Assembly (NCBI GenBank): GCA_934045905.1
Contig: OW203762.1
Span: 10,817,647 to 10,881,646 of the forward strand
Direction: 5' to 3'
From: Leuctra nigra
Lineage: Eukaryota; Arthropoda; Insecta; Plecoptera; Leuctridae
Length of the DNA: 64,000 bases
This document shows positions 1-64,000 of the stretch, piece after piece; the first letter of the stretch is position 1, and each line of letters begins with the position of its first letter. The notes beneath the pieces are model-generated. The model was given only the letters and a program-made list of their open reading frames with translations, searched no databases and had not been told where the DNA came from. Made by a program: the position numbers and the translations under genes.

Positions 1-3000
1 TGTCGGGACAGTCGAGCTCTACACGGACGGCAAAGAGGTGGGTGGATCCAGACCAATGTGTCGGCACAGTCGCGCTCTACACGGACGGCAAAGAGGTGGG
101 TGGATCCAGACCACTGTGTCGGGACAGTCGCGCTCTACACGGACGGCAAAGAGGTGGGTGGATCCAGACCAATGTGTCGGCACAGTCGCGCTCTACACGG
201 ACGGCAAAGAGGTGGGTGGATCCAGACCAATGTGTCGGGACAGTCGCGCTCTACACGGACGGCAAAGAGGTGGGTGGATCCAGACCAATGTGTCGGGACA
301 GTCGCGCTCTACACGGACGGCAAAGAGGTGGGTGGATCCAGACCAATGTGTCGGGACAGTCGCGCTCTACACGGACGGCAAAGAGGTGGGTGGATCCAGA
401 CCAATGTGTCGGCACAGTCGCGCTCTACACGGACGGCAAAGAGGTGGGTGGAACCAGACCAATGTGTCGGGACAGTCGCGCTCTACACGGACGGCAAAGA
501 GGTGGGTGGATCCAGACCAATGTGTCGGGACAGTCGCGCTCTACACGGACGGCAAAGAGGTGGGTGGATCCAGACCAATGTGTCGGGACGGTCGCGCTCT
601 ACACGGACGGCAAAGAGGTGGGTGGATCCAGACCAATGTGTCGGCACAGTCGCGCTCTACACGGACGGCAAAGAGGTGGGTGGATCCAGACCAATGTGTC
701 GGGACAGTCGCGCTCTACACGGACGGCAAAGAGGTGGGTGGATCCAGACCAATGTGTCGGGACAGTCGCGCTCTACACGGACGGCAAAGAGGTGGGTGGA
801 TCCAGACCAATGTGTCGGGACAGTCGCGCTCTACACGGACGGCAAAGAGGTGGGTGGATCCAGACCACTGTGTCGGGACAGTCGCGCTCTACACGGACGG
901 CAAAGAGGTGGGTGGATCCAGACCAATGTGTCGGGACAGTCGCGCTCTACACGGACGGCAAAGAGGTGGGTGGATCCAGACCAATGTGTCGGGACAGTCG
1001 CGCTCTACACGGACGGCAAAGAGGTGGGTGGATCCAGACCAATGTGTCGGGACAGTCGCGCTCTACACGGACGGGAAAGAGGTGGGTGGATCCAGACCAA
1101 TGTGTCGGCACAGTCGCGCTCTACACGGACGGCAAAGAGGTGGGTGGATCCAGACCAATGTGTCGGCACAGTCGCGCTCTACACGGACGGCAAAGAGGTG
1201 GGTGGATCCAGACCAATGTGTCGACACAGCCGCGCTCTACACGGACGGCAAAGAGGTGGGTGGATCCAGACCAATGTGTCGGCACAGTCGCGCTCTACAC
1301 GGACGGCAAAGAGGTGGGTGGATCCAGACCAATGTGTCGGGACAGTCGCGCTCTACACGGACGGGAAAGAGGTGGGTGGATCCAGACCAATGTGTCGGGA
1401 CAGTCGCGCTCTACACGGACGGCAAAGAGGTGGGTGGATCCAGACCAATGTGTCGGGACAGTCGCGCTCTACACGGACGGCAAAGAGGTGGGTGGATCCA
1501 GACCAATGTGTCGGGACAGTCGCGCTCTACACGGACGGCAAAGAGGTGTGTGGATCCAGACCACTGTGTCGGGACAGTCGCGCTCTACACGGACGGGAAA
1601 GAGGTGGGTGGATCCAGACCAATGTGTCGGGACAGTCGCGCTCTACACGGACGGCAAAGAGGTGGGTGGATCCAGACCAATGTGTCGGGACAGTCGCGCT
1701 CTACACGGACGGCAAAGAGGTGGGTGGATCCAGACCAATGTGTCGGGACAGTCGCGCTCTACACGGACGGGAAAGAGGTGGGTGGATCCAGACCAATGTG
1801 TCGGGACAGTCGCGCTCTACACGGACGGCAAAGAGGTGGGTGGATCCAGACCAATGTGTCGGCACAGTCGCGCTCTACACGGACTGGAAAGAGGTGTGTG
1901 GATCCAGACCACTGTGTCGGGACAGTCGCGCTCTACACGGACGGCAAAGAGGTGGGTGGATCCAGACCAATGTGTCGGGACAGTCGCGCTCTACACGGAC
2001 GGCAAAGAGGTGGGTGGATCCAGACCAATGTGTCGGGACAGTCGCGCTCTACACGGACGGCAAAGAGGTGGGTGGATCCAGACCAATGTGTCGGCACAGT
2101 CGCGCTCTACACGGACGGCAAAGAGGTGGGTGGATCCAGACCAATGTGTCGGGACAGTCGCGCTCTACACGGACGGCAAAGAGGTGGGTGGATCCAGACC
2201 AATGTGTCGGGACAGTCGCGCTCTACACGGACGGCAAAGAGGTGGGTGGATCCAGACCAATGTGTCGGGACAGTCGCGCTCTACACGGACGGCAAAGAGG
2301 TGGGTGGATCCAGACCAATGTGTCGGGACAGTCGCGCTCTACACGGACGGCAAAGAGGTGGGTGGATCCAGACCAATGTGTCGGCACAGTCGCGCTCTAC
2401 ACGGACGGCAAAGAGGTGGGTGGATCCAGACCAATGTGTCGGCACAGTCGCGCTCTACACGGACGGCAAAGAGGTGGGTGGATCCAGACCAATGTGTCGG
2501 GACAGTCGCGCTCTACACGGACGGCAAAGAGGTGGGTGGATCCAGACCAATGTGTCGGGACAGTCGCGCTCTACACGGACGGCAAAGAGGTGGGTGGATC
2601 CAGACCAATGTGTCGGGACAGTCGCGCTCTACACGGACGGGAAAGAGGTGGGTGGATCCAGACCAATGTGTAGGGACAGTCGCGCTCTACACGGACGGCA
2701 AAGAGGTGGGTGGAACCAGACCAATGTGTCGGGACAGTCGCGCTCTACACGGACGGCAAAGAGGTGGGTGGATCCAGACCAATGTGTCGGGACAGTCGCG
2801 CTCTACACGGACGGCAAAGAGGTGGGTGGGTCCAGACCAATGTGTCGGGACAGTCGCGCTCTACACGGACGGCAAAGAGGTGGGTGGATCCAGACCAATG
2901 TGTCGGGACAGTCGCGCTCTACACGGACGGCAAAGAGGTGGGTGGATCCAGACCAATGTGTCGGGACAGTCGCGCTCTACACGGACGGCAAAGAGGTGGG

Positions 3001-5611
3001 TGGATCCAGACCAATGTGTCGGGACAGTCGCGCTCTACACGGACGGGAAAGAGGTGGGTGGATCCAGACCAATGTGTCGGGACAGTCGCGCTCTACACGG
3101 ACGGCAAAGAGGTGGGTGGATCCAGACCAATGTGTCGGCACAGTCGCGCTCTACACGGACTGGAAAGAGGTGTGTGGATCCAGACCACTGTGTCGGGACA
3201 GTCGCGCTCTACACGGACGGCAAAGAGGTGGGTGGATCCAGACCAATGTGTCGGGACAGTCGCGCTCTACACGGACGGCAAAGAGGTGGGTGGATCCAGA
3301 CCAATGTGTCGGGACAGTCGCGCTCTACACGGACGGCAAAGAGGTGGGTGGATCCAGACCAATGTGTCGGCACAGTCGCGCTCTACACGGACGGCAAAGA
3401 GGTGGGTGGATCCAGACCAATGTGTCGGGACAGTCGCGCTCTACACGGACGGCAAAGAGGTGGGTGGATCCAGACCAATGTGTCGGGACAGTCGCGCTCT
3501 ACACGGACGGCAAAGAGGTGGGTGGATCCAGACCAATGTGTCGGGACAGTCGCGCTCTACACGGACGGCAAAGAGGTGGGTGGATCCAGACCAATGTGTC
3601 GGCACAGTCGCGCTCTACACGGACGGCAAAGAGGTGGGTGGATCCAGACCAATGTGTCGGCACAGTCGCGCTCTACACGGACGGCAAAGAGGTGGGTGGA
3701 TCCAGACCAATGTGTCGGGACAGTCGCGCTCTACACGGACGGCAAAGAGGTGGGTGGATCCAGACCAATGTGTCGGGACAGTCGCGCTCTACACGGACGG
3801 CAAAGAGGTGGGTGGATCCAGACCAATGTGTCGGGACAGTCGCGCTCTACACGGACGGGAAAGAGGTGGGTGGATCCAGACCAATGTGTAGGGACAGTCG
3901 CGCTCTACACGGACGGCAAAGAGGTGGGTGGAACCAGACCAATGTGTCGGGACAGTCGCGCTCTACACGGACGGCAAAGAGGTGGGTGGATCCAGACCAA
4001 TGTGTCGGGACAGTCGCGCTCTACACGGACGGCAAAGAGGTGGGTGGATCCAGACCAATGTGTCGGGACAGTCGCGCTCTACACGGACGGCAAAGAGGTG
4101 GGTGGATCCAGACCAATGTGTCGGGACAGTCGCGCTCTACACGGACGGCAAAGAGGTGGGTGGATCCAGACCAATGTGTCGGGACAGTCGCGCTCTACAC
4201 GGACGGCAAAGAGGTGGGTGGATCCAGACCAATGTGTCGGCACAGTCGCGCTCTACACGGACGGCAAAGAGGTGGGTGGATCCAGACCAATGTGTCGGGA
4301 CAGTCGCGCTCTACACGGACGGCAAAGAGGTGGGTGGATCCAGACCAATGTGTCGGGACAGTCGCGCTCTACACGGACGGCAAAGAGGTGGGTGGATCCA
4401 GACCAATGTGTCGGGACAGTCGCGCTCTACACGGACGGGAAAGAGGTGGGTGGATCCAGACCAATGTGTAGGGACAGTCGCGCTCTACACGGACGGCAAA
4501 GAGGTGGGTGGAACCAGACCAATGTGTCGGGACAGTCGCGCTCTACACGGACGGCAAAGAGGTGGGTGGATCCAGACCAATGTGTCGGGACAGTCGCGCT
4601 CTACACGGACGGCAAAGAGGTGGGTGGGTCCAGACCAATGTGTCGGGACAGTCGCGCTCTACACGGACGGCAAAGAGGTGGGTGGATCCAGACCAATGTG
4701 TCGGGACAGTCGCGCTCTACACGGACGGCAAAGAGGTGGGTGGATCCAGACCAATGTGTCGGGACAGTCGCGCTCTATACGGACGGCAAAGAGGTGGGTG
4801 GATCCAGACCAATGTGTCGGGACAGTCGCGCTCTACACGGACGGGAAAGAGGTGGGTGGATCCAGACCAATGTGTCGGGACAGTCGCGCTCTACACGGAC
4901 GGCAAAGAGGTGGGTGGATCCAGACCAATGTGTCGGCACAGTCGCGCTCTACACGGACGGCAAAGAGGTGGGTGGATCCAGACCAATGTGTCGGGACAGT
5001 CGCGCTCTACACGGACGGCAAAGAGGTGGGTGGATCCAGACCAATGTGTCGGGACAGTCGCGCTCTACACGGACGGGAAAGAGGTGGGTGGATCCAGACC
5101 AATGTGTAGGGACAGTCGCGCTCTACACGGACGGCAAAGAGGTGGGTGGAACCAGACCAATGTGTCGGGACAGTCGCGCTCTACACGGACGGCAAAGAGG
5201 TGGGTGGATCCAGACCAATGTGTCGGGACAGTCGCGCTCTACACGGACGGGAAAGAGGTGGGTGGATCCAGACCAATGTGTCGGGACAGTCGCGCTCTAC
5301 ACGGACGGCAAAGAGGTGGGTGGATCCAGACCAATGTGTCGGCACAGTCGCGCTCTACACGGACGGCAAAGAGGTGGGTGGATCCAGACCAATGTGTCGG
5401 GACAGTCGCGCTCTACACGGACGGCAAAGAGGTGGGTGGATCCAGACCAATGTGTCGGGACAGTCGCGCTCTACACGGACGGCAAAGAGGTGGGTGGATC
5501 CAGACCACTGTGTCGGTACAGTCGCGCTCTACACGGACGGCAAAGAGGTGGGTGGATCCAGACCAATGTGTCGGGACAGTCGCGCTCTACACGGACGGCA
5601 AAGAGGTGGGT
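1..5611 (+). repeat. 58-bp tandem array on a channel exon's donor edge (about 97 copies)
   Basis: Near-identical 58-bp units run from the first base to about 5611. Each unit contains a coding stretch reading VGTVALYTDGKE followed by GTGGGT, a usable splice donor, then GGATCCAGACCAAT. Because 58 is not a multiple of 3 and the unit has no stop in any plus-strand frame, all three frames stay open for kilobases. Those long ORFs are by-products. Point variants (GGGACAG/GGCACAG, GGATCC/GGAACC, CAAAGAG/GAAAGAG) recur in blocks. A TAG variant at about 2671, 3889, 4469 and 5107 is always followed by the GGAACC variant, and the spacings are 21, 10 and 11 units, so higher-order duplication has occurred. 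The left end lies outside the window. Confidence 0.97.
5548..5605 (+). CDS. Channel exon, 3' end only (cyclic-nucleotide-binding domain, beta strands)
   Basis: The last array copy reads V-G-T-V-A-L-Y-T-D-G-K-E and stops at donor GTGGGT (5606). This matches the early beta strands of an HCN/CNG nucleotide-binding domain, where a GxV-x-V strand is followed by an (N)KEM segment. It joins in phase 0 to the next exon, giving GKE-MRHIEDGGHFGE. The exon's 5' end cannot be placed: it is buried in the array or lies left of the window. In this reading frame a TAG at 4469-4471 means translated sequence cannot extend further left than 4472. The start given here is only the last unit boundary. Confidence 0.6.
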
Positions 5612-6450
5612 AAGGATGGATCGGGTTCCACGTGCTGATGAAGTGACACAATTACACAATTTGCATAAAACGAAGTATAGCTATAATTGACCAAGATAAG
5701 GCAATTACATTAAATGTCGCAACGTGTTTACATGTGCGTAAAGAGCATTAAAATGTACTATTACTCTGAATACTTGTAATTAGATTCAGCACAGTAAGAT
5801 AGACAAAGAAACACAATATAAACATCGTACAATAAAACCAGATCATTTACGATGATGATTTTAGATTTAAAAGCCAATTGTTCTTGACGCTGCAGTGTAG
5901 GAAACTCGGTTCAAACTCCGTGTTAAGCTCCTCTTGAAATATGCGCAAATTACTCGTTGGCCGCGGCCGATTGACAAAAGCGGAGGCTAGTTGTCGCTGT
6001 GACGGCGTCGCTAGAAGTTCGTAGTAGATCTGGGCAGGTCGATGGACCTCGCACCAAAACCTCTCGAAGCTGCGACCTCTCGAGTTGACGGTCTTGACCG
6101 CACTACCCTTCCTTCGTTCTCACACGGGGGGTAGATCACCCTCCCTCACACGCGACATTTCTTCTCAGGTCGTTGCCCCGAGATGGCTCCACACGTAAAC
6201 TTAGAACCACTAATTCCTCTAAGCTAGAACCATATACTGCAACACGGGCGTACCATTACAGGTGGAACCAGACCAATGTGTCGGGACAGTCGCGGAGTAT
6301 GTGAAGGTATTTGATCTTCACAAATATCTTGGCATAAAATATTTTAAAACTTCCCTCTTCCCATTAGAGTCAAATTAGGTATACTAGGTATCTGTTCTTG
6401 CCAGCTGTTACAGCAGTGAAGATGTAAATATGCTAATGTGTGTGTTGAAG
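5612..6450 (+). other. Intron of the channel gene
   Basis: This intron is AT-rich to about 5880, then GC-rich to about 6230. I recognise nothing in the GC-rich part. It ends at acceptor TTGAAG before 6451. Confidence 0.5.
6261..6295 (+). repeat. Isolated fragment of the 58-bp array unit
   Basis: A 35-bp piece matches the array unit (GGTGGAACCAGACCAATGTG followed by TCGGGACAGTCGCGG). It lies alone, 650 bp downstream of the array and in the same orientation. It carries the GGAACC variant and is cut off just before the conserved TCTACACGGACGG core. Confidence 0.85.
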
Positions 6451-6581
6451 ATGCGCCATATTGAGGACGGCGGCCATTTCGGCGAGACTGCCGTTGTCCT
6501 TGACAACACGATGCGCGTCTCCGCTGTCGTGGCCTTGGAGTGCTGCGAGCTCTACATCTTGCCGCAAGCAGATTTCCGCAG
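6451..6581 (+). CDS. Channel exon: cyclic-nucleotide-binding domain core
   Basis: The exon encodes MRHIEDGGHFGETAVVLD, then NTMRVSAVVALECCELYIL and PQADFR. The FGE motif of the phosphate-binding cassette and the following arginine (MRVSAV) align with the ligand-contacting residues of HCN/CNG channels, and C-x-LY-x-L matches the last beta strand. It opens at TTGAAG|ATG and closes at CGCAG|GTCAGC: 131 nt, phase 0 in and phase 2 out. The family is clear. The subtype (HCN-like, CNG-like or a divergent insect HCN paralogue) is not, because the transmembrane part lies outside the window. Confidence 0.85.
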
Positions 6582-6763
6582 GTCAGCAACTCTTATAACA
6601 CGCTGTGCCAATTCTTGAGATTTCCCGTTTTGAAGCCGTTCTCATTTTTAACACGTAAAATAGTTGACAACTAGACCTTGGCTGTCAACTTTTTTTATTT
6701 TGTAAAGAAAGACGGAAATTACTCTTGATCACGAAGTCATCGAAAAACAATTAAAATAATAAA

Positions 6764-7140
6764 CCGGGTGGCACAAAAAAATCACCCTGTTTGAGATGTC
6801 ACTATATCGAAACTATTATAGATAGGATTCTGAAATGTGTACACATATTAGAAAACATACCAAAATTTAATATGTGCAAGTTTTAAAAACATTACTATTG
6901 TAGGAAAAAAGTTACAGCTGTTCAAATTTGGGTGTCAAAAAATTGATTATACAGAGCTCAAATAGCGCGCGTCGAGAAAACTTCTAATGGCCGGGACTCT
7001 GTTTCTTCAAAACTACGTACGATATCAAGCTGAAAATTTTAAATTATATTGAAAATATATTACGATCGATTGTGTAAAAATTTCAATCAATTTGAATGAA
7101 TGGAACGAAAATTATGGAATCTTGACGTTGAGCTTGAAAA
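6764..7140. repeat. Dispersed repeat, copy 1
   Basis: This segment begins CCGGGTGGCACA. It shares blocks such as GTTACAGCTGTT, ACGGAGCTCAAATAGC-like and GGCCGGGAC...CTGTTTCTTCAAAACTAC with 63264-63600, in the same orientation. No coding capacity is seen. Confidence 0.7.
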
Positions 7141-7298
7141 CAGAATAATGGGAAAATAATCACTTTTATAACGTGTGTAATAAAAGTTTAGAAAATAATC
7201 TACATAGGTATTATGACTTTACGCTCAACTTCAAGATTCCATAATTTTCGTTCCATCCATTCAAATTGATTGAAATTTTTACACAATCGATCTTAAAT
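7055..7298. repeat. Inverted repeat (hairpin)
   Basis: The left arm (about 7061-7142, GATTGTGTAAAAATTTCAAT...) is the reverse complement of 7210-7293. The loop is about 70 bp. It abuts the larger foldback element that follows and may be its subterminal region. Confidence 0.75.
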
Positions 7299-8526
7299 AT
7301 ATTTTTGAGCGAGCGAAGCGAGCGTCTCCTTTTGGCTCTTTTGGCACAAACCTCTGTTTTTTTTTTTTTTTTTTTTTTTTTTGATTTTATTTTCCGTTTA
7401 CTGACGCTATACAGGTCAGAGTTTTTCTTCGATTGAATTTTGCACACATGTGGAGACAACCTTTTCTGTTTGCTGACCCCTAATTTTTTTTAAAAGAATT
7501 GATTGGTTAAAATTTAAATAAACATCTCCTGATGGTAGGCTGAAAATGACAATGGTCTTCGATAAATCTGTTCAAACTCATATTTTGGCTATACAGGTCA
7601 GAGTTTTTCTTCGATCGAGCTGAAATTTTGCACACATGTAAAACCAACCTTCTCTGTTTGCATACCATTTTTTTTTAAAAATCCATTAATTGGTTAAAAT
7701 TTAAATAAATATCTCCTGATAGGCTGAAAAATTAAAACGGTCTTCGATAATTCTGATCAAACTCATATTTTGCATGATCATTAAGACCAATATTGTCTCT
7801 TATTTTACAAAATTTCATCCCAATCAGTAAAGAACGTATGAATGTATTGACATTTTTAATATCTGTCAGTAATGAAGTATCGAAATGAATGTTTTCCAGT
7901 GCCAATTGAATTGATTCTGATTTGCTTTATGAACCAGGTGCTTAGATGCTATTTTAAAGTTTCGATGAAAAGCATAATACTTTTAAGTTGATATCATAAT
8001 CAATTCAATATGGATGTATAAGTGTTCTGTGCGTTGTGTACGCATTTCTGGTTCGAGAATTTGCACGTACCCGTGCTCGCTCATCAACGCGTTACATTGA
8101 GCGTTTTCCTAGTTATTTAAATTTTAACCAACGAATGGATTTCAAAAAAATTAGGTTCTTGAAACAGAAAAGGTTGTCTCTACATGTGTGCAAAATTTCA
8201 GCTCGATCGAAGAAAAACTCTGACCTGTATGGCCAAAATATGAGTTTGATCAGTTTTATCGAAGACATTGTCATTTTTCAACCTACCATCAGGAGATGTT
8301 TATTTAAATTTTAGCCAAAGAATGGATTTCAAAAAATTTTGGGGTCTGCAAACAGAAAAGGTTGTCTCCACATGTGTGCAAAATTTCAGGTCGATCGAAG
8401 AAAAACTGTGACTTGTATATCGTCAGGCAGCAGAAAAAAAACCACACAAAAATACAAAAAAAACAGAGGTCTGTGCCAAAAGAGCCAAAAGGAGACGCTC
8501 GCTTCGCTCGCTCAAAAATATATTTA
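7297..8526. mobile_element. Foldback element, 1.2 kb
   Basis: The ends are inverted repeats built around GAGCGAGCGAAGCGAGCG...CCAAAAGAGCC: left about 7303-7355, right about 8460-8520. Inside, a block with TTCGATCGAGCTGAAATTTT and a block with TTAAATAAACATCTCCTGAT occur several times in both orientations. A poly(T) tract covers 7357-7382. No transposase ORF is present, so it is non-autonomous. A degraded relative lies near 26810-27110. Confidence 0.75.
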
Positions 8527-9701
8527 TAATATATAATGAGCTAATAACAAAAATGAAATTTCAGATGTTCGCTTTATTTGCGAGCATTACTACTTGCTAT
8601 GCTCTCTCGAGGTACTCTCTTTGTCCATTTTGGCCTGTACTGCCCAGGTCACACCGGTAAACTCGACTAATGAATATAAAATTTCTCACACACCAGCGGT
8701 CACGTGTACTACAATGCTTCTTTTTCAGTTAAATCCATCCGCTGATTGGCTGAACTGTGAGAATGAAATGTGGGTCCGATTAATTTAAAAGATTGTTTTT
8801 TTGGGGGGACCAACAATTTGTTTCATTTTCTAATCGGTCATGAACCCCAAGAGTTTCTGGCAGTTTAAGCTTATTTTGGAATATTGACCAATTTGGTTTA
8901 TCGAGAGAAAATTATTCGCAGCACATTCATTACTAAATAATCATTCGGTTTGTCTTGGCAGCTTTAGATTTGAATAGAATACAAAGGCTTGATTATCAAC
9001 CTAATATTAACCTTTTTAACAAGGAGTGTGGTTCTTGCACGATCAATTGACGACTCAATTTTAATTTATCATATTACAAAATGCCCGATCGGATTGTTTG
9101 AGAAATATTGTTATTTGAAATGGCCGTTGCTTCTTATGAGATAATTGAAACACCTAACATTACACATTTGGTGGCAGATGTGGGTCCTCTATTCTTGAAC
9201 TTGAACAATCAACCTCAACATTATCGACTCATTGTGGTGGAAGTTCCTACTTTGTTGTGATTGTAATTGTGACTTTTTGTGTTATATTATTGTGAAACTT
9301 AATTAATTTAATTTGAATGGGAAAACGCTTTTTGTAACGCTTTGATAAGTGAGCACCTGTATTGCCCTCATAAAAAGAACAAAATTAGTACTACATTATT
9401 ATCTGTTTCATTGCAACATTCTTGCATCCATCTTACTGATAATCTACAGGTGCTAAAGTGCATAGCATTAATTTTTGATAGATCAATAATTGTGACATTT
9501 CAAAATAATTTAAAGATGCCACATTTCGCTGACATTCTTTAAAACATAATATATTGTTGATCTTGATTTCCCCACTAAATCTCAATTTTATCAGACGAGT
9601 TTCACTTGATATTCATTCAGTTCAGGAGACTCAGTTTAACTCCTGACTTCATTCAGAAGATTAATTAATTCAATGATTTTTTGAAAATACTGTAATGAAG
9701 C
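8527..9701. other. Intron sequence, nothing recognised
   Basis: AT-rich intron of the channel gene. No conserved coding segment, RNA gene or repeat was recognised; short ORFs here look like chance. Confidence 0.4.
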
Positions 9702-9886
9702 CAGGGGACCTATTTTCGAGATCGTTCGAGCTCTCGCATAATCGAGCGTGACGTCAAAGTGGCGTCCGTCCGAAGGAAATAGCATCCAATAAGCCAAATC
9801 AGTTTATTGTTTTGTTTCGTCTGACGTCAGGCGGCCGTGAATCCGTATGATATTTGACTCGAACGATCTCGAAAATAGCACCCCAG
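9702..9886. mobile_element. Short MITE with long terminal inverted repeats
   Basis: It begins CAGGGGACCTATTTTCGAGA and ends with the near-exact inverse (TCTCGAAAATAGCACCCCAG). The TIRs are about 27 bp, extending into GATCGTTCGAG / CTCGAACGATC, and the total is about 185 bp. No ORF is present. The GGG-CCTATTYT ends resemble those of the palindromic element at 13180-13316. Confidence 0.8.
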
Positions 9887-10063
9887 GCATGCTTTATAAT
9901 AAAACGTTAGATCGGAAAAACTTTACAAACCAAAAAAAACATACAGATTCCCGAGCCAAAAACTGAATATGAGACTCATGGCTTAAATAATATGTTTGTG
10001 AAGTGAAACTTTGCTGTTACATTACACACAATTGGCATGGCATTGTGTTTTCTCTTCTTGCAG

Positions 10064-10163
10064 AGTTATGAATCAGTATCCTGAGCTGCTCGACAACCTT
10101 CAACAACTGACGTCTCGCAGGCACGACAGAAAGCAGCGCAGCAAGTCCTACAGTGAACAATAG
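10064..10163 (+). CDS. Channel terminal coding exon
   Basis: Acceptor TTCTTGCAG precedes A|GTTATGAATCAGTATCC. With the phase-2 AG of the previous exon it reads RVMNQYPELLDNLQQLTSRR, then HDRKQRSKSYSEQ and a TAG stop at 10161. VMNQYPELLDNL matches the C-helix of an HCN-type nucleotide-binding domain (the F-x-x-V-L-x-x-YP region). The protein ends about 30 residues after the domain, a short tail compared with most HCN channels. The stop codon lies inside the first unit of the tandem array that follows. AATAAA hexamers at 10888 and 10984 are possible poly(A) signals. Confidence 0.85.
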
Positions 10164-10480
10164 AGTCATGCATTGTCGTACAGTGAACCTGAGTGAACCT
10201 GAGTCATTCATTGTCCTACAGTGAACAGTAGAGTCATTCATTGTCCTACAGTGAACAGTAGAGTCATTCATTGTCCTACAGTGAACAATTGAGTCATTCA
10301 TTGTCCTACAGTGAACAGTAGAGTCATTAATTGTCCTACAGAGAACAGTAGAGTCATTCATTGTCCTACAGTGAACAATGCGTCATTCATTGTCCTACAG
10401 TGAACAGTAGAGTCATGCATTGTCCTACAGGGACCAGTAGAATATAATAATGTGTTCATTGTCCTACACTGAACTCTAAC
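10146..10480 (+). repeat. 30-bp tandem array spanning the channel stop codon and 3' UTR
   Basis: About ten units of TCCTACAGTGAACARTAGAG plus TCATTCATTG begin in the last six codons of the terminal exon. The unit is 30 bp, so the stop TAG recurs in phase in most copies. Copies decay after about 10440. Confidence 0.93.
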
Positions 10481-11971
10481 ACAATATTGTGTTTATTGTC
10501 CTACTCATTATAACAATACATTGTTTCACTTGTGCTATGTCAAATTTATTTAACGCGTTGATAAGAGAGCATAGCATGTGAATCAATGCGAACAGGATTT
10601 CCCTGACACGCAGAAATACACAAGACATCTGCCACTGATCAACATAGTCTCAATAGAATACACTGTACAAAAACAAAACGTGTAAAAGGACTGCCAAGCA
10701 CCTTTCCACCTAAATGTATTGAGATCTAAAAAGAGGACCAAAGAAAATTTCGTTAGAACATGTTTGCACTTAAAATTAGTGAAATCATTTTGCCCTGTGC
10801 CGCCAAGAAGTACACTTAACTTTGTGCCTGAATATGGCATAAAATGAGCTTCTAAATTTCAAACATTAACCGTAAAAAATCTAAACAAATAAAAAATCTA
10901 AATAATTTAAAAACAAAATTAAAAAATTAAAAAAAAGCTTGGCGCATTGCGCTTAAAAGAGGGCATCACAAGAAGATAAGAATAATAAACTACGCTGGTC
11001 AGTTCAGGTCTCTACTCAATGTCCACGCATTTGCAAACAGTCTGATCTATAGAGGGTATTGCAGACTCTAGAAACTCGGTCTCTTAATATCTTGAATTGC
11101 TCCACAAACATCCAACCAGTGGCGTAAATTCAGATTTCGGGCACCCCCTCAGCATATTTTTTGCCCCCTCCCCCCCCCCCCCGGTACTTTCTTAATTGCC
11201 AATAATACCGTAAATAATTTAAAAATATATGTGTATTCTTTTTGAATATTAAATACAACTTTTCAATTATTGTAAATCCATTTAATGTGTGCTGTGGATT
11301 TTTGTAGTATGCACTGGCGTAAATTCGATGTTGCAACCCCGCAGTTTCGGCGGGGGGGGGATGGAATGAATACCATAAAAGCAAAAATATCGATAATCGA
11401 TAGAAAGAGAAATAGAAGTAATCTGAAGAATTAGATGATAAAATCGACCAAAATATGTATTTAAATCGCGTCAAAATGCACTAAATTCTGCAGTTAATTC
11501 AAACATTTTCCCCCCTACGCGGCTCGGACCCGCGAGAAGCTCTGGGCCCGCCCCTAGATATAAATCAGACCTGAGATTATCGTATTTTACCTTCTACTAT
11601 TACCTAACCTGTACTACAAAAATCCACATGAAGCAACTGGATTTACAGTAATTGAATAGGTGGTAATTAACATAAGCAAAATAATCTGAGTTTAAAATTC
11701 TTTTACGAATAATATAATGTGACTATGATGTGTGCATTTCATATGTTAGTGATGCCATATTTATTTCGAAGATAACGAACTAAAACAGTAAAACACATGA
11801 CAACCCTTCACTTCAAACCGCTCATGACGCATTCGACGGAGAACGTGGCTCTTAAGACAAGAATATTCGCAGTGTTTATCCGGGTCCAATGAAGCATTTC
11901 TCCACAAGTCCAATACTTTTTCTGATAATATATTGAGGAAAATGTACTCGATTTTCTTGGAGGTTACTCCA

Positions 11972-12295
11972 GATCGCAATCATTCTTCGAACGAACATTA
12001 ATTCATCTCTGAATGAAATTGCATCATGGTGGATCACCACATTTCAATGAAGCGCATTTATGTGAACAAACATGCTCTTTCTAGGCACAATAACCTGGAC
12101 ACTTACCCTATACATTTATCAAAACTATGAAAACATTGAATGGGAGGTTATTCCCGATCGCAATCATTCTTCGAACGAACATTAATTCATCTCTGAATGA
12201 AATTGCATCATGGTGGATCACCACATTTCAATGAAGCGCATTTATGTGATCAAACATGCTCTTTCTAGGCACAATAACCTAAACACTTACCCAAT
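11972..12295 (+). repeat. Direct duplication, about 140 bp, 183 bp apart
   Basis: GATCGCAATCATTCTTCGAA and the sequence through CTAGGCACAATAACCT occur at about 11972-12110 and again at about 12155-12293, with only a few differences. Confidence 0.9.
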
Positions 12296-12783
12296 ACCAT
12301 CCAATACATTTATCAAAACTATGCAAAAATAATTGAATGCCAAATCATTCCAATTTTCAGTAAAGTTATTAACATTTTACGGCAATTTTATATACGTGTT
12401 TCGAAAGTATGACAATTTTGTTTCATATTTAAAAAAGTCCACTTTTTTTACGCATTGGTTAGTAGACATTTCCTAATGTATAGAGCAGCAACTTTCACAC
12501 TCATATTGTTTCGCATAATGCGAACGCTATTTGCTTCAATCCATGTAGAGGGAAACCCTTTATCTGAGTTATTGACCTATGACACTAGGTCGGAGGTCGA
12601 AATGATTATTGAGAAGATAAACACTCCAGTCTAGAAGCATCTCCAGTCTTGAAAGCAGTTCAACTCAGACTAGTAGAGAAGCAAGAAGAAATCAACCGTA
12701 AGTTCCTCACTCATTGCTCGAATACAAGGTAGGTTCATACAATCATTGACTATTCGAGAAAATAAGGAACACAACTGACCTCT

Positions 12784-12908
12784 GGAAGCGATCCACAAAG
12801 AGAGATTCTGCAGAATCCCAGAGATTTTGATTGAGATTTTGTTTAAATTCTGGGTTAATTAAACAAAATCTCCATCTGTATATAATCTCTCTTTGTGGAT
12901 CTGCTTCC
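12784..12908. mobile_element. Small palindromic MITE
   Basis: Terminal arms GGAAGCGATCCACAAAGAGA and its inverse TCTCTTTGTGGATC-GCTTCC enclose about 75 bp. Confidence 0.7.
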
Positions 12909-13179
12909 TGGTGGATTCCTTGGTACTAGCCATAAGAGGTCATGGAGGTCAAGAGGCATGGAGGATATCACGGGGATATTTATATAAATAAATAATATTA
13001 CATTTGCTTTAGTTGTTTGTTATGGCTGAAAAATTTAACTTTTAACTTAATTTAAATTTCAATTGTTTCTCCTTTTTCACTGCCCTATGGAAACACAAAC
13101 TTCAAAATAAAAAAGTACATCTAAAAAGTTTCCTGCCAGAAGTGGCTCCATCACGTATCGCTTATTTGTTGGAATACAC

Positions 13180-13316
13180 CTGGGGCCCTATTCTAGAACT
13201 TTTAAATTCCCAATTCCACTAGAATTCAATTCCATACAATGTTAATCCTTATGGCCGTGACCGAATTCCATCAGAATGGAATTGGAAAATCGTTCTAGAA
13301 TAGACCTCCTGGGGCC
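13180..13316. mobile_element. Small palindromic MITE
   Basis: CTGGGGCCCTATTCTAGAAC at the left is inverted at the right as GTTCTAGAATAGACCTCCTG then GGGCC. A second internal palindrome around GGAATT(G) fills the middle. Confidence 0.7.
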
Positions 13317-14774
13317 TTTGTCACGAAGCGGGTCTATGTTAGATTAGCCTGGGCCTCGTAATGCCATAAGAAATAACATTGGCCAACCCCGGTTAATATG
13401 TCAACATTTCTTGAACAGCTATAATATGAAATAGGTTTATGAAGTGTACAGGGAAAGATTGCTATGAATCACATTCGGATGAAACTAAGATAAACAAAGT
13501 TTTATCTTGAAACTTGTATCTATCTTCCATAGACATCGATATTTCAATTGCGTTTTCAAGATATATCAAGGGTAGGGTATATTCTGAAAGTTTTTAAAAA
13601 TCACTGCGATTATACCTTAAACTCATTTTTCAACAAATGGACTCATATCGTTCTTTCCCTGTACCCTCCACATGAAAACTAACTCATTTTTACTTTAAAT
13701 ATTTCTTAAATTTTCTCAATATAGGACACCCAGAAAATGTGTATCAAAAGAACCTTCCAAAGTTGCAAAACAGTGGAGTAAATAATGAGTCTAGGGTATA
13801 ATGTCAGCCTTTTGTGAAAATTTTACGCAGTCGTCAGTTTGTACAGCGGTTCCCAGGACAACTTAACATCTGTACCTCAGAGGTAGAAGGCCATAAGTCC
13901 GTTTCAATGATTCTTGAAATGAGCTCATAAACCAGTATGTATTGGACTGGTTTATAAAATCAATTGTAATATGAGTCATTGTGTACGAGAATATTTCAAT
14001 ATTCCAAAAGTATGCAAGCAAAATTGAGAAAATGGACTTCCGACCTTCTATCTCTGAGGTACAGAAGCTATGAAGATTTCTAAGTATATGGCAGTTTTCG
14101 GTGAAAATTTGTAAAATAAGTATGATAAAATGTTGGTCTTTATGACCTTTAAGCTTTATCTGAAAAAACGATTCGACACTTTTCAACAAATCAGAAGAAT
14201 TTGTTCGAAAACTATGTCAAATATTATTACATTGCATTTGCATCCCTATTATAGATAGTAGCTAGTTATAGTCCCTAGTTAGCCCTAGTTTCCTATAGAT
14301 AGCCGGTTCTTTGTGCGCAGGGAACGTGAACGTCTTAGCTACTGGAGTGTACTTTCTGTGATCATATTAAAAAAATTATTAATTCCTTTATTCCAGAGTT
14401 GCTGTGGAGTGAATATCTAGCATTGGAGGGTTAATTTTCACAGAAAAGCACCGTTGCTCTAATGTTGATAATAAAAGTGAAAGTATTCAGTTCCAAATAA
14501 TACATTTACATCATAAATAAAGGTTTCAAAGATTGAATTATCTTATAAAACTGTGAATTATTTTAATTTCATGCGTTAAAATTAAAATTATTGGTAATAC
14601 AGTTCTACAATATTTCGGAATTTTATTATCTAGGTCGGGGTTCCTCGTTACGTTGTAGCCCATTTATGCTCCTACAATACTCTTTACCGTTTTGAAAAAC
14701 ACGTCGTTAATTATTTAAAGGAATTTGAACTTTTACTCATTTCTTAAAAAATGAGCTTGAACTTGTATAAAGAA

Positions 14775-14811
14775 TATTTAAAGAGAATTTCCCCAACGTT
14801 GGTCATCAGTT
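14775..14811 (+). promoter_or_regulatory. Candidate serpin core promoter (TATA-like plus initiator)
   Basis: TATTTAAAG begins at 14775 and the arthropod initiator TCAGTT is at 14806-14811. The A of the initiator is 33 bp from the start of the TATA-like box, which is suitable spacing. It is placed only by motif and by lying 850 bp upstream of the first serpin coding exon. Confidence 0.3.
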
Positions 14812-14996
14812 AGATCCTTTGTGTTTAGTTCTATTTTATCGTGTGAACTGGAAAATTTCTAATTCTGCAACTTCCTTTCTTGTGGTGAATGAAATGTCAC
14901 ATCCAGTCATTGTGGAGTGGGATTGTCGGTCAGTGTTGATGTCAGGCAGTTAGGAAGGAGTATTCTTTGTCCACGGAAGTCAACAGCGGATCCGGG
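14808..14996 (+). other. Candidate 5' UTR exon of the serpin
   Basis: It runs from the initiator to a possible donor GTAATT at 14997. The first serpin coding exon starts with ATG directly after an acceptor, so at least one untranslated upstream exon is needed. This is the best candidate I see, but a weak one. Confidence 0.25.
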
Positions 14997-15660
14997 GTAA
15001 TTATTACAGTCGGCCTATAGAATAAAAACTCGCCATGTTCACTTTGCAAAAATAAAATCCGTTGCTGATTATTGTTATCAATTTTGATCAGGAACTTCTG
15101 AGTAAAACAAACAAGACGTTTAAAACTTCTAAACTCTGCGTATAAGTCATCTAAAAATCATGTATAAATAAAATAAGGTTTTATTTATTTATTCCTTATT
15201 TATTTATTCCTTATTAAAATAAGGTTTTATTTATTCTCCAACAAACTCACAAATTCGAAAATAAGTTCGCCTTTAATGTCAGTAAAGAAACGTTCGCACT
15301 GTTTAACCTGTATAAAATCATTGACATCCGATCTTATGGGATTCTATGCTTTCATCGATGTTGAAAGCATCGATTTTACACCAATTTCTTACACCAATTT
15401 TCATCAATTTCTTCTGTTTGCGATTAGATCATATACACTTTTAATAATAGATACCACTAGATCAGAAGAATTGTGTCAGGTTCCCTGCAATCTGGTGACA
15501 TGTAGGCCAATTTCAACCCGCCGTGTGAAGAATTTGACCTTGGTTGTATACGTAAGAACGAGGCGGCGTGCCTGTCAGCATACATCAACGACAGACTTGC
15601 TAATCCCAAACAAAGAATCGTTTGCAAATGATATTTTCACATAATGCCTGTGTTTTTCAG

Positions 15661-15951
15661 ATGTCTCCACTTCTCCTTGTGCTGGTGTCCATACTGCCGC
15701 TCTTGACGCATCAGCAGTGCTGGGCCCCGCCAAATCACGGACACAGTGACTCCGAATCATTCTTCAAACTCTCCGCAGGACAGCAGACCTTCAGCTTCGA
15801 CCTCTTAAAGGAGATAGTCAAGAGTGGCAAAGATGATAGCGTATTCTTCTCACCGCTCTCGGTGTATAAAGCCCTGCTGTTGGCTTATTTCGGATCAGCG
15901 ACACATACGGAGGTGGATTTGAAGAAGGCTCTACATTTACCAACTGAATTG
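15661..15951 (+). CDS. Serpin exon 1 (signal peptide, helices A-C)
   Basis: GTTTTTCAG|ATG opens the exon exactly at the start codon, and TTG|GTAAGT closes it after 97 codons in phase 0. A hydrophobic signal peptide covers residues 1-18. The serpin signature FFSPLSVYKALLLAYFGSAT lies near residues 62-81. Confidence 0.92.
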
Positions 15952-18900
15952 GTAAGTTTTTTTTTAACATGACATCTGTGTAAAATCATTGAACGAGCAA
16001 TTTATAGTTAAAAAGTGTTAAGAACTTACTCAATGGTTAGACTTGTTTCTTTCTGATTATTTAGCAGTTAATTCGGTGTTTCTAAGTTGCATTGATTGTT
16101 GTTTGCTTGTCTGAACTGCTTGATCTTTGAGAGTACTAAAAGGAACGAATGTGGTGCGCGACCTTCAATTTTATTGACATGTCTCGAGTCCTGTTGTGTC
16201 AGAGTTATGTTATGAAACGTTAAAATTCAACGTTTTACATTGCTCATTGTGTAACGTAACTGGACGCGTAAGGTTTGTCTTTACACTAACAAAAGTTTTA
16301 AATAATTAGATATTAGTGACCCTTTCAAGTTTGTAGATTAAATGCCACACCACACTGGAGTAAATTATGACCTCTATGGTATGACAGCAAAGTGTGAAAT
16401 ACGAATCGTATTTAAACATTGAGGTCATACCAGAGGTCACAATGAAGGGTCACATTCAAAGAAGCCAGGGGTCCCTATTAGCTCGCATTAGCAGGCAAGC
16501 CGCAGTACACAGATGGCCGTATATATTGGTCTACCCTCCTGCAATAATGAGTCAGACAGATCATATCAATATTATCATGGCCGGATGTTACGCAACCCAA
16601 ATGACATCTATGCAGTTTGGCTTGTTTGGAGTCTAGACTGCGAAGTAATGAACATGGCTGTACTCCAGTACGTGGCATTATTTAGTCTGCTTGAAAGGGT
16701 CGGTGAAAACTGATTTTTAAAATTCTGTTCTTGAAGACCAATTTCAGGAAAAAAACATGATTTGAAAAACGTACGTTTCCGGTACTTTAAACAGACCTTT
16801 TTTCAATACTCGGCTATAATTTAAACAATTGATTACTTAAGACCAGGGTGTTTATGACAAATTTGCTGTAGCAACAAACAATGACATTCCTCAAACGACC
16901 GTTTAGCAGTAGCAGATAATTGAAAAACCAGCCCTTACACAATATGTTAGAGATCCTATTTAATATGACATTTTCGTCTGTTCTCAGTGTCCATTTGCTG
17001 GTTATAAAAGTGTAGCTCCACACAGCAATATTTGTCACAAATCTCAACTTTGCACAATGTCTCGCGCGTTTCAAATATTACCAAAATCGTGTTAGAATTA
17101 TTGATTGCATCATTGATTTGTTTATGCATACGAATCAGTCGCCAAAAAGCACAGAAGCACGATTACGTCAACAATGAGGCTATGTTTCTCAATAAAGCTA
17201 TGAAATATATTTCCAGGCCAAGACGGATGTGATGTTCGAGAAGCTCCAAGCCGCTTCCCGCGCTCTGAACAGCTCCACGGCGACACCTGTCGTCAGCGTC
17301 AACAACCACCTGTTCTTCACCAACCGCCTGAATATTATTTCCAGGCCAAGACAGATGTGATGAAGGCCTTCATGTTCGAGAAGCTCCAAGCCGCTTCCCG
17401 CGCTCTGAACAGCTCCACGGCGACACCTGTCGTCAGCGTCAACAACCACCTGTTCTTCACCAACCGCCTGAATATTATTTCCAGGCCAAGACAGATGTGA
17501 TGAAGGCCTTCATGTTCGAGAAGCTCCAAGCCGCTTCCCGCGCTCTGAACAGCTCCACGGCGACACCTGGCGTCAGCGTCAACAACCACCTGTTCTTCAC
17601 CAACCGCCTGAATATTATTTCCAGGCCAAGACAGATGTGATGAAGGCCTTCATGTTCGAGAAGCTCCAAGCCGCTTCCCGCGCTCTGAACAGCTCCACGG
17701 CGACACCTGTCGTCAGCGTCAACAACCACCTGTTCTTCACCAACCGCCTGAATATTATTTCCAGGCCAAGACAGATGTGATGAAGGCCTTCATGTTCGAG
17801 AAGCTCCAAGCCGCTTCCCGCGCTCTGAACAGCTCCACGGCGACACCTGTCGTCAGCGTCAACAACCACCTGTTCTTCACCAACCGCCTGAATATTATTT
17901 CCAGGCCAAGACAGACGTGATGAAGGCCTTCATGTTCGAGAAGCTCCAAGCCGCTTCCCGCGCTCTGAACAGCTCCACGGCGACACCTGTCGTCAGCGTC
18001 AACAACCACCTGTTCTTCACCAACCGCCTGAAGCTCACCGACTGCATCGCCATCGTGTTCAACTTCGAGACCTCGATGATGGACTTCACTGAGACTGACG
18101 TGGCGAGGGAGAAGATCAACGCCTGGGTCGAGGAGCAGACGGCGGGGATGATCAAGGACATGATGAAGGATGATCAGATTGACGCGACCACGCAGATAGT
18201 CCTGGTCAGTAGAGTCGATGTCTCAATACTGTTAAAACAGTTATTAAGAGTCCTGGGGACCGCTATGGAAACTGACGGATTGTGTCAAATTTTCCCAAAA
18301 TACCGAAGTCTCCTCAAGGCTCTTTATTAACTCCACTGTTATGAAACTGTGGGAGGTAGTTTTAATGCTCATTTTCTCGTAATACTATTGATAAAACCTA
18401 AGAAATATTTAAAGAAAAAAAGTTTTATTTTTCACATATTTCATGAAAAAATATTTTAAAAAATAGCATATTTTTTTTCAAGTATTTTTTTTAATTTCTC
18501 AATAGTATTACAAGAAAATGGGTATCAAAACTACATCCCAAAGTTGCATAACAGTGGAGTAAATAATGAGCCTTGGGGAGACTCCGGTATTTTGGGAAAA
18601 GTTGACACAATCCGTCAGTTTCCATAACGGTCCCCAGGTCTCTTAAGTTTAACGGTTGCGTATTGCCATGGACAGCAAACAATGACATACTTTGAATGAA
18701 AACGTAACCCTACGGTTCACGTTTTCAAATAGTCCTTACACACATACTAGCAAAAAACACAGAAACATTTCTTCACATGCTTCACATAACTTTGATGCAT
18801 GCTACTGCAATAGAAATATAATAGAACATCGTTCAGAAGTTAGATGTAATATAAGATATAAGATGGAATAACATATTTATTTTAAATTTGCAGTTCATAC

Positions 18901-21900
18901 ATGCATTACATTGATTTCATATACATTTTCATATAGTCAATTTCTTTTAATTTCTCCTTAATCTTTTCAATGTTTACTATACGCCTACATGCTTCATATT
19001 TGTTTAGAAAACTGCATAAAATCGTACATTGTAAGGAAGTCTGTAGTCTGTATCATAACTAAGTACTCGAAGAATGTATTAAAATCACAATTTAAATACC
19101 TATATAAGGCGAAGCCAATTTTGCGTATATAATATCCGAAACTCCTACTACATATCGTATCAGGAAGGATGTGTGGACGATTGGTAACTACCCCATCGGA
19201 AAGTGACCTCGCCATGTTGCTAAAGGACCTTGTATTAATCCCAGGTGAACACCGCGTACTTCAAGGGGGAATGGTTGACAGGATTCAAATACTTGAGACA
19301 GGAACCGTTCCATCTGACACAGGCGGAGGACGTCAACATCACGATGATGAGGCAAACAGCGGCGTTCAGTTACTGTGAGTAGAGCTGATCCCCATAAAAA
19401 ACACTTCGTGTAAAAATACCAGCCAAGTCTCTTCTACAAAAAAAATATATGAAATCTAAAAATTCTGCACTGAAAAGTAGGGATGTTCACGATTACGATT
19501 TAATCGAATCGATTAATCGATTATGACATTCAAAACGATTAATCGATGTTAGTATACATAATCGAATTACATCAATTTTAATTTGCCGCCTTGAAAATGG
19601 TTGAATTTTACAACATCTAAAATGGCTGTCTTCATTCTGTCCACATTTTTCTTTGTGTGCGTAATATTTTAGTGATAAATTTATGTTTGTGTGTATTTTC
19701 CCAAGTTTCAGTGTGTATTTCTAATTCGCATTACCATTTATCAGTGATGATTAAATTAATTACGGCACATTACAGCGTATTTGAAGTAAAAATGAATGAC
19801 TTCCCGGACACATTTCATTGTTGAGGTTAATATTGCCGTAAAAGACGATATGATGACCACCCTGAACATGATGATATCAATACGATTTAATTCGATTATT
19901 AATCGATTTAAATTACGAAAATCGAATTATTATCGATTTAAATAAAATAATCGTTGAACACCCCTACTGAAAAGTAATGATATCAAAAAATTTGCCAAGT
20001 CAAAACTTTATTTGAAAATCAAAAAATACTTGGCGCATCGTGTATATTAATAGCTTAGAAGTATAGGCCAGATATAAAATATACATAATATATAAACACA
20101 TATAGTATACCTATAATGCCCTAAAACATCGATGCGCCAAGTATTTTTTGATTTTCAAATAAAGTTTTGACTTGGCAAATTTTTTGATATCATTACTTTT
20201 CAGTGCAGAATTTTTAGATTTCATATATTTTTTTTGTAGAAGAGACTTGGCTGGTATTTTTACACGAAGTGTTTTTTATGGGGATATCACTCCTTTTTTT
20301 AGTTTATTCTAACAATTTGTGACACATATGAAATGAACAATTACTAAATTATTTTCAAAAATCATCACCCTTTACAATTTGGTTACTACTAATGAATAGC
20401 AGCGTATGGTCCTAAATAATTGCTTTAAATGATCTTTCATGAAGAATAGCAAAGGTTTCATTCCAATCAGTCAACCCAGTTCCGAGATATGGCAACACTT
20501 CAGTTTTCAAAATGGCTGCTGAACTTACTGCACTGCCACATAGAATGTATATCTATAAATGATGTGTATCATTTTAGGCTTTCTGAATATGTATTTATTG
20601 TATAGGAGGGAATTATAATAATTTATACATTTAATTGACGTCATTTCCGGTCTCATAAATAGGAAAATTCTATTTGTACTGATCATATTCCATAGAGATG
20701 GCCTTCCGAATCGTTTGGCGCTAGTTTCATACCGATTTGTCTACCAGTTTTTGAGATATGACGTTACTTCCGGTTTAAAAATGGCGGCCGAAATCTCTGA
20801 CCCCTTGAAGTATATTTTAAACATGATTACAATTTTATAAGCTGTCTCAAATAGTATATTTATTGCATCAAAATAATAATTTGTGAGATTATTAAAATGT
20901 GTGACGTCATTTCCGGTTTAGGTATGGGAAACTGCAAATATTATTGATGATAATACATAAAGTTGACCGTCTAAATTGTTTAGCGCTGGTTTTGTTCAAA
21001 TCTATTTAGCCGTTATTGATATATGATGTCACTTCCGGTTTCAAAATGGCGGCTTCCGGTTGGTTTTATAACAAGTCACATGAGATATCAAAAGTACATA
21101 CGTTACATAAATATCAAAATAATCGGATCAAATTTGTTGCCGAAATGCCAATCGATGTATTTCAAATTTCATGACGTCATTTCCGGTTTCGTTAACATAA
21201 ATTTTAGTCTGTTGCTATTTATAATCCATAAAGTTGACCGTCCGAATCGTTTGGCGCTATTTTCGTTCCAATCAGCTCAGCCGTTGTCGAGATATGATGT
21301 CACTTCCGGTTTCAAAATGGCGGCACAAAAAAAGTCAAGGGGGGGAGGGCAAATCAGACGCCAAAAGTGCACACGTGGTAAAAATGTGAGATCAATCGGT
21401 TCAGCCGTTTAGGCTGTGGCCTGTTTACCGGATTTGAATTCCAGGAGACTACTACTACTGAGATTATTATTATTATTATGAAAACCGCCCTAAAACACTG
21501 TTTTCACGTCCCTCTAGCGCGCAAAAGGCGTAACCTATTGTTCCCAAATTTGGTATATGTTGTAGGGTGGGCCATAGCTCGAAATTAAGATATATCGCAA
21601 CAATGTGAGATTTTCCAATTTTAAGATCCAGTAGGCCGAAAATGCCACTTTGATGCTTACAGTAAAAGTGGGTTTGCTCCAGCCTTTTTAAATGAGTGTG
21701 TGCGCGCGCCGTACGACTTGGCTGGCGTGGAGCGACCGCTTCACTAGATTCAATAGTTAGTTTTATATACAACAAGTAACAACGGCTTATTCGTTAGATC
21801 ACCGAGGTTAAGCAACATTGGGCGGGGTCAGTAGTTGGAAGGGTGACCGTACAACTTTGTCTTGCTGGTTGCTGCCGTTGGGCCAGAGAGACTGGGGTGG

Positions 21901-24900
21901 TTGGAGGTTAGTGAAGAGCCTACTTACAAATCCATGGTGAAACGACCTCCCTCCACCTGTTATCAGTCTCTCGACGGCAGTAATAATAATCTGATGCCGC
22001 TTCCCTATATTTTTCTTGTTTAGATTCCCAGTTTTAAACAAGTCACTATCCTAATGCATGACTTTTGCAATTGAAATTACTCTTCATTGTCATAAGGGGA
22101 AAATTAATTTAATTCCATACATTGAAAAATGTAATAAAATATTTTTAAAAAAATCCTGAAAATTCCCAACACTAAATCTAGTGGAGCGGTCGCTCCACGC
22201 CAGCCAAGTCGTACGGCGCGCGCACACTCTCATATAAAGGCTGGAGCAAACCCACTTTTACTGTAAGCATCAAAGTGGCATTTTCGGCCTACTGGATCTT
22301 AAAATTGGGGAATCTCACATTGTTGGAAAATATCTCAATTTCGAGCTATGGCCCACCCTACAACATATACCAAATTAGGGAACAATAGGTTACGCCCTTT
22401 GCGAGCTAGAGGGCCGTGAAAACCGTGTTTTAGGGCGGTTTTTATAATAATAATAATCTCAGTAGTAGTCCTCTATGGAATTCAAATCCGGTAAACAGGC
22501 CACAGACTAAACGGCTGAACCGATTGATCTCACATTTTTACCACGTGTGCACTTTTGGCGTCTGATTTATCCTTCACCCTATGAATTTTTTGTGCCGCCA
22601 TTTTGAAACCGGAAGTGACGTCATATCTCGTAAACAGCTAGACCGATCGGAACGAAATTTGCGCCAAACGATTCAGACGGTCAACTATATGGATTATCAG
22701 TAGCAAAAAAATAAACATTATGTTAATGAAACCGGAAATGACGTCATAAAATTTGAAATACATCGATTGGCATTTCGGCAACAAAGATTGATCCGATTAT
22801 TTTGATATTTTTAAAACGTATGTACTTTTGATATCTCATTTGACTTATTATGAAACCAACCGGAAGCCGCCATTTTGAAACCGGAAGTGACATCATATCT
22901 CAATAACGGCTAAATAGATTTGAACGAAACCAGCGCTAAACAATTTAGACGGTCAACTTTATGTTTTATCATTAATAATATTTGCAGTTTCCTATACCGA
23001 AACCGGAAATGACGTCACACATTATAAAAATCTCACAAATTTACATTTCGATACAATAAATATACTATTTGAGACAGCTTATAATAAAATTTTATCATGT
23101 TTAAATTATAATTCAAGGGGTCAGATTTCAGCAGCCATTTTGAAACCGGAAGTAACGTAATATCTTGAAAATTGGTTGACTGAACGGTATGAAACTACCG
23201 CCAAACGATTCGGAAGGTCATCTCTATGGAATAGGAAGAGTCAAACTTGAATTTTCCTTTTTATGAGACCGGAAATGACGTCATTCAAATTTATAAATTA
23301 TTATAATCCCCTCCTTTATAATAAATCCATATTCAGAAAGCTTAAAATGATACACATCATTTATAGATATACATTCTATGTGGCAGTGCAGTAAGTTCAG
23401 CAGCCATTTTGAAAACCGAAGTGTTGCCATATCTCGGAACTCGGTTGACTGATAGGAATGAAACCTTTGCTATTCTTCATGAAAGATCATTTAAAGCAAA
23501 TATATAGTACCAAACGCAGATTTTCATTAGTTAACCAAATTGTCAATGGCGACTTTTTTTAAAGGATTTAGTAATTGTTCAATCGATATGACGTCAAAAG
23601 TTACCTAAAAAATGAGTGATATCCCCATAAAAAACACTCCGTGTAAAAAAACAGCCAAGTCTCTTCAACTATAAAAATAAAATTATGAAATCTAAAAAAT
23701 TCTGCACTGAAAAGTAGTGATATCAAAAAATGGGCAAAGTCAAAACTTTATTTGAAAATCAAAAAATACTTGGCGCATGGTTTTTTAGGGCATTATAGGT
23801 ATACTATATGTATTATGTATATTTGATGTATATTTTCTATCTGGTCTATACTTCTAAACTATTTATATAGTATACGATGCGCCAAGTATTTTTTGATTTT
23901 CAAATAAAGTTTTGACTTGGCCCATTTTTTGATATCACTACTTTTCAGTGCAGAATTTTTTAGATTTCACATTTTTTTTTAGTTGAAGAGACTTGGCTGT
24001 TTTTTTACACGGAGTGTTTTTTATGGGGATATTTATTATCGGTGACAAACAATTTTATTCCCCTTCTTAAAATAGAAATACAAGAACAAAATGTGTTATA
24101 TAATTTCTTATGTTTTAATTAACGTTAAAAAGTAGAGAACGTGTACAATAATAGTGCGTCAAAAAGGGAACGCATTCGAAAGTATTAGGGTTAACGGTGC
24201 GTCGACCTCTTGGTAATTTTGCACGCGCTCGATTTCCCAATAAACTCACCGCCTTCTCACTCAGACTACTCGGAGGACCACTTGAGCCACTTCCTGGAGC
24301 TGCCGTACAAGGGCGACCGCGTCTCGATGTACATCCTGATGCCGAAGACGCTGAAGATCAACGGGTCGTGCGGCGTGGACGTGCTCATCGCCTCGCTCAC
24401 GCCCGAACTGTTCGCCTCCATCACCGAGAACCTCATGATGACCAGCGACACGCTCAACCTCGGCGTCCCCAAGTTCACGGTCGAGAAGGAGCTGGAGCTC
24501 ACGCCGGTCAGTACGAGTTCATTATAGAGATCATGCGCAATGGAAGTTACAAGACAGTGCGCTAATATCTTATCGACGCAATCATATGAACTTGTGAAAG
24601 TTCAAGTTCTCTAAGCATGGAACGAAGTTCTTTTATAGTTTCCTTTTGCAAAACGTTAAAAAAATAAAATGGGAGCATAACTAGGAACTCCATATTATTC
24701 ATAGTTGAAACTAGTATTTAGGATGTAAATGTATTGATCGAGTTTCACGTTTATTTTAAAATAATAAAAACAATGAGCTTTTATTTCTGTGAAATCAGCA
24801 CATAATTCACACTTCAGACCAATTTTGGCTCAGAGCAACGGGAACATCTCCGAAATCTTCCTATCATACTTCCTGAACGTATACTGATTACTGCTCTTGC

Positions 24901-25369
24901 ACATTACTTTATTTAAAAATAGAACGAATCTGATGTAAGTTCATGGCTAAAACCAACTTTTAGCGTTCATGTTCCCTCCACACGAAAGTGAACTTGTTCA
25001 CTCAAAAGTTCCTAAAAGAGTAACGCGTTACGAGTTCTTTTTAAAAGTTCCTTCCCAACAATGGCAACTTGCTTTTACTCGCAGATCTTGGAGCGTCTCG
25101 ACGTAGGCGACGTGTTCCGTGCCTCCGCCGACTTGTCCGACTTCACCGGCCAGCGCGGCGTCACCCTCGACGAGGCCTGGCACAAGGCGAAGGTGGAGGT
25201 CGACGAGAACGGGACGACGGCCGCCGCCGCCACCATGATGTTCGGGACGAGATCCTCGCGACCGAACCATCAGAAGTTTACCGTCAACAAACCCTTCGTC
25301 TACTTCATCTACGACAAGGTTGAAAAGGCGATGTTGTTCACGGGGGTCTACAGGACGCCGCCATCGTAA
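15661..25369 (+). CDS. Secreted inhibitory-type serpin (five exons, 415 aa)
   Basis: Join 15661-15951, 17905-18204, 19245-19374, 24265-24506 and 25085-25369 (1248 nt). All phases agree. The product starts with a signal peptide (MSPLLLVLVSILPLLTHQ), then helix A/B signatures (VFFSPLSVYKALLLAYFG), the strand-3A segment VNTAYFKGEWLTGF, and a hinge ENGTTAAAAT whose P15 Gly, P14 Thr and P12-P9 alanines are typical of inhibitory serpins. It ends with KPFVYFIYDKVEKAMLFTGV, the usual C-terminal strands. Length fits the family. It would trap a serine or cysteine protease by suicide inhibition in haemolymph or another secretory space; in insects such serpins often control clotting, melanisation and Toll cascades, but the target cannot be told from sequence. 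Intron 1 holds a decoy acceptor array and intron 3 a 4.6-kb foldback element. Confidence 0.92.
17211..18032 (+). repeat. 140-bp acceptor-edge array of serpin exon 2 (six copies)
   Basis: Each unit has TATTATTTCCAG followed by the first ~127 nt of exon 2. Exon starts are at 17217, 17345, 17485, 17625, 17765 and 17905. The first copy lacks 12 nt (AAGGCCTTCATG). Reading through any of copies 1-5 gives RLNIISRPRQM then TGA, so only the sixth acceptor yields serpin. Copies differ by single bases, and the minus-strand ORFs here are shadows. Confidence 0.96.
17905..18204 (+). CDS. Serpin exon 2 (helices D-F)
   Basis: The last of six tandem acceptors (ATTTCCAG|GCC) opens this 100-codon exon, and CTG|GTCAGT closes it in phase 0. 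It encodes NNHLFFTNRLKLTDCI near the start and INAWVEEQTAGMIKDMM near the end. The latter is the conserved N-x-W-V-x-x-x-T-x-x-x-I serpin helix F. NSS (in LNSSTATP) is a possible N-glycosylation site. Confidence 0.92.
18236..18656. mobile_element. Foldback element just after serpin exon 2
   Basis: TTAAGAGTCCTGGGGACCG...ATGGAAACTGACGGA at the left is inverted at the right (TCCGTCAGTTTCCAT...CGGTCCCCAGG). The inner arms also pair (AACTCCACTGTTATG / CATAACAGTGGAGT). It starts about 30 bp from the exon donor. A related partial copy lies at 13690-13865. Confidence 0.85.
19245..19374 (+). CDS. Serpin exon 3 (strand 3A region)
   Basis: AATCCCAG|GTG opens and TACT|GTGAGT closes the exon (phase 0 to phase 1, 130 nt). 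VNTAYFKGEWLTGF is the near-universal serpin segment, and NITMMRQTAAFSY follows. NIT is a possible N-glycosylation site. Confidence 0.93.
19478..19966. mobile_element. hAT-type MITE nested in foldback element 1
   Basis: Terminal inverted repeats TAGGGATGTTCACGATT and AATCGTTGAACACCCCTA flank 489 bp rich in ATCGATT motifs. Both sides carry the 8-bp direct repeat CTGAAAAG (19470-19477 and 19967-19974), the hAT-superfamily target duplication. Confidence 0.92.
21793..21990 (+). mobile_element. 5S rRNA-derived SINE, copy 1
   Basis: GATCACCGAGGTTAAGCAAC, then GTCAGTAGTTGGAAGGGTGA with CCG, follows the internal promoter of 5S rRNA in order (A box, intermediate element, C box). Next comes the family body (GGGCCAGAGAGACTGGGGTG) and an AATAATAAT tail. 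It sits in the spacer of foldback element 1. Confidence 0.85.
24265..24506 (+). CDS. Serpin exon 4
   Basis: CTCACTCAG|AC opens the exon (phase 1) and ACGCCG|GTCAGT closes it (phase 0). LSHFLELPYKGDRVSMYILM matches the serpin E-L-P-Y-x-G-x-x-x-S-M segment, and LGVPKFTVEKELELTP matches P-K-F-x-x-x-x-x-x-x-L. Confidence 0.93.
25085..25369 (+). CDS. Serpin exon 5 (reactive-centre loop, C-terminus)
   Basis: ACTCGCAG|ATC opens the exon; TAA at 25367-25369 ends it. LDVGDVFRASADLSDFTG and AWHKAKVEVDENG lead into hinge GTTAAAAT. The loop MMFGTRSSRPNHQ places the scissile bond near TR-SS. By strict counting from P17, P1 is Ser; a loop shorter by one would make it Arg, which would suit a trypsin-like target. 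Confidence 0.93.
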   Translation: MLERLDVGDVFRASADLSDFTGQRGVTLDEAWHKAKVEVDENGTTAAAATMMFGTRSSRPNHQKFTVNKPFVYFIYDKVEKAMLFTGVYRTPPS

Positions 25370-25419
25370 TCACCTGTTGCATCGACAGTCATTATCGAAA
25401 ACTTAATTTGTTATCTGTA

Positions 25420-25425
25420 ATTAAA
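25420..25425 (+). terminator. Candidate serpin poly(A) signal ATTAAA
   Basis: ATTAAA lies 51 nt after the serpin stop. It is the commonest variant of AATAAA, and no closer AATAAA exists. Confidence 0.4.
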
Positions 25426-27968
25426 AAATCTTGTGACAACTATTTCTAAACAATGGCATCAAGTCTGTAAAAAATACTTGGCCGATTGGACTGAAAATTT
25501 GTAAAATATGAGGTATTGTTGGTTTTGATCACCATGCCTAATTAAAACTTCATCGGAGCATTTTGATTTTCGAAAAATTGGAAGATTTTTTAAATTTTAG
25601 CCAATTGGAGGATTTTGCTAAAAGTTTGTAAAATTTGATAAGATATTGATCTTTATGACCTGAAAATATATCCTCAGATGGTTCATCATTCGATCAATTT
25701 GATATTTTACAAGTCAATACCATTATGTTATTAAATTTTACAAAATCTTATTCAAATCCCCCAGATGGTTCAGGTTTAAATAATATCTTCTGATTGATCG
25801 AAAATCAAAATGTTTCGGTTTTGTTCAAAATTTGCATTGTGATCAAGACCAATCAAGTACCTCGCTTTCAATAATTTGCCATAGACCTTGCACAATTTTA
25901 CAAAAATCTAAAATATTAAAAATATAAGCTGAATGTTTGTCTAGCTCAGCAGAGCGAAGTTAAGTTAATTGATTGTATGAAGTTATGTGTATGTAATTAA
26001 TATATAATACATTTTTAAAAATATTAGTTGTGTTTTGTTGGTACCTAACATATTAAATATTAAATACTAAATCTAGGCGGGCGTTAGCTCGACCCTGCCA
26101 AAGCACCGTTTCAATACGAGATCTACTTTTGTTAACGCTACGAGCTTAATATCACAGACTGTATATACCTACAGCTACGACTAAAGCGGCGAGTTTACGG
26201 TGTTCGTTCGGTAACATCGAGCCATTATCCCACTATATTAGTTTCAGACATTTTTGAAGAATAAATCCTTGTTTCATCATCCATTAATTTTTTTAATATT
26301 ACTTATATATTTGGGAAGCCATCTGGAAAGTAGCTTCGATCGATCCTCGGGTGTTACGAAATTATGTAGGATTTTGTTTGATAAAACGTTCCTTTTAGTA
26401 ACCTCCGTCCCACACATATTTAATCCTACAATATAAAATATGTCACTCAGATTACTTGCTTAAAGTACTTTTTCGTAAGCTGATGATACACTTATTATAA
26501 AAAAATTATCGTGACTTAGAAATACCAATAAATTAAAATGTGTGCCAAAAGTACTCACTATTTTGACGGAATTTAACAAAATTCAACATTACATTTAGTT
26601 TTGCACATGAAAATCACAGTGCAAAATGATACACATTGAAATAAAACGAGTAAACTGTTATATATGTTGAAAGGGAAACAAATATAAACAGATGCTATAA
26701 ACAGAATTTTAATTTTTTCGGCAGTTTTTAGGGAGGGACACTGGTTATTTCGGCAGATCGGTAGTCACTAGTCCAAGAACGGGACAAAGGGAACTCCCAC
26801 CTTTTTTGATGAATAATAATTTCTCATTTTTTGACGTTTCGCCATATCGCCATATGTCAAAATTTCAAATTGATCGGACCATACCAATCGAAAGATTTTT
26901 TTAAAAATTTGAACCAATCACAGGATCCCTTTTAAAAACGATCCCAGAGACCGCATAGATTACGTTCGTATGTGTGCAAAATTTCAGATCGATTGGTTGT
27001 GTGGTTTAACCTGGGCAGGGCAGGCAAAAAATACAAACAAAAAAACACACAGAGAAAGTGCCGTAAGAGTACCGTGGTGACGCTCTCTACGCTCGCTCAA
27101 TAAAGACCCACTTATTAATATATATTGTTGTATCGATTTTCATCAATATCTTTTACCAATGTAATTGTTAACAAAAAAAGGCTTTGTACGACTATTCAGA
27201 ACAGTTCAATGAAAATAATTCCATAGCTTGTAATGGTTTATTAGATTTACTTTGTCCTACAGATGTTTACTGCCCAAAAATTAGTAAAACAATGGCACTA
27301 AACATCTGCTGGACAAAATAAAACTAATAACTTATTCCAAACTATGAAATTATTTTCATTGAACTGTTCTGAATAGTCGTACAAAGCCTTATTTGGTTAA
27401 CAATTACATTGGTAAAAGATATTGAAAACAATCGATTAAAAAACTCTTCAAGGTCAAACTCACTACCCAGCCCTCTTAAATATATTATTCCAACTGCCGA
27501 AAGCAGTATAACTCTTTACGGACAGTATGTGTCTCTGTTCACAATCCTCTATCTACTAAAGAGTTACGCCCTTCCATGCAGTATTTAAAAGAGACTTAAT
27601 CTAAACAACATCCAAGGTAAAACACCTGAAACTTTACTGAACACGATGAAATATTACACATCAATTTCACAACATCAGCACAATTCGTGATGACTTTCAA
27701 AACTAACTTGTTTTAACAAAACAATTGCAAATACTTGTACCCAAGTAGGTAGGTTACTAAAGCAATTCATAACAATTCTTATAACGCAATAACCCAAAAT
27801 GGTCTTCTTGCCCATTTTGCCCCTCACATTATCATCCTGACTCTACTGGAAACTTTCAATAAAACACAGTAGGTATCTTAGAATGAATGAGAGTTATTCT
27901 AATGATTTCCTAGTAAAAGTGCGTTGTTGAGTGTGTGATAGCAGACGTCCACTGATAACAGAGTCAAC
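25426..27968. other. Intergenic region between serpin and SLC17
   Basis: AT-rich. It includes TGGTTAAAATTTAAATAA-type fragments (25560-25920) and 26810-27110, both degraded relatives of the 7.3-8.5 kb foldback family, plus the hairpin listed separately. No conserved coding segment was seen. Confidence 0.5.
27131..27437. mobile_element. Hairpin (foldback) element, 0.3 kb
   Basis: ATCGATTTTCATCAATATCT...GGCTTTGTACGACTATTCAG at the left is inverted at the right over about 105 bp. The loop is about 90 bp and itself partly inverted (ACAGATGTTTA / TAAACATCTG). Confidence 0.88.
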
Positions 27969-28090
27969 ATGGTTTCGAAGAGTGACCAGTGGTCAGATAC
28001 ATTGGGCAGAGTATTCACTAAGTACGAAGCTGCTGAGAAGAATGACAGCAACGGAGGAGAAGGAGCTTCCGGCGCAGGTTCCACCGCCAG
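27969..28090 (+). other. Overlapping upstream ORF at the SLC17 start
   Basis: An ATG in good context (CAACATGG) at 27969 opens a frame (MVSKSDQWSDTLGRVFTKYE...) that overlaps the SLC17 start at 28042 in another frame. Spliced through exon 2 it stays open and ends at a TAA early in exon 3, 89 codons in all. It exists in mRNA only if transcription starts upstream of 27969, which I cannot tell. Confidence 0.4.
28042..28090 (+). CDS. SLC17 exon 1
   Basis: ATGACAGCAACGGAGGAGAA encodes MTATEEKELPAQVPPP and leaves one G (phase 1) before donor GTATAT. Joined to exon 2 it reads PPPGLGVRHAQTFF, a typical SLC17 cytosolic N-terminus. The upstream ATG at 27969 is in a frame that does not join to the conserved protein. 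Confidence 0.7.
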
Positions 28091-31000
28091 GTATATGAAC
28101 TTCATTCGCAACAATTTACCAAGAACTTATTCACAATAATGTCTAGTCTTTTAAATGTAATATAATACCCCATAAAAAACACTCCGTGGAAAAATACCAG
28201 CCAAGTCTCCTCAACTTAAAAAGAAATTGAAGAAATCTAAAAATTCAGCACTGAAAAGTAGTGATATCAAAAAATTGGCCAAGTCAAAACTTTTCAAAAA
28301 ATACTTGGCGCATCGTGCATATAAATAGTAAAGAAGTAGGGAAATCAAATATACTCATCTATACATAAAATGTATCTGTCCCTAGAAAAACGATGCGCCA
28401 AGTATTTTTTGAAAAGTTTTGACTAGGCCAATTTTTTGATATCACTACTTTTCAGTGCTGAATTTTTAGATATCTTCAATTTTTTTTTAAGTGGAAGAGA
28501 CTTGGCTGGTATTTTTACACGGAGTGTTTTTATGGGGATATCACTCCTTTTTTTAGTTTATTCTTACAACTTGTGACATATTATATTGTTGCACCAAAGA
28601 CTATAATTATTAATTCCTTTAAAAAGTATGCCTTTGGCATTTGGTTGCTAAGAAAAGTTGTGCTTGTTACTATGTATATGCTTTAAATAATATGCTATGA
28701 AGTATAGCGAAAGTTTTGTTCCAATCGGTCCAGCCATTCTCGAGATATGGCATCACTTACGGTTTTCAAAATGGCGGCTGACTTCACTGCCACCTAAAAT
28801 TAGTATCCATATATTTTATGCAACATAATAAGCCTTCTGAATATGTAGATATTGTTATAAGAATGATTTTAGTCAGATTTGGCATTTTTATGACGTCATT
28901 TCCGGTTTTGGTAATAGTACATTTCTATTTCGACTATTGATTTTTCATAAAGAAGACCGTCCGAATCGTTTGGCGCTAGTTTCGTCCCGATAGGTCCATC
29001 CGTTTTTAAGATGTGACGTCACTTCCGGTTTCAAAATGGCGGCACAAAAAATTCGTAAGGGCAAGGTATCATCAGACGCCAAAGGTGCATATGTGGTAAA
29101 AATTTCAGATCGATCGGTTCAGCCGTTTAGGCTGTGGCGCTGTCAACAGGGTTTCCTGATATCATCATCATCACCATCATCCGAATCAGAAAGTGATGTA
29201 ATTTCACTGTTTTCACGGCCCTCTAGCTCGTAAATGGCATAACCTGTTGTTCCCAAATTTGGTATATGGGGTGGGGTGGGCCATAGCTCAAAACTAAGAT
29301 ATTTCGCAACAATGTGAGATTTTTCAATTTGGAGATCCAGTAGGCCGAAAATGCTATGTTGTTACTTACAGTAAAAGTAGTTGGTCTGCTCCTCAGTTTA
29401 TAGGCATTATGGGTATGTTGAGTGACTGTGAGTGTACGGTACGACTTGGCTGGGTGGAGCGACTAGGGTTGCCAACTGTCCGGAATTTCTCCGGACACTC
29501 CGGAATTGGACAACATTGTCCGGATGTCGGAATTACCTCATCCCGGACAGCATAATGTCCGGAATTGTTCAATTGTTACATGAAACAAACGTTATAATTC
29601 AATAATCAATGATACCTACATCATAACTTTTGCAAAGTTAGTTTTGTAGGTAGGGTTGGTAGACAGACACCAACTTTAGTTCACTTTCGCCCATTAGTTT
29701 CAATTTTTACTGCATATTTATCAATTTCAACTCAAGGAAATAATGAGACCAATCTAATTTTTATAAAGTTAAATTCCAGTCTTTTTGCTATAATTGTAAA
29801 TAAATTTTAAAAGTTCCCAAATATCAAAATCGCCGAATATTGCAGTCCAGAACGCATGAAATTGACCCAAATACACTTTCGAAATTCAAAATTTTCCCGG
29901 GCCTGTGCGGCCCGGACCCGCATAGTGATGGGGGGCCCTCCCCCCAGACCCCCATTGATTTCCTGCGAGATCGTCTTTTCGTACGCATCCGTGTTTCCCC
30001 ATAATACCGTATTGTGAGAATATTTTATTCCCAGAGAAATTTAGAACTACATTGTCCGGAATTCAATTCTTGTAAAGTTGGCAACCCTAGGAGCGACCCA
30101 GCCACTAGATTTGCCTTAACCATTTTAAACTTTTGACAATAATGCGTTCCTGCCTTCTTGGTTCCTTGTTTGAATATCTTCTTCTCTTACATCTGGGAGG
30201 TTTTCACAACTCACAACTCTACTCCGTTCGTAAGGGACCTATAGCGCCTGAGGGCAAATGCCAGAACACAACGGCAATACAACGCTGTATACCCCTCAGA
30301 AATGATGGGGTTTAATTGCTCCTCTATTGTTGTGGGGAAGGAAGCAGGAACAACATACAAAATCGGTGTGGAAAATAGGTAATTGAAACATAAAATAGCT
30401 GTTTTGCTGCTGCAAATTCCTTGGAGAACGCATACCTACGTTATACGCCTTTGTCTTGAAGGTTAAATTCTTCTTGAATATTTGTTGGTAGATCGTATTC
30501 GTTGATATAAGCTGAAAAGAATAGGACCAAGATAGGACCTTGGGGTACACCGTTAGTGACTATACTTGCCAATCCAAGCTCTGTATATTTGTACACAACT
30601 GGTTATTTCGTGTAGAAAACTCACAAGAAATCGTTTGAATATCGTCTTCGAAAGTTGCAAATTGTATGAAGTATACAGTATATTTATTTAAATTTTTCAA
30701 TTTATTTTTATTTCCAGTAGTTACAATACAGTTTATGAGTAGTGAAGTTTAATATTCCCCAGTAAGAAGTAAATCTTGTGTCGGGGAATATATATACAAA
30801 AGTACATACATGGTTAAATCATAGAGATTCATATATCTCTATGGTAAAAATGATCTATTAAAACAAGTATAATTTTAAACTTAAATTACCTAACTTATAT
30901 CTATTGTAAATATATTCTATAATTAAGATTAACATAATGCTATCTAGTGGAGCGGTCGCTCCACCCAGCCAAGTCGTACCGTACACTCACACTCACTCAA

Positions 31001-34000
31001 CATACCGTAAATGACTAATAAACTGAGGAGCAGACCAACCACTTTTACTGTAAGCAACAACATGGCATTTTCGGCCTACTGGATCTTAAAATTGGAAAAT
31101 CTCACATTGTTGCGATATATCTTAATTTCGAGCTATGGCCCACCCCACTACATATACCAAATTAGGGAACAATATGTTATGCCGTTTGCGAGCTAGAGGG
31201 CCGAGAAAACAGTGAAATTACACCACTTTCTGATTCTGAAGATGATATCAGGAAACGTTGCTATCACCGCCACAGCCTAAACGGCTAAACCGATCGACCT
31301 GAAACTTTTACCACATATGCACTTTTGGCGTCTGATGATACCTTGCCTCTTGTGATTTTTTGTGCCGCCATTTTTAAACCGGAAGTGACGTCATAACTCA
31401 AAAACGTCTGGACCGATTAGAACGAAATTAGCGCCATTCGATTTAGATGGTCATCTATATGAAGTATCAATAAAAAAAATATTATTTTCTTATTTTCTAA
31501 ACAGGAAGTGACGTCATAAATACGCAATATTTAACTTATTTCAACAAATTATACTTAAAATACGTACATAATTAACTTACATTGTAACATAGACAATACA
31601 ATTTATATATTCAAGGTAGCAGTGTTCTCGGCCGCCATTCCTGAAACCAGAAGTGACGTCATATATCTAAAACGCCTGTACCGATTGCAACTGAACTAGC
31701 TCCTGCGTATTCATTCTGCTATTTATTTGAAAAATCAATTGTGAAAAATGAATAAATAAATTAATGGTACCGGAAATGGCGGCAGGAACCACTAAATGAA
31801 ACCGGAAGTGACGTCATATATTACAAACGGCATGACCGATTTTACGGAAATATAGGGATTAGGAATTCAGATGGTCGTTCATGAAGGTATCAACTAGATA
31901 AAACTAGATTGTTTTCTTATTACCTATACCGGAATTCGGCCGCTATTTCAAAACCGGAAGTGACGTCATGTATCGAAAACGGCTGGATCGATTATAACGA
32001 AACTTAAGCTATTCTTCTTGGATAATCATTGTCATCTTATACCAAACGCAACTTTTCATAGTAACCAAATCGGTTGAGGCGTATTTTTTTAAAGAAATTA
32101 GTCCCTGCTCGGACATGTGCTACAAGCTGTATGTATAAACTAACAAAAGAAGTGATATCCCAGAAAAAACACTCCGTGTAAAAATACCAGCCAAGTCTCT
32201 TTAACTATAAAAAAAAAAATAGAAGAAATCTAAAAATTCAGCACTGAAAAGGAGTGATATCAAAAAAGGAGCCAAGTCAACGAATTTTCCAAATTTTAAT
32301 CGTACCATTGAAATAAAAATATCAACCCCCGAGAAATACTTAAAAAAGGACTTGGCGCATCGTTTTTTTAAAGACATTTTTCTATTCTTAAGCTTAAGCC
32401 ACTCACATACTACGTAGTTCAGAAATGCCTAGAAAAATTGGGACAAAACTTTCAAATTAAATATTGAACATTCTGTAAAATATTTTAAATTTAAATATAA
32501 GTACGCAAAGAAACATAGCATTGTCTTACAAGCAATAAATACAGAACAGTTGTGTTTGTGATTGGTAGGTACCTATAGTTTTGTGGGTACATCAACATAC
32601 CTACTACAGCATTATACTTGGAACCTTCTCGCCGTGTAATTAATGCTATTAATTAACATTTTATACCAAAAAAATTCATAAATTACATAACGTATTACTT
32701 TAGATAAAAATCTAGTCAGTAATTATTTGAGCAGCATGGCTCAGTGCACTAGTCACTTATACAAATCTCATTGACGGCCTTCTTGTAATGAGCGCTTTCG
32801 CTATTTCCCTCAGTCACGATATTGAGAAGTATGATTGATTAATATGACCCTAATAATAGTGGCAATAACGAATAGACTAGGCCGCTTCCGTTTATTCGTT
32901 ATTCGTTTATCCGTTTATTTCCTCTGAATATTGACAAAATACCAAAACTGCCAGTAGGTAAGAGTACTAGTTATATTAAAACGTAGTATGATTCGTCGAT
33001 AATGAATGTGATATACTCAGGAAAATATACTTGTAGAGTTCTTCCTATACTTTTAGGATAGAAAAGTGTCTTTAAAAAAACGATGCGCCAAGTCCTTTTT
33101 TTAAGTATTTCTCGGGGGTTGATATTTTTATTTCAATGGTACGATTAAAATTTGGAAAATTCGTTGACTTGGCTCCTTTTTTGATATCACTCCTTTTCAG
33201 TGCTGAATTTTTAGATTTCTTCTATTTTTTTTTATAGTTAAAGAGACTTGGCTGGTATTTTTACACGGAGTGTTTTTTCTGGGATTGTGTTTACTCCTGG
33301 TTTCTAAATTATATTATTTTGGAGAGACGAAGCTGCGAAGGTAACTGTGCCTACTAGTAATAGTGATTCACATCGTGGAATTAAGTTCGCCAAACCCTCC
33401 TTCCCCTTTACTTTAGTCCTACCTCTACCGGTATCACTGTAAAAGTTGTTTGAATGTGCGAGGGGGGTTGATGGAGGGTATTCCAAGCTTGAATCACTTA
33501 CAAATCCATGCTTGCTTGAATACTATCTTCTTCTCTCTTGTTCAGGTCTAGGTGTTCGCCACGTGCAGACATTCTTCATGTTCTCCGGCTTCCTCGTGGC
33601 TTACTCGATGTCAACTTGTCGATCGCTATCGCCATCCCTTGCATACATCCCTTGCTTGAATATCTTCTTCTCTCTTGTTCAGGTCTAGGTGTTCGCCACG
33701 CGCAGACATTCTTCATGTTCTCCGGCTTCCTCGTGGCTTACTCGATGCGGGTCAACTTGTCGATCGCTATCGCCATCCCTTGCATACATCCCTTGCTTGA
33801 ATATCTTCTTCTCTCTTGTTCAGGTCTAGGTGTTCGCCACGTGCAGACATTCTTCATGTTCTCCGGCTTCCTCGTGGCTTACTCGATGCGGGTCAACTTG
33901 TCGATCGCTATCGCCATCCCTTGCATACATCCCTTGCTTGAATATCTTCTTCTCTCTTGTTCAGGTCTGGGTGTTCGCCACGTGCAGACATTCTTCATGT

Positions 34001-37000
34001 TCTCCGGCTTCCTCGTGGCTTACTCGATGCGGGTCAACTTGTCGATCGCTATCGCCATCCCTTGCATACATCCCTTGCTTGAATATCTTCTTCTCTCTTG
34101 TTCAGGTCAGGGTGTTCGCCACGTGCAGACATTCTTCATGTTCTCCGGCTTCCTCGTGGCTTACTCGATGCGAGTCAACTTGTCGATCGCTATCGCCATC
34201 CCTTGCATACATCCCTTGCTTGAATATCTTCTTCTCTCTTGTTCAGGACTGGGTGTTCGCCACGCGCAGACATTCTTCATGTTCTCCGGCTTCCTCGTGG
34301 CTTACTCGATGCGTGTCAACTTGTCGATCGCTATCGTCGCGATGGTCGACAACAAATCAAACACGAACTTCCAGGTTAGCTCTTCGACATGGACCAGATT
34401 GTTTCCACTGCCCTGTCCCCCCCTCTCCTTACCTCATCATGTTTTATAAACACCAACGGTCATTAATGAGTCGATGACAAATGTTTATAACCCGTTTTCA
34501 ACAGTAACTGCATGATTCTGTCTTGTTATGTAGTGTTGAAGTAGATGTGAGTCTATAGCTGCGAGACACTAATTTCGCATACTCATTTCTTTTCTTGGTG
34601 TGTATACACATTCAATTCGTTACAATTATTAGAAAGAAAGTACTGTCTCGCTTTTGTTTATACTTTACTCATGTTAAATTAAAACGGCTGGTGTATTGGA
34701 TACCACGGTTGCCGTCAGCAACTTTGAACGGGGTGCTCTTACTTGCTGGTTGCTGCCTTTGGGCCAGAGAGACTGGGGTGGTTAAGGGTTAGTGTGACGA
34801 CCCCCTCAGTGGGTTGTGGAGGCACGTGAAGTAAATGTACAGCTTCCTTCGGAAGGGACGTTATGCCTAAGGCCTCCATGGTATATTTCGTCAGGCGTAG
34901 GCTACCAGTACTAGTGCATGCCATGCCAGTACCAGTACATGCCAGTACTACCGGTTAAGGTACTGTGGGATTGGTAATAAACATACTGGTATGTGTTCAT
35001 TGAAATTAATCTCAATGCCAAGTAAAAAAGCATCAGAAGAAATTGTCTATGAAGAAATGTGAGCATAAAGTATGTGTGTTTTTCACAGTCTATGAACAAT
35101 CACTTGACGGACTGCAGATAAGAACAAGTCCTTGCTGTTGAAAGAATAACCAGCAAAGAAACACGGTCTATTGATAAGATCCAATTGTTATTGCATCTCA
35201 AATTCATGAATAAACCATTCTTTATTATGAAAATAAGAAACAAAATAACGAAGAAGGAAGAGTCAATAATTGACCTCCTTCTCCTCCTCCTCCTCCTCTA
35301 CCCACCAAGATGCACCTCAAAATCTTTCTCAACGAATGCAACTCAAAATCAAAATTTTTCTAAACCTTCCAATTTTCAAGCGATTGTTTCAGCATCATCC
35401 ACCTTAGATTGATACTCGTTGCTTTTCATTGACCTGTGTTTATTTACGTACCTACCTAATCGCACAGGGAAGTGCAACCCTTTGAATTGATCACAGAATA
35501 ACATTCACATAGATTGAAAACATGAAATATTGAAAGTATACTTGTCAAGGATGTAGACAATTGTACTTCAAAGTGAAACAGTGAAATTACTTAGTTCAAA
35601 ATTGCATTTAGACAATCATTATTTCAAAACTTGAGCATATATCTAATAAACGTGCTGACTCAGCTGACTCATGCTGACTGATTGTACAGGAGTTCGAGTG
35701 GGACTCTAAGACACAGTCTCTGCTGCTGAGCTCGTTCTTCTGGGGCTACGTGCTGACTCAGCTGACTCATGCTGACTGATTGTACAGGAGTTCGAGTGGG
35801 ACTCTAAGACACAGTCTCTGCTGCTGAGCTCGTTCTTCTGGGGCTACGTGCTGACTCAGCTGACTCATGCTGACTGATTGTACAGAAGTTCAAGTGGGAC
35901 TCTAAGACACAGTCTCTGCTGCTGAGCTCGTTCTTCTGGGGCTACGTGCTGACTCAGCTGACTCATGCTGACTGATTGTACAGGAGTTCGAGTGGGACTC
36001 TAAGACACAGTCTCTGCTGCTGAGCTCGTTCTTCTGGGGCTACGTGCTGACTCATGCTGACTCATGCTGACTGATTGTACAGGAGTTCGAGTGGGACTCT
36101 AAGACACAGTCTCTGCTGCTGAGCTCGTTCTTCTGGGGCTACGTGCTGACTCATGCTGACTCATGCTGACTGATTGTACAGGAGTTCGAGTGGGACTCTA
36201 AGACACAGTCTCTGCTGCTGAGCTCGTTCTTCTGGGGCTACGTGCTGACTCAGCTGACTCATGCTGACTGATTGTACAGGAGTTCGAGTGGGACACTAAG
36301 ACACAGTATCTGCTGCTGAGCTCGTTCTTCTGGGGCTACGTGCTGACTCATGCTGACTCATGCTGACTGATTGTACAGGAGTTCGAGTGGGACTCTAAGA
36401 CACAGTCTCTGCTGCTGAGCTCGTTCTTCTGGGGCTACGTGCTGACTCAGCTGACTCATGCTGACTGATTGTAGAGGAGTTCGAGTGGGACTCTAAGACA
36501 CAGTCTCTGCTGCTGAGCTCGTTCTTCTGGGGCTACGTGCTGACTCATGCTGACTCATGCTGACTGATTGTACAGGAGTTCGAGTGGGACTCTAAGACAC
36601 AGTCTCTGCTGCTGAGCTCGTTCTTCTGGGGCTACGTGCTGACTCATGCTGACTCATGCTGACTGATTGTACAGGAGTTCGAGTGGGACACTAAGACACA
36701 GTCTCTGCAGCTGAGCTCGTTCTTCTGGGGCTACGTGCTGACTCATGCTGACTCATGCTGACTGATTGTACAGGAGTTCGAGTGGGACTCTAAGACACAG
36801 TCTCTGCTGCTGAGCTCGTTCTTCTGGGGCTACGTGCTGACTCAGCTGACTCATGCTGACTGATTGTACAGGAGTTCGAGTGGGACTCTAAGACACAGTC
36901 TCTGCTGCTAAGCTCGTTCTTCTGGGGCTACGTGCTGACTCAGCTGACTCATGCTGACTGATTGTACAGGAGTTCGAGTGGGACTCTAAGACACAGTCTC

Positions 37001-40000
37001 TGCTGCTGAGCTCGTTCTTCTGGGGCTACGTGCTGACTCATGCTGACTCATGCTGACTGATTGTACAGGAGTTCGAGTGGGACTCTAAGACACAGTCTCT
37101 GCTGCTGAGCTCGTTCTTCTGGGGCTACGTGCTGACTCATGCTGACTCATGCTGACTGATTGTACAGGAGTTCGAGTGGGACTCTAAGACACAGTCTCTG
37201 CTGCTAAACTCGTTCTTCTGGGGCTACGTGCTGACTCATGCTGACTGATTGTACAGGAGTTCGAGTGGGACTCTAAGACACAGTCTCTGCTGCTGAGCTC
37301 GTTCTTCTGGGGCTACGTGCTGACTCAGCTGACTCATGCTGACTGATTGTACAGGAGTTCGAGTGGGACTCTAAGACACAGTCTCTGCTGCTGAGCTCGT
37401 TCTTCTGGGGCTACGTGCTGACTCAGCTGACTCATGCTGACTGATTGTACAGGAGTTCGAGTGGGACTCTAAGACACAGTCTCTGCTGCTGAGCTCGTTC
37501 TTCTGGGGCTACGTGCTGACTCATGCTGACTCATGCTGACTGATTGTTCAGGAGTTCGAGTGGGACTCTAAGACACAGTCTCTGCTGCTGAGCTCGTTCT
37601 TCTGGGGCTACGTGCTGACTCATGCTGACTCATGCTGACTGATTGTACAAGAGTTCGAGTGGGACTCTAAGACACAGTCTCTGCTGCTGAGCTCGTTCTT
37701 CTGGGGCTACGTGCTGACTCATGCTGACTGATTGTACAGGAGTTCGAGTGGGACTCTAAGACACAGTCTCTGCTGCTGAGCTCGTTCTTCTGGGGCTACG
37801 TGCTGACTCATGCTGACTCATGCTGACTGATTGTACAGGAGTTCGAGTGGGACTCTAAGACACAGTCTCTGCTGCTGAGCTCGTTCTTCTGGGGCTACGT
37901 GCTGACTCAGCTGACTCATGCTGACTGATTGTACAGGAGTTCGAGTGGGACACTAAGACACAGTCTCTGCTGCTGAGCTCGTTTTTCTGGGGCTAGGTGC
38001 TGACTCAGCTGACTCATGCTGACTGATTGTACAGGAGTTCGAGTGGGACTCTAAGACACAGTCTCTGCTGCTGAGCTCGTTCTTCTGGGGCTACGTGCTG
38101 ACTCATGCTGACTCATGCTGACTGATTGTACAGGAGTTCGAGTGGGACACTAAGACACAGTCTCTGCTGCTGAGCTCGTTCTTCTGGGGCTACGTGCTGA
38201 CTCAGCTGACTCATGCTGACTGATTGTACAGGAGTTCGAGTGGGACTCTAAGACACAGTCTCTGCTGCTGAGCTCGTTCTTCTGGGGCTACGTGCTGACT
38301 CAGCTGACTCATGCTGACTGATTGTACAGGAGTTCGAGTGGGACTCTAAGACACAGTCTCTGCTGCTGAGCTCGTTCTTCTGGGGCTACGTGCTGACTCA
38401 GCTGACTCATGCTGACTAATTGTACAGGAGTTCGAGTGGGACTCTAAGACACAGTCTCTGCTGCTGAGCTCGTTCTTCTGGGGCTACGTGCTGACTCAGC
38501 TGACTGATTGTACAGGAGTTCGAGTGGGACACTAAGACACAGTCTCTGCTGCTGAGCTCGTTCTTCTGGGGCTACGTGCTGACTCAGCTGACTCATGCTG
38601 ACTGATTGTACAGGAGTTCGAGTGGGACTCTAAGACACAGTCTCTGCTGCTGAGCTCGTTCTTCTGGGGCTACGTGCTGACTCAGCTGACTCATGCTGAC
38701 TGATTGTACAGGAGTTCGAGTGGGACTCTAAGACACAGTCTCTGCTGCTGAGCTCGTTCTTCTGGGGCTACGTGCTGACTCAGCTGACTGATTGTACAGG
38801 AGTTCGAGTGGGACACTAAGACACAGTCTCTGCTGCTGAGCTCGTTCTTCTGGGGCTACGTGCTGACTCAGCTGACTCATGCTGACTGATTGTACAGGAG
38901 TTCGAGTGGGACTCTAAGACACAGTCTCTGCTGCTGAGCTCGTTCTTCTGGGGCTACGTGCTGACTCAGCTGACTCATGCTGACTGATTGTACAGGAGTT
39001 CGAGTGGGACTCTAAGACACAGTCTCTGCTGCTGAGCTCGTTCTTCTGGGGCTACGTGCTGATTTAGCTGACTCATGCTGACTGATTGTACAGGAGTTCG
39101 AGTGGGACTCTAAGACACAGTCTCTGCTGCTGAGCTCGTTCTTCTGGGGCTACGTGCTGACTCATGCTGACTCATGCTGACTGATTGTACAGGAGTTCGA
39201 GTGGGACTCTAAGACACAGTCTCTGCTGCTGAGCTCGTTCTTCTGGGGCTACGTGCTGACTCATGCTGACTCATGCTGACTGATTGTACAGGAGTTCGAG
39301 TGGGACTCTAAGACACAGTCTCTGCTGCTGAGCTCGTTCTTCTGGGGCTACGTGCTGACTCATGCTGACTCATGCTGACTGATTGTACAGGAGTTCGAGT
39401 GGGACTCTAAGACACAGTCTCTGCTGCTGAGCTCGTTCTTCTGGGGCTACGTGCTGACTCATGCTGACTCATGCTGACTGATTGTACAGAAGTTCGAGTG
39501 GGACTCTAAGACACAGTCTCTGCTGCTGAGCTCGTTATTCTGGGGCTACGTGCTGACTCAGCTGACTCATGCTGACTGATTGTACAGGAGTTCGAGTGGG
39601 ACACTAAGACACAGTCTCTGCTGCTGAGCTCGTTCTTCTGGGGCTACGTGCTGACTCATGCTGACTCATGCTGACTGATTGTACAGGAGTTCGAGTGGGA
39701 CACTAAGACACAGTCTCTGCTGCTGAGCTCGTTCTTCTGGGGCTACGTGCTTACTCAGCTGACTCATGCTGACTGATTGTACAGGAGTTTGAGTGGGACA
39801 CTAAGACACAGTCTCTGCTGCTGAGCTCGTTCTTCTGGGGCTACGTGCTGACTCAGCTGACTCATGCTGACTGATTGTACAGGAGTTCGAGTGGGACACT
39901 AAGACACAGTCTCTGCTGCTGAGCTCGTTCTTCTGGGGCTACGTGCTGACTTATGCTGACTCATGCTGACTGATTGTACAGGAGTTCGAGTGGGACACTA

Positions 40001-43000
40001 AGACACAGTCTCTGCTGCTGAGCTCGTTCTTCTGGGGCTACGTGCTGACTCAGCTGACTCATGCTGACTGATTGTACAGGAGTTCGAGTGGGACACTAAG
40101 ACACAGTCTCTGCTGCTGAGCTCGTTCTTCTGGGGCTACGTGCTGACTCATGCTGACTCATGCTGACTGATTGTACAGGAGTTCGAGTGGGACACTAAGA
40201 CACAGTCTCTGCTGCTGAGCTCGTTCTTCTGGGGCTACGTGCTGACTCATGCTGAATCATGCTGACTGATTGTACAGGAGTTCGAGTGGGACACTAAGAC
40301 ACAGTCTCTGCTGCTGAGCTCGTTCTTCTGGGGCTACGTGCTGACTCAGCTGACTCATGCTGACTGATTGTACAGGAGTTCGAGTGGGACACTAAGACAC
40401 AGTCTCTGATGCTGAGCTCGTTCTTCTAGGGCTACGTGCTGACTCATGCTGTCTCATGCTGACTGATTGTACAGGAGTTCGAGTGGGACTCTAAGACACA
40501 GTCTCTGCTGCTGAGCTCGTTCTTCTGGGGCTACGTGCTGACTCATGCTGACTCATGCTGACTGATTGTACAGGAGTTCGAGTGGGACACTAAGACACAG
40601 TCTCTGCTGCTGAGCTCGTTCTTCTGGGGCTACGTGCTGACTCAGCTGACTCATGCTGACTGATTGTACAGGAGTTCGAGTGGGACACTAAGACACAGTC
40701 TCTGCTGCTGAGCTCGTTCTGCTGGGGCTACGTGCTGACTCATGCTGACTCATGCTGACTGATTGTACAGGAGTTCGAGTGGGACTCTAAGACACAGTCT
40801 CTGCTGCTGAGCTCGTTGTTCTGGGGCTACGTGCTGACTCAGCTGACTCATGCTGACTGATTGTACAGGAGTTCGAGTGGGACTCTAAGACACAGTCTCT
40901 GCTGCTGAGCTCGTTCTTCTGGGGCTACGTTCTGACTCATGCTGACTCATGCTGACTGATTGTACAGGAGTTCGAGTGGGACTCTAAGACACAGTCTCTG
41001 CTGCTGAGCTCGTTCTTCTGGGGCTACGTGCTGACTCAGCTGACTCATGCTGACTGATTGTACAGGAGTTCGAGTGGGACTCTAAGACACAGTCTCTGCT
41101 GCTGAGCTCGTTCTTCTGGGGCTACGTGCTGACTCAGCTGACTCATGCTGACTGATTGAACAGGAGTTCGAGTGGGAGACAAAGACACAGTCTCTGCTGC
41201 TGAGCTCGTTCTTCTGGGGCTACGTGCTGACTCATGCTGACTCATGCTGACTGATTGTACAGGAGTTCGAGTGGGACTCTAAGACACAGTCTCTGCTGCT
41301 GAGCTCGTTCTTCTGGGGCTACTTGCTGACTCATGCTGACTCATGCTGACTGATTGTACAGGAGTTCGAGTGGGACTCTAAGACACAGTCTCTGCTGCTG
41401 AGCTCGTTGTTCTGGGGCTACGTGCTGACTCAGCTGACTCATGCTGACTGATTGTACAGGAGTTCGAGTGGGACTCTAAGACACAGTCTCTGCTGCTGAG
41501 CTCGTTCTTCTGGGGCTACGTGCTGATTTAGCTGACTCACGCTGACTGATTGTACAGGAGTTCGAGTGGGACTCTAAGACACAGTCTCTGCTGCTGAGAT
41601 TGTTCTTCTGGGGCTACGTGCTGACTCATGCTGATTTATGCTGACTGATTGTACAGGAGTTCGAGTGGGACACTAAGACACAGTCTCTGCTGCTGAGCTC
41701 GTTCTTCTGGGGCTACGTGCTGACTCATGCTGACTCATGCTGACTGATTGTACAGGAGTTCGAGTGGGACTCTAAGACACAGTCTCTGCTGCTGAGCTCG
41801 TTCTTCTGGGGCTACGTGCTGACTCATGCTGACTCATGCTGACTGATTGTACAGGAGTTCGAGTGGGACACTAAGACACAGTCTCTGCTGCTGAGCTCGT
41901 TCTTCTGGGGCTACGTGCTGACTCATGCTGACTCATGCTGACTGATTGTACAGGAGTTCGAGTGGGACTCTAAGACACAGTCTCTGCTGCTGAGCTCGTT
42001 CTTCTGGGGCTACGTGCTGACTCAGCTGACTCATGCTGACTGATTGTACAGGAGTTCGAGTGGGACTCTAAGACACAGTCTCTGCTGCTGAGCTCGTTCT
42101 TCTGGGGCTACGTGCTGACTCATGCTGACTCATGCTGACTGATTGTACAGGAGTTCGAGTGGGACTCTAAGACACAGTCTCTGCTGCTGAGCTCGTTCTT
42201 CTGGGGCTACGTGCTGACTCATGCTGACTCATGCTGACTGATTGTACAGGAGTTCGAGTGGGACTCTAAGACACAGTCTCTGCTGCTGAGCTCGTTCTTC
42301 TGGGGCTACGTGCTGACTCATGCTGACTCATGCTGACTGTTTGTACAGGAGTTCGAGTGGGACTCTAAGACACAGTCTCTGCTGCTGAGCTCGTTCTTCT
42401 GGGTTTACGTGCTGACTCAGCTGACTCATGCTGACTGATTGTACAGGAGTTCGAGTGGGACTCTAAGACACAGTCTCTGCTGCTGAGCTCGTTCTTCTGG
42501 GGCTACGTGCTGACTCATGCTGACTCATGCTGACTGATTGTACAGGAGTTCGAGTGGGACTCTAAGACACAGTCTCTGCTGCTGAGCTCGTTCTTCTGGG
42601 GCTACGTGCTGACTCAGCTGACTCATGCTGACTGATTGTACAGGAGTTCGAGTGGGACACTAAGACACAGTCTCTGCTGCTGAGCTCGTTTTTCTGGGGC
42701 TAGGTGCTGACTCAGCTGACTCATGCTGACTGATTGTACAGGAGTTCGAGTGGGACTCTAAGACACAGTCTCTGCTGCTGAGCTCGTTCTTCTGGGGCTA
42801 CGTGCTGACTCATGCTGACTCATGCTGACTGATTGTACAGGAGTTCGAGTGGGACACTAAGACACAGTCTCTGCTGCTGAGCTCGTTCTTCTGGGGCTAC
42901 GTGCTGACTCAGCTGACTCATGCTGACTGATTGTACAGGAGTTCGAGTGGGACTCTAAGACACAGTCTCTGCTGCTGAGCTCGTTCTTCTGGGGCTACGT

Positions 43001-46000
43001 GCTGACTCAGCTGACTCATGCTGACTGATTGTACAGGAGTTCGAGTGGGACTCTAAGACACAGTCTCTGCTGCTGAGCTCGTTCTTCTGGGGCTACGTGC
43101 TGACTCAGCTGACTCATGCTGACTAATTGTACAGGAGTTCGAGTGGGACTCTAAGACACAGTCTCTGCTGCTGAGCTCGTTCTTCTGGGGCTACGTGCTG
43201 ACTCAGCTGACTGATTGTACAGGAGTTCGAGTGGGACACTAAGACACAGTCTCTGCTGCTGAGCTCGTTCTTCTGGGGCTACGTGCTGACTCAGCTGACT
43301 CATGCTGACTGATTGTACAGGAGTTCGAGTGGGACTCTAAGACACAGTCTCTGCTGCTGAGCTCGTTCTTCTGGGGCTACGTGCTGACTCAGCTGACTCA
43401 TGCTGACTGATTGTACAGGAGTTCGAGTGGGACTCTAAGACACAGTCTCTGCTGCTGAGCTCGTTCTTCTGGGGCTACGTGCTGACTCAGCTGACTGATT
43501 GTACAGGAGTTCGAGTGGGACACTAAGACACAGTCTCTGCTGCTGAGCTCGTTCTTCTGGGGCTACGTGCTGACTCAGCTGACTCATGCTGACTGATTGT
43601 ACAGGAGTTCGAGTGGGACTCTAAGACACAGTCTCTGCTGCTGAGCTCGTTCTTCTGGGGCTACGTGCTGACTCAGCTGACTCATGCTGACTGATTGTAC
43701 AGGAGTTCGAGTGGGACTCTAAGACACAGTCTCTGCTGCTGAGCTCGTTCTTCTGGGGCTACGTGCTGACTCAGCTGACTCATGCTGACTGATTGTACAG
43801 GAGTTCGAGTGGGACTCTAAGACACAGTCTCTGCTGCTGAGCTCGTTCTTCTGGGGCTACGTGCTGACTCATGCTGACTCATGCTGACTGATTGTACAGG
43901 AGTTCGAGTGGGACTCTAAGACACAGTCTCTGCTGCTGAGCTCGTTCTTCTGGGGCTACGTGCTGACTCATGCTGACTCATGCTGACTGATTGTACAGGA
44001 GTTCGAGTGGGACTCTAAGACACAGTCTCTGCTGCTGAGCTCGTTCTTCTGGGGCTACGTGCTGACTCATGCTGACTCATGCTGACTGATTGTACAGGAG
44101 TTCGAGTGGGACTCTAAGACACAGTCTCTGCTGCTGAGCTCGTTCTTCTGGGGCTACGTGCTGACTCATGCTGACTCATGCTGACTGATTGTACAGAAGT
44201 TCGAGTGGGACTCTAAGACACAGTCTCTGCTGCTGAGCTCGTTATTCTGGGGCTACGTGCTGACTCAGCTGACTCATGCTGACTGATTGTACAGGAGTTC
44301 GAGTGGGACACTAAGACACAGTCTCTGCTGCTGAGCTCGTTCTTCTGGGGCTACGTGCTGACTCATGCTGACTCATGCTGACTGATTGTACAGGAGTTCG
44401 AGTGGGACACTAAGACACAGTCTCTGCTGCTGAGCTCGTTCTTCTGGGGCTACGTGCTTACTCAGCTGACTCATGCTGACTGATTGTACAGGAGTTTGAG
44501 TGGGACACTAAGACACAGTCTCTGCTGCTGAGCTCGTTCTTCTGGGGCTACGTGCTGACTCAGCTGACTCATGCTGACTGATTGTACAGGAGTTCGAGTG
44601 GGACACTAAGACACAGTCTCTGCTGCTGAGCTCGTTCTTCTGGGGCTACGTGCTGACTTATGCTGACTCATGCTGACTGATTGTACAGGAGTTCGAGTGG
44701 GACACTAAGACACAGTCTCTGCTGCTGAGCTCGTTCTTCTGGGGCTACGTGCTGACTCAGCTGACTCATGCTGACTGATTGTACAGGAGTTCGAGTGGGA
44801 CACTAAGACACAGTCTCTGCTGCTGAGCTCGTTCTTCTGGGGCTACGTGCTGACTCATGCTGACTCATGCTGACTGATTGTACAGGAGTTCGAGTGGGAC
44901 ACTAAGACACAGTCTCTGCTGCTGAGCTCGTTCTTCTGGGGCTACGTGCTGACTCATGCTGAATCATGCTGACTGATTGTACAGGAGTTCGAGTGGGACA
45001 CTAAGACACAGTCTCTGCTGCTGAGCTCGTTCTTCTGGGGCTACGTGCTGACTCAGCTGACTCATGCTGACTGATTGTACAGGAGTTCGAGTGGGACACT
45101 AAGACACAGTCTCTGATGCTGAGCTCGTTCTTCTAGGGCTACGTGCTGACTCATGCTGTCTCATGCTGACTGATTGTACAGGAGTTCGAGTGGGACTCTA
45201 AGACACAGTCTCTGCTGCTGAGCTCGTTCTTCTGGGGCTACGTGCTGACTCATGCTGACTCATGCTGACTGATTGTACAGGAGTTCGAGTGGGACACTAA
45301 GACACAGTCTCTGCTGCTGAGCTCGTTCTTCTGGGGCTACGTGCTGACTCAGCTGACTCATGCTGACTGATTGTACAGGAGTTCGAGTGGGACACTAAGA
45401 CACAGTCTCTGCTGCTGAGCTCGTTCTGCTGGGGCTACGTGCTGACTCATGCTGACTCATGCTGACTGATTGTACAGGAGTTCGAGTGGGACTCTAAGAC
45501 ACAGTCTCTGCTGCTGAGCTCGTTGTTCTGGGGCTACGTGCTGACTCAGCTGACTCATGCTGACTGATTGTACAGGAGTTCGAGTGGGACTCTAAGACAC
45601 AGTCTCTGCTGCTGAGCTCGTTCTTCTGGGGCTACGTGCTGACTCATGCTGACTCATGCTGACTGATTGTACAGGAGTTCGAGTGGGACTCTAAGACACA
45701 GTCTCTGCTGCTGAGCTCGTTCTTCTGGGGCTACGTGCTGACTCAGCTGACTCATGCTGACTGATTGTACAGGAGTTCGAGTGGGACTCTAAGACACAGT
45801 CTCTGCTGCTGAGCTCGTTCTTCTGGGGCTACGTGCTGACTCAGCTGACTCATGCTGACTGATTGAACAGGAGTTCGAGTGGGACACAAAGACACAGTCT
45901 CTGCTGCTGAGCTCGTTCTTCTGGGGCTACGTGCTGACTCATGCTGACTCATGCTGACTGATTGTACAGGAGTTCGAGTGGGACTCTAAGACACAGTCTC

Positions 46001-49000
46001 TGCTGCTGAGCTCGTTCTTCTGGGGCTACTTGCTGACTCATGCTGACTCATGCTGACTGATTGTACAGGAGTTCGAGTGGGACTCTAAGACACAGTCTCT
46101 GCTGCTGAGCTCGTTGTTCTGGGGCTACGTGCTGACTCAGCTGACTCATGCTGACTGATTGTACAGGAGTTCGAGTGGGACTCTAAGACACAGTCTCTGC
46201 TGCTGAGCTCGTTCTTCTGGGGCTACGTGCTGATTTAGCTGACTCACGCTGACTGATTGTACAGGAGTTCGAGTGGGACTCTAAGACACAGTCTCTGCTG
46301 CTGAGATTGTTCTTCTGGGGCTACGTGCTGACTCATGCTGATTTATGCTGACTGATTGTACAGGAGTTCGAGTGGGACACTAAGACACAGTCTCTGCTGC
46401 TGAGCTCGTTCTTCTGGGGCTACGTGCTGACTCATGCTGACTCATGCTGACTGATTGTACAGGAGTTCGAGTGGGACTCTAAGACACAGTCTCTGCTGCT
46501 GAGCTCGTTCTTCTGGGGCTACGTGCTGACTCATGCTGACTCATGCTGACTGATTGTACAGGAGTTCGAGTGGGACACTAAGACACAGTCTCTGCTGCTG
46601 AGCTCGTTCTTCTGGGGCTACGTGCTGACTCATGCTGACTCATGCTGACTGATTGTACAGGAGTTCGAGTGGGACTCTAAGACACAGTCTCTGCTGCTGA
46701 GCTCGTTCTTCTGGGGCTACGTGCTGACTCAGCTGACTCATGCTGACTGATTGTACAGGAGTTCGAGTGGGACTCTAAGACACAGTCTCTGCTGCTGAGC
46801 TCGTTCTTCTGGGGCTACGTGCTGACTCATGCTGACTCATGCTGACTGATTGTACAGGAGTTCGAGTGGGACTCTAAGACACAGTCTCTGCTGCTGAGCT
46901 CGTTCTTCTGGGGCTACGTGCTGACTCATGCTGACTCATGCTGACTGATTGTACAGGAGTTCGAGTGGGACTCTAAGACACAGTCTCTGCTGCTGAGCTC
47001 GTTCTTCTGGGGCTACGTGCTGACTCATGCTGACTCATGCTGACTGATTGTACAGGAGTTCGAGTGGGACTCTAAGACACAGTCTCTGCTGCTGAGCTCG
47101 TTCTTCTGGGTTTACGTGCTGACTCAGCTGACTCATGCTGACTGATTGTACAGGAGTTCGAGTGGGACTCTAAGACACAGTCTCTGCTGCTGAGCTCGTT
47201 CTTCTGGGGCTACGTGCTGACTCATGCTGACTCATGCTGACTGATTGTACAGGAGTTCGAGTGGGACTCTAAGACACAGTCTCTGCTGCTGAGCTCGTTC
47301 TTCTGGGGCTACGTGCTGACTCATGCTGACTCATGCTGACTGATTGTACAGAAGTTCGAGTGGGACTCTAAGACACAGTCTCTGCTGCTGAGCTCGTTCT
47401 TCTGGGGCTACGTGCTGACTCATGCTGACTCATGCTGACTGATTGTACAGGAGTTCGAGTGGGACTCTAAGACACAGTCTCTGCTGCTGAGCTCGTTCTT
47501 CTGGGGCTACGTGCTGACTCATGCTGACTCATGCTGACTGATTGTACAGGAGTTCGAGTGGGACTCTAAGACACAGTCTCTGTTGCTGAGCTCGTTCTTC
47601 TGGGGCTACGTGCTGACTCAGCTGCCCGCGGGACCACTTGTTGAGCGCTTCGGATCCAAGGTCATGCTGAGCTGTGCCGTGCTGACGTCATCACTAGTCG
47701 CCATGGTCACGCCGCTGGCTGCTATCTGGGGCGGCTGGGGTTGGGTCTGTGCCACCCGAGTGATACAGGGTCTGGTACAGGTCAGTGATGGGGAAGATCG
47801 AGTTATGATGCAATCTTTTCAAAGCTCTGTTAGTTGAGTTGATTATGATGAGTATAGGACTGCAACCAATTACATATACCTGACATGACGACTAATAGAC
47901 TAATTTATACCCAGTTTTTCAGCTTAACCAGTAGTTAAGTTTAAAACGGGCATTCTAGGATTGATATTGGTTGTAACCATGGTAATAGTCCTTATCAACT
48001 GTTTAAAATGTAGCAGAGTGTTGAAATACTGGCCCTTAACCTGTTAGCTAAATTGTTCTGGAGAAAAACTCATTTAACTGGGTGATTTTTTTTTTCTAAA
48101 ATGATTGAATTAATTAATAATTTTATTAACTTCAAACTTGCATTTCTGTTTTCGGTTTGCAATACCTTGTTTTCTAGTTTAGCAGAATAAATAGCTGTAC
48201 CTTATGCAAACATGGCTCAAATGAACTTAAACAAATGACTCTGTTACGTAACAAGTTCTTATTTTCCTTTCCAGGGCTGTATTACTCCGTGCATCCACAC
48301 ACTCCTCGCTAACTGGGCGCCGGCGCCTGAAAGAGGGAGATTTTCTACTTGGGCGTACGCAGGTGAGTTCTGTGGGTCAAGGGGTTGGGTCAAGGGTTGG
48401 GACAAGAAGGGGTCAAGTACTTTGAGTTTATCAGGATTTCCAAAATTATCATTTGTTCAAAAAGAAACGGTGTGACCAAAGATATTATGAATACCTGCTC
48501 ACGTGAGTTTTAATAATATCTTTGGTATGACCATTTAGAAACATGATTTCCATTATACGACATAATGCTGTATTAATTTAATTACAGTTTGTTTAATAGT
48601 CTGGACTCTGTACAGGCTCTGTCGTGGGGACAATCATCACTCTGCCCCTGTGCGGTGTCCTCGTCACCAGCGCCGTGGGGTGGCCGTCAAACTTCTAGCT
48701 GTTCAGGGCGCTGGGAGTTGTCTGGAGTGTGTTAATAGTCTGGACTCTGTACAGGCTCTGTCGTGGGGACAATCATCACTCTGCCCCTGTGCGGTGTCCT
48801 TGTCACCAGCGCCGTGGGGTGGCCGTCAAACTTCTAGCTGTTCAGGGCGCTGGGAGTTGTCTGGAGTGTGTTAATAGTCTGGACTCTGTACAGGCTCTGT
48901 CGTGGGGACAATCATCACTCTGCCCCTGTGCGGTGTCCTCGTCACCAGCGCCGTGGGGTGGCCGTCAAACTTCTAGCTGTTCAGGGCGCTGGGAGTTGTC

Positions 49001-52000
49001 TGGAGTGTGTTAATAGTCTGGACTCTGTACAGGCTCTGTCGTGGGGACAATCATCACTCTGCCCCTGTGCGGTGTCCTCGTCACCAGCGCCGTGGGGTGG
49101 CCGTCAAACTTCTGGCTGTTCGGGGCGCTGGGAGTTGTCTGGAGTGTGTTAATAGTCTGGACTCTGTACAGGCTCTGTCGTGGGGACAATCATCACTCTG
49201 CCCCTGTGCGGTGTCCTCGTCACCAGCGCCGTGGGGTGGCCGTCAAACTTCTGGCTGTTCGGGGCGCTGGGAGTTGTCTGGAGTGTGTTAATAGTCTGGA
49301 CTCTGTACAGGTTCTGTCGTGGGGACAATCATCACTCTGCCCCTGTGCGGTGTCCTCGTCACCAGCGCCGTGGGGTGGCCGTCAAACTTCTGGCTGTTCG
49401 GGGCGTTGGGAGTTGTCTGGAGTGTGTTAATAGTCTGGACTCTGTACAGGCTCTGTCGTGGGGACAATCATCACTCTGCCCCTGTGCGGTGTCCTCGTCA
49501 CCAGCGCCGTGGGGTGGCCGTCTAACTTCTGGCTGTTCGGGGCGCTGGGAGTTGTCTGGAGTGTGTTCTGGATGATCTTCGGCGCCAACTCGCCCGCGGA
49601 ACATCGCAGCATCTCGGATCAGGAGCGCGTCTACATCCAGGAGTCAGTCGGGATCACGGCGGTGTCGAGAGAAGAGGCGAGTTATAGTGGCGTAGTGTCA
49701 TGTGACTTGAGACTAGGCACTGCATAGCCTTTTGTAAAGTCGCCGCTATGCTGTTATGCTGTGCTGAATAGTAGAATAGCAATTGAGAAACTATAATTGA
49801 TAACGACGGTTATTTCTTATTAACATATTTTATGAAGTCCGGTTCTCTTGAACTTATTGCTCGAATTGCATGTGAGGATTTAAATATATTTCATTAAGTA
49901 ATTCATGCCTCACTCTATGCTGAAGAATGCAATTCGTCTTTCCAAGAAAGGAATTAAGAGTTTGCACATGTATAGTTTGCAAACTATAACGTCAGTGCCG
50001 CTATGGGCTATCGTGGCGGCACACTGCGGATGATGTTGTATTATGATTGCTCTGCTGCAGAAGCCTCCTATTCCCTGGAAGTCTATCTTGACGTCAGTGC
50101 CGCTATGGGCTATCGTGGCGGCACACTGCGGATGATGTTGTATTATGATTGCTCTGCTGCAGAAGCCTCCTATTCCCTGGAAGTCTATCTTGACGTCAGT
50201 GCCGCTATGGGCTATCGTGGCGGCACACTGCGGATGATGTTGTATTATGATTGCTCTGCTGCAGAAGCCTCCTATTCCCTGGAAGTCTATCTTGACGTCA
50301 GTGCCGCTATGGGCTATCGTGGCGGCACACTGCGGATGATGTTGTATTATGATTGCTCTGCTGCAGAAGCCTCCTATTCCCTGGAAGTCTATCTTGACGT
50401 CAGTGCCGCTATGGGCTATCGTGGCGGCACACTGCGGATGATGTTGTATTATGATTGCTCTGCTGCAGAAGCCTCCTATTCCCTGGAAGTCTATCTTGAC
50501 GTCAGTGCCGCTATGGGCTATCGTGGCGGCACACTGCGGATGATGTTGTATTATGATTGCTCTGCTGCAGAAGCCTCCTATTCCCTGGAAGTCTATCTTG
50601 ACGTCAGTGCCGCTATGGGCTATCGTGGCGGCACACTGCGGATGATGTTGTATTATGATTGCTCTGCTGCAGAAGCCTCCTATTCCCTGGAAGTCTATCT
50701 TGACGTCAGTGCCGCTATGGGCTATCGTGGCGGCACACTGCGGATGATGTTGTATTATGATTGTTCTGCTGCAGAAGCCTCCTATTCCCTGGAAGTCTAT
50801 CTTGACGTCAGTACCGCTATGGGCTATCGTGGCGGCACACTGCGGATGATGTTGTATTATGATTGCTCTGCTGCAGAAGCCTCCTATTCCCTGGAAGTCT
50901 ATCATGACGTCAGTGCCGCTATGGGCTATCGTGGCGGCACACTGCGGATGATGTTGTATTATGATTGCTCTGCTGCAGAAGCCTCCTATTCCCTGGAAGT
51001 CTATCTTGACGTCAGTGCCGCTATGGGCTATCGTGGCGGCACACTGCGGATGATGTTGTATTATGATTGCTCTGCTGCAGAAGCCTCCTATTCCCTGGAA
51101 GTCTATCTTGACGTCAGTGCCGCTATGGGCTATCGTGGCGGCACACTGCGGATGATGTTGTATTATGATTGCTCTGCTGCAGAAGCCTCCTATTCCCTGG
51201 AAGTCTATCTTGACGTCAGTGCCGCTATGGGCTATCGTGGCGGCACACTGCGGATGATGTTGTATTATGATTGCTCTGCTGCAGAAGCCTCCTATTCCCT
51301 GGAAGTCTATCTTGACGTCAGTGCCGCTATGGGCTATCGTGGCGGCACACTGCGGATGATGTTGTATTATGATTGCTCTGCTGCAGAAGCCTCCTATTCC
51401 CTGGAAGTCTATCTTGACGTCAGTGCCGCTATGGGCTATCGTGGCGGCACACTGCGGATGATGTTGTATTATGATTGCTCTGCTGCAGAAGCTTCCTATT
51501 CCCTGGAAGTCTATCTTGACGTCAGTGCCGCTATGGGCTATCGTGGCGGCACACTGCGGATGATGTTGTATTATGATTGCTCTGCTGCAGAAGCCTCCTA
51601 TTCCCTGGAAGTCTATCTTGACGTCAGTGCCGCTATGGGCTATCGTGGCGGCACACTGCGGATGATGTTGTATTATGATTGCTCTGCTGCAGAAGCCTCC
51701 TATTCCCTGGAAGTCTTTCTTGACGTCAGTGCCGCTATGGGCTATCGTGGCGGCACACTGCGGATGATGTTGTATTATGATTGCTCTGCTGCAGAAGCCT
51801 CCTATTCCCTGGAAGTCTATCTTGACGTCAGTGCCGCTATGGGCTATCGTGGCGGCACACTGCGGATGATGTTGTATTATGATTGCTCTGCTGCAGAAGC
51901 CTCCTATTCCCTGGAAGTCTATCTTGACGTCAGTGCCGCTATGGTCTATCGTGGCGGCACACTGCGGATGATGTTGTATTATGATTGCTCTGCTGCAGAA

Positions 52001-55000
52001 GCCTCCTATTCCCTGGAAGTCTATCTTGACGTCAGTACCGCTATGGGCTATCGTGGCGGCACACTGCGGATGATGTTGTATTATGATTGCTCTGCTGCAG
52101 AAGCCTCCTATTCCCTGGAAGTCTATCTTGACGTCAGTGCCGCTATGGTCTATCGTGGCGGCACACTGCGGATGATGTTGTATTATGATTGCTCTGCTGC
52201 AGAAGCCTCCTATTCCCTGGAAGTCTATCTTGACGTCAGTGCCGCTATGGGCTATCGTGGCGGCACACTGCGGAAGATGTTGTATTATGATTGCTCTGCT
52301 GCAGAAGCCTCCTATTCCCTGGAAGTCTATCTTGACGTCAGTGCCGCTATGGGCTATCGTGGCGGCACACTGCGGATGATGTTGTATTATGATTGCTCTG
52401 CTGCAGAAGCCTCCTATTCCCTGGAAGTCTATCTTGACGTCAGTGCCGCTATGGGCTATCGTGGCGGCACACTGCGGATGATGTTGTATTATGATTGCTC
52501 TGCTGCAGAAGCCTCCTATTCCCTGGAAGTCTATCTTGACGTCAGTGCCGCTATGGGCTATCGTGGCGGCACACTGCGGATGATGTTGTATTATGATTGC
52601 TCTGCTGCAGAAGCCTCCTAATCCCTGGAAGTCTATCTTGACGTCAGTGCTGCTATGGGCTATCGTGGCGGCACACTGCGGATGATGTTGTATTATGATT
52701 GCTCTGCTGCAGAAGCCTCCTATTCCCTGGAAGTCTATCTTGACGTCAGTGCCGCTATGGGCTATCGTGGCGGCACACTGCGGATGATGTTGTATTATGA
52801 TTGCTCTGCTGCAGAAGCCTCCTATTCCCTGGAAGTCTATCTTGACGTCAGTGCCGCTATGGGCTATCGTGGCGGCACACTGCGGATGATGTTGTATTAT
52901 GATTGCTCTGCTGCAGAAGCCTCCTATTCCCTGGAAGTCTATCTTGACGTCAGTGCCGCTATGGGCTATCGTGGCGGCACACTGCGGATGATGTTGTATT
53001 ATGATTGCTCTGCTGCAGAAGCCTCCTATTCCCTGGAAGTCTATCTTGACGTCAGTGCCGCTATGGGCTATCGTGGCGGCACACTGCGAATGATGTTGTA
53101 TTATGATTGCTCTGCTGCAGAAGCCTCCTATTCCCTGGAAGTCTATCTTGACGTCAGCGCCGCTATGGTCTATCGTGGCGGCACACTGCGGATGATGTTG
53201 TATTATGATTGCTCTGCTGCAGAAGCCTCCTATTCCCTGGAAGTCTATCTTGACGTCAGTACCGCTATGGGCTATCGTGGCGGCACACTGCGGATGATGT
53301 TGTATTATGATTGCTCTGCTGCAGAAGCCTCCTATTCTTTGGAAGTCTATCTTGACGTCAGTGCCGCTATGGTCTATCGTGGCGGCACACTGCGGATGAT
53401 GTTGTATTATGATTGCTCTGCTGCAGAAGCCTCCTATTCCCTGGAAGTCTATCTTGACGTCAGTGCCGCTATGGGCTATCGTGGCGGCACACTGCGGATG
53501 ATGTTGTATTATGATTGCTCTGTTGCAGAAGCCTCCTATTCCCTGGAAGTCTATCTTGACGTCAGTGCCGCTATGGGCTATCGTGGCGGCACACTGCGGA
53601 TGATGTTGTATTATGATTGCTCTGCTGCAGAAGCCTCCTATTCCCTGGAAGTCTATCTTGACGTCAGTGCCGCTATGGGCTATCGTGGCGGCACACTGCG
53701 GATGATGTTGTATTATGATTGCTCTGCTGCAGAAGCCTCCTATTCCCTGGAAGTCTATCTTGACGTCAGTGCCGCTATGGGCTATCGTGGCGGCACACTG
53801 CGGATGATGTTGTATTATGATTGCTCTGCTGCAGAAGCCTCCTATTCTCTGGAAGTCTATCTTGACGTCAGTGCTGCTATGGGCTATCGTGGCGGCACAC
53901 TGCGGATGATGTTGTATTATGATTGCTCTGCTGCAGAAGCCTCCTATTCCCTGGAAGTCTATCTTGACGTCAGTGCCGCTATGGGCTATCGTGGCGGCAC
54001 ACTGCGGATGATGTTGTATTATGATTGCTCTGCTGCAGAAGCCTCCTATTCCCTGGAAGTCTATCTTGACGTCAGTGCCGCTATGGGCTATCGTGGCGGC
54101 ACACTGCGGATGATGTTGTATTATGATTGCTCTGCTGCAGAAGCCTCCTATTCCCTGGAAGTCTATCTTGACGTCAGTGCCGCTATGGTCTATCGTGGCG
54201 GCACACTGCGGATGATGTTGTATTATGATTGCTCTGCTGCAGAAGCCTCCTATTCCCTGGAAGTCTATCTTGACGTCAGTGCCGCTATGGGCTATCGTGG
54301 CGGCACACTGCGGATGATGTTGTATTATGATTGCTCTGCTGCAGAAGCCTCCTATTCCCTGGAAGTCTATCTTGACGTCAGTGCCGCTATGGTCTATCGT
54401 GGCGGCACACTGCGGATGATGTTGTATTATGATTGCTCTGCTGCAGAAGCCTCCTATTCCCTGGAAGTCTATCATGACGTCAGTGCCGCTATGGGCTATC
54501 GTGGCGGCACACTGCGGATGATGTTGTATTATGATTGCTCTGCTGCAGAAGCCTCCTATTCCCTGGAAGTCTATCATGACGTCAGTGCCGCTATGGGCTA
54601 TCGTGGCGGCACACAGCGAATGATGTTGTATTATGATTGTTCTGCTGCAGAAGCCTCCTATTCCCTGGAAGTCTATCTTGACGTCAGTGCCGCTATGGGA
54701 TATCGTGGCGGCACACTGCGGATGATGTTGTATTATGATTGCTCTGCTGCAGAAGCCTCCTATTCCCTGGAAGTCTATCTTGACGTCAGTGACGCTATGG
54801 GCTATCGTGGCGGCACACTGCGGATGATGTTGTATTATGATTGCTCTGCTGCAGAAGCCTCCTATTCCCTGGAAGTCTATCTTGACGTCAGTGCCGCTAT
54901 GGGCTATCGTGGCGGCACACTGCGGATGATGTTGTATTATGATTGCTCTGCTGCAGAAGCCTCCTATTCCCTGGAAGTCTATCTTGACGTCAGTGCCGCT

Positions 55001-58000
55001 ATGGTCTATCGTGGCGGCACACTGCGGATGATGTTGTATTATGATTGCTCTGCTGCAGAAGCCTCCTATTCCCTGGAAGTCTATCATGACGTCAGTGCCG
55101 CTATGGGCTATCGTGGCGGCACACTGCGGATGATGTTGTATTATGGTTGCTCTGCTGCAGAAGCCTCCTATTCCCTGGAAGTCTATCATGACGTCAGTGC
55201 CGCTATGGGCTATCGTGGCGGCACACTGCGAATGATGTTGTATTATGATTGTTCTGCTGCAGAAGCCTCCTATTCCCTGGAAGTCTATCTTGACGTCAGT
55301 GCCGCTATGGGCTATCGTGGCGGCACACTGCGGATGATGTTGTATTATGATTGCTCTGCTGCAGAAGCCTCCTATTCCCTGGAAGTCTATCTTGACGTCA
55401 GTGACGCTATGGGCTATCGTGGCGGCACACTGCGGATGATGTTGTATTATGATTGCTCTGCTGCAGAAGCCTCCTATTCCCTGGAAGTCTATCTTGACGT
55501 CATTACCGCTATGGTCTATCGTGGCGGCACACTGCGGATGATGTTGTATTATGATTGTTCTGCTGCAGAAGCCTCCTATTCCCTGGAAGTCTATCTTGAC
55601 GTCAGTGCCGCTATGGGCTATCGTGGCGGCACACTGCGGATGATGTTGTATTATGATTGCTCTGCTGCAGAAGCCTCCTGTTCCCTGGAAGTCTATCTTG
55701 ACGTCAGTGCCGCTATGGTCTATCGTGGCGGCACACTGCGGATGATGTTGTATTATGATTGCTCTGCTGCAGAAGCCTCCTATTCCCTGGAAGTCTATCT
55801 TGACGTCAGTGCCGCTATGGTCTATCGTGGCGGCACACTGCGGATGATGTTGTATTATGATTGCTCTGCTGCAGAAGCCTCCTATTCCCTGGAAGTCTAT
55901 CTTGACGTCAGTGCCGCTATGGTCTATCGTGGCGGCATACTGCGGATGATGTTGTATTATGATTGCTCTGCTGCAGAAGCCTCCTATTCCCTGGAAGTCT
56001 ATCTTGACGTCAGTGCCGCTATGGGCTATCGTGGCGGCACACTGCGGATGATGTTGTATTATGATTGCTCTGCTGCAGAAGCCTCCTATTCCCTGGAAGT
56101 CTATCTTGACGTCAGTGCCGCTATGGGCTATCGTGGCGGCACACTGCGGATGATGTTGTATTATGATTGCTCTGCTGCAGAAGCCTCCTATTCCCTGGAA
56201 GTCTATCTTGACGTCAGTGCCGCTATGGGCTATCGTGGCGGCACACTGCGGATGATGTTGTATTATGATTGCTCTGCTGCAGAAGCCTCCTATTCCCTGG
56301 AAGTCTATCTTGACGTCAGTGCCGCTATGGGCTATCGTGGCGGCACACTGCGGATGATGTTGTATTATGATTGTTCTGCTGCAGAAGCCTCCTATTCCCT
56401 GGAAGTCTATCTTGACGTCAGTGCCGCTATGGGCTATCGTGGCGGCACACTGCGGATGATGTTGTATTATGATTGCTCTGCTGCAGAAGCCTCCTATTCC
56501 CTGGAAGTCTATCTTGACGTCAGTGCCGCTATGGGCTATCGTGGCGGCACACTGCGGATGATGTTGTATAATGATTGCTCTGCTGCAGAAGCCTCCTATT
56601 CCCTGGAAGTCTATCTTGACGTCAGTGCCGCTATGGTCTATCGTGGCGGCACACTGCGGATGATGTTGTATTATGATTGCTCTGCTGCAGAAGCCTCCTA
56701 TTCCCTGGAAGTCTATCTTGACGTCAGTGCCGCTATGGGCTATCGTGGCGGCACACTGCGGACAGTATTGGGGTTTCTGGACCTTGATGACGGAGATGCC
56801 GACCTTCATGAACTCGGTGCTGCTCTTTGACCCCAAGGCGGTGAGCTCAAAAACCATGAGTTTTCATACGAGTTTGGGCTCAAATATTGTATTTGTGTTT
56901 TGCTTAGATAGACTCAACAATTAGATACGCTAATTATTTTTCATATTTTTCATAATTTGAATGCTACAATTTAGTGATTTTATTACGATATTTACGAAAT
57001 ATTCTGTACAATGTTTGCCCTCGTGTGCAGTCGACTTACAGAACGATCTGTTACAGAACGGATTGCTGTCAGCTCTGCCGTATCTCTGCCAATGGATAGT
57101 GAGCTTCTTCGTCGGCTGGATCTCTGACGTAATGAACAGGAAGAAACTTGTCACTCTTGTCGTCTCTAGAAAGATCTTCAACACAATTGGTAAATTACTT
57201 TCACTTCATTACCTCAAAGACCATGTTACTATTTGAAATGCACTAGAAAATGTGTAGGTATGTACTAAGATAGCTATTGTAGTTGATACCACGGTTCTCG
57301 TCAGATCACCAATGTTAAGCAACATTGAGCATGCGGTCAGTAGTTAGATGGATGACCGTTCAACTCTGTCTTGCTGCCGTTGGGCCAGAGAGACTGGGGT
57401 GTTTGGGGGTCAGATTGACGACCTCCATCCACCTGTTATCAGTTTCTCGACGGCGCTGGTTGTGGAGGCACATGCTGTGAATGTTTCACCGTCCTTCGGA
57501 TGAAACGTTAAGCCGGTGGTCCCCTTGGTATCTTCTGTCAGGAGTAGGCTTCATGCCGGTAGCGGGAATTTCCTCTCCTCCCACTCTCCTCCCTTCTCTA
57601 TTACATTCTCACTGTGGAGCCTCGGCTCTATTGAGAATAGGCTTAACAATAATAATACTTGTCTGATGAAGGTCACTGGGTGCCCGCCCTGGCGCTCATC
57701 GGCCTCGGCTACACGAGCCCCTCGCAGCCGGCGCTCGCCGTCGCGATGCTCGCCGTCGCCGTCGGCGTCAACTCCGCAACCTACGTCGGCTTCACCATCA
57801 ACCACATCGACCTGTCGCCCAACTACGCCGGCACGCTGATGGGGATCACCAACTGCATCGGCAACATGATGTCGATCATAGCGCCCCTGGTGGTGGGCGT
57901 CATAGTCACTGAGGAGGTGAGGAATACACTGACTATACGAACCATCGGCAACATGATGTCGATCATAGCGCCCCTGGTGGTGGGCGTCATAGTCACTGAG

Positions 58001-59365
58001 GAGGTGAAGAGTACACTGACTACGAACCATCGGCAACATGATGTCGATCATAGCGCCCCTGGTGGTGGGTGTCATAGTCACTGAGGAGGTGAGGAATACA
58101 CTGACTACGAACCATCGGCAACATGATGTCGATCATAGCGCCCCTGGTGGTGGGCGTCATAGTCACTGAGGAGGTGAGGAATACACTGACTATACGAACC
58201 ATCGGCAACATGATGTCGATCATAGCGCCCCTGGTGGTGGGCGTCATAGTCACTGAGGAGGTGAGGAATACACTGACTATACGAACCATCGGCAACATGA
58301 TGTCGATCATAGCGCCCCTGGTGGTGGGCGTCATAGTCACTGAGGAGGTGAGGAATACACTGACTACGAACCATCGGCAACATGATGTCGATCATAGCGC
58401 CCCTGGTGGTGGGCGTCATAGTCACTGAGGAGGTGAGGAATACACTGACTACGAACCATCGGCAACATGATGTCGATCATAGCGCCCCTGGTGGTGGGCG
58501 TCATAGTCACTGAGGAGGTGAGGAATACACTGACTACGAACCATCGGCAACATGATGTCGATCATAGCGCCCCTGGTGGTGGGCGTCATAGTCACTGAGG
58601 AGGTGAGGAATACACTGACTACGAACCATCGGCAACATGATGTCGATCATAGCGCCCCTGGTGGTGGGCGTCATAGTCACTGAGGAGGTGAGGAGTACAC
58701 TGACTACGAACCATCGGCAACATGATGTCGATCATAGCGCCCCTGGTGGTGGATGTCATAGTCACTGAGGAGGTGAGGAATACACTGACTAAGTGTGTAC
58801 ATTTTCTTCTTTCATTCTTTATTTGAAGAGAAATATCAGAAGTGTAGGAATAGTTTTTCAATTACCTGCTAAATTTTAAGCGATTTATTTGGACTAAATT
58901 GCCGTGGCAACCCAATAACATTCGTGGAATTTAAGTGTAAGAACACAATTTACTAACCTCTTACCAAATTGCCACAGGGATCTTAAGTGACACTTCTCTG
59001 GTATACACATAGTCACATGTGACACTACTTTTATAATAATGAAATAATGAAAACGAAATAATTCAAACTGAAATAATTTCAGATCGATATTATCTTTATT
59101 GTCGTGAAATGATTTCGTTTTGAAAATGAGACACATACCAACACAGTCACAACGTTCTCTATGCAATGGTTTGTGACGTATGTTTCAGGGCAACGTGATG
59201 CAGTGGCGCACCGTGTTCTTCATCTCAGCCGGGGTGTACTTCCTGGCCAACCTCGTGTTCATCGTATTCGGTAAAGCCGATGTCCAACCCTGGGACTCGC
59301 CCCGAAGAAAGTCAAAAGAGGACATAAGACTCAACGTAGTGGCCGTACCAGTGTATACTCAATGA
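28042..59365 (+). CDS. SLC17-family anion transporter (nine exons, 475 aa)
   Basis: Join 28042-28090, 34247-34374, 47550-47780, 48275-48362, 49450-49676, 56691-56840, 57057-57189, 57672-57916 and 59189-59365: 1428 nt, every phase consistent. The protein has the SLC17 (sialin / vesicular glutamate / sodium-phosphate cotransporter) landmarks in order: GLGVRH...RVNLSIAIVAMV (TM1), SFFWGYVLTQLPAGPLVERFG (TM2), RVIQGLVQG, TLLANWAPAPERGR, YAGSVVGTIITLPLCG, IPWKSILTSVPLWAIVAAH, GFWTLMTEMPTFM, NGLLSALPYL, FTINHIDLSPNYAGTLMGI and QWRTVFFISAGVYF. Insect members are usually named putative inorganic phosphate cotransporters, but the substrate (phosphate, urate or other organic anion) cannot be read here. 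Twelve membrane spans are expected. Five introns or exons carry large exon-edge arrays, making this 1.4-kb CDS span 31 kb. Confidence 0.92.
28166..33285. mobile_element. Large foldback element 2 in SLC17 intron 1 (5.1 kb)
   Basis: It has the same architecture as element 1: terminal hairpins (28166-28540 and 32155-33285, stems with CTTGGCGCATCG), arms 28555-29460 and 30944-32150 in inverse orientation, and CTAGTGGAGCGGTCGCTCCA at the centre. The right hairpin has a divergent stem containing CGAGAAATACTTAAAAAAGG. Arms hold CCGGAAGTGACGTCA and AAAATGGCGGC motifs. No transposase ORF. A hAT MITE (29464-30089) is nested inside; 30098-30943 is unique AT-rich filler. Confidence 0.85.
29464..30089. 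mobile_element. hAT-type MITE nested in foldback element 2
   Basis: TAGGGTTGCCAACTGTCCGG at the left and GTTGGCAACCCTA at the right, with internal ATTGTCCGGAATT repeats. An exact 8-bp target duplication GGAGCGAC is at 29456-29463 and 30090-30097. The 626 bp hold no transposase. Confidence 0.94.
33506..34337 (+). repeat. 141-bp acceptor-edge array of SLC17 exon 2 (six copies)
   Basis: Units contain CTTCTTCTCTCTTGTTCAG and the first ~90 nt of exon 2. Exon starts are at 33546, 33683, 33824, 33965, 34106 and 34247. The unit is 47 codons, so from copy 2 onward the exon frame stays open straight through the intron part (AIPCIHPLLEYLLLSCSG) into the next copy. Copy 1 has a 4-nt deletion (CGGG) that breaks the frame. 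Copies 1-5 have AG|GTC at the boundary; copy 6 has AG|GAC. Confidence 0.96.
34247..34374 (+). CDS. SLC17 exon 2 (TM1)
   Basis: The sixth acceptor, TTGTTCAG|GACTGGGTG, opens the exon in phase 1, and TTCCAG|GTTAGC closes it in phase 0. It encodes LGVRHAQTFFMFSGFLVAYS and MRVNLSIAIVAMVDNKSNTN, the first membrane span and start of the lumenal loop. NKS is a possible glycosylation site at the usual place for SLC17 members. Confidence 0.92.
34375..35649 (+). other. SLC17 intron 2, unique part
   Basis: AT-rich intron with a partial SINE, a short run of CAGTACTAG/CCAGTACATGCC-type repeats (34905-34960) and a CTCCTC-rich tract (35276-35297). No coding segment was recognised. Confidence 0.5.
34699..34918 (+). 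mobile_element. 5S rRNA-derived SINE, copy 2 (head deleted)
   Basis: It starts ATACCACGGTTGCCGTCAGC, lacks most of the 5S promoter region, and then matches the family body GGGCCAGAGAGACTGGGGTG and GTTGTGGAGGCACGTG. Confidence 0.75.
35650..47624 (+). repeat. 98/99-bp acceptor-edge array of SLC17 exon 3 (about 120 copies)
   Basis: Twelve kilobases of units. Each has GCTGACTCATGCTGACTGAT, then TGTACAG and the first ~65 nt of exon 3 (GAGTTCGAGTGGGACTCTAA...). Length varies (98, 99 and shorter) through the CTGACTCA(T)G motif. Reading from any decoy acceptor gives ...WGYVLT(Q)L/HAD then TGA within the next intron part. Intron parts carry repeated CTGAC branch-point-like motifs. Markers GTTTTTCTGGGGCTAGG (37981/42688), TTCTAGG (40424/45131), GAGATTG (41596/46303) and GGGTTTACG (42401/47108) repeat at exactly 4707 bp, showing a near-identical tandem duplication of a 48-unit block (about 37930-42636 and 42637-47343). 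Confidence 0.97.
47550..47780 (+). CDS. SLC17 exon 3 (TM2-TM3)
   Basis: The last of ~120 acceptors, ATTGTACAG|GAG, opens the exon, and GTACAG|GTCAGT closes it: 77 codons, phase 0 both ends. It encodes EFEWDSKTQSLLLSSFFWGY, then VLTQLPAGPLVERFGSK and RVIQGLVQ. The F-F-W-G-Y-x-x-T-Q-x-P-x-G-x-x-x-x-R-F-G stretch is diagnostic for SLC17. Confidence 0.94.
47781..48274 (+). other. SLC17 intron 3
   Basis: 494-bp AT-rich intron with a standard acceptor (TTTCCTTTCCAG). Nothing else was seen. It is one of the few SLC17 introns with no array. Confidence 0.7.
48275..48362 (+). CDS. SLC17 exon 4
   Basis: CTTTCCAG|GGC opens in phase 0 and GCAG|GTGAGT closes in phase 1 (88 nt). GCITPCIHTLLANWAPAPER then GRFSTWAYA matches the conserved SLC17 cytosolic W-x-P-x-x-E-R-x-R loop. 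Confidence 0.93.
48591..49567 (+). repeat. 139-bp acceptor-edge array of SLC17 exon 5 (seven copies)
   Basis: Units contain GTTAATAGTCTGGACTCTGT, ACAG and the first ~115 nt of exon 5. Exon starts are at 48616, 48755, 48894, 49033, 49172, 49311 and 49450. Copies 1-3 have TTCTAG where copies 4-7 have TTCTGG (Trp to stop) and AGG for CGG three codons later. The sixth acceptor is followed by GTTCTG instead of GCTCTG. A small hairpin (48471-48535, ACCAAAGATATTAT) lies just upstream. Confidence 0.96.
49450..49676 (+). CDS. SLC17 exon 5 (TM4-TM6 region, GC donor)
   Basis: The seventh acceptor, TGTACAG|GCTCTG, opens in phase 1. GSVVGTIITLPLCGVLVTSA, VGWPSNFWLFGALGVVWSVF and SPAEHRSISDQERVYIQESV are SLC17 signatures. 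The only donor that keeps frame and joins SREE to KPPIPWKS is GAGAAGAG|GCGAGT, a GC-AG intron. Confidence 0.9.
49989..56762 (+). repeat. 102-bp acceptor-edge array of SLC17 exon 6 (66 acceptors)
   Basis: Units are TGATGTTGTATTATGATTGC, TCTGCTGCAG and the first ~72 nt of exon 6. Acceptors fall every 102 bp: the first exon start is 50061 and the last 56691, exactly 65 periods. The array's left edge begins inside exon sequence (ACGTCAGTGCCGCTATGG). In the exon frame each decoy reads KPPIPWKSILTSVPLWAIVA, AHCG then TGA. Since 102 is divisible by three, other frames on both strands stay open (one minus-strand ORF of 2315 codons). These are artefacts. Variants such as GGTCTATC, TATCATGACG and GTACCGC recur in blocks, again showing multi-unit duplication. 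Confidence 0.97.
56691..56840 (+). CDS. SLC17 exon 6
   Basis: The last CTGCTGCAG|AAG opens the exon, and AAGGCG|GTGAGC closes it: 50 codons, phase 0. KPPIPWKSILTSVPLWAIVA and WGFWTLMTEMPTFMNSVLLF are highly conserved in the family. Confidence 0.94.
57057..57189 (+). CDS. SLC17 exon 7
   Basis: Chosen acceptor CTGTTACAG|AACGGA gives FDPKA-NGLLSALPYLCQWIV, which aligns gap-free with the family's F-x-x-x-x-N-G-x-L-S-A-L-P-Y-L. A duplicate acceptor 15 nt upstream (CTTACAG|AACGAT, 57042) is also in frame and would insert NDLLQ. A third AG at 57030 is out of frame. The exon ends ATTG|GTAAAT in phase 1 and includes WISDVMNRKKLVTLVVSRKI. Confidence 0.85.
57285..57659 (+). mobile_element. 5S rRNA-derived SINE, copy 3 (most complete)
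   Basis: It runs from ATACCACGGTTCTCGTCAGA through the 5S-like promoter (AAGCAACATTGAGC, GTCAGTAGTTAGATGGATGA) and body (GGGCCAGAGAGACTGGGGTG) to a 3' part ending AACAATAATAATA. The tail stops about 12 bp before the acceptor of SLC17 exon 8. Confidence 0.88.
57672..57916 (+). CDS. SLC17 exon 8 (TM9-TM11 region)
   Basis: GTCTGATGAAG|GT opens in phase 1 with a poor pyrimidine tract. Sequence HWVPALALIGLGY, VGFTINHIDLSPNYAGTLMG and NMMSIIAPLVVGVIVTEE follows. The first of eleven donors, GAGGAG|GTGAGG, closes it in phase 0. The exon is strikingly GC-rich (GCCGTCGCGATGCTCGCCGT). Confidence 0.93.
57856..58791 (+). repeat. 85-87-bp donor-edge array of SLC17 exon 8 (eleven copies)
   Basis: Each unit has the last ~60 nt of exon 8 (CATCGGCAACATGATGTCGA...), donor GAGGAG|GTGAGG and AATACACTGACTA(TA)CGAAC. 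Donors are at 57917, 58004, 58089, 58174, 58261, 58348, 58433, 58518, 58603, 58688 and 58773. The first intervening unit is 87 nt and open in frame; later 85-nt units shift the frame. Confidence 0.96.
58792..59188 (+). other. Remainder of SLC17 intron 8
   Basis: AT-rich intron, about 400 bp. Nothing was recognised before acceptor ATGTTTCAG. Confidence 0.6.
59189..59365 (+). CDS. SLC17 exon 9 (TM12, C-terminus)
   Basis: TGTTTCAG|GGC opens in phase 0. GNVMQWRTVFFISAGVYFLA then NLVFIVFGKADVQPWDS are the final SLC17 span and tail. A 30-residue cytosolic end (...NVVAVPVYTQ) precedes TGA at 59363. Confidence 0.94.
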   Translation, partial: GNVMQWRTVFFISAGVYFLANLVFIVFGKADVQPWDSPRRKSKEDIRLNVVAVPVYTQ

Positions 59366-59417
59366 CATCCTTCATTGTCTTCTTATTTATTAGGTTCTTA
59401 TTCTATTTGAATACATG

Positions 59418-59981
59418 CAGTGGTCGAATTGGGGGAGGGATGCGGGGGGATGGCATCCCCCCATGGGGAATATATTGATGGTTCCATCCCCCCATGGCTA
59501 ATTTTTCCACTTCACCGTCCCCCCATGAGAGATTAAAAATACACTCAGAACGTCTTAAAATTGATTTCAAAGTGTCAAAAAACCAAAAAACGCCCTGCGG
59601 GGCAAGGTTTGTAGATCGTTCTCCCCACACTTTATTATAGTGAAAACTATGAAAAATTTTAAAAAAGTAGAAAATCAAAATAACTACAACTCAGAAAGTC
59701 TCAAAATTGACTTCAAAGTATCAAAAAACAAAATAACGCCCTGCGGAACGAGGCTTTTGGGGCAGGCCTCTCACACCTTAAATTGGAGTGAAAACAGAAA
59801 AATTAAACAAATATAAAAATCAAAATAACTACAACTCAGAACGTCTCAAAATTGATTTCAAAGTAGCAAAAACCCAATAACGCCCTGCGGGGCAACGTGG
59901 GGGGGGGGGGGGGGCCCGGGTCAGAAATCCTGCCAGTACCTACACCATCCCCCCATGGACTCACTTCCAATTCGACCAATG
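59418..59981. mobile_element. hAT-type MITE in the SLC17 3' flank
   Basis: Ends CAGTGGTCGAATTGG and CCAATTCGACCAATG, with exact 8-bp duplications AATACATG at 59410-59417 and 59982-59989. Inside are three ~140-bp subrepeats (AACTACAACTCAGAACGTCT, AACGCCCTGCGGGGC), CATCCCCCCATGG blocks near both ends and a poly(G) tract at 59899-59916. It begins 52 bp after the transporter stop, so it probably lies in the 3' UTR. Confidence 0.93.
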
Positions 59982-60140
59982 AATACATGGATACTGAGGT
60001 TAGAAATGAAATGGCTAGCCCAAGGAGGGAGGGTATATTAAACTAAACCTCTTAATTTGAGGAACAGCTCTTAATAATTCATTTATTTTCAAGAAAAATG
60101 TTGTATTTTTTGTACTCTTTATGTTAAAAGAGCAGCTGTA

Positions 60141-60152
60141 TTTATTAATAAA
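60141..60152. terminator. Palindromic poly(A) signal shared by SLC17 and Orai
   Basis: TTTATTAATAAA reads AATAAA on both strands. It is about 780 nt downstream of the SLC17 stop on the plus strand and about 500 nt downstream of the Orai stop on the minus strand. I saw no AATAAA closer to either gene; an ATTAAA for Orai lies at 60211-60216. Confidence 0.45.
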
Positions 60153-60655
60153 ATATTGACTCTTTGTTTATCAGCTTATTCTTCTACAAATTAAATGCAA
60201 TTAACTTAATTTTAATATGAGTATATTGTTTCTTAACTTCAGCATTAAGATTTCATCCCACCACATTATCATTCTTCGCGCACACATATTGTCGACGAAA
60301 CACTGTTCACTCATGACTACTTGTTGATGAGTTCACATAATCTGTAAATTATGACCATTCTATCCTTGGTGGATTTTGTGAACCATGAAGAACAGTTTTC
60401 CTTTCTTAATGCTGATTGGTCCTCCATTTGTACATCACAGGAAGCTTCCAAATGATTATTTAGTCAGTAGGTACCGATATTAATTAACGCAACACCTTTG
60501 CTATTAGTTCAAAAATATCGTTCAAATTGCACATGATGACCTCTAGAGAACCACTCAACATCGTCTCAATCACACACGATGTGTTTCCGCAATCAAAACT
60601 TCTCTCGGTCAAATCTCTACGTTGTTACTTCAACAACGTATAAATACAAGAAGTT

Positions 60656-61147
60656 TTATGCCGAACTCGATCCGTCATTTGCCAGTTCCAACCTCTTCTT
60701 CATCTCCTCCAAAAGCTTGAGCTCAGTGTTCGTGGCATCCAACTTGGCGTCCACCACGAGCCCTCTGAAGTACATGAAGAAGATGACGATCATGACGAGC
60801 ACTGGGACGACGACGACTGTGGAGGCCCACGCCGCGACGAACGAGAAGTCCCAGAACTTGACCCACGCGATGATGACGATCTCGACGAGGAAGAGGACGA
60901 GGCCGAGGACTGTGGACGCCGACCACGCCATCTCGATGTAGTTCCACATGCGCTCGTGCGGCGACTCCGAGACGAGGCCGCGCACATGCAGTTTGCTGAT
61001 GGCGTCGATGCTCGGCAGCAGGTACGTGCTGATCATCAGAGCGAATACGTGCACGGACACCAGCACGGTCGAGCACACGGAGAAGACGACGAACAGCCAT
61101 TCGGGGACGTCGGTGGGGTCGTTGATCTGGAGCTCCACCATCGCCAC
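60656..61147 (-). CDS. Orai: Orai coding exon 3 (TM1 end to C-terminus)
   Basis: Minus-strand acceptor TTCCTTCAG|GTGGCGATGG opens in phase 0; TAA lies at 60658-60656. It encodes [19 protein letters not shown], then TM2-TM4, and ends LANDGSSSA. It is GC-rich against an AT-rich surround. Plus-strand ORFs in the same interval are shadows. Confidence 0.95.
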   Translation of the reverse strand: MAMVELQINDPTDVPEWLFVVFSVCSTVLVSVHVFALMISTYLLPSIDAISKLHVRGLVSESPHERMWNYIEMAWSASTVLGLVLFLVEIVIIAWVKFWDFSFVAAWASTVVVVPVLVMIVIFFMYFRGLVVDAKLDATNTELKLLEEMKKRLELANDGSSSA

Positions 61148-63220
61148 CTGAAGGAACATTATCTCTTATCCATGACATGACAGTATTATAGTGTTGAAGG
61201 AGCGCGTCGACAAATATGTAATTTTCAGCACATTTAAGTCATATATTTGTTGATCTTAGAGATCATGGGAAGGGCCCGGTCCGCGGGAGTCTAGCAGTGG
61301 TGGAAAGGCCAGGACTTCACCACTGACCTGAACAGTATGGGTAACTCAGGCTATGCTCTTACACATGAGCATGCTCGCCGGCGTAGCTGCAGTGGATCAT
61401 TGGCCAACACAAACCCCACCACCGCGCAAAGATGGCAGCCGTCGGGGGGTCCTCCGTGGTGATATACCAGTGTACTCGTCAGGCTCTGAGCGTTGGCTCG
61501 AAAACGTGACTCCACACGTGTCCCCGGACTTCAGGCGCTTTGTTTAGCTACTTGACGACTGCTATCATAGTGTTCGTGACTGGCCTCTAGGGGGCTGAGG
61601 CGACTGGTTGGAGTCACCAAATGAGCGACCCACCCGTAGCATAGGCCGTGCCGTGCAATTACCTAACTCAAATATTATAATTGCCTACTCATTTTAGTAT
61701 GCTACCTATGTTACTAAATTGGAGTTATGAATTTATATGAATAACAAAAAGTATTCATCTAATTGCTTACTTGTTGAATATACACAATTTTCATTTTGTA
61801 ATATTGAACTATATTTTTGAAGTAGGAGGGACCATTTCCACTACAGATAATATGGTAATATTAGGTATTCAATTTAAAACTCGAATCGTGTTTGTTCGGC
61901 ACATGGTTGCTAAGCAACATACCTACATTGAAACCTCGGTTATCTCGGAATAAGGAAAGCAGTTTACAAAAAAACAATAACATGCGATTATATCTCGAGT
62001 CAAATCCTGAGTCAGTGGAACTATAGATTATTTTGTTACAGTAAATTATTTTGATACGAAGTTCATGCTGACTATCTAATCAATTATCAATATGTCATCG
62101 TCCTGATTATTGATTCAAGTCCCTTTGTTCTACGTTGAGTGTTGGTAGGAATAAGAGTTTTTAGTAGCATTTTTAAATGATTGATGCATACAGTTTCGTT
62201 TCCACCATGATTCGCTCCGAGCTGTGTTCGTTGCTGATGCCGTGACGTCACTACAATATCTCACCATGGCGAAGCCGGCGAGCAGCTCCGAGGTGTTGGA
62301 AGTGGACTTGAGCTTGGCTCGACTCATGTACAGACGACGCCATGACAGGTCACGTGTCGTGAGGTTCTTCTCGTTGATCATGCTAACAGGATTCTGAAAC
62401 AAACGTCAGTGTTATGCTCTGTTTTTTTTAAATAATTTTACATTCATTTTTTTCTATCTCTACTTTTAACGGGTCCTGTCACATTTTTATCCGGGCCATT
62501 TGCCTCATCGCATCCCGGTCATTTTCATCCCTTGATCCGATACAAAGCTTGCCTACAGGTTGATGCTAATTGCAAAGATTTCACATTCGTATCGAGAAGA
62601 GAATGATGGAGGTGTAGGGAGGTCGTCACACTAACCCCCAAACACTCCACTCTCTCTCTAGCCCAACGGCTGCAACAAGCTGGCCACAGATAAAATGGTC
62701 ACCCATCCAACTACTGATCCCGCTCAATGTTGCTAAACCTCGGTGATCTGAAGAGAAACAAGGTATCCAAGAGGGCACCTAATCTAGCCCTGCAATAGCC
62801 ATCCTGCCTCTGGCAGGTACCACAATAAATAAATAAATAACAACGTATTATCAACGTTACAATCTCATGCAGTGTGCGATGACTCACATGTTCCTCGCTG
62901 ACCTCCTTGCCCCTGGTGTCCACGTCGAGGTTATGGAAGGGCTCCGGCCAGGGCGCGCTGAGGGCTGCTGCTTGGAACTCCTGCGATGCGTTGTGTCTGG
63001 TCCTGAGCCGCGTCCCCCGGGTGAACGATGGGGAGGCGTCGACGCCCAGGTTGAGCGACGAGTACACCGGCGCGGGGTCCTCGAGGGAGGCGGCGGACAG
63101 CGGCTGCTCGCGCTGGTAGCCGATGAAGTTAGTGCTCGGGGAGAGAGGGTACGGTGTCTTCTTTGACTGGTAGAGAGACGGCGACGAGTGGAACTGACTG
63201 GTCGTCATCTTCTTCTCCAT
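60656..63220 (-). CDS. Orai: Orai store-operated calcium channel (three coding exons, 317 aa)
   Basis: Minus-strand join 63220-62888, 62393-62265 and 61147-60656 (954 nt, all phase 0). Orai forms the pore of the CRAC channel in the plasma membrane and is opened by STIM when ER calcium falls. The family core is present: [25 protein letters not shown] with the selectivity-filter glutamate (E106 in human ORAI1), [47 protein letters not shown] and the C-terminal coiled-coil helix [11 protein letters not shown] that binds STIM. Four membrane spans are expected. The basic pore residue equivalent to human R91 is Asn and the A94 equivalent is Glu. The gene converges on SLC17. Confidence 0.95.
61148..62264 (-). 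other. Orai intron 2 with a GC-rich block
   Basis: About 61261-61670 is unusually GC-rich (GGGCCCGGTCCGCGGGAGTC...) and looks like an inserted repeat. I could not assign it and saw no open coding frame with protein-like composition. The rest is AT-rich. Confidence 0.5.
62265..62393 (-). CDS. Orai: Orai coding exon 2 (N-terminal pore helix)
   Basis: GTTTCAG|AATCCTG opens and GCCATG|GTGAGA closes the exon: 43 codons, phase 0. [20 protein letters not shown] is followed by [14 protein letters not shown]. The extended TM1 region is conserved except at the position after STS (Asn) and three residues on (Glu). Confidence 0.95.
62605..62758 (-). mobile_element. 5S rRNA-derived SINE, copy 4 (minus strand)
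   Basis: Read on the minus strand: CAGATCACCGAGGTTTAGCA, GATCAGTAGTTGGATGGGTG and the body (GCCGTTGGGCTAGAGAGAGA). It lies in Orai intron 1. Next to it (62759-62841) a different sequence ends in an AAAT-repeat tail. Confidence 0.82.
62888..63220 (-). CDS. Orai: Orai coding exon 1 (cytosolic N-terminus)
   Basis: ATG follows a minus-strand acceptor-like CTTTCCTAG directly, so a 5' UTR exon probably lies further right. It is 111 codons, ending GAACAT|GTGAGT in phase 0. The sequence is Ser/Pro/Thr-rich and low in hydrophobics, as Orai N-termini are; it is not conserved enough to identify alone. The call rests on in-frame splicing to exon 2. A second Met (residue 5) could also start. Confidence 0.75.
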
Positions 63221-63263
63221 CTAGGAAAGTGAGAGGAAGAATGTCATCTTTTACTATATATTA

Positions 63264-63690
63264 CCGGGTGGCACAATAAAAACGCACAATGGGCGAGACA
63301 TCGCTCTGACGAAACTACTGCATAAATCGGGCTGAAATTTTACATAATATAAACAACATAATAATGTTTGATGTGTGAAAGTTTGAAAACATAACTTTTG
63401 TGGGAAAAACGTTACAGCTGTTATAATTTGGCTGACGCAAAATCGATTATACGGAGCTCAAATAGCACGCATTCAGAAAACGTCAATTGGCCGGGACGCT
63501 GTTTCTTCAAAACTACTAATGATATCAAGCTGAAAATATAAAATACTATTAAAAATATATTGCTTTCATTTGTGCGAAAATTTGAATACATTTGGATTGA
63601 TGGAACGAATGTTACGGTATCATGAAGTTCAGCTTAAACGCAGAAACTCCGGGAGATAATTTCACGTTTTGAAATTATCTTGTGTAATGT
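63264..63690. repeat. Dispersed repeat, copy 2
   Basis: It begins CCGGGTGGCACAATAAAAAC and parallels 6764-7140 (GTTACAGCTGTT, GCTCAAATAGCACGC, CTGTTTCTTCAAAACTAC). Confidence 0.7.
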
Positions 63691-63714
63691 GGGTATTGCA
63701 CTATACAATTGTAT

Positions 63715-64000
63715 CTAGTGGAGCGGTCGCTCCACCCAGCCAAGTCGTACTATACACTCACAGTCACTCAACATACCGTAAATGCCTAATAAACTGAGGA
63801 GCAGACCAAACACTTTTACTGTAAGCAACAACATGGCATTTTCGGCCTACTGGATCTCAAAATTGGTAAATCTCACATTGTTGCGAAATATCTTAATTTC
63901 GAGCTATGGCCCACCCCACTACATATACCAAATTTGGGAACAATAGGTTATGCCATTTGCGCGCTAGAGGACCGAGAAAACAGTGAAATTACACCACTTT
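63715..64000. mobile_element. Foldback element 3, one arm, cut by the window end
   Basis: CTAGTGGAGCGGTCGCTCCA then CCCAGCCAAGTCGTAC and the following 250 bp match 30943-31230 of element 2. The rest lies beyond the window. Confidence 0.9.

Follow-up and report, generated by a model that had tools for sequence, protein, structure and literature searches.

In the stonefly Leuctra nigra, the edges of many coding exons have been copied into tandem repeats at many places in the genome, and the genes apparently splice around the copies. Reading of about 360 kb revealed 24 such edge arrays, 22 over splice sites (15 acceptors and seven donors) and two over stop codons, with up to 126 copies each. They are present on at least nine of the 13 chromosomes (1, 2, 3, 4, 5, 8, 9, 11 and X), which does not agree with the local process that an earlier, sequence-only reading had proposed for three adjacent genes. 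These arrays are probably minisatellites born at exon edges, like those known as mirages in lancelets and as exon stuttering in chicken, and they would result from GC-biased duplication combined with the purging of duplications inside coding sequence and the tolerance of those at its edges.

The window, i.e. the whole 64-kb stretch of DNA analyzed, lies on chromosome 2 of the ipLeuNigr2.1 assembly. TRF detected eight arrays in it with periods of 30–141 bp and five or more copies (Table 1), at the places and with the periods that the sequence-only reading had given. Its assignment of five arrays to acceptors, two to donors and one to a stop codon was likewise borne out by edge reading and junction counts, which placed a splice site inside the unit of seven arrays and a stop codon inside that of the eighth. 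The genuine exon continues an open reading frame and forms the final copy of an acceptor array or the first copy of a donor array. Three other arrays with a period of at least 30 bp (at 7406, 11959 and 59543; TRF) comprise 1.8–2.4 copies and are intronic or intergenic.

Table 1. Exon-edge arrays of the window and the exons to which they belong (window coordinates).
Feature	Position	Strand	Evidence
58-bp array, ×97 in window, channel exon donor (cyclic-nucleotide-binding region)	1..5611	+	TRF
Following channel exon, cyclic-nucleotide-binding domain	6444..6581	+	Reading frame
30-bp array, ×9.7, 86% match, over channel gene stop codon and past stop	10145..10441	+	TRF
140-bp array, ×5.7, acceptor of serpin exon 2	17232..18032	+	TRF; AG intact at 6/6 junctions
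Serpin exon 2, genuine copy (last array copy)	17905..18204	+	Junction counts, reading
141-bp array, ×5.8, acceptor of SLC17 exon 2	33524..34336	+	TRF; AG intact at 6/6 junctions
SLC17 exon 2, genuine copy	34247..34374	+	Junction counts, reading
98/99-bp array, ×122, acceptor of SLC17 exon 3	35650..47624	+	TRF; AG intact at 121/122 junctions
SLC17 exon 3, genuine copy	47550..47780	+	Junction counts, reading
139-bp array, ×7, acceptor of SLC17 exon 5	48593..49567	+	TRF; AG intact at 7/7 junctions
SLC17 exon 5, genuine copy, 3′ end approximate	49450..49680	+	Reading, junction counts
102-bp array, ×66, acceptor of SLC17 exon 6	49989..56762	+	TRF; AG intact at 66/66 junctions
SLC17 exon 6, genuine copy	56691..56840	+	Junction counts, reading
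SLC17 exon 8, genuine copy	57672..57916	+	Junction counts, reading
85/87-bp array, ×11, donor of SLC17 exon 8	57856..58791	+	TRF; GT intact at 11/11 junctions

The 58-bp channel array starts 1.7 kb upstream of the window (L014:8264) and totals 126 copies, with GT kept at all 126 junctions; its first copy extends an upstream exon. The joined channel exons match cNMP_binding of Pfam (63 bits), and the stop codon of this gene (10161-10163; reading frame ...KQRSKSYSEQ*) is located inside the 30-bp array. When joined via the genuine copies, the serpin matches the Pfam serpin domain over positions 4-369 of 370 (289 bits), and SLC17 matches MFS_1 over positions 2-347 of 347 (203 bits). Among the matches listed (120 of 867), those with the highest identity to SLC17 are from two termites and a katydid (56%), followed by a cockroach and a mosquito (54%), which fits a polyneopteran without deciding the matter alone. 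In the exon 5 array of this gene, a TGG codon is changed to the stop codon TAG in copies 1–3 (sequence reading).

Several further features of the window were distinguished. Sub-repeat positions within the SLC17 exon 3 array (35650-47624) recur at an offset of 4,707 bp (39155 to 43862, and seven others), which reflects either a large block duplication within the array or an assembly duplication. SLC17 exon 7 (57031-57189) carries a 15-bp in-frame near-duplication (ttacagaacgatctg / ttacagaacggattg), possibly a rare survivor of an intra-exon duplication. The adjoining Orai gene (60660-63221, minus strand; PF07856, 129 bits; three exons read) contains no TRF array with a period of at least 30 bp. 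A dispersed repeat (gagcgagcgaagcgagcgtctccttttggctcttttggcac) is found at 7310-8510 and in L053, in both orientations, and the 185-bp pair at 7406 is apparently part of it. Dispersed elements of the fold-back type that bear long inverted termini (ccataaaaaacact..gccaagtctctt .. gcgcatcg) are present at 19385-20290 and 32158-33290, and also in L068.

A dispersed satellite or transposon was ruled out as the source of the SLC17 exon 6 array, since in a genome search made for this array only, by a method that skips very common words, the copies matched only at their own locus; the search covered 536.20 Mb in 144 contigs, compared with 536.30 Mb in 174 scaffolds of the full assembly, some small scaffolds being absent. 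Three further matches to part of exon 6 were single pieces with 76–83% identity, and no array like that of exon 6 was seen there. Pairs of Pkinase matches with identical scores, 11–14 kb apart and with open frames of 508 and 490 aa, occur at six places (G000; C2:7119915/7133825, C2:10623434/10636679, C2:12286610/12297556, C5:7414767/7427579, C5:7460366/7473178 and C6:22657749/22670449). They apparently represent a large dispersed two-kinase element, either a transposon or an endogenous DNA virus, one copy of which lies about 0.2 Mb from the window.

Beyond the window, twenty 10-kb stretches were read, and the class of each array (edge, interior or noncoding) was assigned by reading. Ten of these stretches lie beside the window; the other ten have fixed, round-number coordinates on chromosomes 1, 3, 4 and 5. 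Six more edge arrays were identified: two acceptor arrays and one donor array in an ionotropic-receptor-like gene of L013 (Pfam match of 26 bits, below the cut-off of 30), a second channel acceptor array (L014), a minus-strand acceptor array on an exon called coding by the codon model, without a Pfam match (L018), and a donor array (L019). Arrays without a coding edge (period of at least 40 bp, match of at least 90%) were found in L016, L019 (three), L021, L022 and L023; the 112-bp array of L019 was scored as noncoding on the basis that no coding piece was found left of or within it, its right end being beyond the 900 added bases. Two 31-bp arrays (L009:439-518, 2.6 copies, 90% match; L009:3212-3315, 3.4 copies, 83% match), which fall below the 40-bp period limit of the array count given below, lie close to, or at, the limits of a long open frame (1181-3223), itself in GC-rich DNA upstream of the window, and are possibly coding. 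An acceptor array was also present in L003, one of eight loci from an initial Pfam search. On chromosome 4, a channel exon is repeated in about 50 copies with 137-bp spacing (Pfam search) and forms a donor array, as determined by reading both ends; this locus was picked because it was visibly an array.

A separate set comprised 38 exons chosen by Pfam match, blind to arrays: 20 serpin exons, hand-taken across the match list together with flanks of 800 bp, and 18 Ion_trans exons, hand-taken, mostly short open frames, with flanks of 600 bp. An edge array with at least 95% match occurred in eight of the 38 loci, on the picked exon in seven and on a neighbouring exon in one, and eight of the nine arrays of that match level in the set lie on coding edges. 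Acceptor arrays were found in L040 (141 bp, ×6.5) and, within the Ion_trans exons, in L061, L065 (29 bp; one part with 96% match, the other with 89%) and L066. Donor arrays were found in L058 (95% match, with an additional 22-bp pair at 83%) and on the neighbouring upstream exon of L042 (104 bp, ×6.5), where splicing was assigned by reading. Two of the edge arrays contain only two copies, over the stop codon in L034 (100% match) and over an acceptor in L037 (98% match), both with a blunt junction by reading; they may represent an early stage of array growth. The remaining repeats were a noncoding array (L033; 167 bp, ×2, 99% match), a 31-bp array with 77% match (L041) and a decayed noncoding pair (75%; L060). 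In L048, a 22-bp array of 32 copies (102-807; 88% match) ends 5 nt before the acceptor AG, so the array itself forms the 3′ end of the intron. The repeated, independent expansion of exon edges noted in the window is thus a recurrent feature around exons picked by homology, although the cause aimed at splice sites that was suggested with it is not required.

In the splice-site arrays, the intron part of the unit has a median length of 30 nt in acceptor and 24 nt in donor arrays, and the exon part a median of 70; the depth of the junction in the unit varies, with an intron part of about 4–51 nt over 19 rows, the parts being unreliable for the other three of the 22 (L018, L042 and L066), for some of which the genuine exon lies outside the stretch. 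No G-quadruplex motif was present among the 22 units, and such structures were accordingly set aside as an explanation. The remainders at array ends range from 3 to 133 bp and are often ragged, a measure that has no meaning for copies with indels. Duplication by microhomology was set aside as a rule in view of these remainders and of the blunt junctions, by reading, in both two-copy edge cases. At least two arrays (SLC17 exon 6 and L018) start part-way into the exon piece, so one simple duplication is insufficient as an explanation.

To what extent the position of the arrays departs from random placement was assessed first in the window, with each array collapsed to one unit (36.6 kb, 10.9% coding; GC content 0.58 in coding and 0.36 in noncoding DNA). 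A random unit spans a coding junction (a splice site or coding end) there with a probability of 0.03–0.14, or 0.03–0.42 with GC matching. None of 100,000 simulations with uniform placement gave at least seven junction-spanning units out of eight, and GC matching gave that outcome at a rate of 3e-4, in a test that uses the same window where the pattern was noticed and in which some exon ends are approximate. The unselected set, made up of the fixed-position 100 kb and the 38 exon loci, contains 15 arrays with a period of at least 40 bp and a match of at least 90%, a small number, from which L065 (29 bp) and the chromosome 4 array (chosen as an array) are left out. Eight of these lie on edges, seven are noncoding and none is interior. 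Coding exposures were derived from a codon model with 3,138 training codons, most of them from the same exons, which made no coding call in 12 kb of noncoding DNA.

With interiors excluded, the edge share of 8/15 compares with 8.8% expected under uniform placement (P=1.3e-5) and with 29% expected at a GC content of at least 0.47 (P=0.045, borderline); edges carry arrays at about 2.7 times the noncoding rate after GC matching. The excess of arrays on edges at the sampled loci is therefore clear under the uniform model and only borderline with GC matching. Six of the seven noncoding arrays have a GC content of at least 0.47, a level that 15% of the noncoding windows of the random 100 kb reach; the seventh has 0.44. 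No interior array was found among the eight that overlap coding sequence, compared with about 47% expected (P=0.006), or among all 15, compared with 21% of GC-matched placements (P=0.03). The GC-rich noncoding arrays, the lack of interior arrays and the borderline edge excess together indicate that GC content and purifying selection explain the greater part of the pattern and leave a borderline remainder; since a roughly 2.7-fold excess is left after GC matching, these two factors may not be the whole story. The idea that the exon interior acts as a boundary to the repeats fits less well than purifying selection, given the interior counts. Gene-body methylation was rejected as a driver of exon targeting, as the observed/expected CpG ratio is similar in exons (1.01) and noncoding DNA (1.06), with no sign of methylation-driven loss.

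The borderline remainder is one argument for a process aimed at exon–intron junctions, such as co-transcriptional R-loop, spliceosome-linked or nucleosome-edge breakage, that duplicates splice-site segments. This explanation, which the sequence-only reading had put forward in general terms, could also draw on the seven splice-site arrays of the window, set against GC-matched junction shares of 0.13–0.42 each, and on the predominance of splice-site edges (22 of the 24 edge arrays read, the other two being stop-codon edges). We nevertheless regard it as unlikely: two of the edge arrays cover a stop codon (window 10145 and L034), noncoding arrays exist and show the same GC bias, the junction depth is not constant, and selection by itself would account for the absence of interior arrays. 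In the face of these observations and of the GC-matched P value, a process directed at splice sites is unneeded.

Ordinary minisatellites at uniformly random positions, with the pattern produced by chance and the reader's eye, are a distinctly less likely explanation. The fixed-position 100 kb, where one array out of seven is on an edge and six are noncoding, would agree with it, but uniform placement is contradicted by the edge share of 8/15, compared with 8.8% expected, at loci that had not been chosen for their arrays.

It is very improbable that the arrays are under selection for a function, as regulated alternative splice sites or repeat-bearing protein isoforms. Although 409 of the 412 copies counted in 14 arrays retain their splice dinucleotides, the copies within an array are near-identical (22 distinct sequences in 126 copies, 41 in 121 in the SLC17 exon 3 array, 23 in 65 and 7 in 21), and with too few independent variants the intact dinucleotides mean little, so selection on inner-copy splice sites was discarded as an interpretation of this count. 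Insertion of one extra copy leaves an open frame in two of 12 acceptor arrays, SLC17 exon 2 and L040 (both 141 bp), but introduces a stop in eight, with one ambiguous case and one without a usable frame. Periods of the 22 splice-site arrays leave remainders of 0, 1 and 2 on division by three in six, nine and seven cases, respectively, without frame preference, and frame-preserving protein repeats were ruled out on these grounds. Moreover, the exon 6 array is not seen at the three other matching genomic places.

An assembly artefact, with false arrays generated from repeated or mis-joined reads, is the least credible explanation, since the features compatible with it (the 4,707-bp-offset block in the 12-kb SLC17 exon 3 array, which fragments of 12–20 kb barely span, a 200-N gap adjoining one array in L014, and a contig N50 of only 0.6 Mb) are outweighed by HiFi coverage of 32× and a QV of 57.2 (all assembly values being those in the available portion of the ipLeuNigr2.1 assembly paper), by five of the eight window arrays being shorter than 1 kb and well inside one read, by many different variants among copies and unrelated arrays on nine chromosomes, and by the lancelet and chicken precedents, the latter with a one-gene check in raw nanopore reads described in the accessible part of that study (PMC12954441).

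We thus return to minisatellites born at exon edges as the probable explanation. Breakage or faulty replication of GC-rich DNA would produce a tandem duplication of roughly 30–170 bp, for which fill-in synthesis at DNA breaks is a candidate route; the consulted section of one laboratory study describes small tandem duplications arising by such synthesis and end joining (PMC8355091), a repair outcome that, unlike the stonefly repeats, involves no arrays there and could account for the proposed first step only. Some duplications would then enlarge by unequal exchange or replication-based expansion, and copy numbers spread from two to over 120 across the arrays. Where the genome as a whole is AT-rich, exons would make up much of the GC-rich DNA around genes. 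Duplications wholly within coding sequence would damage the protein and be lost by selection, as the lack of interior arrays supports, whereas duplications that cover a splice site or stop codon may survive, the outermost copy joining the remaining exon. The extra half-exons have an acceptor or a donor, never both, so the genuine pair would stay nearest and exon definition should skip the copies and keep the mRNA normal. In stop-codon arrays, translation would end in the first copy. The arrays would accordingly be passengers that the genes tolerate, adding length to introns or 3′ ends, and a function need not be invoked.

The sequence-only reading knew of no named system of this kind, but two had already been named (PMC3087553, PMC3902484, PMC12954441), and lancelet mirages, chicken exon stuttering and the stonefly arrays are the same kind of phenomenon. 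Mirages, according to the accessible portions of the lancelet reports, are minisatellite-like tandem copies of 5′ or 3′ exon–intron boundaries with units of 10–160 bp, found in the genes for Adh3, the globins BflGb6 and BflGb9, troponin C and PGBD5; AG or GT is retained in many copies, the authentic exon is intact, clusters are homogenized internally, and RT-PCR suggests normal splicing (PMC3087553, PMC3902484). Stonefly units similarly span the boundary in all 22 splice-site arrays (14 counted junction by junction), both boundary types are represented, the copies are homogenized within clusters, and the authentic exon is intact, as judged by full Pfam domains in the serpin and SLC17 genes and by reading in the others. 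In those same portions, the lancelet clusters are small and described gene by gene (six and three units in BflGb6 haplotypes), in contrast to up to 126 copies in the stonefly, and the RT-PCR support for splicing has its stonefly counterpart in deduction from gene structure.

In the part of the chicken study available to us, exon stuttering is strictly local, with a source that in more than 90% of cases is no further than one base from the exon border, noncoding repeats also expand, GC content is the suspected cause, and dot chromosomes carry 190 of the 236 affected introns (3.4% of dot introns); the same pattern is mentioned for GC-rich genes of gerbils, with data not shown (PMC12954441). The stonefly shares strict locality, in the one array checked (SLC17 exon 6), and purely noncoding local expansions (7/15 arrays). 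Its arrays are, however, spread over the chromosomes of an AT-rich genome rather than concentrated on GC-rich dot chromosomes, their copies mostly match at 95–100% whereas the repeats of a chicken example differ by up to 20%, and they also occur over stop codons, whereas the chicken screen, as presented there, covered introns. The stonefly density is higher, although by a different measure (7/38 hand-picked exons of two families versus 3.4% of dot introns). Tandem repeats at exon–intron boundaries also reshape gene structure in human segmental duplications, where the portion consulted reports minisatellite-driven exon/intron changes with units of about 30 bp on average and four copies in recently duplicated genes (PMC2812944). 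No report of exon-edge arrays in insects was found in full-text searches of an open-access library, which leaves subscription journals mostly uncovered.

As far as the cited portions of the literature go, exon-edge copies were previously known from scattered lancelet genes and tiny GC-rich bird chromosomes. That they are frequent on many chromosomes in an insect with an AT-rich genome points to a general outcome of GC-biased duplication and selection, and this spread argues against a cause specific to dot chromosomes. In practical terms, edge arrays can disrupt contigs, gene models and short-read mapping. By extrapolation rather than by count, the genome may hold thousands of natural tests of exon definition in the presence of decoy splice sites. 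It is doubtful that exon edges are expanded directly by a germline process linked to transcription or splicing that affects, very roughly, one-fifth of coding exons (7/38 sampled); if it did, the stonefly would provide a natural experiment on dozens of decoy splice sites and on the seeding of introns. Edge arrays are a possible route to intron growth and intron gain.
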